Shown in pieces: positions 1 through 64,000 of a stretch of 64,000 nt of DNA. Position 1 is the stretch's first letter. Every line of letters starts with the position of its first letter. The stretch is from Turnera subulata. Lineage: Eukaryota; Streptophyta; Magnoliopsida; Malpighiales; Passifloraceae. The notes beneath the pieces were generated by a model, which worked only from the letters and a program-made list of their open reading frames with translations, searched no databases and was not told the DNA's origin. A program made the translations under genes and the position numbers. The stretch covers positions 5,837-69,836 of the forward strand of contig JAKUCV010007187.1 in assembly GCA_028386065.3 (NCBI GenBank), written 5' to 3'.

Positions 1-229
1 AAAATTTGGAGTTAATCTTTACATGATCATTATGAGTATGGATAAATTTATGTTGATATGTTTAGTGATTGGAACTCCAGAAGAAGCTTCCAAATACCGT
101 GCTATTAGACAGGTCCTGGAGTACCCTGTCTAAGTACAATATGTATTGCTTGTAACATAAAGCCTGAAGCTTTTGCTATAAATACATATTCTATTATCTT
201 GGTATATGGAATTATTTTAACCTTGTGAG

Positions 230-650
230 GCCAAGGTGCATCTAGTTGGCAGATGTAGGTCTTTTATTTGATCCATATAAAGCACAAGCAGATATATCAA
301 GTATCATTGTGACCAGAAAACAAAGTATCGTTGTTGCCTCTTCAAATAATGGAGAAATTGTGTTCATACATGAAGTTAGCCGAGAATGTGCTTGGCTAAG
401 ATCGATGATGTAGCATAGTCAAGATTCATATGGATTAGTTAGCGAGGAAGATGTTCCAACGACGATTTATGAAGATAATGCTAGCTGTATTGCCCAATTG
501 AAGGGAGGATACATCAAGAATCATTCAAGTGACATCTGGCAGATTTATTTACAAAATCAGTTCCTGCTACAACTTTTGAAGAATTGATGAAGAGGATTGG
601 TTATGGAGGATTCGAGATATCAAGGGATGCCAAAATCAGGGGGAGTAGAA
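230..650 (+). pseudogene. Copia RNase H / pol C-terminal remnant
   Basis: Decayed 3' end of a Ty1/Copia polyprotein. Forward translation gives ADVGLLFDPYKAQA, then SIIVTRKQSIVVASSN, then YEDNASCIAQLKGGYIK, the usual order in Copia RNase H (the D-N-x-x-C-I-A-Q-L-K-G-G-Y-I-K block is characteristic). ELMKRIGYGGFEISRDAK ends the protein. Several frameshifts and a stop at about 408 break the frame. It runs into a G-rich polypurine tract and an LTR at 777, so it belongs to that LTR. Bases 1-229 show no clear Copia coding and are not identified. RNase H would degrade the RNA strand during reverse transcription; this copy cannot be functional. Confidence 0.75.
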
Positions 651-776
651 TACACACTGCACTCTTTTTTCCTTCACCAAGTTTTTGTCCCACTGGGTTT
701 TTCTTGGTAAGGTTTTTAACGAGGCAGTACTTCCTAAGCATATTCTATCAAAGGTGCAATGACATTCAAGGGGGAG

Positions 777-1265
777 TGTTATAAATAAATTATGGTAAAT
801 GTCATTGTTACCATCCAGTAAAACTCATTTTTACCATACCCGAATTTACCCCCGGTAAATACTTTACCCATACACCAAACTTCTGCTTGGAATTATCTCT
901 TTGGCTAATTACCCTCTATAATTCCAATTGTCCTAGTCCTAATATCATCTTCCTTTACCTAACATCCCTTTGATTTTATCCTTTCAAATTAATCATACTT
1001 ATTTGTTTTTATCCTCCCATTTCCAACTATAAATACCCCTTCATTCCTTCACTTTCATACACTTACAACCCACGATAAACTTCACTCTCTTCTCATTCCA
1101 TACACTTCTCTTCCAATCTCCCTCTATCTAAATTTATTATTCTCTTCGACATATTATTATCAAAAGTGTATTATTATTACCAAAGTTGTATTATTACCTT
1201 GATCAAGTTTGATCAAATTTGTATTATTCCATCAAATAGTGAAAATCTCCCCCAATTTTATAACA
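777..1265 (+). repeat. 3' LTR of Copia element (489 bp)
   Basis: Starts TGTTATAAAT directly after the polypurine run AAGGGGGAG and ends ATTTTATAACA, giving inverted termini TGTTATAAA/TTTATAACA. A TATA box (TATAAATA) lies at 1028-1035, followed by the pyrimidine-rich stretch usual for a short Copia LTR. The preceding text with repeated thymine runs and a GTCCCACTGGGTTTTTC segment is commonly seen just upstream of Copia 3' LTRs. The 5' LTR is outside the window, so no target-site duplication can be tested. Confidence 0.85.
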
Positions 1266-1897
1266 TACAACTCATTATAATGACTTGTATAATTAGAATT
1301 ATCTAAAAAGCCCAAACAAGTAGGAGTAAAAGATATATTTAAGGTCTGTATTATTAAAAAAATACTTTTTAGGGGTCTGTACTATTTTTTTTGTCTCTAT
1401 ATTCTTATTTTTTTTTATCTCTTTTAAGGGTTTCAGACCGTCCCCAAGAAGACATGGACTGTCCGGCCCAGAGGCGCACTTACTTTTTTTGACACGTGAC
1501 AGCGTGTAAGGCGCGTATTACGCACACACTATACTGTGGGCCTCACTTTCTGATTTCTCATTTAAAAAATAATTTTTTAAATGGAATTTTAGACATGGCC
1601 ACTACATTTGCTATCTAAACAATATCTGCCGAATGCAAAAATTAGGAAATGCATCACAACGTTGACATGTCTTATCCGTATTGGTTAAACGTAAGCATGG
1701 TAAATTAGAAGACAAAGTTTAGCCCCCTTTGTTTTTCTTTCCAAACCCGACAACCTTGTCTCTCACTTCCTCATCTCCACCAAGACCTTCGCTAGTCGTC
1801 GGGCTGTAGAACACCGGAGATGAAGGCTAAAAGGAGGCTGTAGATCGGTGAGTGGATGTGCGTGGGAAGAAAAAAAAAAGAAAGAAGAAGAGAAAAT
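1266..1897. other. Unique DNA between two Copia elements
   Basis: No retroelement coding was recognised here. It contains poly-T runs near 1385-1420 and a GC-richer stretch with a CACGTG E-box/G-box-like core at about 1493-1498. It may be remnant flank of the gene fragment at 1898-2146. I see no RNA gene. Confidence 0.4.
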
Positions 1898-2146
1898 GCA
1901 TGGTGAGCAACTTTCGCCGCGGCCGGGGTCCTCATCCTTGTCCTCGGCCTCTATGTCCTCCTCTTTCTGTTCTATGGCGACGTTGTTTTCATTACTAAGC
2001 AGCTCTAGAGCTCTTTGCCACTGCTCTAGCACAACCTGTAGAGTCTTCCTCTTAACGCGAACCCAATCTTGCTACTCCGTGGAAACGGCAGCAGAGGAGG
2101 ACGTTGCCGTCCCCGTAGGATCAGAACTGGAGACTTTGATTTCCAT
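1898..2146 (-). pseudogene. Broken gene fragment, unassigned (acidic, helical)
   Basis: The minus strand from an ATG at 2146 reads MEIKVSSSDPTGTATSSSAA, then VSTE, an in-frame TAG, then DWVRVKRKTLQVVLEQWQR and an acidic Glu/Asp-rich tail. The basic-helical block followed by an acidic run, and a premature TAG where a Trp codon may have been, look like the first exon of a host gene that has decayed. Codon use and GC content are unlike the flanking transposons. I do not recognise the family. It could still be a real exon if the TAG is a sequencing or assembly error. Confidence 0.35.
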
Positions 2147-2351
2147 GGGTATAGCCCTGGCGAAGAGGAGAAGAATCTTCGAATCTGGTTTTGTAATGTT
2201 TATGTCTTTTAAGTCTGCTTTGAAATCCAAAGGAATGGATTGTTTTTTTTGTTTCTTTAATGAATTGAGACTTTAGTTAGTGTTATAACTTGCTTTGTGT
2301 TGTGGTAGTACGAGAGTGTTTTTTTTTAGGGATCAGATGCACGAATGTTTA
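2147..2351. other. Flank upstream of SIRE element
   Basis: Short T-rich stretch with no recognisable feature. The last five bases, GTTTA (2347-2351), would be the target-site duplication of the SIRE element, but its other end is not in the window. Confidence 0.3.
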
Positions 2352-3346
2352 TGTTGGGCTAATCTCCTCTTTAGTTAAATCTGTGATTTAACCATGTTTA
2401 GTCATGGTATATAATTAATTTTGATGATTAATAAATTACAAGTGTGCTTTGAGTTTTGCCTTGTGTTGATTTTAGCTTACACGAGGATATATGGTTTTTA
2501 ATAAACCATACTGCAAAAACCACGTTAGATGGTTTTTGTTGCAACCATATCTTGGAGTTGTCACTTTCAACTTTTCCAGCAACTTGCATGTAGCCCACCA
2601 AGCATTTAAAACCCACTTTCAACGGCCTGAACTGGTAAACAGGTAAGAGGGAAGATTTTATCACCCAAGTCCTACTCAACTCATGAAGGTGGTCCAAACT
2701 TTCTATTTCTTAAAATACTTTGCAACCAAGGAGTTGACATAGTGCAATGGTCCCAATTTGGAGTAATTATGAACTGAAGTCAACTGGGAGTTCCAAGAGC
2801 CGTTGCAGCAAATTTGCCCCCAACTCAAATGCTATAAAAAGGGTCCATAACCCCTTTGGAAAATCATCCCAGCTATTGTGCAAAATCTGAGTTCATACTT
2901 GTGTTTATAATTGTGGTTTCAAAATCTAGTTTTTCTGCTTGTATTGCAAAACACATTCAAAGGGTAGTTTGTAAGCAAGTCTTGGTTTAGATTTGGTGGA
3001 TACTCAAGTTTAGGAGTAGATTTGAGGGTAGGTTAGAGCTTAGCCTGTGAAAAGTTTGTAAAGGTTTGAGCTTCGCCTAGAAAAGCTTGTGTTTGTAAAG
3101 GTTAAGGTTGAACCCGCAAAAATCTAAACATAGTGAGTGTTTGAAATCCTAAAGGAAGGAACCTTTAGGTAACAAAGGTACTTGGTGAGGGGGAACCACT
3201 CTAAATCTCTTGTGTTATCTTTCCCTTTCTCTCTTCACTTGCATTCTTACTTCAGAATCCAGTTTTTATAAAAACCAGATCTTCACTGTCTGAAAAAGTT
3301 TAAAGCCTATTTCACCCCTTCCCTCTTAGGCACTTTTGGGCCTACA
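2352..3346 (+). repeat. 5' LTR of SIRE-type Copia element (about 995 bp)
   Basis: The right boundary is firm: ...GGGCCTACA followed two bases later by a primer-binding-like TGGTAGCGAAGC. The left boundary is set at TGTTGGGCTAATC, whose first bases mirror the TGTAGGCCC that the right end gives on the other strand. A TATA box (TATAAAAA) lies at 2833-2840. The LTR carries one copy of the near-palindrome TGGTTTTTAATAAACCA at about 2490, which recurs in the coding spacer of the same element. Confidence 0.65.
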
Positions 3347-3348
3347 AT

Positions 3349-3360
3349 TGGTAGCGAAGC
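3349..3360 (+). promoter_or_regulatory. Primer-binding-site-like sequence of SIRE element
   Basis: TGGTAGCGAAGC starts just after the LTR end, where minus-strand DNA synthesis would be primed. It resembles, with mismatches, the initiator-Met tRNA complement (TGGTATCAGAGC) common in Copia elements. The divergence may be decay or a different tRNA primer. Confidence 0.5.
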
Positions 3361-3402
3361 TTCGTTCTTAGTTCAAAGGAGTAAAATCCAGAGACAAAGA
3401 TC

Positions 3403-4376
3403 ATGGCTTTTGAGGGTACAAGTGTCAACAAGGCACCGTACTTTGATGGGGCATACTTTGATTATTGAAAGTTTCAGAAGAAGACCTTCCTTGAAGGAAA
3501 AGATCTTGAAATGTGGCATATTGTGCAGAATCCCTACAGTAGAACTACAAGGGATATGCAATTCTGGACTAATGAGGAAATAAGGAGAGTAAAGCTTGAT
3601 GCTCAAGCCAAAAAAGCTCTTATATGTGGAATCAACAAGAGTGAGTTTCAAAGGGTCAGATCCTGTGAAACCGCTGATGAGATTTGGAGGTTATTGTGTG
3701 TCACTCACGAAGGCACAAATCAGGTGGAATCAAGGCTCAATCGTTTGATGAGAGAATATGAGCTATTTCAAATGGTTCTTGGTGAAACCATCCAAGTGAT
3801 GGATACTCGCTTTACCATACTATGCAACAATCTTGCAACACTTGGAAAAGTGATCATACATAGAGAAAAGGTTACAAAGATTTTGAGGTCACTTCCCAAA
3901 GAATGGAACCTAAAGTGACGACTATTGAAGAAGCTCAAAACTTGAATCTACTCTCGTATGACGAGCTAATAGGCAAGTTGATTGTTCATGATGATAAGCT
4001 TGCGGAACAAGAACCAAAGAGGAAGGATGCTGCTTTGAAAGTGCAGGAACCAAATGATGGTGATGAAAGTGATTCCGATGTGGCTCTTCTTTCAAGAAAG
4101 TTTGCTAGATATCTCAAAATGAAGAAGCAACTCAAAGGAAAAAATTCTAAGAATGTAAGAGCAGATGAGTCTAAGAAAGATCCTTTGGTGTGCTTCGGAT
4201 ACAATCGACCAGGGCATATCAAATCTGAATGCCCTTACCAAAAGAAGGGAAGTTTTGGTTTCTCAAAAACCAGAGGAAAGAAAGCTATGGCCGCTTGGGA
4301 TGATTTAGATTCTTCAAGCGAATCGGATATAGAGGAGGAGACAAACCTATGCTTCATGGCCCATGGAGAATCTTAG
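3403..4376 (+). pseudogene. gag: SIRE-type Copia gag (broken)
   Basis: Gag would form the virus-like particle and bind element RNA. The ATG at 3403 opens MAFEGTSVNKAPYFDG, a typical Copia gag start, but codon 22 (3466-3468) is TGA where a Trp is expected. The UBN2/gag helical core follows (VKLDAQAKKALICGI, EIWRLL, VESRLNRLMREYE). A frameshift near 3905 moves the reading to a second frame (EPKVTTIEEAQNLNLLSYDE). The zinc knuckle reads CFGYNRPGHIKSEC: the second Cys has become Tyr, a G-to-A change. An acidic SSSESDIEEE tail follows. It sits directly behind LTR and PBS and is non-functional. Confidence 0.85.
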
Positions 4377-5209
4377 GTAACTGATTCTACTGATTTCAAT
4401 CTTGATGAGTTATTAGAAGCATTTTTGATGAGTTACATGTTAAATATAAGCAAGTTGTTAGGAAGAACAACGAATACAAGAAGAAAATTGATTTACTTAA
4501 AAATACTTATGAAAAACTTAATCATGCCAACTCTGATGCATCGAAAATATGTGAGGATTTGAGAAGTGAAAAGTTTGCCCTAAAAAATGCTTATGATGAA
4601 ATTGAAAAGAAGTCTACTAGTAAGAGAACTATGTGTAATGAGTTAACTAAAAAAAAGGAAGCTCTTGAGAAAAATATTGTTGACTTGAAATCTTCTCTTG
4701 AGAAATTTACTGGTGGAACTAATAATCTGAACATGTTGTTAGGACAACAAAGACACTCGGTGCAAAAAGAAGGAATAGGTGCTACACATGTGGTTTTTAA
4801 CAAACTAAATCATTCTGTGCAATTCGCAAAGGCAGAATTTAGTGTGCCATATAAACTTGACACTTCACATATGGTTTTTAACAAACCATATAAATCTGTG
4901 AAAACTGCTAGGCCAAGTTCGAGTATGTCACATAGACCAATTCTGGTTTTTAACAAACCAAATAAGAGAGTGCAGCCATACAAGTCTAGAAGGCATTATC
5001 ATCTAGGAAGAACATGTACACGCATTATCATGCTACTAATGCATCTCATATTACATGTTACTATTATGGAAGGAATAGTCATGGCATTAGAACTTGCATG
5101 TTCAAAGAGAAATGAAAATGTTAGTATATGTGGATTTCGAAAGGAACCAGATCTAACCCCGAAGGACCCAGATTAGTTTGGGTACCTAAAACCTAATTGT
5201 TTTCTACAT
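4377..5209 (+). pseudogene. SIRE gag-pol coiled-coil spacer with VFNKPNK repeats
   Basis: Between gag and protease, forward translation from about 4436 gives a long charged coiled coil (KYKQVVRKNNEYKKKIDLL, later ELTKKKEALEKNIVDLKSS, then LEKFTGGTNNLNMLLG). This spacer is usual for SIRE/Maximus Copia elements. After it, a phrase of the form VVFNKPNKSV occurs three times, at about 4790, 4873 and 4945. Each is encoded by the near-palindromic DNA TGGTTTTTAACAAACCA, also found in this element's LTR. Several frame breaks follow near 5000-5170. Confidence 0.7.
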
Positions 5210-5646
5210 ATGACAAGGAATGAATGGATCTTAGACAGTGGATGTTCGAGGCATATAACCAGTGAATTATCTAAGTTCTCATCCCTAACCAAGAAAGGCC
5301 GAGGAAAAGTAACTTTTGGGGACAAGTCCAAAAGACAAATTCTCGGGTTTGGTAACATTGAATCTAATCCAGCTATTGAATATGATTTGCTTGTTGATAA
5401 CCTGCTGAGTGTTAGACAATTTTGTGATAATGGATTTAAGGTAACATTTGAAGCATCTAAGTAATTAGTTAGTTCGGATGATAAAAATGTGGTTTTTACA
5501 GGAACAAAAAAATGAAATATCTACTCGATATCCTTTAATGATGCTACTAACCCTGAGCTTAAGTGTTTTAGTGCAAGAACAGAAACACCTACCTTGTGGC
5601 ATCAAAGGCTAGAGCATTGCCAACCTGGAACCTATCTATTATAAAT

Positions 5647-6765
5647 TGGATTAAAGCGTTTTTTGATCCCTGTGTAAGGCCTCAAAGTTGGATTTCATCC
5701 TCGTGTAGGTGTTTGGCCTCTTTTCATCCCTCCGTTCGACCCATTTGGTTCGTCCGGCCAAAATAGCTGACGTGGCATATTTTCCGGTGCCACATCAGAT
5801 TTTTGGGTCCCACACATCAGGAAAAACCCAAAACCAAACCAGGATCCACCCGACCGGTTCCGCCCACCTAAATAACCCGGAACCCAAAATATAATTATAT
5901 TATTTTTAATTATACAAATAATTTGAATAATAAAATTATCCTATTTCTAAAATAATAAAACATAATATATATTTTTTATTTTATATTTAATAAAAAATTT
6001 TACAAAATAAAAATATTTTTTAATAAATAATAAAACATAATATACATCAAACTATCCAAATTTTATAATTTTTATATATTTTTATTTTATATTTAGTAAA
6101 AAAATTTCACAAAATAAAAATATTTATTTAAAAATAAGAAAACATAATAGACATCAAACCACTCAAATTTTTTATATATATATTTTTAATTTTATATATA
6201 AAAAAATTCACAAAGTAAAAAATAAAAAATAAAAAAAATAAATGGTTTGATGTATATTATGTTTTATTATTTTAAAATAAATATTTTTTATTTTGTGAAT
6301 TTTTTTAAATATAATATATATATATATACATTATAAAATTTGAATGGTTTGATGTATGTTATGTTTTATTATTTTAAAATAAAAAATTTTTATTTTGTGA
6401 ATTTTTTTATTAAATATATAATTAAAAAATATATATTATGTTTTATTATTTTAGAAATAGGCTAATTTTATTATTCAAATTATTTGTATAACTAAAAATA
6501 ATAAAATTATATTTTGGGTTCCGAGTTATTTAGGTTGGCGGAACCGGTCGGGTGGATCCTGGTTTGGTTTTGGGTTTTTCCTGACATGTGGGACCCAAAA
6601 ATCTGATGTGGCACCGAAAAATATGCCACGTCAGCGATTTTGGCCGGATTTTGGCCGGACGAACCAAATGGGTCGAACAGAGGGATGAAAAGAGGCCAAA
6701 AACCTACATGAGGATGAAATCCAACTTTGAGGCCTTACACAGGGACCAAAAAACACTTTAATCCA
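5647..6765. mobile_element. Long-hairpin DNA transposon (MITE/foldback, 1.1 kb)
   Basis: Two arms of about 550 bp are inverted copies of each other over nearly the whole element. Ends are TGGATTAAAGCG and, inverted, TGGATTAAAGTG; further in, GATCCCTGTGTAAGGCC matches its inverted partner. The outer arms are GC-rich; the inner 600 bp are A/T only. An 8-bp target-site duplication TTATAAAT lies at 5639-5646 and 6766-6773. No transposase is encoded, so it is non-autonomous. The 8-bp duplication favours hAT; the long terminal inverted repeats favour Mutator-like elements (normally 9 bp). Inserted in the SIRE pre-integrase domain. Confidence 0.9.
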
Positions 6766-7130
6766 TTATAAATTATCTACAAAGATGCTAGTAAAAGGAC
6801 TACCCGCACTAAAATATGAGAAAGAAGCTACATGTTGTGCTTGTCAACTTGAAAAACAGGTTAAAAGTTCCTTTAAACCCAAGCACACTATCTCTACATC
6901 TAGACCTCTTGAATTGTTACATATTGATCTGTTTGGTCCTATGAGAACCATGAGTATAGGCAGTAAGAGCTATATTTTTGTGATAGTTCATGATTATTCA
7001 AGATATACATGGGTTATAATTCTTGCTCAAAAGGATCATGCATGTCATGAATTTGGCATCCTTATTAGGCGTTTGCAGAATGAAAAAAGCTATAAGATTT
7101 AAAAAATAAGAAGTGATCATGGAGGAGAAT

Positions 7131-9078
7131 TGATGTGGTCAATCCTGCAAGTGCACAGAATCATCGTGGTACTCAAGGTCGTATCCACAGAGACTAGGCA
7201 AGATATTAATCGATTCAATCTTATGGCAAAGAAAATAAATGAAGAGAAATAATATCGAAATTAAAGATTGATAAGAGAGCAAATATCGAATTGAATTGCA
7301 AAAGAGAAGAGAAAGTAGAAATGACAATGAAAATGATAAACAAAGTAGCAATGATAAAAGGCCTAGATCATTCGGGAATTCGCCGCCCTTCCTTTGCCAT
7401 GGATCAATGTACTATTGAAAGCTGCATCCAAACACATGAATTTTGATGGGTAGCAACCTATAATGAAACTATCCGCTCTCGCTAGTCTAGTTTCATCTCA
7501 AAGAGTCACCTAATCACTTTCGTCAATTAGATTACCTCTAGGAGCAATGAAGCTTGTTGTTGCTACTGAATCCACAATAACCTAAACCCTCTCAGCATTT
7601 AGATTAAAGATGATTGATGATTTTCGGATAATAGACTTCTCCTCTCGGTACTTCACCTATTACCTAGAAGTTGCAAAAAGCTGGCCACTTCCTTAAAGCA
7701 ATAAATAAGCTCACAACATTCAATCAAAATTACTTTGTGAATGAATTGCAGCAAATGGTACATCAAACCATAGCAAATTTAGGGTAGGCTACATCCCTAT
7801 GATCTAGAATGAAAATTTAGTACATGAATGAACTTGGAACAACAAATGAAAATGGGAAAGACTTGGTTTCCTCACAACAATCTCAAAAGAAAATGAAAGG
7901 AACAACAACTTAACCGAATTTTTTTGTTTCAAGGTGTGTTTTCAAGGTGTCTCCTTGTGTTGCTTCAGCTCTCACTCTTTTGTAGTGCTTCTTCACTAGT
8001 TGGACAGCTTGGAGATGACATATTTTAGTGTCCTTTAGCCACCAAAATCGTGCTGGAATGGGCCACAATGTTGAAGGCATTGCTGGTGGAGTGGTTGCAA
8101 GGTATAGGTTGCCACTTGCTTTTCCAGCCTAGCATGAATATTCCTTCTCTTTTGCATGTGCTGATGGATGAGCTTTCTTTTCAGGAATTTATGTTGGTTT
8201 CTAGGCTGTTTTATTCTCCTTGAATGGCTTCGAGGTCTTCAAGTTTGATTATCCAACAAAGCATGTGCTTCTGGTTGACATGATGCTCTTCTAGAAGGGG
8301 ACACATGGTTGGCAACATATGACCTGAGAATTGCAAGTACTTTTGGCACCCTTAGAAAGCCGAATTGGGCTTAGAGATATTCTACAAAGTTGTAGATAAT
8401 TCTTTTATCTTTCCGTCCATATAAAGAACTCCTGATTTGGACTTGTGTAGTGGGAGTTATGATAAAAATACTGAGACTGGGTCCTTGGCCAGTGCAGAAT
8501 TCCTGCACGTATGCAAGTTTGGGCAGAAGGTTTAAACATCGATGTTTGAAAGCACAACATCGATGTTTGATGAATTTCAGCATGTCCAAATTTGGGCAGA
8601 AGTCTGAAACATTGATTTTTTGGTATTAAAACATCGATGTTTGGTGAAAATACGTTCCTAGAAGCCTTTCAACATCGATGGTCAGGATGTCCAACATTGA
8701 TGTTTGATGGAGTAAATTGAATTGATAACTGCTCCTAATCCGTAAGGCAAAAAATTATGAACTTTATATCACTGGAAAGCTTAGGATGTCTACTTTCATC
8801 TCCAATTATTTTCATGTTAACTGGACATCCGAAGCTTCTAAAATCAGCAAAGAATGAACTGTGCTCAAGTTTCTGCCCGGTTTCCAGCTTTGGCCGAAAG
8901 TGATCGTTTTCGGTAGCGAAGTGGGACGATTTTATACCTGAAAGTGTAATTGTTAGTTAAATCAATTTACTAAACAATCAAACAAACAAAGATAGGTAAA
9001 ATGTATGATTTTTATTCAAAATAATAATAACAAAGAAGTTTTCATGCCTTTAATACTATGTGAAATATGTGCATATCA
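7131..9078 (-). mobile_element. Solo LTR, Athila-like, carrying AACATCGATGTT copies
   Basis: Begins TGATGTGG and ends GCATATCA (inverted TGAT/ATCA) and is flanked by the perfect 5-bp duplication AGAAT (7126-7130, 9079-9083). The integrase frame of the host element continues across the site (HGGE before, DNLVFNH after), which confirms the boundaries. The segment TCCTGCAAGTGC and the following GGTCGTATCCACAG also occur at the start of the Athila LTRs at 13560 and 30790, so it is a related family; strand is given by that similarity. At 8533-8710 it holds three exact and about three diverged copies of AACATCGATGTT. Confidence 0.9.
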
Positions 9079-9397
9079 AGAATTTGATAATCTTGTCTTC
9101 AATCACTTCTGTGAGCAAAGTGGCATAGTCCACACCTTTTCGACTCCTAGAACATCAGATCAAATTGGGGTTGTAGAAAGGAAGAATCAAACTTTGCAAG
9201 AAATGATACCCCATAAGCTATATGCACATTTCTGGACATAGGGTGTGAACACAGAATGCTAAATTTTAAGTAGAGTATCCATGCGTCCTTTGATTAAAAA
9301 GACACCCTATGAGGTATGGTTTGATAAGAAACCAAATTTGATTACTGTCGGATTTTTGGGTTTAAATGCTATATTCTAAATACAAAGGATAACCTGG

Positions 9398-11176
9398 TAT
9401 GAGTACCCGGCCTAAAATTCATTGGGCTGACTCACCTTCTTCTTCTTAACCGTCATCCACATCTTTGGAGTCACCATCCAAATTTTATTTTAGGGAAAAA
9501 TTCAGGGAAAAACCTTTCTTAGGCAACCGATTAGCGAACCAAAGATGTGGACCCGGGGGTTCGTCACGGATGGGAAGGTGTTAGGCACCCATCCATGTTT
9601 GGGCGAGATCATGTGCAATTAGAGATTGATATATGCCAAGCACAACAACATAAACAACAATCATAAACAGAGTTGAAAGACAAAGCAGAAAATAAAATAA
9701 GATTCAACTTGCGTTTCAAACCACTGGAAACTGCCTACATACCACCCCCTATCATGGGTTCAAAGCTCACGTAGTTCTTAATATGCATCACATGATATCA
9801 CAGCATCAACATCAAAAATTCATCACAGCAGCAATCAATCAAGAGCATTAGAACGAGTTACCTCTTGTAGCCCTCCTCTTGCTCCTACTTGCTTACCACT
9901 CCATAGTAAAAATTTGGCAGAAATTCAAACTGAAATTCGGGGTAGAAACAAGATGAAAAGGTATCTGGTGTCAAAAGAAAACTTGTAGCTCTTCCTCTTA
10001 GCTTTCCAGGGACTATAATATGGCAATTCTTCTGGGACTGCCTGCACAGGAATTCTCTACTCGGGTTCCTCCTTTCTTCTCCACAAGCTTGCTCCAATCT
10101 GCCTTCTTCTTCTCCTTCTCTTGCTCTCCTCTTGCTACTGCCTTGCTTCTACTCTCCTCCACAAAATTTCTCCGGAATTTCATCCCTTAAAAGGGTTAAT
10201 AAGCTTAGAATTAGAGAGTTATTCTAAGCACCTAAGCTTATGTGTGTATAGAGGGGGAAGAGAGAAATTCTGTGTCTATGAGGGTGAATGGGGGGGTCCT
10301 ATTTATAGTATTTAGTGCGTCTAGACGTGGTGTTGATCTAAGGGTCGGGATTGAATCCCTAGATCCAACGGTAGATACCCAGAATCAAGTAAACAATAAA
10401 AATCTAGAAAACTACCGAAACTGGGAGCGATGTCCGCCAAACACCGGCGGTCCTCTTGCGACGATTGCCAGGTGCTGGCGGTCATCTCTCAAAGCATGCA
10501 TGGTGCTGGTGGTCATGTCTCCATGTCCGGCAGACATGTCCCCCAGCACCTATTTCCATTTTCATTCTTTCCTTTTCGGTTTTAATCCTCATTATTCTGC
10601 TCCAGCTTGATTCCCACGCCCTTCCCAATCTGTTTTTTTGCCTATTTTAAGCTCCAGAAAACCTCTTAACTTGTAGCCTATCCCCACCTCTTTCCTATTT
10701 TCTTTTCTTTCTCTCCACTCCACTGTAATTACCATAAGTCGCCAAACACGAATAAGGGAATAAATTAATCTGAATTTTGGACAAAAATTCAGATTTAGAG
10801 TCCTCTAGGTTCACTATTTTTTATGGGCTAAAAATACTAGAGGGTCCATATTTCATTAGTCTAGATTCTTATTTATTTTAAAACTCAAAATCATCTCAAA
10901 TGGGTCCAAAATAAACAATAAGCCTAAATATAATAAAATACTCATATTTTTATTAAATTCAGACCTTAAATATATTAAACTCAGAATTAAATCATCTCAA
11001 TAATTCCAAGCTAAATACAAAAAAATCCAAAAATAATAAAAATATTAATATTTCACTAAATTAAACTATAAATATATTTCATCCTAGGATCAAATCATCT
11101 CATTAATCCACAGACAAAAATACATTTATAATCCAATAAAATGCAATATTAGTGGGTCAAATTTTGAGTGTTCACA
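9398..11176 (+). repeat. 5' LTR of gypsy 'family O' copy 1 (1.78 kb)
   Basis: Starts TATGAGTACCCGGCC (first dinucleotide TA, not TG, as in the copy at 33553) and ends GTGTTCACA. It matches the LTRs at 33553-35110 and 38446-40009, sharing TTCGTCACGGATGGGAAGG and GTGTTAGGCACCCATCC near the left end. The following internal sequence resembles that after 40009, so this is a 5' LTR. Expected left target duplication is CCTGG (9393-9397); the other side is missing. At 10430-10550 it has the CCGCC..GGCGGTCAT palindromic phrases typical of this family. Possibly Tat/Ogre, by LTR style only. Confidence 0.75.
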
Positions 11177-13559
11177 GATGTCCCTTGTTGGTGAATCTTT
11201 AGGAACTGAAGATAAACCAAACGAAAGGAAGAACATCCAAATTTGATAGAGTAGGTATTAATGCTGATGCCGACATATGTGCCATGAGTCGAGAATCATC
11301 TCATCTCGGGGTTTTAAGGATTTATCGTTCTCCTTAGGGGACTCGGTTTGTGTTTATGATAGAATCATCTCATCTATCTGGCGCCAAAAAAGAATCCTCT
11401 CATCTCGGGTAACTAGTGATACTATCGTCCTCCCTAGGGTACTTGGTGTTTGGTTTGGTAGAATCATCTCAACTACCAGGTTGTTAACAATGAATCTTCT
11501 CATCTCAGCTAACTAGGGATACTATCGTCCTCCTTGAGGTACTCATTGTTTGGGTTGTCAACAAAGAATCATCTCCTCTTAGTCAACTAGGGATATGTCT
11601 CCTCCTATAAGGGTAATTTTAGGGTTACCTACTTTCTAGGGATTTTATCGTCCTCCCCTGGGGAACTCGGTGTTTGTCTTGGTTGTGGGAATCATTTCAT
11701 CCCTCCCATGGTATCACATGTCTTCTCACTAGCCATCAACAGATCTCGGGGCATTACATATCCCAAAGAAAGTCATCTACAGCAATAGGGTCCATTCCCC
11801 TGGAATTTAATTCAGAACGGGGTAGCATGGCCCACAGATTGATTCAGAACAAGGTAGCATGCCCCAAGTAGGTCTCATCGACACATAGAGTAGCATGCCT
11901 TGGGAAAACCAATACATGGGGTAGCATGCCACGGAAATCATACTCGAAGGAACGAGGTAGCATGCCCCAGCAATTGATTCAGAACAGGGTAGCATGTGCC
12001 AAGTAAGTCACATGGGGTAGCATGCCCCGGGAAAATCAATACATGGGGTAGCATGCCCCAAAAATCATTGTTTAGAGGAATTGGGTCGCATGCCCTGGAA
12101 AATCAGAATACGTCAAGGGGTACCATGCCCTGGAAAACTGAAACACATCGAGGAGCAGCACGCCCCAATAGAGCAGAACATATGTAAGGGGTAGCATGCC
12201 CCGAGAAATTACACAAAACGAATGGGGTAGCATGCCCAGAAAACACGTCACATAGCGGGGTAGCATGTCTGGGGAAACAAGTATATCACATAATGGGGTA
12301 GCATGCCCCGGGAAACAAACACGTCACATAATAGGGTAGCATGCCCTAGGAAACAAACACATTACATAACAGGCCCCGAGAGAACACTCCAAACCAATGT
12401 GGTAGCGTGCCTCAGAAAAGTAAAACATGTACAAATGGGATTGTATATCCCGGAATAACAAAACATATACGAGGGATAGTACGCCCCAAGAAACAGAACA
12501 CAAGGGGTAGTATGCCCTAAAAAATCGACTAACAAACGAGGTAGCATGCCCTGAAAAATTGACTAACAATTGAGGTGGAATGCCTCGAAGATAAAAAATC
12601 AAACAATCGGGGTAGCATGCCCCGGGAAACTTTGACTCAAAATATGGGCCCGCAAAAGGGAGGAACAAACATGCTAGGGGCGCTAGAGGTCATCTCTGGA
12701 TGTCAGCCAGAGTCTGGCGGTCATGTCGAGATGTCCACCAGAGGCTGGTGGTCTTCTCGCCATGTCCGCCAAGCCCCCAGCCGGTTTTAAAACCTCAAAA
12801 AACTGCTCTCTCCTCTTCATTTCACTCCAAACCCCTTAAAACTCACTTGTTTTCCTCTCAAAACCTCTCAACCAACTCACAATCTCTTCCCCTTCTATTC
12901 CAAATCAGCTTCATTCCTTCATCGTCATCAAGCATTCATAAATCAAGGTAGGATATAATGAGGAAGTGGCACCCAAAATCCAATCCGAAGGATAATCCGG
13001 CAATATTGCTCAAATCCCCTGAGAAGCACATCTCTTCAAAGCTTCCTCAAGTGCAAGTAAATGATTTTCATCAATCAAAACTACTCCAATTGTGATTTCA
13101 ATTTATTTTTAGGGTTATGCCCAATTTCTCCATAAATTCAAATTTATGCAATGTCTGGTGTGTTTGATTATTTGAAAATGCTCCTAGTATATCTACAATG
13201 CTTTCCCCTATGCTTATTTTCTGGATTAAACACAAGAATTGTTGGATTGATGAAATACCCAAATGGGGGTTTACGGTTCTTGGCGAAAATTGGTGATCTT
13301 GGTTGATCTTGCTGTTATTTTGATGTTTGAATTGTACATTCTCAGCGTACAATCGGTAGGTGTTGATGGGTTTGTGCCAATTTCGGTCAATTTTAAATTT
13401 CACTAGGACGGGTTTTGTGATTTTCTTGTGATTTCATCTGCAAATAAAATGTCGTTCTAATGCCAGAATGCATGAGATTTTGGCGCAAATTTATTCCCAT
13501 GATGCATGTCTATATGAATGCGGAGTTGGTTCGACTTGTTTTGGCCTGGTTTAGTGTGA
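11177..13559 (+). mobile_element. Non-coding leader of family O copy 1, with arrays
   Basis: Starts GATGTCCCTTGTTGGTGA, homologous to 40010 onward. No gag or pol coding is visible. It contains a repeat of GAATCATCTCATCT-like phrases (11285-11710) and an array of GGGGTAGCATGCCCC-like phrases (11815-12625). Then come palindromic CCGCCAGA..CTGGCGG phrases (12690-12775), a pyrimidine-rich stretch (12800-12950), and unassigned sequence to the Athila insertion at 13560. No canonical primer-binding site was found just after the LTR, which is odd for an intact element. Confidence 0.6.
11815..12625. repeat. Array of GGGGTAGCATGCCCC near-palindromes
   Basis: About 20 phrases of the form GGGGTAGCATGCCCCGGGAA recur at irregular 35-50 bp spacing, separated by short AC-rich linkers (AAACAAACACATCACATAAT-like). 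The core GGGgtaGCATGCCCC is nearly self-complementary. Variants include GAGGTAGCATGCCCT, GGGGTACCATGCCCT and GGGTAGTATGCCCT. The second family O copy has GGGGCATGATGCCCC-type phrases in the matching leader position. Confidence 0.8.
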
Positions 13560-15634
13560 TGATGTGGAGTGAGTCCTGCAAGTGCATAGGGTAGTTGTAG
13601 TACTCTATCAAGGTCGTATCGACAGGGACTAGGTTGAGCCTGTTACCTTCAAATAGACAAATTAGGCTTAAACAAACAAGGACTAAATATGAGGTGAATG
13701 CTGTTGAAATATAAAAAAGCAAGAAAATAAAAGTAACAGTAGTGTTAAAATATGAAAAATCAGATTTGGTGGAGTCTTAGGCGTCTGGGGTTCACATGCC
13801 TTGCTCTTATGCTTTAAATTGCTCAACAGCCTCACAACAGGCTGAGCCTGTTTGACGGCCTGTGTTTAATAAGATGTCTTGAAGGGGCTCCCAACCTAAG
13901 GTACTACCAATAGCTTTCGATCTTATTGATAGTTCCTCAAGTTTCCGTCTACCCCCTGTCACTGGAATAGACGTCCACTTGAAGGTGAAGTTTAGTGTTG
14001 GTGCTGGTTACCCACAGTCTCTCCCTATCTTCTTTCGAACGGCTAGGGATTGAAGGCTGACCATTGTTGGTCTAGCTCGCTTGGCTTCACCTTTCGGTCC
14101 TTCACCAAGCTGCTACTAGATTAAAAATAGGCTACTCAATAATCAATCAAGAATCAGATTAAAAGTGGTGTCATTCTTCTTGATTGTGCCGCAACAGGCT
14201 GAGCCAGTGCTGAGCCTGTGGCTGAGCCTGTCGAGAGCACAAAGTCAATTACACAAATCAGTTCTTGCAGGCGCTCTCAACCTATACTGAATCCACTTGT
14301 TTTCACTCACAGGTTCCTCCCAAGATTCTCACTCATCCTAACGCTTTCGAATCGGTCAAACCAAGGGGATTAAGATTTGGTGTTGAGGCTAATTCCCCAA
14401 TTAGTTCCTAATTTCTTTCAAAACTAAGAGCCAAGGGTTGGTTGTTGTTATTTCAGCAACTATGGTTTCTCCTTTCGGTTCTTTCCCTAGCTACCTATAA
14501 TCATGCATGGGTTTGATCAAGACTCAAAAAATGGAGCAAGTTTACAATAACCAAACAAGAAAATCGAGTTAAAAACATAAGAAGAGTAATTTATTGCACT
14601 AAGAACATAAACATGCTTCACCCCTTCAACCTAAGAGGGATTGTTCAATTCATGCTCAGAATTACAGAAACAAAGGGGGTAAAGGATAGCATGATGTTTG
14701 GAACAATCTGGAGGTTAGGGATAACACGAATTCTGCCCAGAAAAGGGTGCAGAATCGTGTTTCCACTTGAACCCTTTATTCCAAAGCTTCTGCAAGTTTT
14801 GTGGGTGTTTGATCGAGGGTGAATTCGATGCCTTGCTCTTCCTTCTTTCTTCTTATTTATAGGCGTGGATCTTCTTCTTCTCTCTTCTCCCAAGTGTTGG
14901 AAGTCATGGCAGTTGGGCAAGTTGAGTTTCAGTAGCCTATCTTGCTCCTCGAGATAAGGCACCATGGGAGGTGTGCTGATAGGGTGAAATCTACAAATCT
15001 GCAGATTTTGGAAGACTTAAAGGGAGGATAATAGTTGTTTAATTGTAATATTCCTCGAGTGTGATGATTATCCCCTCTTTCTCACGCTTAAAGTCTTCTG
15101 AAATGCTCAATTCGTAATTGCAGAGTTGAAAGTTTTGCAAGTGGTGAAGCTCTGCAAGTGGCTGAGTTTTATATTCTTTTCTCTGCATTCCTGGTCATCT
15201 GCAGATTCCACAGACTCAGCCTCTACTGGTCTGTGACTGAGGATGTGTGCAATCTCCTTCCATTTTTCTGTGCAATTGAATTCAGCTCTTCTTGAGATTG
15301 ATGTAGTCGCGTGATGGCTTCGTGGATTAAGGCAAAGGTGGTAAAATCCAGTGGATAACTTGTGGTTGGAAGGGGATTCGTGGCTTTTCACTGATTTTGC
15401 AATGAACAACAGGCCCGAAACAGGCTCATGCTGTGGCAGAGGCTGTTTCTTCGAATTCTCCAATAAAATCTCCAAAATCCTTCAAAATGCACCTAGAATC
15501 ACAAATCATACAGTAAGGGATAGGAATTAAGGGAATATGATGAAATAATGCAAAGTAAGGCATATAGTCATGATAAATTGAGAGCAAATATTTCTAAAAT
15601 CATGCCTAAAATCATGCATATTTCATGTGCTTCA
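13560..15634 (-). repeat. 3' LTR of Athila copy 1 (2.08 kb)
   Basis: On the plus strand it begins TGATGTGGAGTGAGTCCTGC and ends CATGTGCTTCA. It is colinear and almost equal in length with the Athila LTR at 30790-32876, sharing the CAAGTGCATAGGG start, the CTACCCCCTGTCACT segment and the TTCTCCTTTCGGTTC blocks. It is adjacent on the right to a polypurine tract (seen on the minus strand), so on the element's strand it is the 3' LTR. It sits inside the family O leader. It contains several ACAGGCTGAGCCTGT near-palindromes, e.g. the exact copy at 13837-13851. Confidence 0.85.
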
Positions 15635-17308
15635 AAATACCCCAAACTGAAGATTTTGCTTCTCCTCAAGCAAACAAAAGAGAAAAGAAGGCATGATTTT
15701 GAAAGGAAGTAAATACAATTTCAATGCATCAAATTTTCACTAGGTTTCTCCCTTGTGATGTCCCAATTCAGGCATCCTCTTATTTTTTCTTCAAAACTGC
15801 ATTCGACTCCAATCAAATTCCTTGTCAGTAGTTTTTTTTCATAAAAATCACAGGAATAATTTTGCAACTGGCCTCCATTCCTTCTGTTATTCGAGAGATT
15901 TAGTTAATGCAGACCCATTACCTCTTGTCTCCACTAATGTGCATAAGTCATCAAGCTAGGATCACTAGGACTTTATTAGTATTGCATTGAGGCTGGGTGA
16001 GGGTTGTCAAAGAAAGGTGGATGGTTTTTGCAAAGGTCGATGACTTGTGAACTCAATTCTTTTGTTTTTGTTCATGAACAACATGAGACACTGTAGAGGC
16101 TGTTGACCTTGTATTTTCTACGATCGCATGCTATTTGGCAACTGTGTCCCAATGCTTCAGCCATTCTTGACGTTACCACTGACTCCAACAGAAGGATTGG
16201 ATTTGTGTTCTTTGGTGGAGTATGATTTTCCAGATTTTGCCCTTGTCCTTCCTCCCTTTCTTTATTTTTCTTCTTCTTCCCATATGTTTCTTTTTCTCTT
16301 TTTCTTTTTCAAGGGGAGGATGGAGTTCGTGCATCTGGTGGCATTTTGATTTTTCCACTGGCTGAGTGTGGGTCATCACTTTTTCTAATCTTGATCAAAT
16401 CTTGTTCACAGGCTCATCGACAAGGTGAGGCTGTTTGAAGGAGTTTGTGGCCATAGACACTGATGGCCCCTGCTCTGGCTGCAAATGGTTGAGGTGGAAT
16501 GTGCAGGATAAATGAATGAAATAGGACATCTTAATCGGCTCAAATGGGGTTGCAAGGGTTTGATGAGTGTGGGTTGGTGTTGTCTGTTTGGTGTGCCAAA
16601 GATGGCCTAGATCCTTTCCTTGCTTTGTAGACTTTGCTTAAATTTTGCTTTGACAGAGGTTAGGGCCTGTTCTATGGTAAACAGGCTGAGCCTGTTTTAG
16701 AAAAATTCTTTAGTAGGATCCTTCTCTTCTGATATAATTCATGGAATGCAGTTGCTTGATTATTCCTACTCTGCTTGTTTTGCGAAAATAAGACAAGTTA
16801 TGAGATTAGAATCTGAGCAGAGTTAAATGGAAAGAGAGAGTGCATAAATATAAGGACAGAGGCTCACATTGGGAGAAACATAACAAAAATAAATGACAAT
16901 TGAAATTGCATTGCACGAACATCAGAAAATACACAAAGTAATAAAATGACAAAATAGCACCCTAAAATACCCCAAACTGAAAATCTGCAGTGTCCTCACT
17001 GCAAAGACAAAACAAAACAGGGTGCAATGCCACAATAAAGATACACAAAGAAAAGACACACACTACCAAAAATCAAAAGACAAAAAGGGCTAGTCTAAGA
17101 TACATTAACACAAAAATACCCCAAATTTGAAAGCCAAGCTATGTGTTGTGGGGTTGAGTTATCCAAGACTAGATTATCATGTGCTATAGTGATGGGGAGG
17201 GAGGAGGTGTTAGATTAAATCAGAAGTTCGACACAGGCTCAGCCTGTGGTGAGCCTGTGTGAGCATCAGAATACCCTTCTTGCAAAATAATTAAGGTTAA
17301 CTATCAAA
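15635..17308 (-). other. Athila copy 1 3' non-coding region with repeated PPT-like motif
   Basis: No coding was recognised. Directly next to the LTR is AAATACCCCAAACTGAA, whose complement is the purine-rich PPT that would prime plus-strand synthesis. Similar sequence recurs at about 16967 and 17115, so the tract is present three times. Palindromic ACAGGCTSAGCCTGT copies lie at 16681-16695 and 17233-17247. Long 3' non-coding regions are usual in Athila elements. Confidence 0.6.
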
Positions 17309-17506
17309 AGGTCCTCTCCCCGAGGGACCCACCATATTCAAGTATTGTTACATTTGGTGAAGGTGCTCTCCTTGAGGGGGATAAAAAGCATCACGTCCCG
17401 AGTTCGAATCCCTAGTGCTGCAACATGGTAAAGGATTTAATCGGGCAGAGGGAGTGATGTAACAATACCTGGATTTGGTGGGTCCCTCGGGGGAGGGCCT
17501 TCACAT
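17309..17506. mobile_element. Foldback MITE copy with tRNA-like B box
   Basis: A left arm (GTCCTCTCCCCGAGGGAC, then CCACCATATTCAAGTATTG) is the inverse of the right arm ending CTCGGGGGAGGGCCTTCAC. Between them is the unit starting TTGGTGAAGGTGCTCTCC with GAGTTCGAATCCC, which matches the Pol III B-box consensus. It is the same family as the cluster at 20019-21287. It lies within the 3' part of Athila copy 1 pol. No clear target duplication. Confidence 0.75.
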
Positions 17507-17703
17507 AGAAGAACTTCCCTGACAAATTTCTGACTTTATGATTCCTCCCTTCATCGAATTGCAACACTTGATAACAAAACACACAAAGGAAAACGGAAAG
17601 AACAAAATGAAAGAAAATAAAAGAAAACTTGAAAATTACCACACTTGGTTTTCCCAAGTGCGTGCTTCTTTTACGTCTTTTAGATGGACACTTTTCCATT
17701 GTT

Positions 17704-18174
17704 CTAGTTGGGAGGTGGATTTTGGCGAGGTTGAATCTCACTGAAAACGCCCATGGTAGGGTGATAAATTTTCAACCTTCTTCGATGGGCTATGAACGGG
17801 CTCAACCCGTCACCATCAATCTCTATTTCTCCATGAGGCAAACAATGAAGAATAGTAAATGGACCAGACCACTTGGATCGTCTTGTACCCCAGAAAAGGA
17901 CTTGGTCTTCCTTCTTGAAAGCGCGCTTGATGTTTTGACCATTGTGCCTTTTTATGGTTCTCTCCTTGCAAACTATGATGTTCCCGTTCATATCCAAATG
18001 CACTTCATTCAATTCTGGAGGGAGAGGTTTTATCTCAGTATTTGGTGTAAAATCATCAGCTCCCATTTGATTGATAGGCAGCTGCTGCTGAACAGCCTGG
18101 TGGACAGGCTGGGCCTGTCTTGGCTTATCTTTGTCGTCGACAGTGTCAACCTGGCAGTAGGTGCTGAAGTTCAA
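17704..18174 (-). pseudogene. pol: Athila copy 1: linker fused to integrase C-terminus (RT and most of INT deleted)
   Basis: The minus strand reads linker RQAQPVHQAVQQQLP, then PPELNEVHLDMNGNI, then abruptly CKERTIKRHNGQNIKRAF and KKEDQVLFWGTRRSKWSGPF. In copy 2 the PPKLRYIYLD block is followed by the region leading into RT. KEDQVL..KWSGPF is the integrase C-terminal region near the end of Athila pol. RT, RNase H and most of integrase are therefore missing, with the junction near 17980. RLKIYH closes the pol. The TTG at 18174 is not a real start: the frame continues from the upstream protease frame through a TAA. The QAQPV linker is encoded by the family's palindromic motif. Confidence 0.8.
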
Positions 18175-18189
18175 ATCTGACTTAGGGGC

Positions 18190-19200
18190 TTAGAGCATAT
18201 TGAAATTCATCGTATTTTCTCCAACTCTTAGTGTCACCCTTCCTTCCTCAACATCAATCAATGCCCAAGCCGTGGCAAGAAAAGGGCATCCTAAAATGAT
18301 AGGTGTGTGGACATCCAATGCCATATCTATGACCATAAAATCAACAGGAATATAAAAATCACCAACCTTCATGGGCACATCCTTTAATACTCCCACAGGA
18401 TACACAAGTGAGCGGTCAGCAAGTTGGATTGTCATCCTTGTGGGCTTGATGTCTCCAAGATTCATGTCTTGAGTGAAGGATAGTGGTAACAGGCTGATAC
18501 TGGATCTTAGGTCAGATAGGGCTCCTTCAATCTTCTTGTTCCCAATATGACAAGGTATTGTAAAGCTTCCTGGGTCTGAATATTTTCTGGGTAGATGGTG
18601 TTGAATGAGAGCACTCGCTTGGGCTGTCATAGCTACAGTCTCAATATCATTAATGGTTCTCTTCTTTGTCAAAATATCCTTCAGGAATTTAGCATATAAA
18701 GGCATTTGTGTGACCACATCACTGAAAGGCACATTGACATATAACTTACTCAGCATTTCTTTGAACTTATGGAATTGCTTCTTCAACTTGGATTTGTGGT
18801 ATACTTCTGGGTATGGGAGAGGAGGTTGGTAAGGTTGAACAGTTTGGGGCTGTTTCTTAGCTCTTCTAGTACTAACAGGCTCGGGCACAAGCTCAGCCTG
18901 TGTCTGCACTGTCTGTCCAGAGCTGGATGTCGAAGCTTGTTGTTCGGTTCTCTCCACAGCCTCAGACGGTCTTGGCACTGTGTCTCTTAATTCTCTCCCA
19001 CTGTGAAGGATCATAGCATTGCAATGTTCAATCCTTGGATTCTCTATTGGTTTTCCTGGAAGAGCTCCTGGTTGACCAGTGGAAATAGTGGCTTGTTGAG
19101 CATTCTGATTCTCCAGGATTCTATTGTAGGACTTGAGTTGACTAATCTCCTCGCTCATTTTATTCTGGTTCTTCAGGATGGATTGCAGCTTGCTCATCAT
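18190..19200 (-). pseudogene. Athila copy 1: gag tail and protease
   Basis: Aspartic protease region of an Athila-type gypsy element. Reading on the minus strand: heptad-like NKMSEEISQLKSYNRILEN, a linker with TQAELVPEPV, KFKEMLSKLYVNVPFSD (typical Athila), then the protease core EGALSDLRSSISLLPLSF. The active-site triplet, D-L-G in copy 2, is D-L-R here, so this protease should be dead. TRMTIQLADRSLVYPVGVL, VPMKVGDFYIPVDFMV and PIILGCPFLATAWALIDV follow in family order. A TAA ends the frame at 18190. Confidence 0.85.
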
Positions 19201-19562
19201 GTCAGAGTTTTTGCCTTGCTGTCCTCCTTGATTCTACCTCTGGTACTGAGGCTGTCCTCCTTGGTTCTGTCTCTGGTACTGGGCCTATTGTGGAATCCTC
19301 TCCTTGGTTGATCCCTTCTAAGAGAAGTTTGGGTGGTTCCTCCAGGATGGATTGTAAGTGTTTCCATGCCTGCTTCTGCTGGAAGTAGTGAGCTTGTTTA
19401 GAATCACATTCAGCAAAGAGTGGCCAACTGGAAGTACCATGAGGTCCTCCACAGCCCTCACAGTCTGGGACTGTGGCTGAGGCTATCTTGACTTGAGCAA
19501 CCCCTAGTTGCTTTCTGAGGGTTCTTTCTCTGCCTCTAGCTTGGTTACTCTATCTGCAACAA

Positions 19563-20018
19563 TTATTCCAGAGGATTTGACTCTCTAACTTGGGTCTTTC
19601 TCTTGGACAGGGCTTCAAGAATGGCAACTCCATTATTGTAGTCCTTATCTTGGAATGCACCATTGGCCATCTTGTCCAAGGTGTTCTGGTCTTCATCACA
19701 TAGGCCGCAATAGAACTGCTCAAGTTGCACGGCCTCATCAATTCGGTGGTTTGGGCATCTTCCTAGTTGTCCCTTGAAGTGTTCCGAAGCATCTCGAATT
19801 GATTCATCATAGCACTGGGAAAAACCAATAAGCTGCTGCCTTAAACTTGCAGCCTTGCTTGATGGATGGTATTCCTTCAAGAAAGCTCTGACTTGGCTGT
19901 CCCAGTCAGTGAAATGGCCTGCTTCATGGTTGTTGAGCCATTCGAATGCCGCTTCCCTGAGTGAGAATGGGAATACTCTCATGTATAGCTGCTCCTCGGT
20001 CATCCCTTCTATGTTCAC
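19563..20018 (-). pseudogene. gag: Athila copy 1: truncated gag core
   Basis: The minus strand gives GMTEEQLYMRVFPFSLREAA, FEWLNNHEAGHFTDWDS, VRAFLKEYHPSS, then ESIRDASEHFKGQL and FYCGLCDEDQNTLDKMANGA. This is the retrotransposon gag core also seen at 29672-30496. It lacks everything before the STINIAGM position because the foldback cluster begins there. Downstream, frame breaks separate it from the gag tail, where QYQRQNQGG repeats are recognisable at about 19200-19290. Confidence 0.85.
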
Positions 20019-21287
20019 TGTGAAGGCCCTCTCCCCGAGGGTCCCACCATATTCAGGTATTGTTACATCACTCCCTCCGCCCGATTAAATCCTTTACCAT
20101 GCTGCAGCACTAAGGACTCGAACTCGGGACGTGATGCTTTTTATCCCCCTCAAGGAGAGCACCTTCACCAACTCAGCTGCAGATGAATTGGTGAAGGTGC
20201 TCTCCTTGAGGGGGATAAAAAGCATCACGTCCCGAGTTCGAATACCTAGTGCTGCAGCATGGTAAAGGATTTAATCGGGCGGAGGGAGTGATGTAACAAT
20301 ACCTGAATATGGTGGGACCCTCGGGGAGAGGGCCTTCACAGAAAAGGCGCCTTTTTTTGTGAAGGCCCTCCTTCCGAGGGACCCACCAAATCCAGGTATT
20401 GTTACATCACTCCCTCCGCCCGATTAAATCCTTTACCATGCTGCAGCACTAGGGATTCGAACTCGGGACGTGATGCTTTTTATCCCCCTCAAGGAGAGCA
20501 CCTTCACCAATTTACGCCCGATTAAATCCTTTACCAAGCTGCAGCACTAGGGATTCAAACTCGGGACGTGATGCTTTTTATCCCTCTCAAGGAGAGCACC
20601 TTCACCAATTCGGGATTCGAACTCGGGACGTGATGCTTTTTATCCCCCTCAAGGAGAGCACCTTCACCAATTCATGAATTGGTGAAGGTGCTCTCCTTGA
20701 GGGGGATAAAAAGCATCACGTCCCGAGTTTGAATCCCTAGTGCTGCAGCATGGTAAAGGATTTAATCAGGCAGAGGGAGTGATGTAACAATACCTGAGTT
20801 TGGTGGGTCCCTCGGGGAGAGGGCCTTCACAGAAAAGTTCGAATCCCTAGTGCTGCAGCATGGTAAAGGATTTAATCGGGCGGAGGGAATGATGTAACAA
20901 TTCCTGAATATAGTGGGTCCCTCGGGGGGAGGGCCTTCACAAAAAAAAGGCGCCTTTTTTGTGAAGGCCCTCTCCCCAAGGGTTCCACCATATTCAGGTA
21001 TTGTTACATCACTCCCTCCGCCCGATTAAATCCTTTACCATGCTGCAGCACTAGGGATTCGAACTCGGGACGTGATGCTTTTTATCCCCCTCAAGGAGAG
21101 CACCTTCACCAATTCATCTGCAGTTGAGTTGGTGAAGGTGCTCTCCTTGAGGGGGATAAAAAGCATCACGTTTCGAGTTCGAATCCCTAGTGCTGCAGCA
21201 TGGTAAAGGATTTAATCGGGCTGAGGGAGTGATGTAACAATACCTGAATATGGTGGGACCCTCGGGGAGAGGGCCTTCACACATGGT
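20019..21287. mobile_element. Cluster of inverted foldback/MITE units with tRNA-like B box
   Basis: About nine full or partial copies of one ~150-bp unit alternate in orientation. Plus-strand order: reverse (20020-20170), forward (20188-20340), reverse (20359-20510), two partial reverse (20515-20608, 20609-20671), forward (20679-20830), partial forward (20837-20939), reverse (20960-21111), forward (21129-21281). The unit starts GGTGAAGGTGCTCTCC and ends GAGAGGGCCTTCAC, near inverted termini, and contains GAGTTCGAATCCC, a Pol III B-box match. Head-to-head junctions centre on CTGCAG and tail-to-tail junctions on AAAGGCGCCTTT. The cluster ends are inverted repeats of each other, so the whole can fold into one hairpin. 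It joins Athila gag to Angela RT without a target duplication. Confidence 0.85.
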
Positions 21288-24196
21288 TCATCTTCATTCT
21301 TAATGAAACCAAACTCTTTGATTACTTCATTAAAACGAAGATTCCAACTCCTAGAAGCTTGCTTCAACCCATAATTGGATCTTTGCAACTTGCATACCAT
21401 ATTAGCATTCTCTGGATCGACAAAACCTTCAGGTTGTGTCATGTACACATCCTCTAAAAGATATCCATTTAGGAAAGCGGTTTTTACATCCGTCTGCCAT
21501 ATCTTATAATCATGGTATGCAGCTATTGCCAACAGAATCTGGATGGATTTAACCATGGCAACTGGTGAGAAAGTTTCATCATAGTCTATACCATGAACTT
21601 GTTTGAAACCTTTCGCAACCAATCGCCCTTTATAGGTAATCACATTACCATCCATGTCGGTCTTTTTCTTAAAAATCCATTTGCACCCTATGGGTTTTAC
21701 CCCTTCGGGTGGATCAACCAAGGTCCATACCTTGTTTTCATACATGGATTCCATTTCCGAATTCATGGCTTCTAGCCACTTCTTGGAGTTCGGACCCGTA
21801 ATGGCCTGCTGATAGAAAGTGGGCTCATCCTCATCTATGAGCATCACATCTCCAGTATGAGTCATAAGAAATCCATATCTCTCAGGCTCATACCGAATCC
21901 TATCCGACCTACGCGGTCTATGTGTTATAGGTACAGGATTCTCATCCACAACATCTTGTGGTTCCTGTCCTTGTTCCATCTCAGCCTCAATATCTCGAAC
22001 TTTTTTGAGTTCTATTTTTCTCCCACTGATTCCTCTAGAAATAAATTGTTTTTCTAGAAAAATAGCAATCCGAGCAACAAACACTTTGTGGTCGGTGGGA
22101 TTATAGAAGTAATACCCTTTTGTTTCCTTAGGGTATCCTACAAAGATGCACTTCTTGAATTTAGGGCCGAGTTTATCTGATGCTTCACGTCTCACGTAAG
22201 CCTCACAACCCCAAATCCTCATAAAAGACAAATTGGGACTCTTCCCAGTCCATATCTCATATGGTGTCTTTTCGACCGATTTAGATGGAACACGGTTAAG
22301 TGTAAATGCAGCACTCAATAATGCATGTCCTCAAAATGAAGAAGGAAGGTCAGCTTGACTCATCATAGAACGAACCATATCTAATAAGGTTTTATTCCTC
22401 CTTTCAGATACCCCATTCCATTGAGCCGTACCTGGTGGAGTAAGTTGTGATACTATACCACATTGCTTTAGATGATCAAGAAACTCTCGGCTTAAGTATT
22501 CACCCCCTCCATCAGATCGAAGCATTTTAATACTTTTACCGAGTTGATTCTGTACTTCATTCTTGAATTCTTTGAACTTTTCAAAGGATTCTGACTTGTG
22601 TCTCATAAGATACACATAGCCATATCTACTGTAACCATCAGTAAATGTAATGAAGTATTGAAAAGCACCTCTAGTCTGTGTAGACATAAGTCCGCATACA
22701 TCAGAATGTATAAGACCTAATAAGTCTGAAGCTCTTTCACCTTTACCAGTAAAGGGAGCCTTCGTCATTTTGCCCAACAAACATGACTCACATGTCTCAT
22801 ATGATTCAAAATCAAATGAGTCTAATAGTCCATCTTTATGGAGTTTAGCAATACGAGTCTCGTTTATATGGCCCAAACGACAATGCCAAAGGTAGGTTTC
22901 ATTAGAATCGTTCATTTTAACCTTCTTCGTATTAACGTTATAGATTGGCGTTTTTAGGTTTAGAATATACAAACCATTGCTCAAATATGCACCACCATAA
23001 TAAATATCATTGAAATAAATAGAACAACATTTGTTCTTTATTACAAATGAAAAACCTTTCTTGTCCAGACAAGAAACAGAAATCAAATTCTTGCTTATGG
23101 TAGGTACATAATAACAATTGTCCAGTTCTAAGACCAAACCACTCGGTAAGGATAGATAGTAAGTTCCTACGGCTAATGCAGCAACTCTTGCTCCATTTCC
23201 GACGCGTAGGTCTATCTCACCCTTCGCCAATCTCCTACTCTTTCTTAGTTCCTGCACATTCACACAAATGTGAGAACCACTTCCGGTATCTAATACCCAT
23301 GATGCAGAGCTAGAGATATTAGCTTCTATAACGAAAATACCTGAAGTGGAAGTCTCACTTCCCTTCTTTTTCTTTACCTCTTCAAAGTAAAAAGGGCAGT
23401 TGCGCTTCCAATGGCCCGGTTTGTTGCAATGGAAATAATGTCCTTCCTTTGCAATACCACCCTTGGGTTTCAGCACGTGGTCACAAGAAGATGCACATGC
23501 ACCAAACTTTTTGGCACATTTCTTCTTCTTGTTGAACTTTGCTTTACCCTTTCCTTTGCCTTTTCCAATTATCAAAATGTTGGATTTGTTTGCCCTCATT
23601 TGTTGCTCAGCTGTTCCCAACATGTTAAGCAACTCAGACAATGATTTGTCAAGATGATTCATATTGAAGTTCATGACAAATTGGTTGTAACTGTCCGGCA
23701 ACGATTGCAGGACTAGATCAACCGCCAACTCCTTTTGCAAAGGAAAACCAAGACCCTCAAGGCTCTCAATGTAACTAATCATTTTGAGCACATGAGGTCT
23801 TACGGGTGATGACTCTGCCATCCTGCATTGGAACAATGCCTTAGAGGTCTTATACCTCTCATGCCTTGCTTGCTCATCAAAGAGCATCTTTAGGTGTTCG
23901 ATCATATCGAACGCCCCCATGTTCTCATGTTGCTTCTGAAGCCCAGATTCCATGGCTATTAGCATAAGACATGCGACATCCAATGCATCATCAAGATGCT
24001 TCTTGTAAGCATCCCTTTCTGCCCTAGGAGCATTAGGCGCCGGTTCAATCGGAACAGGCCCTTCAAGGACATACAACTTCTTTTCTTGTTTGAGGACAAT
24101 CCTCAAATTGTGATACCACTTTAGGAAATTATTCCCATTCAGCTTTTCCTTCTCAAGGACCGATCGCAATGATAGTGTACCTGTGTTTTGTGCCAT
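21288..24196 (-). pseudogene. gag-pol: Angela/BARE-like Copia gag-pol, truncated in RT
   Basis: The ATG at 24196 opens a gag-pol reading frame of about 970 codons with one stop: a TGA at about 22330 in SF(W)GHALLSAAF. Order: gag (LSLRSVLEKEKLNGNNFLKW, BARE-1/Angela style); zinc knuckle YFHCNKPGHWKRNC, first Cys changed to Tyr; protease SWVLDTGSGSHICV; pre-integrase YLWHCRLGHINETR and CESCLLGK. Integrase has HSDVCGLM, RSDGGGEY and GVSERRNKTL (D, D, E). RT has WIFKKKTDMDGNV, RLVAKGFKQVHGIDYDETFS and QTDVKTAFLNGYL. It stops at KNEDEPCV where the foldback cluster begins, so YVDD, RNase H and 3' LTR are lost. The element sits inside Athila copy 2 RT. Confidence 0.93.
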
Positions 24197-24718
24197 GGTA
24201 GCTCTACAACAAAGATCAACTCACACAAATAAGAGTCATGTATACATAAATCATTTAACAGGGAATTCTATTAAATGATGCTCCTACTATGAAAACAAAA
24301 TAATCATGAGTAGGCCAAGATCCATATTTCACTACAATATAAGTCAGCTTTGGCTAATCGTCTATATCATAGCTATTTAGGTAGACAACTCTTGTCAATT
24401 ACATCTCATGTAACTCTTGGATAGTTGAGCGAACAACACTTGTTCTTGTCTATCTCATAGACATTACTCAACTCCTTGCCTCTAAGTCCTTAATCCTATT
24501 AAGATGACCTAGTTAAGTCCAAACCCACAATAAGCAGTTCAGATATTACAGTTATCCAGTCGCACCTTGCTAGGATAAACATTGGCACCTTGCTTTAGCA
24601 AAAACTACCCAAGTGTTGATCTAAGCAATGATGAGTGCATATCATGGAAGGCAACTAAGAACTTAATATTTACATCAACATATGTTCATACATCACATGC
24701 ATATAATCAACAATTCAT

Positions 24719-25500
24719 ACATTGATGTTTTGTAAATTTGGAAACCAAAAATACATGTGAACATCGATGTCTAACTTGAACATCGATGTTTTGAGAATCT
24801 GATTCTCCCAACTACTTGGCAGCACTCAATATTTTGGCCATATCCAGAGCTGTAGAGCTCGGTTTGGTGCAATCTTGGTGTCTCTGGAAAGCTAAGAAGT
24901 AGTTCTACAACTTTACTGTTCAGACCAGACACCAATTCGGTCTCCTTCTACCCCGAATTCGCTGTTGAAGTCACTAGATTCTAGGACATCGATGTTTAAC
25001 CCTTAAACATCGATGTTTGAAGTTTGCGAATCCATATAACATCGATGTTGACAATCAAACATCGATGTTGGAGGTTGCCAAACCCTCAGAACATCGATGT
25101 TGACAATCAAACATCGATGTTTGAGGTTGCCGAGTGCATAAAACATCGATGTTAACACTTAAACATCGATGTTAACACTTAAACATCGATGTTTGAACTT
25201 CTGGAACTCAATAACATCGATGTTGGAAACTTGAACATCGATGTTATGAGAGTTCTGGAACTTCAAACCAATTTGGCCGAGCTTAAATAACATCGATGTT
25301 GTAACCCTTAACATCGATGTTGTTGAGTGTTTTGCATGAGAACATCGATGTTGGTCACATGTTGTGTGAAGATTCGGCCGAGGCTAAACTTCATCAGAAC
25401 ATCGATGTTTGTCACACAACATCGATGTTATGAAGGTTCTGCCAAGGCTAAACTTCATGCCAACATTGATGTTGGTCTCACCAACATCGATGTTATGGCC
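24719..25500. repeat. Array of 12-bp palindrome AACATCGATGTT (about 17 exact copies)
   Basis: By eye, 17 exact and about four one-mismatch copies (e.g. AACATTGATGTT, GACATCGATGTT) lie in about 780 bp. Dense stretches are at 24988-25200, where copies are 15-30 bp apart. Linkers are diverse but include repeats such as GGTTGCCGA, GACAATCA and AACACTTA. It lies in the leader between PBS and gag. The same palindrome occurs in solo LTRs of other families (8533-8710, 36380-36800). Confidence 0.95.
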
Positions 25501-25785
25501 TAGCTGTACTAGAACGATAATTGTTCTTTACACAAACCGACACTCGATTTTTCCTAGTCGAACTCTTCGACTTACTGCTATGAACATCTTGATTGATATC
25601 TCATACCAATCAAGTGCTTGTTATCAAAACATTTTTAACAAAAACACAACATCAACATGTAAAAAAAAAATCATTTAGCATATCATATATACAAAATGAA
25701 TTCCAGCATATCACTTATACTAGCATGTTCATACTATATCACATATAACATATGAACACATAATTCGGTTTAGCTTTTCACAAGA

Positions 25786-25798
25786 GGCTCCGCTACCA
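25786..25798 (-). promoter_or_regulatory. Primer-binding site of the Angela-like element
   Basis: The minus strand reads TGGTAGCGGAGCC one base after the LTR end. It is close to the initiator-Met tRNA complement TGGTATCAGAGC used by many Copia elements. The same TGGTAGCGGAGC string is next to the Tekay 5' LTR (54028-54040) and at 33408. Confidence 0.65.
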
Positions 25799-25799
25799 C

Positions 25800-27327
25800 T
25801 GTAAGTAACCGGGTCATGCAATTTGACAATCAAATGTAACTAAATGCGCAATGGAAATCCCGTTACTCATGGAGGATCCATGTGAAACAGAGTAAACCGA
25901 GTTATAGAAAAACATACCTGGTTTGGTTGAGGTCTTTCACTCAACTGATGATCCGAATCAGCAAGAGTCGGACAGCAATCCCGCCCCTCTATGGTATCCA
26001 TACGAACCATGATAACTAGTTGGAATCGTCACACGATTACCAACCCGAGCACCCCCGAACTGATGTGCTAGCAGCAGGTTTCGGAAGCTAGAGTTTGTGG
26101 TATTTTCTTCTTTCTCAAAGAAGGTGTGTATGGTCAAGAACTCTCAAGACACTCTCAAGGCTCAATACTCTGAAAATTTTCAAACTCATGGTCTAGAGTA
26201 ATCTGATTACTCACTCCAATTAGTGCATGCATTATTAGAGACAAGAATGGCCAACATAATGGTCCATCCAACATGATTAAGATTCCTCCACTATCTAGTC
26301 TAATCATGTCTCCACTATGCACTAATGGGATTACACATCACATGCCATCAGGTTTGGCTCAATAATTCTGACAATTATTGAATCAAACCAGCCCAAAACG
26401 ACCTTGGTCCAACCACAGTCCAACCATGGTCCAACCACACCTGGTCGAACTATGGTCCAACCACGGTTCAACCACCTGCTCGAATCAACGGCTCTGTGTG
26501 TGACCCTATAGGCACTTGTAACATCCGGCAATAATTGTAAACTCATTTACAATTATAAGCAAAGAGCGTCGTCTAGCAACACATCATTGCTACCCGAACG
26601 ACAAGATCAGTACTGATTCATATGCCTCGCAAACATGCCATCGTCCTTTCATCCCATTATCAAGATTAAACCGAGATATGGAAACATCAATCTCGTATAT
26701 GTTTAATCTTAGTTTCTTGATCCCCGAGTTAACTGTGTAAAATGGATACTCATGATATCACATATCATATAATCCGAGCATGGCCATGCATTTAACAGTT
26801 CAACTCTATTAAGAAGGCCATCTGATAATATACCCGTTATATGGGTCGGACGAATCCCATCTTGATCAATCAAAACCCACTACACATTTATCATATACCC
26901 AATGATTACCCTTAAGTCCATCCAGTTACAGATGACTAGGAATAATATCAAAGTATACAACTCATATGTTGGGAACCTTGATGATCTCAGATTAAAGGAC
27001 AATACATATAAGAACCACTAATGACAATCATATAATGTTCCATGTAGGGTTCTTATATCGGTCGGTCCAGTCCACAAGTTCTCTAACTTGTACCGGTATG
27101 TAGAATTAATATCTCATGTAATTCTCAACATACGCTAGTCTTAATTTATTATTGCAACCCATCCATAATAATAATCGACTAGGGACATTTTAAGAATACA
27201 AAGTATTCTAAGGTTATAAATATGTGCAAGTGATTATCTCATAATCATATTTATTGGAATAACCTTAATGTATATACATGACTCATACAATCATCCATTG
27301 ATTGGGCTTTTGGGCATATCACTAACA
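25800..27327 (-). repeat. 5' LTR of Angela-like Copia element (1.53 kb)
   Basis: On the plus strand it begins TGTAAGTAACCGGG and ends ATCACTAACA; termini TGTAAG and, inverted, TGTTAG. The left end abuts the PBS and the right end abuts Athila RT coding that stops in the middle of a conserved block (EAVNLVL). CTAGG (27328-27332) would be the right target duplication, but the left end of the element is lost. It includes a short repeat rich in TGGTCCAACCA at about 26395-26475 with an ACCATGGT palindrome core. Confidence 0.85.
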
Positions 27328-30300
27328 CTAGGTTTACAGCCTCACAAAGTTCAAGCACTGTTTCAAGGTTAGCCAAACAGAGATCAAAAGAAGTGCCATA
27401 AACAAAGAAGTCATCCATAAATACCTCCATTATGTGCTCGATCAGGTCGTGGAAGATGGCCATCACGCATCGCTGATAGGTGGCTGGTGCATTACACAGG
27501 CCAAATGGCATGCGCCTATATGCGAATGTGCCGTAGGGGCATGTAAATTTAGTTTTCTCCTGATCACCCGGGTGGATTGGGATTTGGAAAAATCCAGAGT
27601 ATCCATCTAGGTAACAAAAATGTGTGTGCTTGGCAAGTCTCTCTAACATCTGGTCTATGAATGGCAAAGGAAAATGATCTTCCCTAGTGGCCTTATTGAG
27701 TTTTCTATAGTCTATGCACATCCTCCAACCTGTGACAGTCCTAGTTGGTATGAGTTCTTCTTTTTCATTCTTTACTATTGTCATACCTCCTTTTTTAGGC
27801 ACCACATGTACTGCACTAACTCAAGGACTATCTGAAATTGGATAAATTATCCCAGCATCAAGTAAATTCAAAATTTCCTTTTTAACTACTTCCTTCATAT
27901 TTTCATTCAGTCTCCTTTGTGGTTCTATTATGGGTTTGCAGTTTTCTTCCAAAAGAATGCGATGCATACAAAGACTAGGACTGATGCCTGTCAGATCATC
28001 AATGGTATATCCTATTACCTTGCAGTGTTTGTTGACTACTGTACGCACCTTTTCCTCTTCCTCCTGTGAAAGGTCAGCTCCAATAATGATGGGAAATGAG
28101 GAATTGTCAGTGTCTAAGTAGATATACCTGAGCTTGGGTGGTAGGGGTTTCATTTCTACCCTTGGTGCATCGGATTCTGGTGCTAGAGTGCAAACAAACT
28201 CTGTGACAGGCTCAGCCTGTTGGTCCACAACATGAGCTTGTTTGTCGATTTCAGGTACGGTTTCTTCTGCCACGAATTTTGCCACCTGTTGTAGAGCTAT
28301 CTCATCTCTATCTATAAGCCCAATGACTAGGCAACCTAGTAATTCATCCTCATGTGTCTCCATCAGTTGAGATGCCTTGATAAGTGCATCAACAGGGTCT
28401 GGTACAGCATCAACAATGCAGCACTGTCCAGTTCCAAATTCTGTTCTTTGCGCCTTCTGGACATTGAACTCTACTGCATCTTCTCCTAGTCGTAGTGTCA
28501 ATGTTCCGTTTGCACAATCAATCATAGCTCTTGCTGTAGCTAAGAAGGGACGCCCCAAAATGATGGGTATCTTCTCATCCTCGGTCATATTCATCACTAC
28601 AAAATCTACCGGGATGTAAAAGTTGCCAACCTTGACTGGAACATCTTCCAGCACTCCCACAGGACATACAAGTGATCGGTCTGCTAGCTGTATTGTCATC
28701 CTTGTGGGTTTGATGTCCCTAAGGTTCAAGTTCTGAGTGATGGAGAGCGGAAAAAGGCTGACACTGGCTCCTAAATCGCATAGGGCTCCCTCAATCTTAT
28801 TGTCCCTGATGTTTAGAGGGATTGTGAAGCTTCCTGGGTTTGAGCATTTTCTGGGCGGATGGTGCTGAATGAGGGCACTCCCTTGGGCTGTCATGGCTAC
28901 TGTCTCGATGTCATCATTGGTTCTTTTCTTGGTCAAGATGTCCTTGAGGAACTTGGCATATGACGGCATCTGTGTAACTAAATAACTAAAGGGAACATTA
29001 ACATAAAGCTTATTTAGCATCTCCTTAAACTTACTGAATTGCTTTTCCAGTTTGGACTTGAGGTACACTTCTGGATATGGGAGAGGAGGCTGATAGGGTC
29101 GGACTGTCTGGGGCTGTTTCTCAGCCTTCTTAGTACTCACAGGCTTACCCACTGACTCAGCCTGTGTCTGCACTGTTTGCCCTGAGTTGGATGTTGATGC
29201 TGTCTGGTCTACAGCATCAGGTTGTCTTAGTGTTGTGCCCCTTAATTCCTTCCCACTGTGAAGTGTTACAGCCTTGCAGTGCTCATTCCTTGAATTCTCT
29301 ATTTGTTCCCCTGGAAGGGCTCCTTGCTGATTAGTAGACATAGAGGCTTGTTGAGCAATTTGATTTTCGAGGATTCTGTTGTGAGTTTTGATTTGACTAA
29401 TTTCCTCACTCATCTTGTTCTAGTTTTCCAAGATGGACTGCAGCATGCTCATCATGTCGGTGTTGTTGCCTTGTTGTCCTCCTTAGTTCTGTCTTTGGTA
29501 TTGGGGCTGTCCGCCTTGATTCTGTCTTTGGTACTGGGGCTGTCCTCCTTGGTTTTGTCGCTGGAATTGAGGCTATTGCGGGATTCTTTCTTCATTTGAT
29601 CCCCTCCAAGAGAAATTTGGATGATTCCTCCAAGATGGATTATAAGTGTTCCCATATGGTCCTAGCTTCTGCTAGATGAAATTTGCTTGCTCAGAATCAC
29701 ATTCGGTGAAGAGTGGGCAATTGGATGTGCTGTGAGGTCCTCCGCATCCTTCACAGTCTGAGGCTATGGATGTGGCTGCCTTGACGTGAGCAGTCCCTAA
29801 TTGTTTTCTGAGGGCTTTAATTTCTGCCTCTAGCTTGGTTACTCTGTTTACCCCAATTATTCCAGATGCCTTGACTCCCCTGATCTGGGTTTTCCTTTTG
29901 GACAGGACTTCAAGAATGGCAACTCTATCATTGTAGTCCTTGTCCAGAAATGACCCATTCGCCATTTTGTCGAGAGTTTTCTGGTCTTCATCACTCAAGC
30001 CGCAATAAAATTGCTCAAGTTGCGCGGCCTCATCAATTCTGTGGTTTGGACATCTCCTCATCAATCCCTTAAAGCGCTCCCAAGCATCACGAATGGATTC
30101 ATCATAGTGCTGGGAAAAACCGATGAGTTGCTGCCTCAAGTTTGCAGCTTTGCTCGATGGGTGGTACTCCTTCAAGAAGGCTCTGACCAGGCTGTCCCAA
30201 TCTGTGAAATGGCCTGCCTCATGGTTGTTAAGCCATTCGAATGCTGCGTCTCTGAGTGAGAATGGGAAGACTCTCATGTATAGCTGCTCCTTGGTCATTC

Positions 30301-30670
30301 CAGCTATGTTTATAGTGCTACACACCCGCAGAAAATTCTGTAAGTGTGAATTTGGATCTTCTGAGGGTAAGCCTCCAAATGTGCGACTCTCCAACATGCT
30401 CAGCAGGTTTGTTCTGATTTCATAGGGGGCGTCTACATCTGGGATGGTTATGCTGTTGTGGATGATGGTGGTTGGTGGTTGTAGGAGCTGGGACATGGGG
30501 ATGTAAGGTCACACAGGCTGAGCCTGTTCAACCTCTGGGTGTGCTCCTTCGTTGAGTCTGTCCGCCATATTGTGCTGTTTCTCCTTGTTCTTCTTTCGGA
30601 ACTCAAGGGCCGCCTTTTCAATCTCCTGGTGGAAGGTTAGAGATGGCTTCTTGCTCCTGGTTTGGGGCAT
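27328..30670 (-). pseudogene. gag-pol: Athila copy 2 gag-protease-RT, truncated in RT
   Basis: One reading frame runs from the ATG at 30670 (MPQTRSKKPSLTFHQEIEKA) to 27328, interrupted by a handful of stops. Each is explicable by C-to-T or G-to-A: TGA at about 30510, TAG near 29675, TAA near 29485, TAG near 29420, TGA near 27818. Gag core: LLSMLESRTFGGLPSEDPN, FEWLNNHEAGHFTDWDS. Knuckle-like CEGCGGPHSTSNCP. Tandem QYQRQNQGGQP repeats. Protease GALCDLGASVSLFPLS (D-L-G), LADRSLVCPVGVLEDVPV, IPIILGRPFLATARAMID. RT: VVPKKGGMTIV, GWRMCIDYRKLNKATRED, FPLPFIDQMLERL, YGTFAYRRMPFGLCNAPATY and VFMDDFFVYG. Angela insertion ends it. QAQPV/QAEPV linkers lie on the palindromic motif. Confidence 0.93.
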
Positions 30671-30765
30671 GCACCACCTGAAAGCTTCAAACTTGGAAAA
30701 AGAAAGGGGTAAGTAATAAAAAGCCTAATTAGTCAAAAATAGAAAGTAAAAGAATCAAGCGCCAG

Positions 30766-30783
30766 TCCCTGGCAACGGCGCCA
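30766..30783 (-). promoter_or_regulatory. Athila primer-binding site, tRNA-Asp type
   Basis: The minus strand reads TGGCGCCGTTGCCAGGGA, six bases inside the LTR end. It is complementary to the 3' end of plant tRNA-Asp(GUC) with one mismatch (CAGGG instead of CGGGG). A tRNA-Asp primer is usual in Athila elements, so this supports the assignment and the orientation. Confidence 0.85.
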
Positions 30784-30789
30784 AAAACT

Positions 30790-32876
30790 TGATGCGTGTG
30801 CTACCCTGCAAGTGCATAGGGTTTTTGTAGTACTTTCATCAACGTCGTATCCACAACGACTGGGTTGAATCTGTTTTCCTTCAATTTCGGACAAACTAGA
30901 CTTGAAAACAATTTAAACAAGAGTGGATTAGATGATTAATGATTAAAACTAAAAATGAGCAGTAAGGTAAATATAACAGCAAATTAAACGAGGAAGAGAT
31001 CAGGAATGGTGAGTTCTTAGGCATCTAGGGTCCACATGTCCTGATTTATGCTTATAAATTGCTCAACAGCATCATCACAGGATGAGCCTGTGGATGAGGC
31101 TGTGACTAATGAGATGTCTTGTCGGGGCTCCCAACCTGAGGTACTATCAATGGCTTTCGATCTTATTAATAGTTACTTAAGCTTCTATCTACCCCCTGTC
31201 ACTAGAGTAAACGTCCACTTAAGGATGAAATTTAATGTCGGTGCTAATACCCACAGTCTCTCCCTACCTTCTTTCGAATGTCTAAGGAGTGAAGGCTGAC
31301 TATTGTAGGTCTAGCACTCCTAGCTTCTCCTTTCGGTCCTTCACCAGGCTGCTACTAAACTAAGAACATGCCACCCAATAATCAATCAAGAATCAAACTA
31401 GGGGTTGTGTTTTCTCTTGACTATACTGTCATGGAATGAGGCTGTGCTGGGCACAGCCTGATGCTGTTGACAGCAAGGGAGTCAATTATAAGATTGGTTC
31501 TTGCAGGCGCTCTTAACCTATACTGCACCCATTTGCTTTCGCTCACAGGTGCCTCCCATGGTTCTCATCTTCCATATGCTTTCGCATTGGTCAAACTCAG
31601 GGGATTAAGATTGGTGTTGAGGCTAATTCCTCAATTAATTTGTAGCCCTGTCACAAGCTAAAAACTAAGAGTTAGTTGTTGTTGTTCTAGTAGCTATGGT
31701 TTCTCCTTTCGGTTCTTCACCTAGCTACCTGTGTTCATGCATGGGTTTGATCAGAACCTATACATGGAGAAAGCTCTCAACAACTAAAGCATGAAATATG
31801 GTTAAGAACATGAGCAATTTTATTTCGCAAAAACCAGATACATGCTTCCCCCTTCAACTTAAGGAGGGGTAGTTTAGTTCATAATCAAGGTTACAGAATT
31901 CATGGAAGAATGGATTGGCATAGTGTTTTTGAACAATCTGGATGTTAGGAACAACACGATTACTGCCCAGAAAGGCTGCAGAACCGTGTTTTCCTTTGGA
32001 CCCTTGGTGTTTCTGGGTCCCACCTCTGTTCTAAAGAACTCTGCAACTAAGGGGTTTTTGGGTGTTGATCCGGGCTTGTTTTCTCTTCTTCTCTTCTCCC
32101 TTTTTGTAGATGCACCTCCCTTTTTTTCCTTCTCCCAACTTGCTGGAGAGCATGGGTGCTTGGGCAAGTTGGCTTGTCAGCTCCTTCATCGTGTGTGTCA
32201 GGATAAGAACCATAGGGAGCGTGATGATATGGTGCAATTTGCTGGTCTGCAGCTTTTGAGGAATAATTGGAGGGAATAATGGACTTTTGAGTGGGCAATC
32301 CTCTAGCATTCCTTTGGGTATTAAACTATCATTCCTGCCTGCCAAAAGGTCTTCTGAAGCACTCAGGTTGTGTTTTGCAGGCTCCATGTGCAGGATGAGC
32401 AAGTGGTGTAATTTAATATTGTTCCTGTAAATCTAGGTTTTGCAGGACGCACAGCATGAGGCTGTCGACATACAGGCTGTCAACTTTCCCTTCAATTGAT
32501 TTATGCTTCTTCTGCCGATGATGAGGTGTCATGAAGACTTCTTGGATCAAAGTGAGGGCAATGAGCTTCAGTGAAAATCTTGTGATTTGAAGATGGTTTG
32601 AGGTCTTCAATTGAATTTTCGATGAACAACAGCCTCAGGGTCAAGCTCACAGGTTCCACCACAGGCTCATGCTGTGGCTGAGGCTGTATCTTCAAATTCT
32701 TTAGTGAAATCCTCTTGAATTGATTGAAATGCACCTAAAATCACTAATCAAGCAGTAAGGGATGGAAATTGGAGGAATATAGTGGAATAATGCATAGGAG
32801 GCATATAATCATATTGAATTTAAAACAATTTGCGCCCAAAAATATGCCCTAAACTATGCATATTTCACATGCATCA
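30790..32876 (-). repeat. 5' LTR of Athila copy 2 (2.09 kb)
   Basis: The plus strand begins TGATGCGTGTGCTACCC and ends CACATGCATCA, giving perfect TGATGC/GCATCA inverted termini. The PBS lies immediately outside the left end. It is colinear with 13560-15634. It contains ACAGG..GAGCCTGT-type palindromic phrases at about 31078, 31437, 32455 and 32640. The five bases ACAAA after 32876 would be its target duplication; the partner side is lost with the 3' end. Confidence 0.9.
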
Positions 32877-33552
32877 ACAAATGCAAGCAGCGGAAGTCTT
32901 TAACACAACACAACGGTAGATAGTTTGAATATGATTCATCACAGGATGGATCTGGGGCTGGAAGAAGGAGCGCCACAGCTTGCCTCGAATGTTCCTCAAC
33001 TAAGCACAAATCAAACTACGTGACCGAGTCACGCAGGCAAGGGGTGAGTCCGAAGTGCTCTCTGGGTGAAATCCATAAGTCAAGAAAAATATATAAGCAA
33101 CCATTAACAACCAAGTCACGGTATAACATCCAATTCATAAGCAATCAAACCGAAGATTCTCACAAACCTTACATAGTCAACTGTATCGTCCAAGACAAAC
33201 TAATCTATTTTATTAGCAGAGCCCCTATCACAAATTAAATTTTGGCCTTCACCAGGTAGCCGATGTACCATGACCCGGGGTACTCCCCGTAAACTCAAAA
33301 TCATTAATAAACTGGCACAGACAGGGAACAGTGTCACGTATTGGGACTTTTAGGCATGCAAAGACCTAGTGTGAACCAAATTCATGTGCAACAACCTAAC
33401 AACCAAGTGGTAGCGGAGCAAAGGTTTTATTCATGAAGGATGAGGGCTTTGGGGTTGTTGGTTCTGATCTGATGCCAATCAGTGCACCAATAGGCACGCT
33501 AACAGGCTGCTGCAGCTTGCGCAAGATGAATCTTTTGCGGAATAGGACTTGC
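32877..33552 (+). other. LTR-like flank and PBS-like site of gypsy element
   Basis: The segment with GCAGCGGAAG and, later, CAGGCAAGGGGTGAGTCCGAA resembles the Tekay LTR at 46915-47050, so 32877 to about 33405 is probably LTR sequence of a related gypsy element. TGGTAGCGGAGC at 33408-33419 matches the primer-binding strings of the Tekay and Angela elements here. That would make this the 5' LTR end of the element whose gag starts at 35471. The boundaries are not certain. Confidence 0.45.
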
Positions 33553-35110
33553 TATGAATACCCGACCCAAAATCACTTGGGCCTATTCACCTATTCCCTT
33601 CACCTTCTTCCTCGGGTCAATCCTATGTCATTGGAGTCGCCACCAAAATTTTATTAAGGACAAAACTTGGGAAAATTCTTTGAATGACTCCTTTAGGCAA
33701 CCGGTCTTGGCGAACCAAAGACATGAGATCGGGTGTTCGTCATGGATGGGAAGGTGTTAGGCACCATCCATGTTGGGTCGAAACTTTGTGCAATCGAAGA
33801 ACTTATGTATGCCTTGTGCAAATGTGCAAGTGTGAACAACAAACACATAAAAACTGAATTTAAGAAGAAAGGGGAGAAGAAGAAGATTTGGCTTAAGTCT
33901 CCACCACTAGAGACCACCTACGTACCTCGGCGACCGGGTTCAAAGCCCACGTAGTTCTTGACATGCCATCATAGCAATCACATCATCATAAACATCATCA
34001 AATCCCCAGAAAAGAATAAACACGGAAAGGGTTTAGGGTTACCTCTTGTAGCCCTCCTCTAGCTCCTTTAATTGGGTTGTGTTGTATCCCAACCTTCTTC
34101 CTACTTCTTTGCTCTATCTTGGATTCCCTTCTTGGTCTATCCTTGCTCATTCTTGGATGATGCTACCCACGAAATTTCTCCAGAGTTTCTGCCTATAGGA
34201 ATGTTTCTAGGCTTGGAGAAGTAGAGTTTCTCCAAGCAAACAAAGCTTATGGGGGTGAGTGCAGGGGCGTGGACGAATTAATTATGAAGATCTTGGCCGA
34301 AAATTTGGGCCAAAACCATGTAGAATCGAATGAGAAATGAAAATCGGCAAAAAATTAGTTTCTGGGGGCCCATGTCCGCCAGGACCTGGCGATCATCCCT
34401 GAGGACCTGGCGGTCATCCCTGCATGTCCACCAGGACCTGGCGGTCATCCCGAGATGGCCGCCCGGATCCTCCGATTTCTCGCATTTTTTCCTTTTTTCA
34501 GCCCCCAATCCCCCTAATTCCGCTCTGATTTGATCTAATCGTGTAATTAACCCCTAATCAACCCAGAAAAATCCTCTTTTCTTGATTAGTACTCCTCCTA
34601 GTCATCCATGACTGATTGACACACATTAAATCCCCATTTTATGAAAAAATCATACCAAAAACACTTTTACCATTTTAAGGATGATTTGATTCTGATTTTC
34701 CACGAAAATCAGAGCCAAGATTAGTCTGCAAGTAAAATGTTTATGGGCTAATCAACTCTGGAGAATCCATTATTTCATTAACTTGGGCCTCTAAATTCAT
34801 TCCTAACCAAAAAATAAATCATCTCAATATAATTGAGTTGACAATAAATAAGAAAGCCCAAGCAATGAAATGAAATATATTTTAGTGCATTAGACCTTAG
34901 TGTATATTTTTATCCTAAGATTCAATCATCTAATTAATCCTAGAATTCATACACATAAAGGTTCAAATTACCAAAATATATAAATTCTACTAAAATAAAT
35001 TTCGAACATGTATTAATCCCAAGACCAAATCATCTCATCAATCTCAAGGTTCAGGCATGTTAAAAATCTAATTTAATAGAATAACCGTGGGTCAAATTTG
35101 GGTGTTCACA
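33553..35110 (+). mobile_element. Solo LTR of family O (1.56 kb)
   Basis: Starts TATGAATACCCGACCC and ends GTGTTCACA, flanked by the perfect 5-bp duplication CTTGC (33548-33552 and 35111-35115). It is homologous to the family O LTRs at 9398 and 38446 but, unlike them, is not followed by the family's leader. That identifies it as a solo LTR left by LTR-LTR recombination. At 34375-34465 it carries three near-palindromic CCGCCAGGACCTGGCGG-like phrases each followed by TCATCCC. Confidence 0.92.
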
Positions 35111-35470
35111 CTTGCTGGCTGGAACTTTTGGGATCTTTTACACTAATCAACGTGGGTAGAAGCAGGGATTGGAGGTGCTGAAATTGCTGAACAAAGAGGG
35201 TTGTCGAATCAGGTTTGGTTCTTTTTACATAAAAAAAACTTGGTTGTTAGGTGGATTTCGAATTGTTAGGGCTATTTTGGGTGCTTGCCAATTGTGAATT
35301 TTTGCTGGTCGATTTGTGATTATGCGGAAGATTGGAGTTTCTTGCTGATCCTTGGGTACCCGCATCTGGTTGTATCAAGGAGTGTCGACTTTTATTTTTT
35401 GGATAATTGTTGACTTATGTTTTCTTGTAAACACTTTATTGGAGAATTGTGTTGAGATTTCTAGTTAAGG
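35111..35470 (+). other. Leader upstream of gypsy gag
   Basis: Non-coding continuation of the sequence interrupted by the solo LTR, rich in T and G and ending at the gag ATG (35471). No promoter or structured motif was recognised. Confidence 0.4.
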
Positions 35471-36069
35471 ATGACTAAAGAGAAGCCACCTCTTGGAGAA
35501 AATCTACAAGAGACGAGTGCGACCACTACTCACGGGACAAAATCGAAGCAAGGGGACGACCCAAAGCAAGATGGAAAGAAGGCTGCTGATCCGAAGGAAA
35601 AGGTTGACAGGGGCTGATCCAAGAGTAGGGGTCCAGCGAAGATGGGAAATCCGACTGTAGATGCTGCTATTTTGATCCTTCAACAATGCTTTGAAAAGAT
35701 TCAAGGACGGTTGAATGGCCTCGTGGATAGAGTTGACGAATGTGAAGCTAGCAGTGAAGGTAGAACGGATGAGGTTCAGGTGCTAAGACAACAGCTCACA
35801 GATCTTAACATCGAAGTGAATGAAGGGTCTCAAACTCTCAAGGAGGAGTTTGACAAGCTAAAAGCATCGTTCAAGGGGCGATCGCTGAATTACAAGTACA
35901 GATTGATGTGCTGTCAAAGCAACTTGATGTGGAAGGCCAAGAGTTAAGAGAACTGAAGGCAGGGAATAAACACATGGAGGAAGAATTGGCTCTATGTAGG
36001 AGAGCACTTGCAAGTGGCGAGGGAGGTGCATCTACACGCGCACTACCGAAAATTGACATACCTAAGCCA

Positions 36070-37439
36070 TGTTAGAAACAATGTTTTGCTAATGCCTCCT
36101 TGTCTCATACAGGTTTTGATATTGACAAACCGGACATTGATTCAAAATGACGACAAACCCGAGGCAAAAAGAAATCACTCCCAAAGCAAAAATAAATGAC
36201 TCAAAGAGAAGAAATGCAAAGTGAAAAAGAGCACAAGAATTGAAGCACAAGAAGATTTAGGAACCTAATTGTAAAAGGTTAACACTCAAATTCTTCTAAG
36301 ACGTTAGGTCAAACATAATCATTTTTTTCTCATGCATAGCATTTTTTTTATCAATCATAAAAACGGTTTTTGAGCACTAAACATCGATGTTATGTTTCTA
36401 AACATCGATGTTCCTGACTTCTAAAAGGTTTATCAAAAGCGACAGTAGCTCAAAACATCAATGTTGGCATCCCAAACATCGATGTTCTCCTGACCGATTG
36501 CATTTCAAGATGTTTTGCAGAAACACTGTTCAAACATCGATGTTCATTTTCAAACATCGATGTTCTACTGTTCAAACATCGATGTTCAAAGTTTAAACAT
36601 CGATGTTCTATTGTTCATTATTTTAAATTGTTTTGGCAGTGCTCCAAAACATCGATGTTCAAGTTTAAAACATCGATGTTTTAGTGACCGTTGGACCAAA
36701 ACATCGATGTTTAAGTTTAGAACATTGATATTTTAGTGACTGTTGGCCCAATAATTCATATTTACTGGCCAAACATCGATGTTCTAGTGCTAAACATCGA
36801 TGGTGTGCCGTTTTAAGCAGAAACCTTTTGCATCTTTCTATGTTCTTTTTTCTAAAGGTGTTTTGGAATGATTCCCCAACGGTCATATAAGTTTTTAGAC
36901 ATATAAATAGAGCATTTACACCTCTGTTTATTCACAATCAACTCTCCATACATTTATCATTCATTGATACACATTCATTCAAGTTTTTATGAGCTAATAT
37001 CCTTGAGATTTGAGAGAGTTGCCTTATAGTGCTTATCTTGTTACTCAACATCCACTCTTTGAGAGAGTTTCTATTTTGAGTGTTGTGAGTGTTGTTGTAC
37101 ACTTGAAGGGAGGTTTGTTCCCTTGTTGTGATTCATAGGAAGAGGGTTTTCTTTCTGTGGAAGTGAGGTATCTTCAAGCAGGAGTGTTGAGGTTCATGTG
37201 ACTTGAACTCTCAGGTTGTAAACGGTTTGTTAAGCACCCGAAAGCTTATCGTAGATAGTGAAATCTTCGAGAGAGTCTCTCGGAGGACTAGATTAGCCAC
37301 ACAAGTTGTGTCTGTGAACCAATATAAAATTCGGTGTGTCCTTCATTCTTTCATTTCCGCAATTATTTCCTGCAAGTTTTTGATTTTGTCCATAAAACAC
37401 TATTCACCCCCCCTCTAGCGTAGGGCACCTATTCTAACA
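36070..37439 (+). mobile_element. Solo LTR, SIRE-like Copia, with 11 AACATCGATGTT copies
   Basis: Begins TGTTAGAAACAATG and ends CTATTCTAACA (termini TGTTAG/CTAACA), flanked by the perfect 5-bp duplication AGCCA (36065-36069, 37440-37444). Host gag reading continues across it. The 3' end TATTCACCCCCCCTCTAG is typical of SIRE-type LTRs. The TATA box is TATAAATA at 36902-36909. Upstream of it, at 36379-36800, lie 11 exact and three diverged AACATCGATGTT palindromes, often paired about 20-25 bp apart. The palindromes are therefore in U3, upstream of the promoter. Confidence 0.93.
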
Positions 37440-38208
37440 AGCCAAATATCTATCATGGAACGCGAGTGCCTAAGGAGCTTGACATTTTTTCTGCTCACTG
37501 TGAATCAATACTTTGCAGGAGTACGAATTACGAATGAGGACCAAAAAGTGCAAATTGATTCTAGGTACTTCAAGGATGCTGCTATACTTCGCTGGAAACA
37601 AAGATTAGAGACCTTCGAGGTGGAAAAAAAGAGGCTTTCATGGGTCGAGTTTGTAACAGAACTCAAAGCACAGTTCTACCCCAAGTATGCTGATAGGGAG
37701 GCGAGAAGGAAAATGCACAACATTAAACAGGGGGACAGTATTCGGAAGTACGTGAAGGAGTTTCAAGAGCTGAAGTTTGAGATTCTATGCATGCCAAATT
37801 ATGAAGCATTTGACATATTCGTTGGAGGCTAGCAAGATTGGACACAAATGGAGGTCGATAGAAGCGAGGTTGAGGCCTTGGACGATGCTATTCGAGTGGA
37901 GGAGCAGGTTACAAGGGAGACAAGCTGAAGAGCTCTAATCACGAGGATGGTGATTCTAAAAGTGGTGGAGAGAAGGCTAACTTCGGGAGTTATACATCAT
38001 CAACAAAGTCAAGTGACACCAAATTTGTGGGAGGAGGCAAAAGTGATGATAACAAACCGTGGGAATGTTTTCTGTGCAAGAGTCCACACAGTGTTCACGA
38101 TTGTCCAAAGAAGCAAAAGCTTGCTACGGTAGTGAAACACATTGAAACAGAGGAGCAAGCCCAGAACAAGCAAGGAGGTGGGGTCAGAATGGCACCACTA
38201 GAAAGACT

Positions 38209-38272
38209 CAGAGTTTGAACTGGTGACACGAGGATTTTCAGTCCTCTGCTCTACCAGCTGAGCTATCCCGAC
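38209..38272 (-). pseudogene. trnF-GAA: Plastid-derived trnF-GAA fragment
   Basis: The minus strand reads GTCGGGATAGCTCAGCTGG, TAGAGCAGAGGACTGAAAAT and CCTCGTGTCACCAGTTCAAA in sequence, which is plant chloroplast tRNA-Phe (anticodon GAA at 38237-38239), not the nuclear tRNA-Phe. D-arm, anticodon arm and T-arm start are intact; the acceptor 3' half is missing. It lies inside a gypsy gag downstream of the zinc knuckle, so it is a nuclear plastid-DNA insert or filler DNA and not a working gene. Confidence 0.85.
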
Positions 38273-38445
38273 CATTTCCAACAGGCCATTTTCATCATTT
38301 TAACATGGCAAATTTCACTGAGAGGAAGAAGAAAAGAAAAGAAAAAAGGCTATAGATGCAATAGCTAAACCAAACTAGAAGGGACGGATGTTCGTACGAG
38401 TTCAAGTTGGAGGTACAGAGTTGGATGCTTTGGTTGACATAGGTG

Positions 38446-40009
38446 TGTGAGGACCCGACCTAAAATCACTTGGCCTCCTCACCTATCCCTTCTCACCTTC
38501 TTCCTCGGGCCAATCCCATGTCAATAGAGTCGCCACCTAAATTTTATTGAGGACAAATTTTGGGAAAATTCTTTGAATGGCTCCTCTAGGAAACTGCTCT
38601 TAGCGAACCAAAGACATGGGATTGGGGGTTCGTCATGGATGGGAAGGTGTTAGGCACCCATCCATATTGGGTCGAAACTTTGTGCAATTGAAAAGTTTAT
38701 GTATGCCTTGTGTAAGTGTGCATGTGTGGAAACAAAAGAAAGGAAAAGAGGGAGAGAAGAAGAAGAATTGGCTTGCATCCTGTTGTGAGACCGAACTACC
38801 TACATACCCGAGTGACTGGGGTCCAAGCCACGTAGTTCTAAACATGGCATTAGCGCGCCACTTACATCATCAAAAGCGTTATCAACTAGTCAACAAAATT
38901 ATATAAAGGGACTAGTGTTACCTCTTGTAGCCCTCTTTTAACTCCTTGGATTGAGTTGTGTTCTACACCCACCTTCCTTCCACTTCTAAGCTCAATGGTT
39001 GTTCCCTTCTTGATCTTCTTTTGCTGGACTAATGGTGATGCTCCCCACGAATTTTCTCCAGAGTTTCTGCCTAATAATGTGTTTATGGACTTGGAGAGGT
39101 AGAGTTTCTCCAAGCACTAAGAGCTAATGGGTGTGTATGTGAGAGAGAATGTGTGCCCTTTGAAATGTGAAAGGGGGTCCTATTTATAGTGTTCTAGAGA
39201 GCCTAGGGGCGTGGACCTGCTTAATGATCAAGATTATGGCCGAAAATCGGTCCAAAACCACGTAGAATTGAATTAGGATGGAAAATCGGGAGAAAAAATC
39301 ATTGTAGGACGCCTATGACCGCCGTGGCGGGTGGTCATCGCGTGATGGCCGCCTTAACCGCCCGGTCAAGAAAGAATTGGGCGCTCTTGCCTTTCTTTAG
39401 CTCTCAATCCCCATAATTTCTCCCCGATTCGATCCTGCCGCATAATCAACCCCTAACCAACCCAGAATCACTCCATTACTTGATTACTACTCCCCCCAAT
39501 CACCTCCTAATTGATTGACAAACATTAAATCCCTATTTTATGCTCAAATAATACCAAAAACACTTTTACCATTTTAAGGGTAATTTAACTATGATTTTCC
39601 ACAAATTTCAGAGCTAGAATTATCCTGCAAGGAATGTGTTAATGGGCTGATTAAACTCTGGAGAGCTCCTATGTCATTAACTTGGACCTCTAATTTTATT
39701 CCTAACTCAAATGTATATCATCTCATTATGCTTGGGTGACAAATAAAAAAAAAGCCAAATAAATATAATAAGGTATATTTTGGCTAAATAAACCTTAGTA
39801 TGTATTTTTATCCTAAGATCAAATCATCTCATTAATCATAATACTCTAATACATAAAGGTTTAAATTGCCTAAATATATATGAATTTCACTAAAATAAAT
39901 TCTGAACATATCCTATCCTTTGGATAAAATCATCTCATCAATCCAAAGTTAGAACATATTAAAAATCTAATTTAGAGAAACATTCATGGGTCAAATTTGG
40001 GTGTTCACA
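38446..40009 (+). repeat. 5' LTR of family O copy 2 (1.56 kb)
   Basis: Starts TGTGAGGACCCGACC, the best-preserved terminus of the family, and ends GTGTTCACA. Left target duplication would be AGGTG (38441-38445). It is colinear with the solo LTR at 33553-35110 (shared GGTTCGTCATGGATGGGAA and GTGTTAGGCACCCATCC). It is followed by leader homologous to 11177 onward. A CCGCCGTGGCGGGTGGTCAT palindromic phrase lies at about 39318. Confidence 0.85.
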
Positions 40010-40449
40010 GAAGTCCCTCGTTGGTGAGTCCTTAGTGAATAAGGACGAAACAACGCAAGAAAAGAACAACGAAATTTGATTGATGCAAGCGGTGTGTTGC
40101 CATGGGTTGGAGCATCACATGCTCCACTCTAGGAATTATATCATCCTGAAGGTGTGGGATCAGCCCTCGGTTCACGGGAATCATCTCATCCTTTGATTAC
40201 CACAGAATCATCTCATCTATCGGGTTGTCAACAAAGAATCATCTCATCTTTGCCAACTAGGGATTTGGCTCCTCCCTAAGGGATGATTTCGGCGTCACCT
40301 ACTTTCTTGGTCTAGTGGGAATCCTCTCATCCCATGTCTGTGATCGTAGGGAAGATTTGGCTCCTCCCGTAGTTTGGGGATCATCTCACCCCGTGTTTTG
40401 CCAGAAGTAGGTCCTCGGCTTATGATTTATTTGCCTCAAGGTTAGTCCG

Positions 40450-40900
40450 TTTTTGGACATTCTCATCTCATGGTTTGCGGGAGCAGGGTCTCGGCTTTTG
40501 GTTTCAAGGTTTGCAGGAGCTCGATCCCGGCTTTGGACTCTTTCATGTTTGGATTCTCTAACGCTTGGTTTGCGGGAGCTGGGTCCCGACTTTAGGTTTG
40601 GACTCTCTCATGGTTTGCGAGAGCTTGGCCCCGGCTTTTGGTTTGCGTGTCTCTCAGGGTTTGCGGGAGCTCAGCCTCGGCATTGGGTCGTGTGTCTCTC
40701 AGAGTTTGCGGGAGCTCAATCCCGGCTTTAGTTCTGGATTCTCTCATGTCTTGTTTTGTTCATGTCTGGGTTCATCCCGTGTCTAGGTTTTCTCATGGTT
40801 GGGTTCGCTCATATTTCTCGGGACTGTGAAGGTTGGGACTTTGGCTTTCAGTTGGATTCTCTCATGTATGGATTACGAGAGCCGGGTCCCGGCTTTGGGT
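40450..40900. repeat. Array of GGGAGCTNGGTCCCGGCTTT near-palindromes
   Basis: Seven or so phrases of form GTTTGCGGGAGCTGGGTCCC followed by GGCTTTGG recur every 50-60 bp. Arms CGGGA and TCCCG pair around a variable centre; examples of the centre are GCTCGA, GCTGGG, GCTTGG and GCTCAA. Linkers are CTCTCATG-rich. The open frames in this stretch are by-products of the repeat. Confidence 0.7.
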
Positions 40901-41339
40901 CTCAAATCTCAGCTTTGGGTAGGGACTAGGTTCGATTGTTTCAAGGTGGCAAGGACTGGGTTTTTGGCTTACTGGCTTTCTATACCTCACGTCTGGGTTC
41001 GTACATGTATGGATCCCTTGATGTCTGGTTTGTCCCGTGTCTGGGTTTGCTCATGTTTGCAATCTCTCGTGTTTGGTTTTGTTTTATGGCTCATCTCAAG
41101 GTTAACAAGTACTGGGTCCTCACATCTCTGGGTAGGTGTGATAGATATGGCCTCGAGATCTAGTTACCTCCTCTCATGCTCTCAAGTGTTGGTTGGTCTG
41201 GGTTGGATGTGATTGTTTCTCCGAGTTATCTCTGATTCCCTCATAGATTTGGAGAAGGTGCCATTTCAAGGTGGGGTTGTCTGGATGTCATTAGGTTCGA
41301 GATGAGGATGAAGTGTGTTGTGTCCCATGAGACATACAA

Positions 41340-42400
41340 ATCAAAAGCGAGGCATGATGCCCCCAGCATCCCATCACAACCTTAGAGATGGGGCTGAGCA
41401 TGCCCCTAGTTCATGATTATCCCAGTTCCTGAGTGGGTTTGAAGGAGATGGGGTGAGTCGTGCCCCTTGCCTAGATGTGGGCACACCATGCCCCTAGTTT
41501 GATTTTTTCGAAGTGGGGCATGATGCCCCCGATAGATACTACTTGTGGCTCAGGTGATGGGGTTCAAAGTGTCTCTGGTTTGAATGTGGGCGCATCATGC
41601 CCTTGGTTCGGTCTTTTCGGGGTGGGCATGATGTCCCCAACATCGTAGTTTCAAATATAGGGATATCATGTGTCTAGTTTAGGATCATCTCGGGCGTCTT
41701 AACCCATAGTCAAACAGGTGGTCTACCTCTTTTTACTAGTCATAGTCAGATAAATGGGCCTGCCGTGCCCCTAGGGTAATCGATGAATCAAAATGGAGTA
41801 ACATGCCCCCTGTATGATTTCATAAAAAGTATTTGGGGACCGCCATGCCTTTAGGTATATCACTTATCTTTAATTCAGGGCACGTCATGCCATTACACCA
41901 AGTCATCAAATCATTAGTTGAAAAAGTCATCTCGGGGCATCTCATGCCCATACTCACAAATTAACTTCATGGTATATGGCATGGTTTACCCTTAGTGTGT
42001 AAATCCATTTCTGACTCGAGCTTAACAAAAATGATATGCCCCTTGAAAAATCAATTCAACAACATTGAAATCAACCTTGACCAAATATCGGGACATGACA
42101 TGCCCTTTTGAAAGAATCGGCTTGATGAAATTATTGAACATGCCCTTAGTGTGTAAACCGACTGGCGACTTGACAAGTCAAAACCAATTATAAGTCCTTA
42201 AAGCACAATTAGGAAATCGACGGGACAACTCAAAAAAGTGGGGCGTGACATGCCCTTTTTGTACAAAAGTCATTAAAATCCCGGGCATAACATCCCCTGT
42301 GTGTAAATAAACGTGGCGTTTAAACAACTAAAAAATTAGTGTAAAAACATCTTGACCAAAAACCGAGGTATGACGTGCCCTTAGAGTCTATAAGTGATCG
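41340..42400. repeat. Dispersed GGGGCATGATGCCCC-like phrases
   Basis: Phrases such as GGGGCATGATGCCCC, GGGCACACCATGCCCCT and GGGGCATCTCATGCCC recur at irregular spacing. They correspond in position and core (GCATGCCCC) to the denser array in family O copy 1 (11815-12625), but the variants differ, so the two copies have diverged or use different sub-motifs. Confidence 0.65.
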
Positions 42401-42639
42401 TAGAGTCTACANTCCCGTTATTAAACCCAGGAAATGTAAGTCTACATCAAGTGATGGATTTATGACATTGTCACTTTCATTGATCAATTACCCTCAATCA
42501 AGTCTACCTCATCAAGGAATCCTTATTCTACATGTGAGTGATGCATGAGCATGTCTACAATGTGCGTATCTTTTCAATGCATGGGGACGCCCCTAGCTTC
42601 TACATGTTCGTTTTTGGATGCAAGTGCTTGTGACATGTT

Positions 42640-42870
42640 TCTCTTCCTTTTCTCACCTCTCTTCCCTTCCTCTTATTTTTCTTTCTATGTTTTTCCCTTT
42701 TCTCTTCTCCCTTCCCCCTCTTTTCCTCTCTTTCCCTTGTCTTCTCTCTTCCCGTCTCTCTCCTTTTCTCTATCTCTCGCCCTTCCTCTTCCATTTTTCT
42801 CTTTTTCTCTCACTCAGCCCCTTATCTTCTTGGGTTTGCTCTCTCTTTTCTCCCTGGTTGCAAGTGCTTC
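42640..42870. repeat. Polypyrimidine tract
   Basis: About 230 bp almost purely C and T on the plus strand (CTTCCTCTTATTTTTC, CTCTTTCCCTTGTCTTC and similar). The open frames on both strands here are low-complexity artefacts. Such tracts can form triplex DNA, but nothing more is shown. Confidence 0.7.
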
Positions 42871-43580
42871 CTAACTCTACGTGATGTGTCTGTTTCTTGA
42901 GTGCAAGTGCTCTCTACTTCTACATGGTGTGTTTGGATGTAAATGCCCCTATTATGATGCATGAGCATTGAAAATCATTCGAGCCAAGGCGAAAGTTAAA
43001 TAACTTGAGAGAAAGTGAGTTATCCCATAGAAAAGCTTTTAAAAAAAGAATTCCCAATGACTATGAACTCATTTATTTTAGATTCTAATTAGGACCCCAG
43101 GGGTGGATATTCCTCGTCGAAAAGTTTGACGGATGAAAGGTCTTCTAACTGGGCAAAGCAAATGGTTGAGTACATATCCCTTTGGAAATGGATGGAGGCG
43201 ACGTGTCTGGATGAATGTGCATGATCAATTTAATGTCTATCTTCAATCAGTGGTCTTCGCAATGTGAAAGGATGTGGTCTGGTGTATAGATTTGTCATTG
43301 TTGGCTACTATCCTCATTTTCATTTTTATTTTCATTGCCTTAACTTTTGCCTAGGCCGCCCTTTCGGGTTTTCAACCTAGCGGACTTTTCCTTTCTTTTC
43401 TCTTTTAATTTTTTTCTTCTTTTTTTTTTTAATTTTTTTTTTGGAGTAGCAACCATAGACACAGAGTAATGAGACCGTGAAGTTTGGGCAAAATAAAGTG
43501 AAGCGCCCGACCCGTATTTACCGAACACAGTAAACATGTGCCGAAACTATTCCTATTGATAGAACAGACAGTACATCGCA

Positions 43581-46500
43581 TGTAACGCCCCGAATTTTCG
43601 GTACTTAATTTCTATGGAGTTTCCAGAATTTTTGGAATTTAATTTCCAATTTTACCCTTGCATGATTTTCAGGAATTTTGGTCAAAAAAATATTATTAAT
43701 AATTTATTTTCCTTGAAATTATTTCTTTTATGTGAAATAATCTAAGGTATTGGATCTAATTTGTGTTTCAGGGAAAACACATGGCTTGATGTAGTTTTGC
43801 CTGAAACTACGTCGTTTTGGGTTTAAAGTAAAAACAAAATCAAATACTAAACCCTAATCTATGGGCGCGTTGACTAGGAGGAGAGTTGACCGCGCCTTAG
43901 ACCAAAACGACGTCGTTTTGGTCAAGGCCGGCCAACCCTAACCCTTTTCTCTTTTCTTTCCCTCTCTCACCTTTCTTTTTCTCTTCTTCTTTCTCTCCCG
44001 CCGCAGCTTTGCTTTTCCTCTCCTCTCCCACGTTTCTCTCCCACGACTCCACTGATAACTCCTCCCCAAATCGTGGTCGGTAGTTACTCCCCGAATCTCC
44101 TTCCCCTTAATCTTTTTTCGTTTTCTTCTGATTCATTTTCTCTGCTCGCTTCTCACCTTTCTTCTCTCCTTCTTCCTCATCGGGCCGCTGTCGTCACTTA
44201 TTCCCCATTACGCCGCCATCGCCCTGCATAGGAGGAGAGTCATTTGTGATTAAGGACCGGTGGGCTCGCCTCGGCTGCACGTGTTCTTGAGTTCGAGCCG
44301 CCGCTGCCGCCGTGGTTGTTGCGTGTTGAGGTGCGCTTGACGGTAGGTCAGCAGCGATCAGATGGGGTTAATGTTGGGTGAGGGAGGTCGGGTACCAGTT
44401 CACGGCGAGGAGTCGCCGCCATCGCTGGTAGGCCTTCATCTTTTCTCTTCCTCCTTTTCTTTTGCTTGCTGTGCTTGCGGTTGGATTTTGATTCCAGGCA
44501 GTGAGTGTGTGCTCGGTTGCAGGAAATTGATGCCGAATTGTGGCTATGGTTGGAGTTTCTATCTGTAGATCTCGAGATTGGAGATGCTTGACAGATCCAA
44601 GACCTTTGTTTGAGGATCCGTTGTTGTTGTGAACGGTTCATTTTTCCCGTAAGCATTTTCGGCACCTATCCCTGTTCTAATTTATTGTTTGGATGCACTG
44701 TAATAGCGGTGTGGTTGGTGATGATGACGGGATTCGGGCTTTTGACAGTTTGTGGAGAACGTTTCTTCATTCTGGGATTTTGGTGCTTTTTCGGCGAGGG
44801 CTGACCGGAATCCGGTGAGGCTCGGGTTGCTGTTCCGGCTAGACATAATTTTTTTTCCGGCATTACATGGTAATTCTCGATGTTGGCCGTTATTTGATTT
44901 TGTACATGTCATGTTTTGTAAATGCATTTAATTAATGTATTAAAACGATATGGACTTAGTGGAAACCGGGTGTGCACGTTGTGAGTGGCGCGGCCGGAAT
45001 CCTACCGACGCATATAGGCCTAGGTCGGAAGACTGGGCTCGAGTTTATAAAATAGTTGGATTATTTTTATAACGATTTGGGCCAGGCCCAATTAATGATA
45101 TTAAGGATATATAGGCTTTAGGCCGAGTGACTATTATGGGAATGGGCTTTAGGCCCATTGGATAATTAAAACTGACAACTATTATGGATATGGACCTTAG
45201 GTCCAAAGGAAGATAAAACCTATTGTTTTAATTTAAGTGGACCTTTAGTCTCGGACTAAGATTATAAGATTGTTTGGGCTTAGACCTTGATGGTTTAGTA
45301 ACGGGCCTTAGGCTAGGTGATAAACTCAAGATCATACATTGGCATGCATTTATTTATTTGTGATGAGTAAGCATCTTATATGATGTGTATATTCGTAGGA
45401 AGTTATGGACATAGGAATGTTGAGGCGGAACGAGGCTTCGGCTTTCGAGACAATTAATACGGCCCAAGTGAGGACATATAAACCTTTGTATGCGTACTGC
45501 CTACAATACTCGGTTATGTGTTGTGGTTCATTAAGTGATAACATTTGTTTGGCATTTAAAGTTGTATGTGTGTATGCCTCTTGTGTTGATGTTGTTGTTG
45601 CACGGTGTATCATGATGATGATATCTTTGTTGTTGAGTGCCTAGTTATGTGAACTGTGAGCCTATGTGATGTGGTATGCCAGTTGAGCATGATATGTTGT
45701 TATGATTAATAAATAATATATGACTTTGTGGTTCGTGTGGTGACTTGAGGGTTGAAGGCCCGGACTTGAGAATAAGATATTAAATCCACACAATCCTGTT
45801 TGATCATAACGTATGGCACAATTCTTTAAGCATAATTGAGAATAACATACTATAATAATTCTACTGTGGGGCTGTTGACCGGTTGGTTCGAGTGGGAAGT
45901 GATACCCCTCGGGATTTCATGCGGGATAGCATGGTATATGCGGTTTAGCATGTGGGTCTGTGATGACCGGTTCTACCTCCCGCTTTCTATCTCCCCCTTT
46001 TTACCTCGCTCTTTCTCTCTATCTATCTCTCTCTCTCACTGATTGTAATGGGCCTTGCCCTGATTATATTGGGCTTAAGCCCTGGTTGTCTCATGAGACG
46101 GGACCGAGCTCGACACACACAGTAGAGGGCCCTAATAAAATATTAAATCTTAATAATAATAAAATACAACGATAATAAGATGATTAAAGGCAAGTTTAGG
46201 TTTTAAGTTCTGATGATGACTTTGTGTTGTGCAATGTGACTTGTTTGTGCACTATGATTGCTACTGCCTAATGCCAGTATTTGTGGTTGATTTGTATTAG
46301 TATAATTTGGTTTATTTGTTTGCGGTGAGACAGTGGTTGGTCTCACCCCCTTACAGTCTTTACACAGGTTAACTGATCGATGATCAGAAGAGCATATCAG
46401 CAGGTGGCGGTGCTTTCCTCCTCGGGTCGGATCCATAGGGTTCATTGCATGCATGTTGCTATGTATTTTTGTCTTCCGCTGCGTACTTGATTCCATTGTA

Positions 46501-46718
46501 TTATTTATTATTTGATTAAATGTTGATCATGTTGTTGATACCGTATCCCAGGTAGAAGGGCATTTTGATCACTTCTCATGTTGTAATTAATTTAATGGGT
46601 TATTTGGGATATGGGTGTTTAGTTAATGATTTTCGTGTCCCTGGGATGATACGGGCAACTTAGTCATTTTATATTTAAATTCTATTTTATATTAATAAAT
46701 TAGGACACATGCGTTTCA
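43581..46718 (+). mobile_element. Solo LTR-like insertion (3.14 kb), Tekay/Del style
   Basis: Begins TGTAACGCCCCGAATTTTCG and ends ACATGCGTTTCA, flanked by the 5-bp duplication TCGCA (43576-43580, 46719-46723), which places it inside the 3' LTR. The TGTAACGCCCCGAATTTTCG start is typical of Del/Tekay-type LTRs. A pyrimidine-rich, GC-rich block (43920-44240) lies upstream of stretches rich in GGGCTTTAGGCC-type phrases (45110-45320). No gag or pol coding is present, so a large solo LTR is the simplest reading; a non-autonomous element is possible. Confidence 0.75.
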
Positions 46719-47269
46719 TCGCAGTTAAAATACTACACAATAAATCCAAACACAGCAGAAGTTCCAAGACAACATCTGTCACCCACACTCGGGGACCATT
46801 ATTTAATCCACACAAACTAGCCCAACAGCAGCAGTATAACCAGTATAAACAGCATTATATGCATCATAGGAAAGCAACAACACAACAACATATATAACAG
46901 AGCAGCGGAAGACTTATATGCACATGCAGCGGAGGTATGTATCCGGAGTCAGGTGGAGAAGAAAGCAGCAGCCATCGAACGTCGTACCTGAACTACGAAA
47001 CAACTTAACCTACGGGATGAAACTTCGCAGGCGAGGGGTGAGTCCGAAATGCGCACCGACCAAGGATAAATAGTGATATGCAGGCAACCGTAATACTGTA
47101 AAGAAAACACAGGCAAGCAATAGCACATCTCAAACAAGACTGAGCCAAGACCTATAGAATATTTATTATTATTACCAATTTTATCTTCCAGGCCCCGTCA
47201 CTGGACAAGCTAGGGTTGTACCAGGTTATCAATTAATTCCGGATGCCAGGTCAAAGAGAACCAAACCAA

Positions 47270-47395
47270 ACCTTACCATACCGGGACCACGTCCCAAAAT
47301 AACCATACCGGGTTCAACAACCCAAAATAACCATACCGGGTTCAACAACCCAAAAATAACCATACCGGGACCTCGTCCCAAAATATCAAACCTGA
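47270..47395. repeat. Hairpin repeat units in Tekay 3' LTR (four units)
   Basis: Four consecutive units share AATAACCATACC followed by a small inverted repeat: GGGACCACGTCCC, GGGTTCAACAACCC, GGGTTCAACAACCC, GGGACCTCGTCCC. The 5' LTR of the same element (54678-54732) has only two units, one of each type. Arms change together (GGGAC/GTCCC versus GGGTT/AACCC). Confidence 0.85.
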
Positions 47396-49324
47396 CATGA
47401 CAGCCCACCAATCCGGGATAAACATCTCCAAACCAAGTAACCGACCATAGCATCCCAAAATTAATTTTCAAACCATCGGGTCGTACCACTACTTTCCATT
47501 TGAAAATTAAATCATCATCTCAAATTCACTTTCCAATTTCTACTTCCAATATCCAATTTCCTTTATCCAATTATCCATAGTCAACAGTCCAACATCAATC
47601 TCACACAATATCCACAGAATCAATATCACAGTCCAACAACAGCAATAACCATAGCAGTCAAATAACCAACAATGAACATCTCAGTAGTTCAATCAATCAA
47701 CAAAACACAAAAAGTATTACAGGCAACATATCAAGGGTTATCCATCCTCACCTTAGCCGATGATCAATTATGGAAATGTCCAACAGATTCCAAGTCCGGT
47801 TCCTCAACAAATTGCTCGTTATCAGCTCCTATATCAATCAAATAATATGCACACATAAGGTGATATGCAAATGCCAGACTAACACTGTATGCCGTAAAAT
47901 AAATACTGACTCGTCGCGGTTACTGCCTCGGGTTAATTCTCCATTATCATCATAATTCACCATTTATTTTTCATGTGTCAAAATACCATACTATACTTAT
48001 ACCCGAATATTATTCCGGTATTTTATTACCTTGATAATACCCCTTTCCATATTTATTCTCCTTAAAATAATTATCATAATATACTTTATATATTTTTAGA
48101 AAATCATTTCCACAATTATATATATTTTCTCTTTTCCCAGAATTTCTTTTCTTTTTTTTTATTATTAAAATCAGACTGGGCCCAAAATAACAGCCAAAAC
48201 CCATGGAACTCAACCCAACAGGTCAGCCCTGGCCCAGACGCAGAGCCCAGACCAAAGCATGAGCCACAAGCCCACGCCAGGCCCAGACCCCCGCCAACCC
48301 AAGCTGCAGCCGACCCGTTGAAGAAACGGGTCACTCACCCTCAATCCGGGTCTGCGACGGGCGATAGGAGGTGAAACAGCGGCGAGCAACGAACGGAGGC
48401 GAGGCGACGAGATCGAACAGATGATGGCGGCAAAAAGCTATCGGCTACTGAGCACGGCTGCAGACTGTCGACGACGAAGGGAGAAGCAACGACGACGAGC
48501 CAAACACAAAACGGGTCGTCGGGTCCTTGGCTGCCGATGGGGCGTCGAGTGGCGAGGGCGGGCGGCGACGGCTGTGTCTAGTCGGCAACGGCACGGGGAG
48601 CGCGATGGTGTGGGTGGTGTCTTGTGAGGCGGCGTAGTTCACTCCCTCGTGAACAGTAGCAGAGGGGTGAGGGAGAAGGAAAGGTGACGGTGATGATGAG
48701 GTGGCAGTTTCTGGTTGGGTGTGTGTTGTGTGTTATGTTTTTTTTATTTTTTTATGGTATGGGTTTTGTGTGTAGGTTTGTAGGCAGAAGGTGATGTCTG
48801 GGTACGTGTTTGCAGAAGGTGATGAAGATGGTGTGCACTGGAAGCAGAAGAAACACAGTCTTATAGGCATGCAAATCCACTGGTAAGGCACGGGTTACAC
48901 AGGCAGTTCACAAGCAAAATGGGAGAAGGCAGTTGAATAATTGAGCTGCCTCAATTATATGGTACTGTGCAACATGTGAAGTGTGTCCCGCCTGGACCAG
49001 AAAATATCCAGTATACCCCCTTACCTTTATTTCTGGTCCCTTAACTGGGGGGTAAACCCGGCTTTTTTGAAGATTCCTGGACCCAAAAAATCCCAACTTT
49101 GGTCCGTAAAATTCGCATAAAAATCTCGAACGTGGGACAAGTCTCGGTTTCGGAATCCGATGCTCGAGTTACCATAAATTAATTACCCAAGATTAATTTT
49201 AAATGGTAAATCACTGTAAAATAACTTAAATAGTCCCGATAAAAATGAAATTTTTACCAGGACTGTGACAGCCTACCCACCTTAAAAAGAATTTCGTCCC
49301 CGAAATTCACTCTGTTGCTGTGAA

Positions 49325-49987
49325 CAGGTGGGGATACTGAGAACGCATGTGCTCCTCCACTTCCCACGTAGACTCGTTCGCAGATTGCTTGCTCCACTTA
49401 ACCCTTACCATCGGTATGACTCGGTTTCTCAACTGTCTGACCTCTCAGGCAAGAATCTGCTCTGGCAACTCTGTATACGTAAGATCCTCTGCGACCTCAA
49501 CATCTGCTATAGTAACCACATGGCTCGGATCTGATCTATACCTCCTCAACATAGAGACATGGAACACGTCGTGAATCCGTGACAACTCCTCTGGTAAAGA
49601 CAATTTGTACGCCAAAGGTCCAACCCTTTCCACGATCTCATACAGCCCGATGTACCTGGGACTCAGCTTCCCTCTTTTCCCAAATCTGATAACACCCTTC
49701 CAAGGTGCAACTCGGAGGAAAACTCTTTCTCCCACTTGGTACTCCATCTCACGGCGATGCTTATCGGCATAACTCTTATGCCAGTCCTGTGCTGCTCTCA
49801 TACTCTGCATAACTATCTGAATCTTATCAACTGTCTGCTTGACTAAATCTGGACCAACGATCAAACGAAGATCTTCTTTATCCCAACAAACTGGACTTCG
49901 GCATTTCCTTCCGTAAAGAGCTTCGAACGGTGGCATGCCAATACTGGAATGAAAACTATTGTTATAGGCAAGTTCCGCTAAAGGCAA
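49325..49987 (-). pseudogene. pol: Tekay integrase C-terminus with chromodomain-like end
   Basis: The minus strand reads PLAELAYNNSFHSSIGMPPF and EALYGRKCRSPVCW (typical end of gypsy integrase), then VGERVFLRVAPWKGVIRFG, LSPRYIGLYEIVERVGPLAY and HDVFHVSMLRRY. After a stop at 49445 the same frame gives EVRQLRNRVIPMVRVKW and STWEVEEHM, matching the chromodomain found at the end of chromoviral integrases, which is thought to steer insertion to marked chromatin. The following ISGTKFFLRW and purine tract lead into the 3' LTR. The stop separates the chromodomain, so this copy could not make a full protein. Confidence 0.88.
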
Positions 49988-50940
49988 GTACTGATCCCAA
50001 CTCCCACTGAAATTAAAAGCACAAGCCTTAGCATGTTTTCCAGCGTCTGAATAGTCCTCTCTGACTGTCCGTCAGCCTGAGGATGAAACGCAGTACTTAA
50101 ACTCAACATTGTACCCAAAGCTGCTTGCAGACTCTTCCAAAACCGTGATGTGAATCTCGGATCTCTGTCTGAGACTATGGACTTAGGAATTCCATATAGC
50201 CTTACAATCTCTGCAACATACTGTTTCGCCAACTTATCCATGGTGTCTGTCTGTCGGATGGGAAGAAAATGAGCTGATTTTGTAAGTCGATCAACGATAA
50301 ACCAGATAGCATCATGCTGTCTCCGAGTCAACGGTAATCCGACCACAAAATCCATAGTGATCACCTCCCATTTCCAATCTGGCATTGTCAACGATCTCAA
50401 CTTTCCCGCTGGAGCCTGATGCTCGGCTTTCACTTGCTGGCAAGTGATACACTTAGCAATATACTCGGCTACATCTTTCTTCATATGTGGCCACCAAAAA
50501 TGACTCCTCAAATTCTGATACATCTTGGTGCTTCCGGGATGCATAGCATACGGTGTCATATGTCCTTCTTCCAGAATCTGATTACGCAGGTTACCAACAC
50601 TAGGTACACATAGACATTTTTCCAGCATCAGTGCACTATCCTCGGCTATGTGAAACTTGTCTTCCTTTCCACTGTGGACTGCTTCCTTCAGCTTGATCAG
50701 ATCGGGATCTCCATCCTGTAGTTCCACAATCCAACCTCTTAGGTTAGACTTGACTTCAATATGGGTCAACAAAGCTCCTATCTCATCAATTGACAAATCA
50801 ACTCCCATCTTCCTTAACTTGATAAAAAAGGATATCGAGTAGGTCGTGGAAGCATCTTCTGGTTGTCTCCGGCTCAAAGCATCAGCTACAACATTAGCTT
50901 TTCCAAGGTGATACTCAATAGTACAATCATAACCGTTCAA
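49978..50940 (-). pseudogene. pol: Tekay RNase H end and integrase core
   Basis: The minus strand begins NGYDCTIEYHLGKANVVADA, the last RNase H block, preceded by a stop. Integrase zinc-finger: HPGSTKMYQNLRSHFWW and ITCQQVKAEHQ. Catalytic core: VITMDFVVGLP, FIVDRLTKSAHF, SIVSDRDPRFTSRFW, AFHPQADGQSERTIQTLENM (D, D, E present). It joins the C-terminal part with a frameshift near 49985. Strand transfer by this copy is unlikely given breaks on both sides. Confidence 0.9.
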
Positions 50941-52032
50941 CTACTCAACCCAACGTCTTTGTTCCAGGTTAAGTTCCTTCTGAGTCATGATGTACTTGAG
51001 ACTTTTATGATCTGTGAAAAACCGGCATCTCTCTCCGAACAGGTAATGTCGCCAAATCTTCAAAGCAAGGATCACTGCGACCAACTCTAGATCATGTGTC
51101 GGATAGTTCTTCTCAAGCGGTCTCAACTGTCTCGAAGCATAAGCAATCACTCTGCCCTCTTGCATCAGAACTGCTCCCAAACCAAGACCTGAAGCATCCC
51201 AAAACAGCACATACTCCACTCCTGGCTTAGGTGCTGTCAAAACTGGCGCTGATGTCAACTTCTTTTTCAGTTCATCAAAACTCTTCTGGCAGGCTTCACT
51301 CTAAACAAAGGCCTGATCTTTCTTCAACAGCTTGGTCATAGGACTGGCTATCCAAGAAAAACCCTCGATGAATCTCCAGTAATATCCTGCAAGGCCAAGA
51401 AAACTTATGACTTCGGGTACCGTCTTGGGTGACTCCCACTCTAGAACAACTTTCACTTTGGCAGGGTCAACTTCAATCCCATCCCCAGATACAACATGTC
51501 CAAGGAATGCAACTTCTTCAAGCCAGAACTCGCACTTGCTGAACTTGGCAGACAACTATTTCTCTCACAACCTCTGTAGTACTACTCTCAGGTGCTCTTT
51601 ATGTTCTTCCCTGTTCTGGGAGTATATCAGAATGTCATCGATGAAGACTACCATGAACTTGTCCAGAAACTCGTTCAAGACCAAGTGCATCAAGTACATG
51701 AAAACTGCAGGTGCAGTGGTCAAACCGAAAGGAACCACTGTGAATTCAAAGTGTCCATACCGAGTGCGGAAGGCTGTCTTCGGTATGTCCTTCTCTGCAA
51801 TCTTGACCTAATGGTATCCAGACCAAATATCAATCTTGGAAAACATGGTAGCTCCTTGTAACTGATCAAAAAGGTCATCAATCCTGGGAAGTGGATACTT
51901 TTTCTTCACTGTCACTTTGTTCAACTGTCGGTAGTCCACACACATATACAAACTGCCATCTTTTTTTTTCACAAACAGAACTGGTGATCCCCAAGGTGAT
52001 GTACGAGGTCTGATGACTCCCTTCTCAAGCAA
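50941..52032 (-). pseudogene. pol: Tekay reverse transcriptase and RNase H
   Basis: The minus strand reads [62 protein letters not shown] and then a stop. Continuing in frame: [20 protein letters not shown] (the Y/FxDD catalytic motif), a stop near 51557, [36 protein letters not shown]. After a TAG near 51301 it reads [40 protein letters not shown] and [11 protein letters not shown] (RNase H). All interruptions seen are TAG/TGA, mostly where conserved Gln or Trp is expected. This clade's RT-RNase H-INT order is preserved. Confidence 0.9.
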
Positions 52033-52041
52033 CTCATCTAA

Positions 52042-52932
52042 CTATTTCTTTAATTCCTGGAGTTCTGTCGGTGCCATCGAGATAGGTGTCACTCCCGGCA
52101 TCAAGTCGATAGTGTACTCAACTTCTCTATCAGGTGGCAATCCTGGTAGATCCTCTGGAAACACATCTGGAAACTCTCTCACAACTGTGATGTCCCCCAA
52201 AACCGGAGTTTGAACTTCTTCGCCCTTGACATGAGTCAACAAAGCATCTGGACCATGCGGTTTCATTTCGAAATCCTGATTAGCAGAGATACTACATATA
52301 GTAGCAACTCTCTCAATACCTGTCAACAAAACCTGTCGCCCACCATCGGAAGTCAGCAGTACTTCCTTGGTTTGATAGTTTACCATAGCACTGTACCTCG
52401 ACAACCAATCCATCCCCAGAATGATATCGAAACCTCCCATGTTCATCACAACTAACCGTGCAAGAAAAACCTCGTTATCGTACGAAAGCGAAACGTCTCT
52501 GCACACATGGGTTAATCTGACCACTATAACCACAGGTAACCTAACCCTCACCGAACAAGTTAAACTCTCTTCCGTACAGTTATGTTGTATTGCAAAACTT
52601 TGCGCGACAAAAGAATGCGTAGCACCAGGATCAATCAAAGTATATGCAATACTACCAAAGACTGTAAAAGTACCTGCTATGACATCGACATTCTCTGGAT
52701 CCTCATCAGCGGTGATCACAAATGCTCTCGGTACTGCTGCACTCTGATTCATGGCTGACTGGGTTCTAGCAGGAACAGCTCTACGTGCTCGGCCTCGGCC
52801 AACTCCAGAACTACTAGGAACCCTGGCAACTGAAGCTTGCACTGTCTGAACAGGTGCCGTACCTCCGAATCTTCCCAACTTAGGACAAGAATGTCGGTAA
52901 TGCCCAACTTCGTTACACTCACAGCACCTCAC
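52042..52932 (-). pseudogene. Tekay gag zinc knuckle and protease
   Basis: The minus strand has CCECNEVGHYRHSC (C-X2-C-X4-H-X4-C, an intact zinc knuckle) and a basic linker GRGRARRAVPARTQS. The retropepsin core is YTLIDPGATHSFV (D-P-G in place of D-S-G), followed by GFDIILGMDWLSRYSAMVN. VFPEDLPGLPPDREVEYTID leads into the RT. It sits directly upstream of RT as in Del/Tekay elements. D-P-G is common in this clade's decayed and some active copies, so it is not proof of loss. Confidence 0.88.
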
Positions 52933-53118
52933 CTGAGACAGAGGAAGTCTCGGGTGAATATTCCCAGACGAAGTCCCTCCAGACTAAGTCCAAGAACTGC
53001 CTCTGTTGTAGGTATTTTTGTTCTATCCACATCTCTGGCTTACTAGCATAGATCGGCTCTGTCCATACCCTGATCGGTTAGCAGGTATCTGGAACCTCTT
53101 GTTCTGCCCCCCAGAACT

Positions 53119-53921
53119 CTATGCAGCTTGTCTCTTACGGATCTCCTGTTGCTCTCTCTCATTGCCTAGCCAAATAATCTCGGCTCTCAAGGCATCTGAT
53201 AGCATGTCCTGGTAAGTCTCATAAACCTTGCATCCCATGACTGTCTGGATGCCAGATCGAAGACCATCCCAAAAAAGTCGGCATCTGGCCTCCTGAGCAG
53301 CTACAAACTCGCTGGCGTAGATAGAAAGGCGGTTGAACTGGACCTCATACTCATTGAGCGTCTGTTCTGCCCCTGTTGTAATCCCATAAACTCTCATTTC
53401 AGCTGGTCCTGGTACGCCTCAAAAACAAACTTCCTTCCGAACATATTCATGAACTGATTCCGTAGAATAGTGATAGGTGTCGGCAAATCTCTGGTTGCAG
53501 ACTGCCACCAATCAACGGCAACTCCTCTGAACATAGCAGCAGCATATCTGGCCCACTTGTCATTCCTGTATGTCAGTTTCAGCATAACTCGGTTCATCTG
53601 TCTGAGCCACTGATCAGCATCCTGTGGTATAGTAACACCGGTGAAAATCTCTGCCCCAAGCTTTTCCAGCTTCGTATACACTAGATCCTCAACGGGTCCC
53701 TGATTTTCCTGTTCCCGAGCTTCCATAGTATCGATACGAGCATCCCTGGCATCTTGCCTTTGCAGAATCTGAGTTACCACGTTTAACATCTGTGTTGGGT
53801 CTCCCAAAGGAACAATCGGAGGGTGTTCCGGACCTCCCGCAACTTGCTGCGGTTGATCCACCGATACTTGATCGTCATCTAGGTGAACTCCAGCATGTTG
53901 ATTCCCTCCAACCGGATCCAT
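53119..53921 (-). pseudogene. gag: Tekay gag core, broken
   Basis: The ATG at 53921 opens MDPVGGNQHAGVHLDDDQVS. The core follows: QILQRQDARDARIDTMEARE, GAEIFTGVTIPQDADQWLR, MFRGVAVDWWQSATRDLP, NQFMNMFGRKFVFEAYQDQL. A TGA (near 53396) and a frameshift near 53365 interrupt before TLNEYEVQFNRLSIYASEF, DGLRSGIQTVMG and IWLGNEREQQEIRKRQAA. The PBS and 5' LTR lie directly upstream. Gag would form particles; this one cannot be made whole. Confidence 0.9.
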
Positions 53922-54027
53922 TCGTACCTATATGAGAAAGTATATGTATGCATATCATATCATCACAGATCTTATGCGCAAACAGACAATCATGCAATCA
54001 CAATTACGTCCCTAATGACCTACTGCC

Positions 54028-54040
54028 TGCTCCGCTACCA
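54028..54040 (-). promoter_or_regulatory. Tekay primer-binding site
   Basis: The minus strand reads TGGTAGCGGAGCA three bases after the 5' LTR end, at the expected place for tRNA-primed minus-strand synthesis. It is related to the initiator-Met tRNA complement with mismatches. Confidence 0.7.
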
Positions 54041-54043
54041 AAA

Positions 54044-56608
54044 TGAAGCACCTCAACCCGTATTTACCAAACACAGTAAACACGTGCCGAAACTATTCTT
54101 ATTGATAGAAAAGATAGTACATCACAGTCAAAATACTACACAGTAAATCCTAACACAGCAGAAGTTCCAAGACAAGATCTGTCACCCACACTCGGGGACC
54201 ATTATTTAATCCACACAAACTAGCCCAACAGGAGCAGCATAACCAGTATAAACAGCATTATATGCATCATAGGAAAGCAGCAACACAACAACATATATAA
54301 CATAGCAGCAGAAGACTTATATGCACATGCAGCGGAGGTATGGATCCGGAGTCAGGTGGAGAAGAAAGCAGTAGCCATCGAACGTCGTACCTGAACTACG
54401 AAACAACTTAACCTACGGGATGAAACCCCGCATTCGAGGGGTGAGTCGGAAATGCTCACCGACCAAGGATAAACAGTGGTACGCAGGCAACCGTAATACT
54501 GTAAAGAAAACACAGGCAAGCAATAGCACATCTCAAACAAGACTGAGCCAAGACCAAAAGAATATTTATTATTACTACCAATTTTATCTTCCGGGCCCCG
54601 TCACTGGACAAGCTAGGGTCGTACCAGGTTATTAATTAATTCTGGATGCCAGGTCAAAGAGAACCATACCAAACCTTACCATACCGGGTTCAACAACCCA
54701 AAAATAACCATACTGGGACCTCGTCCCAAAATATCAAACCGAGCATGACAGCCCACCCATCCGGGATAAACATCCCCAAACCAAGTAACCGGCCATAGCA
54801 TCCCAAAATTAATTTTCAAACCATCGGGTCGTACCACTACTTTCCACGTGACAATTAAATCATCATCTCAAATTCACTTTCCAATTTCCACTTCCAATAT
54901 CTAATTTCCTTTATCCAATTATCCATTTCCACTTCCAATATCTAATTTCCTTTATCCAATTATCCATAGTCAACAGTCCAACATCAATCTCACACAATAT
55001 CCATAGAATCAATATCACAATCCAATAACAGCAATAACCATAGCAGTCAAATAACCAACAATGAACATATCAGCAGTTCAATCAAACAATAAAGCACACA
55101 AAGTATTACAGGCAACATATCAAGGGTTATCCATACTCACCTTAGCCGATTATCAATTATGGAAATGTCCAACAGATTTCAAGTCCGGTTCCTCAACAAA
55201 CTGCTCGTTATCAGCTCCTATATCAATCAAATAATATGCACACATAAGGTGATATGCAAATGCCAGACTAACACTGTATGCCATAAAATAAATATTGACT
55301 CCTCTCGATTACTGCCTCGGGTTAATTCTCCGTTATCATCATAATTCACCATTTATTTTCCATGTGTCAAAATACCATACTATACTTATACCCGGATATT
55401 ATTCCGGTATTTTATTACCTTGATAATACCCTTTTCTATATTTATTCTCCTTAAAATAATTATCATAATGTATTTTATATATTTTTAGAAAATTGTTTCC
55501 ATAATTATATATATTTTCTCTTTTCCCAGATTTTTTTTAAAATTATTAAAACCAGACTGGGCCCAAAATAACAGCCCAAACCCATGGAACTCAACCCAAC
55601 AGGTCAGCCCTGGCCCAGACGCAGAGCCCAGACCAAAGCATGAGCCACAAGCCCATGCCAGGCCCAGACCCGCGCCAGCCCAAGCTCCAGCTGACCCGTT
55701 GAGGAAACGGGTCACTCACCCTCAATCCAGGTTTGCGACGGGCGACACGAGGTGAAACAGCGGCGAGCGACGAACGGAGGCGAGGCGACGAGATCGAACA
55801 AGCAACGGCGGCGAAAAGCTCTCGGCTACTGAGCACGGCTGCAGACTATCGACGGCGAAGGGAGAAGCAACGACGACGAGCCAAACGCAAAATGGTCGTC
55901 GGGTCCTTGGCTGCCGACGGCGCGTCGAGTGGCGAGGGCGGGCGGCGACGGCTGTGTCTAGTGAGGCGGCGTAGTTCACTCCCTCGTGAACAATAGCATA
56001 GGGGTGAGGGAGAAGGAAAGGTGACGGTGGTGATGAGGTGGCAGTTTCTGGTTGGGTGTGTGTTGTGTGTTATGTTTTTTTTTATTATTTTCTGGTATGA
56101 GTTTTGTGTGTAGGTTTGCAGGCAGAAGGTGATGTCTGGGAACGTGTTTGCAGAAGGTGATGAAGATGGTGTAAACTGGAAGCAGTTGAAACACAGTCTT
56201 ATTGGCATGCAAATCCACTGGTGAGGCACGGGTTACACAGGCAGTTCACAGGCAAAACAGGAGAAGGCGGCTTAATAATTGAGTGGTCTCAATTATATGG
56301 TACTGTGCAACATGTGAAATGTGTCCCGCCTGGACCAAAAAATATCCAGTATACCCCCTTACCTTTATTTTTGGTCCGTTAACTCGAGGGTAAACCCGGC
56401 TTTTCTAAAGATTCCTAGACCCAAAAAATCCCAACTTTGGTCCGTAAAATCCGCAGAAAAATCTCAAACGTGGGACAAGGCTCGGTTTCGGAATCTGATG
56501 CTCGAGTTACCATAAATTAATTACCCAAGATTAATTTTAAATGGTAAATCACTGTAAAATAACTTAAACAGTCCCGGTAAAAATGAAATTTTTACCTAGG
56601 CTGTTACA
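54044..56608 (-). repeat. 5' LTR of Tekay/Del element (2.57 kb)
   Basis: The plus strand begins TGAAGCACCTCAACCCG and ends CTAGGCTGTTACA. It is colinear with the 3' LTR. Right flank TGAAG (56609-56613) matches the left flank TAAAG at four of five bases, consistent with one decayed target duplication. A 48-bp segment (TCCACTTCCAATATCTAATT...) is tandemly duplicated near 54890-54965 in this LTR only. Confidence 0.92.
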
Positions 56609-57232
56609 TGAAGACCACTCGGGCTGGGAATACTCGGATGACTAATGAGGAGGTAGACTATAGATATCAATGAGGGATTAGTGGGAAACCAGAGTACTCT
56701 TGACAATAGTGATTTCATGAAATACAAGTCGAAAAGAGAGACCTTATGACTATAGGCGTAAATACAATCAACATTGTGGCATGCGTATCTAGCAATGACC
56801 CCAATCTTTCCAATGAAAATTACTAAAACATTATGATATATGCTATACGTATCAAGAAGAATTCATCTAAAATAGTAAAAACACATGATATGTTGTACAA
56901 AAATACATAAAATAAATATATAATTTACAAAAAAAAATCACTATTATTTCTCCTTACACTTTTTCCATAAATTCATTTAATTTATTATTCTTTCCATAAT
57001 TCGAGAATTTTTTTGTATAAATAATAATGAATTATAGAATATAATCATGGTAATATATTACTATATCATGTTAAAATATATTAAAAAATAATAATTTAAT
57101 CTAATAATTGATACTTAAATAATTTAACTGTTAGTTTTTATTTGAATAATTATTAATATTAAAAAATAATTATATTACGTATTACTGTGCAAAGCAGAAA
57201 AACTAGTTATATTATAACAAGTAGGCGGTTTA
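56609..57232. other. Flank of Tekay element, AT-rich
   Basis: 56609-56850 continues sequence interrupted by Tekay, probably family O leader; the GAAGACCACTCGGGCTGGG phrase is not otherwise identified. 56850-57230 is over 80% A+T with no gene. Confidence 0.35.
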
Positions 57233-57454
57233 ATTTGCAATGATGAATGTGTTTGTGTTAGTCTAATTTCTTCTAGGGTTAAGGAGTGCTTATCTAGTCG
57301 GTAAGAGTCATCTATATAAATTAATAGTAGAAAGAGCGCAGTTTATCATTAGTGTGTGACTAGGAGAAAGGGGCACCAACGTTTTTTAATAGTTTGAAAA
57401 AGGAAAACGTTAGGGATTCCCTGACCTAGAAGTTGTTACAATGGGAGCAGCGAA
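57233..57454 (+). pseudogene. Truncated duplicate of F-box gene 5' region
   Basis: Parallels 58765-59087: shared phrases TGTTAGTCTAATTTCTTCTA, GGTTAAGGAGTG, a TATATAAAT box at 57313-57321, GTTTATCATTAGTGTGTGAC, and GGGATTCCCTGACCTAGAAG, followed by an ATG (57441) and GGAGCAGCGAA. It stops after the first codons of the F-box gene. A segment of about 95 bp present at 58825-58918 is missing. The line AACGTTTTTTAATAGTTTGA then recurs at 57453 and 57485. Confidence 0.8.
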
Positions 57455-57507
57455 ACGTTTTTTAATAGTTTGAAAGGGGCACTAACATTTTTTTAATAGT
57501 TTGAAAA

Positions 57508-58565
57508 AGGCTACTAATAATACACTTTAAAATTGTATTTATTTATTTAAACATGATAAAAAGGCTTAAATGTTTTTTTCAAAAATTATTATGTGGTTTA
57601 CGGTTTTTATTTTTTCGAAATATATTATGGGAATAGTAACGTGCTCTAGAAGTTGCATCTTCTATTTTAAAATTAAAAAGAAAAAAGTTCATGAACGCAA
57701 AAAATAATAGTTAAACTCATGAGAAAATTAAAAATTCCTCCGTACCAATTATTAGTTTTAAAAATATTTTACCTCTGAAATTCATGATCCAAAAAATTTA
57801 ATTAAATTTGTTTTAACCTTAAGTTTGACAAATATTATTTTTTGTAGTTAATACCTCAAAGTTATCGATGAGAATGAGAATAGAAGTAAGAAGGCTACTA
57901 ATATTACAATTAAAAATTAATTTTGAAATTTTAAGGATATTTTTAGAAGGCTTAAAAAACTTTTTTTTGAAAATTTTTATGTTGTTTATGGTTTATGTTT
58001 CTTTTATGTAATAATTTGTTTTGAAGTTAATACCTCAAAGTTAACGATGAAATTGAGAATAGAAGGAAAAAGTCTACTAATAATATACTTAAAAATTGAA
58101 TTTGAATGTTTAAGATTATTTTGAAAAGGCTTAAATTTTTTTTCTTAAAAAAATTATTATGTGGTTTATGGTTTCAATTTTTTTGGACATATATTATTTT
58201 TAAAAAAATAATAACTGAAAGTTAACAATGAAATTGAGAATAAAAGGAAAAAGTCTACTAATAATATGATTGGAAATTGTATTCGTTTCTTCTAGGAAAT
58301 TTTAAAAAGGCTTAATTGCTTTTGAAAAATTATTATTTTGTTTATTAGTTTTAAATTTTTTAACATATAATAAATTTTTTATTTTAAATTTAATATAGAA
58401 TATATTGAATTCTTTAAATAGTTTCTAAAGTTTATTTAGAAAAAAATTAAATAAATAAATACTGAAAAAGGCTTAAAAGGCTTAAATGTAGAATTTTTAA
58501 GGATATTTTTGAAAGTCTTAAAAGTTTTTTTTGAAAAATATTTGTGGTTTGTTGTTTATGTTTTT
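57508..58565. repeat. AT-rich degenerate tandem repeats, period about 180 bp
   Basis: Recurring blocks CTACTAATAATATAC, AAAAGGCTTAAAT, TTATTATGTGGTTTATGGTT and GAAATTGAGAATAGAAGG appear in the same order starting near 57508, 57892, 58072 and 58252. This gives a period of about 180 bp with indels. No coding. Confidence 0.6.
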
Positions 58566-58920
58566 TTTTATGAATATTAGATGGTTTAAATTTTTTAATC
58601 TGGTATAATAATGTAAAGAAATAAAAAGAATAGGGCACCTTTATAGTTTATTAATTTAATAGCACTAACTTGATAATAAAATTTTTTAAAGTCCCTCCAA
58701 ATCCATGTTTTTGTGATAAAATTGGGCCACTCAGCAAGCGTTTAGTACTCCGATAGCAATCCCCTTTGCGATAATGAATCTATTTGTGTTAGTCCAATTC
58801 TTACTAGGTTAAGGAGTGTTGTTATCACCAAAAATCGGACGCTATGGTTATTCGTATAGGGCCGAAGGAATATTGATGGTTAGGCCCACTATGGCATGGT
58901 TGGCTTGTCCGGATCGTGTG

Positions 58921-58929
58921 TATATAAAT
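58921..58929 (+). promoter_or_regulatory. Putative TATA box of the F-box gene
   Basis: TATATAAAT lies about 144 bp upstream of the chosen ATG (59073), and the same box is kept in the truncated upstream duplicate (57313-57321). The spacing suits a promoter with a leader of about 110 bases. No experiment supports it. Confidence 0.55.
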
Positions 58930-59072
58930 TAATTGTAGATAGAGCAGAGTTTATCATTAGTGTGTAACAGCAAAACATCAAGGTGTGTGACTAGGAGAAA
59001 GGGGCGCCGACCTTTGTTAATAGTTTGAAAAAGCAAAACGTTGAGGGATTCCCTGACCTAGAAGTTGTTACA

Positions 59073-60278
59073 ATGGGAGCAGCGAACCTCAGATTACCAT
59101 CCGAAATTGTGGAGGAGATACTAGCGCTGTTACCTCAACAGTCCATTCATCGATTTAGGTCCGTCTCCAAGTCATGGTCGTCTTTGTTGGTCAGTGTAGA
59201 GTTCCACAAATTGAGATCCAGGTCGTCACCCCCCGAGATTACCGTCCAAAAACTCCTACATAATTACTTTAAGAAGTATCCTGATGGTGCCAATCCAACA
59301 GGCCATCGTGGTCTTGGATCATTAGATTTTCGTAACGGCCAAAGTAAGAATGACGAGGTATGGTTTCCAACAGCAAGAGATCAGGTTGTAGGATTTGTAG
59401 GATCATGCAATGGATTAGTTTGTGTAACTCAACCTGCAGGACTTGACCACCTTATTAGGGACATTACCGTGTGGAATCCTTTTACCGGTGTCTGTAGAAA
59501 ATTGCCAAACCCTGAATATACATCAGCTCCTGATGATTACGGTTTTGGACATGATTCGGTCCGTGAGGATTATAAGGCTGAACCTGTTGCTAACGGTTTT
59601 GGACATGATTCGGTTGGTGATGATTATAAAGTGTTTGTAGCCGCACATCGCCCTTATGCTCCCGCTCGGGAAGTTGAATTTCAAATCTTCTCTCTGAAGG
59701 CAGGTTCCTGGAGAAAGTTGGAAATTCTTAGCGGATACTTGCAGCGGCTGCAGCTGATTGAAGAAGGGGGGAGGGGTCTGTACTTGAATGGCGCACTTCA
59801 CTGGGGAAGTAGGTCCGGTGAGAAGATCATTGCTTTTGATTTGGTGGAGGAGAAGTTTTCTGATGTCCGAGCCCCAGTTTTGGAGGATCAATCTTATGAA
59901 CATGTTAGCATGGGAATTGTTGGAGAATATCTGTGTATGTGTTGGCGTACAATGGGAAAGAAGATTGTTTGGATGATGAAGGAATATGGCAACTGGGTTC
60001 CTTTCATCCAGTATAGTGAGTTAGGACTTTTTGGATCAGGCCTTGTTGAATATGAGTGCAATTTCATACCCCCTCGCGGCGGATACATGATGCTCTACTT
60101 CCGTTTATATGGGGGGACGGCAATACTCCAATGGAGTAATAATGATGGAGAAGCTGATGCAGTGGATCAGGGAGGCAGAAAGCGCTGTATGTTTTACGAA
60201 AAAGGTTCATGCATCCCCTATACAGAAGCTCTCACCTCTCCCTACCCAACTGCTAGTGAGGTAGATTTCCGAACATGA
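59073..60278 (+). CDS. F-box protein with FBA domain (401 aa)
   Basis: Likely substrate receptor of an SCF (SKP1-CUL1-F-box) ubiquitin ligase; its target is unknown. The start is ATG 59073 (ACAATGGGAGC); the open frame runs further upstream only without an ATG. F-box at about residues 6-46: LRLPSEIVEEILALLPQQSI then RFRSVSKSWSSLL. The FBA (F-box-associated, type 1/3) domain follows: VVGFVGSCNGLVCVTQP, ITVWNPFTGVCRKLPNPE, FQIFSLKAGSWRKLE, LYLNGALHWGSRSGEKIIAF and DLVEEKFSDV. Length is normal for the family. Unusual: a 54-bp tandem repeat makes GFGHDSVREDYK (residues 157-168) and GFGHDSVGDDYK (175-186), with AEPVAN between, where the family normally has one such strand. No stop or frameshift, and no introns are needed. 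Confidence 0.9.
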   Translation: MGAANLRLPSEIVEEILALLPQQSIHRFRSVSKSWSSLLVSVEFHKLRSRSSPPEITVQKLLHNYFKKYPDGANPTGHRGLGSLDFRNGQSKNDEVWFPTARDQVVGFVGSCNGLVCVTQPAGLDHLIRDITVWNPFTGVCRKLPNPEYTSAPDDYGFGHDSVREDYKAEPVANGFGHDSVGDDYKVFVAAHRPYAPAREVEFQIFSLKAGSWRKLEILSGYLQRLQLIEEGGRGLYLNGALHWGSRSGEKIIAFDLVEEKFSDVRAPVLEDQSYEHVSMGIVGEYLCMCWRTMGKKIVWMMKEYGNWVPFIQYSELGLFGSGLVEYECNFIPPRGGYMMLYFRLYGGTAILQWSNNDGEADAVDQGGRKRCMFYEKGSCIPYTEALTSPYPTASEVDFRT

Positions 60279-60389
60279 TTGAATTAAAAACAAAGGAAGG
60301 TTTAACAAGTCAAATAGGTGGGTTATAAGAACCTAGTCCTGGCATTTTAAAAAAATTTTGGCTTTGTACTGAATATTTGGTTCTATACA

Positions 60390-60551
60390 GATTTAGTTGT
60401 TTTGGTTGTTGAGAAAGATAAACTTAAGCAGATTGGGAATTCAATTGCCTTTGATAGATATATTGCTAGCACTTCCTTCAATGCACTTCCTTTGGTTTGG
60501 CTTGTTGAGAATGATAATTATGTTTGTGTAGACAAAATTGAGGTGGATTAA
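60390..60551 (+). pseudogene. Short open fragment, unassigned
   Basis: Forward frame without ATG reads DLVVLVVEKDKLKQIGNSIA, FDRYIASTSFNALPL, VWLVENDNYVCVDKIEVD and ends in TAA. The composition looks like protein coding (mixed hydrophobic and charged residues, few rare patterns). I do not recognise it. It may be the last exon of a lost gene or chance. Confidence 0.25.
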
Positions 60552-60991
60552 GAGCCGGATCCTAGGATTTTTCATATTGCCGTAACTCTATTGCTAGTTT
60601 TGTTTGAATTACTTGTTTTCGGCATACACTTAACCAAAATATTTTGGGCCTGAGCTTTGACTAAATGTTCATACCAACAGTAACAAACATTTGTGGCCAA
60701 TCCGTTGCCTAGCTCCTTAAACTTGAGATAATTAGCAGAAAGAAATAGAAAAAAGAATTGTGTAAGTATAAAAAAATTTTTGGTGTTGTTGAAGGCTGGG
60801 GTGGAAGCTACTATATCAAGTTGGCTGCTTGGGATACGGTAAGGTGGTCTTGGTGTCATAAATTATTGAAGTATAGCTATATATATACTAGTAAGACAGC
60901 AATTTCTTCCCATTCAGCCATTTCCATGGAGATTTTAATACGCCATATTTCTTTTTTTCTTCTTTTTTTTTTCTGAAGTTTAGTATGAAAG
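60552..60991. other. Intergenic DNA, no feature seen
   Basis: No coding or repeat was recognised apart from a T-rich run at about 60950-60972. Confidence 0.4.
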
Positions 60992-61570
60992 TTACCCGTT
61001 AAATCCATTGCTATGGAAAGGGAGCGACTTGAGAGTTGCTGCAAAGGACGCATAGACACCTTTAATGTTCATCAAAGCTTCATGCGTCCCTTTCTCTGCA
61101 ATCACTCCGTTTTACACTACTGCAGTTAAATCTGCTCTATTTGTTTGTAATTCCCAGTGTGTTTTGTTCTTCCATCCTTTTTTTCCAGCGATCCTAGCTA
61201 TTAGGGCTGTGTCATTGTCTCAATGACTTTGATTATGTCCACGAATGAAAGCATCGATTACCATAAAAAAAAATATTAAATCTGCGTTCCTAATGGAGGA
61301 CAGTCTATGCGCTACCACAACTGTAGTTCTGTTCACCATGGACTGGTCTTTCTTTTAATATGAAACCATGGCCTGATCTAATGCAGCTTGAACCTTTCTT
61401 TCTATAGTAGCCGCATCTAATTATTACTTTATGCTTCGTAGTTCTGTTCACCATGGGCTGGTCTTCTCTTTTAATATGAAACCATGGCTTGGTCTAATGC
61501 AACTCGAACCTTTCTTTCTATAGTAGCCTCATCTAATTGTTACTCTATGCTTCTGCCCTCCAGACAATTG
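60992..61570 (-). pseudogene. ABCB (MDR/P-glycoprotein-type) transporter pseudogene, C-terminal end
   Basis: The minus strand gives pieces of the second nucleotide-binding domain: signature GGQKHRV (about 61560), a D-loop neighbourhood ATIERKVQAALDQAM, then [20 protein letters not shown] with the H-loop His, then after an insertion ADLTAVV, a stop, NGVIAEKGTHEALMNIKGVY and ASFAATLKS, ending in a TAA at 60992. These are in the order found in plant ABCB transporters that pump auxin or other metabolites through the plasma membrane. A 115-bp tandem duplication (61323-61552) and a 140-bp insertion (61136-61275) break it. The Walker A and B regions and everything upstream are missing. Confidence 0.88.
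61136..61275. mobile_element. 140-bp retroposed insert with 10-bp target duplication
   Basis: Lies inside the ABCB pseudogene between two copies of TTAAATCTGC (61126-61135 and 61276-61285). It ends ACCATAAAAAAAAATA, an A-rich tail. It contains AGGGCTGTGTCATTGTCTC and AATGACTTTGATTATG. Tail and 10-bp duplication suggest an RNA copied in by a LINE machinery (SINE-like or small RNA). The source RNA was not recognised. Confidence 0.55.
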
Positions 61571-61969
61571 AACCCCTCTCTACGCAAAAAGTTGTCAACT
61601 GTTTTTGTGTTGAATATAATAATTTCACCTACAACACAAATTTTTATTTAATTTTGAAACCTCTCACAATTAACTAGGCGACATCGCGGTGCCCTTTACT
61701 GTAGCCATACTCACAACACTTGATTTACTACACATAATATTAAAACCCTAACACACCTATTTATAGAGACTTTGACTTAACGGATAAGACATGACTCATA
61801 AATCGAACCGGGCTTGGACTCTTAAAACCCAATAATATAAAAACTGTCAGACCCATTAAAACTAGCATAGTTTAATATCCAACAAACTAGCATAGTTTAA
61901 AAAGAGGGAAGTTCAATGGTCTATTCAGATTCACTAGGCAGTTATTTTCTCCAGTTGCATACTACTGAT
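61571..61969. other. Intergenic DNA with short duplicated phrase
   Basis: No gene is seen. The phrase AACTAGCATAGTTTAA is repeated at about 61859 and 61885, separated by TATCCAACA. It is followed by sequence leading into the LTR fragment. Confidence 0.4.
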
Positions 61970-62417
61970 AAAATTCATATTTACTGGCTAAACATCGATG
62001 TTGTACCGTTATGGTCTGATACCTTTTTTAACTTTCAATGTTATCTTATCAAAAGGTGTTCAGAAATGTTTTCCCAACACCATATAAGTTTTCAAACTTA
62101 TAAATAGAGGTGTTAAACCTCTCTTTGCAAAGAATCAACTCTTCATACATTAAACATTCATTGATATACATTCATACAAGTTTCTATGAGCTAATACCTT
62201 TGAGAATTGAGAGTTGCCTTATTGTTCTTACATTGTTCCTCAATATCCACTCTTTGAGAGAGCTTTTGTTTTGAGTGTTGTAAGTGTTCTCATACACTTT
62301 AAGGGAGGTTAGTTCCCTTGTTGTAATTCATAGGGAGAGGTATTCTTTCTGTGTGAGAATTCTTGAAGTGAGGTATCTTCAAACAAGATTGTTGAGGTTC
62401 TTGTGACTTGAATTCTG
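61970..62417 (+). repeat. Fragment of the SIRE-like LTR family
   Basis: Homologous to 36750-37215: shared AATTCATATTTACTGGC, AACATCGATGTT (61991-62002), a TATAAATAGAG box at about 62099, CATTCATTGATATACATTCA and GTGAGGTATCTTCAA. It stops after GTGACTTGAATTCT, short of the LTR 3' end. No target duplication was found, so it is a truncated remnant. Confidence 0.8.
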
Positions 62418-64000
62418 TCAGGCCACCGCCTAGGCGTGACCGGCTAGGTACCGTGTGCACCCACATCATGCCAGAAGGCACCCCAAGGCCTATAATCATC
62501 TCTATAGAAGCTAGTTGCCTCTGCCTCGCTGGTTACCAACCAAAACATATGCACAACGTAACAGAAGCAAACCAACAAATACAAAGGCAACGTAGACACT
62601 AAAAAGTGCAAAACAATCCATACCACTAATGTCATAGAATTCTGCTACAAGGGGCACTACTCATGCTACATATGGATATAACCTCTTTTACATGAATTAA
62701 TACATTAGAACAAACGAAACGGTTAAACCTATCGACCTACAGCCTGCACTCTCATCCTTGCACCTGAAAGACAAGGGGAGAAATAGGGGGTAAGTATAAA
62801 ACTCAGCAAGTAAATAAGCCATGCAAGATAGCTACTACAACTGCACACAAAGCTCGGCATGAGCATCACACATTCATGCAGCACATGATATAGTGCAAGG
62901 CACACATCAAACACGTATCGGGCACTCACGCCCCAAAGCAATCCTCGTGTCCCAGACACGCTCTGTTCCCATTCCCCCCAACCAGCTAGGGTATGATGTG
63001 CCCCAAGGCAGCCTATGTAGTTTGGTAGCTTATACAGGTGTTATTCCTTAGCCCACAGCCCCACGTACGAGGCATACAGAATTTCATATAGCCCACAGCC
63101 CCATGTACGAGGCATACTGAATACCGAATAGCCCATAACCCCGCGTACGAGGCATACAGAATGTCTAGCTACCACAACTCACACAGCTCCCGGCAGATAT
63201 CGTGTCACACCTGTAATAGCCAAGCGGAACTAACTCCGTAAGGTCAGTGCCATCGCTCTCATTGACTAGAGCCATGTACAAGGCACCCAATGCCAACATC
63301 TCGTGCCGCACAAGTTTACTACAGGTGCCCACCATCTCATGGTACAAGCAAGCCTCGCAAGCTCTACCTCGTGCACCCAGTGCACTTCAACCAACTGGCC
63401 AGTGGTACCATAGTCACAAACACAATCAAGGCAAACACATGCCGTCATAAGCACATCAGTGCAATACCAAACATCAGCACAACAAGTGCAATGCAATGAT
63501 GCCAACAAGGGCAGCAAGTATTCCTAAGCGCACAACTCAATCATAATGCACCAACAAGTCACCAATATATCACAATTACACATAAATAACCAACAAGGCA
63601 ACAAGTAGCCATGATCAGCCAAAAATGGCTTCTTAACCAACAATGACCAGCAAAGTGATCCCACACAGATACACACACAACAAGCACATACAAATGGCCT
63701 TCCGCCCAACAAAGGGTGCACTAGCAATCGCTACCCGCATAACCAATTTACTTACCAACACCTAGGCATCCCTAGGCCAATTCATTTCCTTTGGAACCAA
63801 TGGGTGTCTTGGACCTTAATCCTCAGTAAACACCTATAAACACACATACAAATTAACCCACAACCACCATATTATGTGAAACACAACTCAAACTCACAAA
63901 TACTTATCCTCCTCCAAATCGGGCAGAAACTGTCCTGCATAAGCATCATCTTCAACCCAAAATACATAGGATCTATAGGCAGAACCAGCTTCGGGCTTCA
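62418..64000. other. Probable LTR/retroelement sequence, unassigned
   Basis: C- and A-rich, repetitive, with no coding recognised on either strand. The style (GCACGCCCCAAAGC, CCCCAACCAGCTAGGG, many GCACAACAAG phrases) is that of a gypsy LTR, but no terminus is visible and the window ends inside it. Confidence 0.35.
63049..63168. repeat. 40-bp tandem repeat, three units
   Basis: Units start TAGCCCACAGCCCCACGTAC, TAGCCCACAGCCCCATGTAC and TAGCCCATAACCCCGCGTAC at 63049, 63089 and 63129. Each continues GAGGCATAC(A/T)GAAT. Period is exactly 40 bp with few changes. Confidence 0.85.

Follow-up and report, generated by a model that had tools for sequence, protein, structure and literature searches.

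Why does one short palindrome recur in retrotransposons of different superfamilies: does it move as a unit, or is it a site that a protein reads? The question is raised by a 64,000-nt stretch of Turnera subulata DNA (assembly GCA_028386065.3, contig JAKUCV010007187.1, positions 5,837-69,836, forward strand), called the window here. In it, the 12-bp perfect palindrome AACATCGATGTT occurs in 32 exact copies: 3 at 8535-8641, 17 at 24779-25494, 11 at 36380-36783, and 1 at 61991. A first-pass annotation had counted about 32 copies with this split and put the chance expectation far below one. Our recount agrees exactly, and 100 dinucleotide shuffles yield a mean of 0.02 copies and a maximum of 1.

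One palindrome, several retrotransposon lineages

The enrichment is confirmed as real and genome-wide. Specifically, a genome-wide count, a check proposed with the first-pass annotation, finds 76,101 exact copies in the 519-Mb assembly versus 63 for the reversed control pattern. Mismatched forms add to the excess: 47 sites in the window carry at most two mismatches, versus 3.2 expected. Among 12-bp palindromes with at least three different letters in the 251 kb analysed, AACATCGATGTT has 96 copies and the runner-up 2. The exact 12-mer is also printed in passages of the literature on the glucocorticoid receptor and on the modelling of protein-DNA complexes.

The copies in the window lie in four elements, designated W1 to W4.

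7131-9078, minus strand: W1, solo LTR of a Ty3/Gypsy family, 1,948 bp, with TG..CA ends and a target-site duplication
8535-8704, unstranded: W1 array, with exact motifs at 8535, 8556, and 8630 and decayed motifs at 8608, 8671, and 8693
21215-24220, minus strand: W2, Copia element, with gag and integrase at 22334-24220 and reverse transcriptase at 21215-22330
24718-25494, unstranded: W2 array, with some decayed motifs in addition to 17 exact ones (24779-25494)
25786-25798, minus strand: primer-binding-site-like TGGTAGCGGAGCC, adjoining the W2 LTR end, read directly from the sequence
36070-37439, plus strand: W3, Sirevirus-type solo LTR, 1,370 bp, with target-site duplication AGCCA at 36065-36069 and 37440-37444
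36380-36804, unstranded: W3 array, with 11 exact and 2 one-mismatch motifs
61987-62416, plus strand: W4, what is left of an LTR of the W3 type (81% identity), with a single exact motif (61991-62002)

The carriers are a Ty3/Gypsy LTR, Sirevirus-type Copia LTRs, the different Copia leader of W2, and a further Copia LTR group. W1, presumably Athila-like, is flanked by the 5-bp duplication AGAAT (7126-7130 and 9079-9083) and is inserted into a decayed Copia integrase. The two flanking frames (6731-7099 and 8996-9238) resemble the W2 Copia protein; the former has an rve match below the cut-off, and the latter matched no Pfam family. Pairs of W1-type LTRs, 8.6-12.2 kb apart on the same strand, exist on five contigs (40 copies scored of 487 candidates). 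Between two such LTRs lie RVT_1 and RT_RNaseH domains on the strand opposite to the LTRs, and the sense strand of W1 is therefore minus. W2 encodes Retrotran_gag_2, gag_pre-integrs, rve, and RVT_2 domains, and its array lies in the leader, between the primer-binding site and the start of gag. Of 3,340 candidate copies of its family, 40 were scored, and the copy in the window is one of them. The LTR-end stretch of W2 that was inspected contains neither a polyC signal nor a CA/ATTGG junction.

W3 has a C7 run (37407-37413) close to its LTR end, in agreement with the C-rich 3' LTR signal of Sireviruses. In a relative, locus L011, the LTR also has a C7 run and is followed by a primer-binding site and a Copia gag. 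Its CA/ATTGG junction leads into TAGCGGAGCC; Sireviruses are recognized by CA/ATTGG plus the primer-binding site TATCAGAGC. Masked BLAST places W3, W4, L001, L006, L011, L013, L043, L048-L050, and L052 in one group. A third Copia group (L025-L030, L045-L047) may be a distant Sirevirus relative: CA/ATTGG is present in L025 and L028, L025 has no polyC run, and the gag matches that of L011 weakly (E 0.42). Runs of at least five C are absent from the one LTR-end stretch (640-705 bp) inspected in each of W2, L025, and L053. Three frames of L054, which adjoins the L053 array, lack Pfam domains, and a search with one of them gave no homologue.

That the palindrome occupies different families, and even superfamilies, as first proposed, holds up. 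With motifs masked, W1, W2, and W3 have no common sequence at E 1e-6, and the sole match at that threshold among five carrier groups is 30 bp at 93% between L051 and L053. Unmasked, W2 and W3 align at 68-70% over 200-280 bp because of the motifs themselves; 8-mers common to three groups are few, and none occurs more than 6 times in total.

Helical register and a second motif

Array position differs among the lineages. In Sirevirus-type LTR pieces, copies related by descent, the last motif lies 95-97 bp before the TATA box in 6 of 7 examined; in W3 the TATA at 36902 follows the end of that motif, a one-mismatch form, by 97 bp. In the third Copia group, the first motif instead lies 182-210 bp downstream of the TATA box (9 of 9 pieces), and in W2 the array is in the leader. 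Thus, a strict promoter rule fails. The Sirevirus repeated-motif (RM) pattern includes an env-side part, which the arrays of L044 and L051 resemble; the L051 array is 83-84 bp upstream of a TATA box, and a search for one at L044 found none.

The motif copies are in helical register. Genome-wide, 30,184 pairs of exact motifs are spaced 20-22 bp apart and 3,666 are spaced 30-32 bp apart, with only 21 at 25-27 bp. Once similar spacers are dropped, 121 spacings between neighbours remain; 113 of them deviate from a multiple of 10.5 bp by no more than 2 bp, and three groups, each taken on its own, give R values of 0.77, 0.78, and 0.82. On the sense strand of W1, the spacings are 22, 41, 22, 52, and 21.

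A second motif, TTGGCMG, accompanies the palindrome at a near-exact distance. Genome-wide, it occurs 6,500 times at a gap of 9 bp, 1,596 times at gaps of 4-8, and 158 times at gaps of 10-14; gap 8 and, rarely, gap 10 are also used. Exact TTGGCMG at gap 9 is present on approximately 4% of motif strands (6,500/152,202); the motif was chosen post hoc from the data, and these genome-wide controls came afterwards. Four examples lie in the window.

8520-8546, plus strand: TGGGCAG-N8-motif in W1, one mismatch from TTGGCMG
25273-25300, plus strand: TTGGCCG-N9-motif in W2
25418-25445, minus strand: TTGGCAG-N9-motif in W2
36633-36659, plus strand: TTGGCAG-N8-motif in W3

GGCMG occurs 24 times in 50 unique spacers, and 11 of these occurrences, in three Copia groups, share a single offset, a clustering that none of 2000 rotations equals at any offset; the unique spacers of W1 and L053 have no GGCMG at the preferred offset. 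Two other candidates were set aside. A 65-bp symmetric double composite describes 1 of 235 pairs and therefore is not a general unit. Matches to YCYAACGGYYA, presumably an MSA-like element, are confined to 2 of 11 arrays, both Sirevirus-type, and so are not a common feature.

In the W2 leader family, the motif sites are also constrained: they change at 1.27% per base versus 2.43% in equally selected windows, and at 0.73% versus 2.23% for non-CpG changes. None of 5000 random draws is as low. This comparison covers one family (17 motif sites in 9 leader copies), and homogenisation could account for part of the effect.

Readings of the arrays

These results bear directly on the first proposal, that the palindrome is a mobile micro-repeat comparable to bacterial elements. 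A discrete unit scattered singly does not fit: the copies form registered arrays, and in a genome sample of 20 stretches (spaced evenly by contig number and totalling 171,590 non-N bases), all 53 copies lie within 3. The register and the near-exact geometry to the second motif speak against this idea. The same two features resemble a regulatory array, and the other early suggestion, a shared binding site, becomes the best reading, in the form of a predicted operator.

We put the probability at about two in three that the palindromes form operator arrays near promoters, bound by a common dimeric protein and a partner. In this account, the palindrome would be bound by a symmetric protein, probably a homodimer. 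Adjacent copies are separated by full turns of the helix (about 21, 31.5, 42, 52.5, and 73.5 bp), a spacing that would set bound dimers on the same side of the DNA, where they could touch. A second protein, or a second domain of the complex, would read TTGGCMG at a distance of 8-9 bp from one of two paired palindromes. In this genome, one factor would be required by Gypsy elements as well as by Copia elements, whether Sirevirus-type or other; its role would most likely be in transcription or silencing escape in some tissue, and each lineage would have acquired and retained its sites. Copy number, lineage spread, register, near-exact geometry, and the constraint in one family are computed results; the protein, its dimeric nature, and an activating or anti-silencing direction are what we infer.

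How the lineages came to carry the same array is a separate matter. One lineage, perhaps a Sirevirus, could have evolved the array and passed a piece on by template switching or recombination, after which the spacers diverged and the sites stayed. We regard such a single origin as a serious contender, if somewhat below an even chance. The near-exact TTGGCMG geometry in three Copia groups, together with the gap-8 form in W3 and its one-mismatch version in the Gypsy LTR W1, is much to ask of repeated evolution. The 30-bp stretch common to L051 and L053 points the same way, as does the description of the repeated motif as Sirevirus-specific in the portion of PMC2829016 used here. Against it, the five groups have no other masked similarity, the unmasked W2/W3 alignment is explained by the motifs, common 8-mers are scarce, and array location within the element is not constant. 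Silencing of LTR elements by a host repressor, whose sites would persist through continued inheritance of silenced copies or through a benefit to the host, would also account for the cross-superfamily spread, and activator and repressor sites look alike in DNA. We consider it unlikely, given that purely harmful sites should vanish from replicating families: the W1 and W2 families each have 40 scored copies, and in W2, the single family in which change was compared, motif sites vary less than the sequence around them.

Function in RNA is a little harder to credit, and we judge it improbable. Adjacent palindromes could form hairpins in element RNA for packaging, dimerisation, or small-RNA production, as proposed for maize Sirevirus LTRs. 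Indeed, in each of 5 example pairs the two copies fold into a 12-bp stem closed by a short loop, and maize Sirevirus palindromes are described as small-RNA hotspots in the parts of PMC5311732 and PMC10760457 consulted. However, among 249 pairs 18-23 bp apart in the window and loci (including one pair from L042, the single contig with a motif pair among viral contigs used as an outside control), 155 are exact in both arms, 82 are changed in one arm, and 12 in both, of which just 2 have complementary changes. Hairpins require neither the 10.5-bp register nor the gap-9 rule, and array position is not constant, falling toward the 3' end of the RNA in some elements and toward the 5' end in others. 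Rotational positioning of nucleosomes, or DNA bending by AA..CG..TT every 10.5 bp with no sequence-specific protein, would suit a motif with AA/TT ends and a CG middle whose spacing tracks the helical repeat. Such a general pattern needs neither one 12-mer 76,101 times nor TTGGCMG at gap 9, and in 57 long spacers, each unique, neither AA/TT nor A/T-only steps are phased at 10.5 bp, making this account very improbable. We give still less credence to functionless, satellite-like slippage. While 20-72 bp tandem units exist inside some arrays and array size varies among copies, most spacers are distinct (12/15 in W2, 8/10 in W3, 13/17 in L013, 19/21 in L006, and 11/15 in L031). Register and 12-mer hold despite those distinct spacers, and the identical 12-mer is present in unrelated elements.

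Known systems and implications

The first-pass annotation knew of no such system in plants. Palindromic RMs upstream of TATA had in fact been described for Sirevirus LTRs (Bousios et al. 2010, PMC2829016), and the Sirevirus part of our finding therefore falls within a known type. In the sections of that report drawn on here, the RM is palindromic, is present in 8-32 copies per element, lies in the LTR upstream of TATA and, in env-bearing elements, also upstream of env, and is called Sirevirus-specific and missing from classic Copia; its authors could identify no common site for a single binding factor. The T. subulata motif resembles the RM in being a dyad-symmetric 12-bp palindrome with at least 8 copies in W3 (11) and W2 (17); W1, with 3 exact and 3 decayed motifs, has fewer than 8. 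The W3-group arrays match the RM location, unlike those of the third Copia group and the W2 leader. In contrast to the reported exclusivity, the identical motif here occupies a Gypsy family and the W2 Copia. Its core is ATCGAT rather than the CGG-CCG of RMs, and tobacco Tnd-1, the exception in PMC2829016, has a similar palindrome centred on ATCGAT (ACAATCGATTGT); the Tnd-1 motif itself is present in 0 of 55 loci. Helical register and a fixed-distance second motif are not among the features in the RM account as consulted. Thus, cross-superfamily occurrence, register, and a second motif at near-exact distance go beyond the earlier report.

Other systems offer partial parallels. Plant LTR cis-elements such as Tnt1 box I are repeated, partly symmetric activator sites. 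To our knowledge, the repeated cis-elements of plant LTRs are each confined to one family, unlike the palindrome here, which spans several. Tnt1 box I is named in PMC2829016. The VANC arrays of Arabidopsis VANDAL transposons, as presented in excerpts of PMC5735166 and PMC10398659, are likewise short motifs clustered in noncoding transposon parts, and those of VANC6 extend to AT9TSD1, an element unrelated to VANDAL. The VANC motifs (YAGTATTAY, AGTTGTMC), however, are not perfect palindromes, and the DNA transposons that carry them themselves encode VANC, whose binding is accompanied by loss of DNA methylation. Maize Sirevirus palindromes (Bousios et al. 2016) cluster similarly in the LTR cis-region, although the motif there is CACCGGACNNNGTCCGGTG, the interpretation is secondary structure, and helical register does not figure in the portions of PMC5311732 and PMC10760457 consulted. 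According to the latter source, no motif is more abundant than CACCGGACNNNGTCCGGTG in the structured regions of Helitrons, which hints at sharing between superfamilies.

In this plant, the motif is no Sirevirus peculiarity; several retrotransposon lineages carry it. We speculate, at just short of an even chance, that Gypsy, Sirevirus, and other Copia elements have, by convergence or exchange, a common multi-part operator code that assembles one complex timing transcription or silencing escape, with a different palindrome in each plant. If so, a single fast-evolving factor in each species would recognise a "password" that is common to the retrotransposons of that genome and peculiar to that species. 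The phased spacing and the near-exact composite geometry give candidate binding factors a precise, testable footprint, and identifying the protein would reveal how the retrotransposons of one genome are turned on or hidden together.

The palindrome and its carriers

The first-pass annotation had reported about 32 exact copies of the palindrome AACATCGATGTT in the window, all within four retrotransposon-derived places, and a recount returned exactly 32 at the same places, against an expectation of 0.02. The genome-wide count that it proposed yielded 76,101 copies of the motif and 63 of the reversed pattern (518.7 Mb, 7,125 contigs). The pattern is real and very strong. Twenty sampled stretches (171,590 non-N bases) contained 53 copies, all within 3 stretches and none in the other 17. 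Thus, the motif is clustered. Among 12-bp palindromes of at least three letters, it leads with 96 copies versus 2 for the next (251 kb examined). Flanking columns are mixed across the copies compared, and strict conservation is limited to the 12 bp. Of the one-mismatch forms in the window and loci, counted with both strands merged, AACATCGATGTC is the most frequent (40) and may be a functional variant; the CpG-decay form AACATCAATGTT is rarer (23). The four places are:

7131-9078: W1, Gypsy solo LTR, perfect 5-bp duplication AGAAT
W2: leader belonging to a Copia element that has frames for gag, integrase, and RT
36070-37439: W3, Sirevirus-type solo LTR, duplication AGCCA, C7 run near its end
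W4: LTR remnant of the W3 kind, 81% identity

From 487 W1-family candidates, 40 copies were scored, the window copy included. In five contigs, two of these lie on one strand, 8.6-12.2 kb apart, and a stop-free Gypsy RT/RNase H frame lies between two W1-family copies. The W2 family was represented by 40 copies scored out of 3,340 candidates. BLAST with the motifs masked sorted the loci into five groups: the Sirevirus-type LTRs (W3, W4, L001, L006, L011, L013, L043, L048-L050, and L052), joined via L006 by the arrays L044 and L051; the W2 leader with L031; a third Copia group (L025-L030, L045-L047); and two single members, W1 and L053. The sole link between groups is a 30-bp match of L051 to L053. 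We call L044 and L051 env-side from their position and from a weak, below-cut-off Transposase_32 match in L051; L044 gave no Transposase_32 match. A DUF4219/Copia-type gag frame is found in the third Copia group, whose array lies within the LTR, past the TATA in the downstream direction. In L053, the array comes after a primer-binding-site-like sequence, in an element that resisted classification.

How far these carriers stand from Sireviruses varies. W3 and L011 carry the polyC signal, which was absent from the single stretch inspected in each of W2, L053, and the third Copia group. The CA/ATTGG junction occurs both in L011 and in two loci of the third Copia group (L025, L028), whereas W2 and L031 read CA/GTGG. 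The W2 gag showed no similarity to that of L011 at E below 1, and the L025 gag matched it at E 0.42 only. By these comparisons, the clear non-Sirevirus carriers are W1 (Gypsy) and W2; the third Copia group is perhaps a distant relative of the Sireviruses. Primer-binding sites in several families read TGGTAGCGGAG (L011, L028, L031, L053, and window 25786-25798), in contrast to the TATCAGAGC given for Sireviruses in PMC2829016.

Other features were seen alongside. A second array, at window 11815-12640, repeats the near-palindromic GGGGTAGCATGCCCC in a different element (the window has 10 exact copies of GGTAGCATGCCC), and may represent another system of this kind, based on a different motif. Outside these arrays lie further repeats, with near-palindromic pieces built on GGTCATCTCGAGATGTCC (window 12688-12771) and on GGCGGTCAT/ATGACCGCC (L001 1-150). 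A MITE-like 1.1-kb inverted repeat (window 5639-6771), 88% identical to itself when reverse-complemented, adjoins a decayed Copia element, and a 150-320 bp segment is repeated many times, nested and in both orientations, at 17354-21281. The window's contig, C6495, shares array copies with contig C6575 (W2 leader 98%, W1 93%) as well as an identical rare 25-27 bp motif pair, perhaps reflecting segmental duplication or the other haplotype. Finally, an F-box gene (window 58995-60275) has nearest relatives 69-70% identical, all from Turnera subulata among the 71 matches listed after its own protein, which makes it very probable that the host plant is a Turnera (Passifloraceae).

Spacing, second motif, and constraint

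Motif copies keep a helical register. When periods of 6-30 bp were scanned over every pair at most 150 bp apart in the first pooled set (n=292), the best one was 10.50 bp, with a periodicity strength R of 0.69. After removal of similar spacers, 121 of 326 adjacent spacings remained, and 113 lie at most 2 bp from a multiple of 10.5 (uniform expectation 38%). At 10.5 bp, R is 0.77 for Sirevirus-type arrays (51), 0.78 for the leader (39), and 0.82 for the third Copia group (22); the small sets L053 (7) and W1 (2) give 0.94 and 0.99. Genome-wide counts of exact pairs, covering three spacings, were 30,184 at 20-22 bp (reversed control 15), 21 at 25-27 bp (0), and 3,666 at 30-32 bp (1).

A second motif, TTGGCMG, occurs in spacers of several groups. 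Within 50 unique spacers, GGCMG starts exactly 14 bp before the palindrome in 11 of 24 cases (Sirevirus-type 4/12, leader 5/7, third Copia group 2/4, W1 0/1; none present in L053 unique spacers). Rotating the spacers 2000 times gave a mean of 0.55 at this offset and a maximum of 5 at any offset. Because TTGGCMG was noticed in these same data, the genome-wide count serves as the fresh test: 6,500 matches (3,271 + 3,229) with a gap of 9 bp to the palindrome, versus 158 (86 + 72) at gaps 10-14 pooled, mostly gap 10 among the matches listed, and 1,596 (785 + 811) at gaps 4-8 pooled, with gap 8 in 97 of the 100 listed, by eye. The exact gap-9 form stands on about 4% of motif strands. In the window, it occurs twice, both times in W2; W3 has a gap-8 form, and W1 a gap-8 form with one mismatch. 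Around 235 palindrome pairs, TTGGCMG (one mismatch allowed) flanks one side in 54, both in 1, and neither in 180.

Constraint was assessed in one family, using ten of the 40 scored W2 leader copies, one of which, 98% identical to the window copy, was removed. In the other nine, changes per base were 1.27% at the 17 motif sites versus 2.43% in control windows (491 further 12-bp windows that satisfied the filter applied to the motif sites, from 681 eligible), and 0.73% versus 2.23% without CpG positions. In 5000 draws of 17 windows, no value as low as that of the motif sites was obtained.

Position relative to promoters

TATA distances are not independent, because the pieces are related copies. 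In six of seven Sirevirus-type LTR pieces (W3, L001, L013, L043, L048, L050; L011, L049, L052, and the first L006 array left out), 95-97 bp separate the end of the last motif (one mismatch allowed) from a TATA-like match farther downstream. No TATA-like match was found in L006, the seventh piece, and further matches occur in some pieces. The env-side array of L051 ends 83-84 bp ahead of a TATA-like match; none was found in L044. In all nine third Copia group pieces, the nearest TATA-like match precedes the first motif by 182-210 bp. On the W1 sense strand, a weak TTTATATGG lies about 110 bp past the last motif. CCAACGGTCA-like sites adjoining motifs in Sirevirus-type LTRs (for example L001 and window 36684-36750) resemble the plant mitosis-specific activator element, and consensus matches of this type occur in 2 of 11 arrays examined.

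Alternative readings and known systems

Tests of ALTERNATIVES covered RNA hairpins, nucleosome phasing, tandem growth, and common descent of the arrays. As RNA hairpins, all five example pairs of palindromes fold; however, among 249 pairs from the window and loci (L042 included; L032 is a repeat of W2), both arms are exact in 155, one is changed in 82, and both are changed in 12, of which only 2 remain complementary. The notion that nucleosome phasing explains the spacing is countered by 57 unique long spacers, which show neither AA/TT nor A/T phasing at 10.5 bp. Origin by tandem growth is countered by five single arrays, in each of which most spacers are distinct (from 8 of 10 up to 19 of 21). 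Transfer of a module between lineages, followed by divergence, is retained as a rival, although under masked BLAST the arrays share nothing except the L051-L053 match.

Sirevirus LTRs are described in PMC2829016 as carrying palindromic repeated motifs upstream of the TATA and before env, mostly differing from element to element (ACAATCGATTGT in Tnd-1). There, the repeated motif is called Sirevirus-specific, and the authors were unable to find a shared site at which one factor would bind; here, by contrast, Gypsy elements and other Copia elements bear the identical motif too. In maize, the palindromes are hotspots of small RNAs (PMC5311732) and also occur in Helitron structured regions (PMC10760457), and the nearest functional parallel is the VANC targets of Arabidopsis, which likewise occur in an unrelated element (PMC5735166). 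The T. subulata draft genome is given as 674.8 Mb, with Copia at 17.73% (PMC9862265). No description of a helical register of such LTR palindromes was found in the texts consulted, which does not prove its absence from print.

The Sirevirus part of the pattern adds a further member to a type already described. Three features exceed the descriptions found in the literature: the presence of the identical motif in Gypsy as well as other Copia elements, the helical register, and the composite geometry. Judged from sequence, the arrays most likely work as shared operators near promoters, which a putative dimeric DNA-binding protein would use together with a putative partner.
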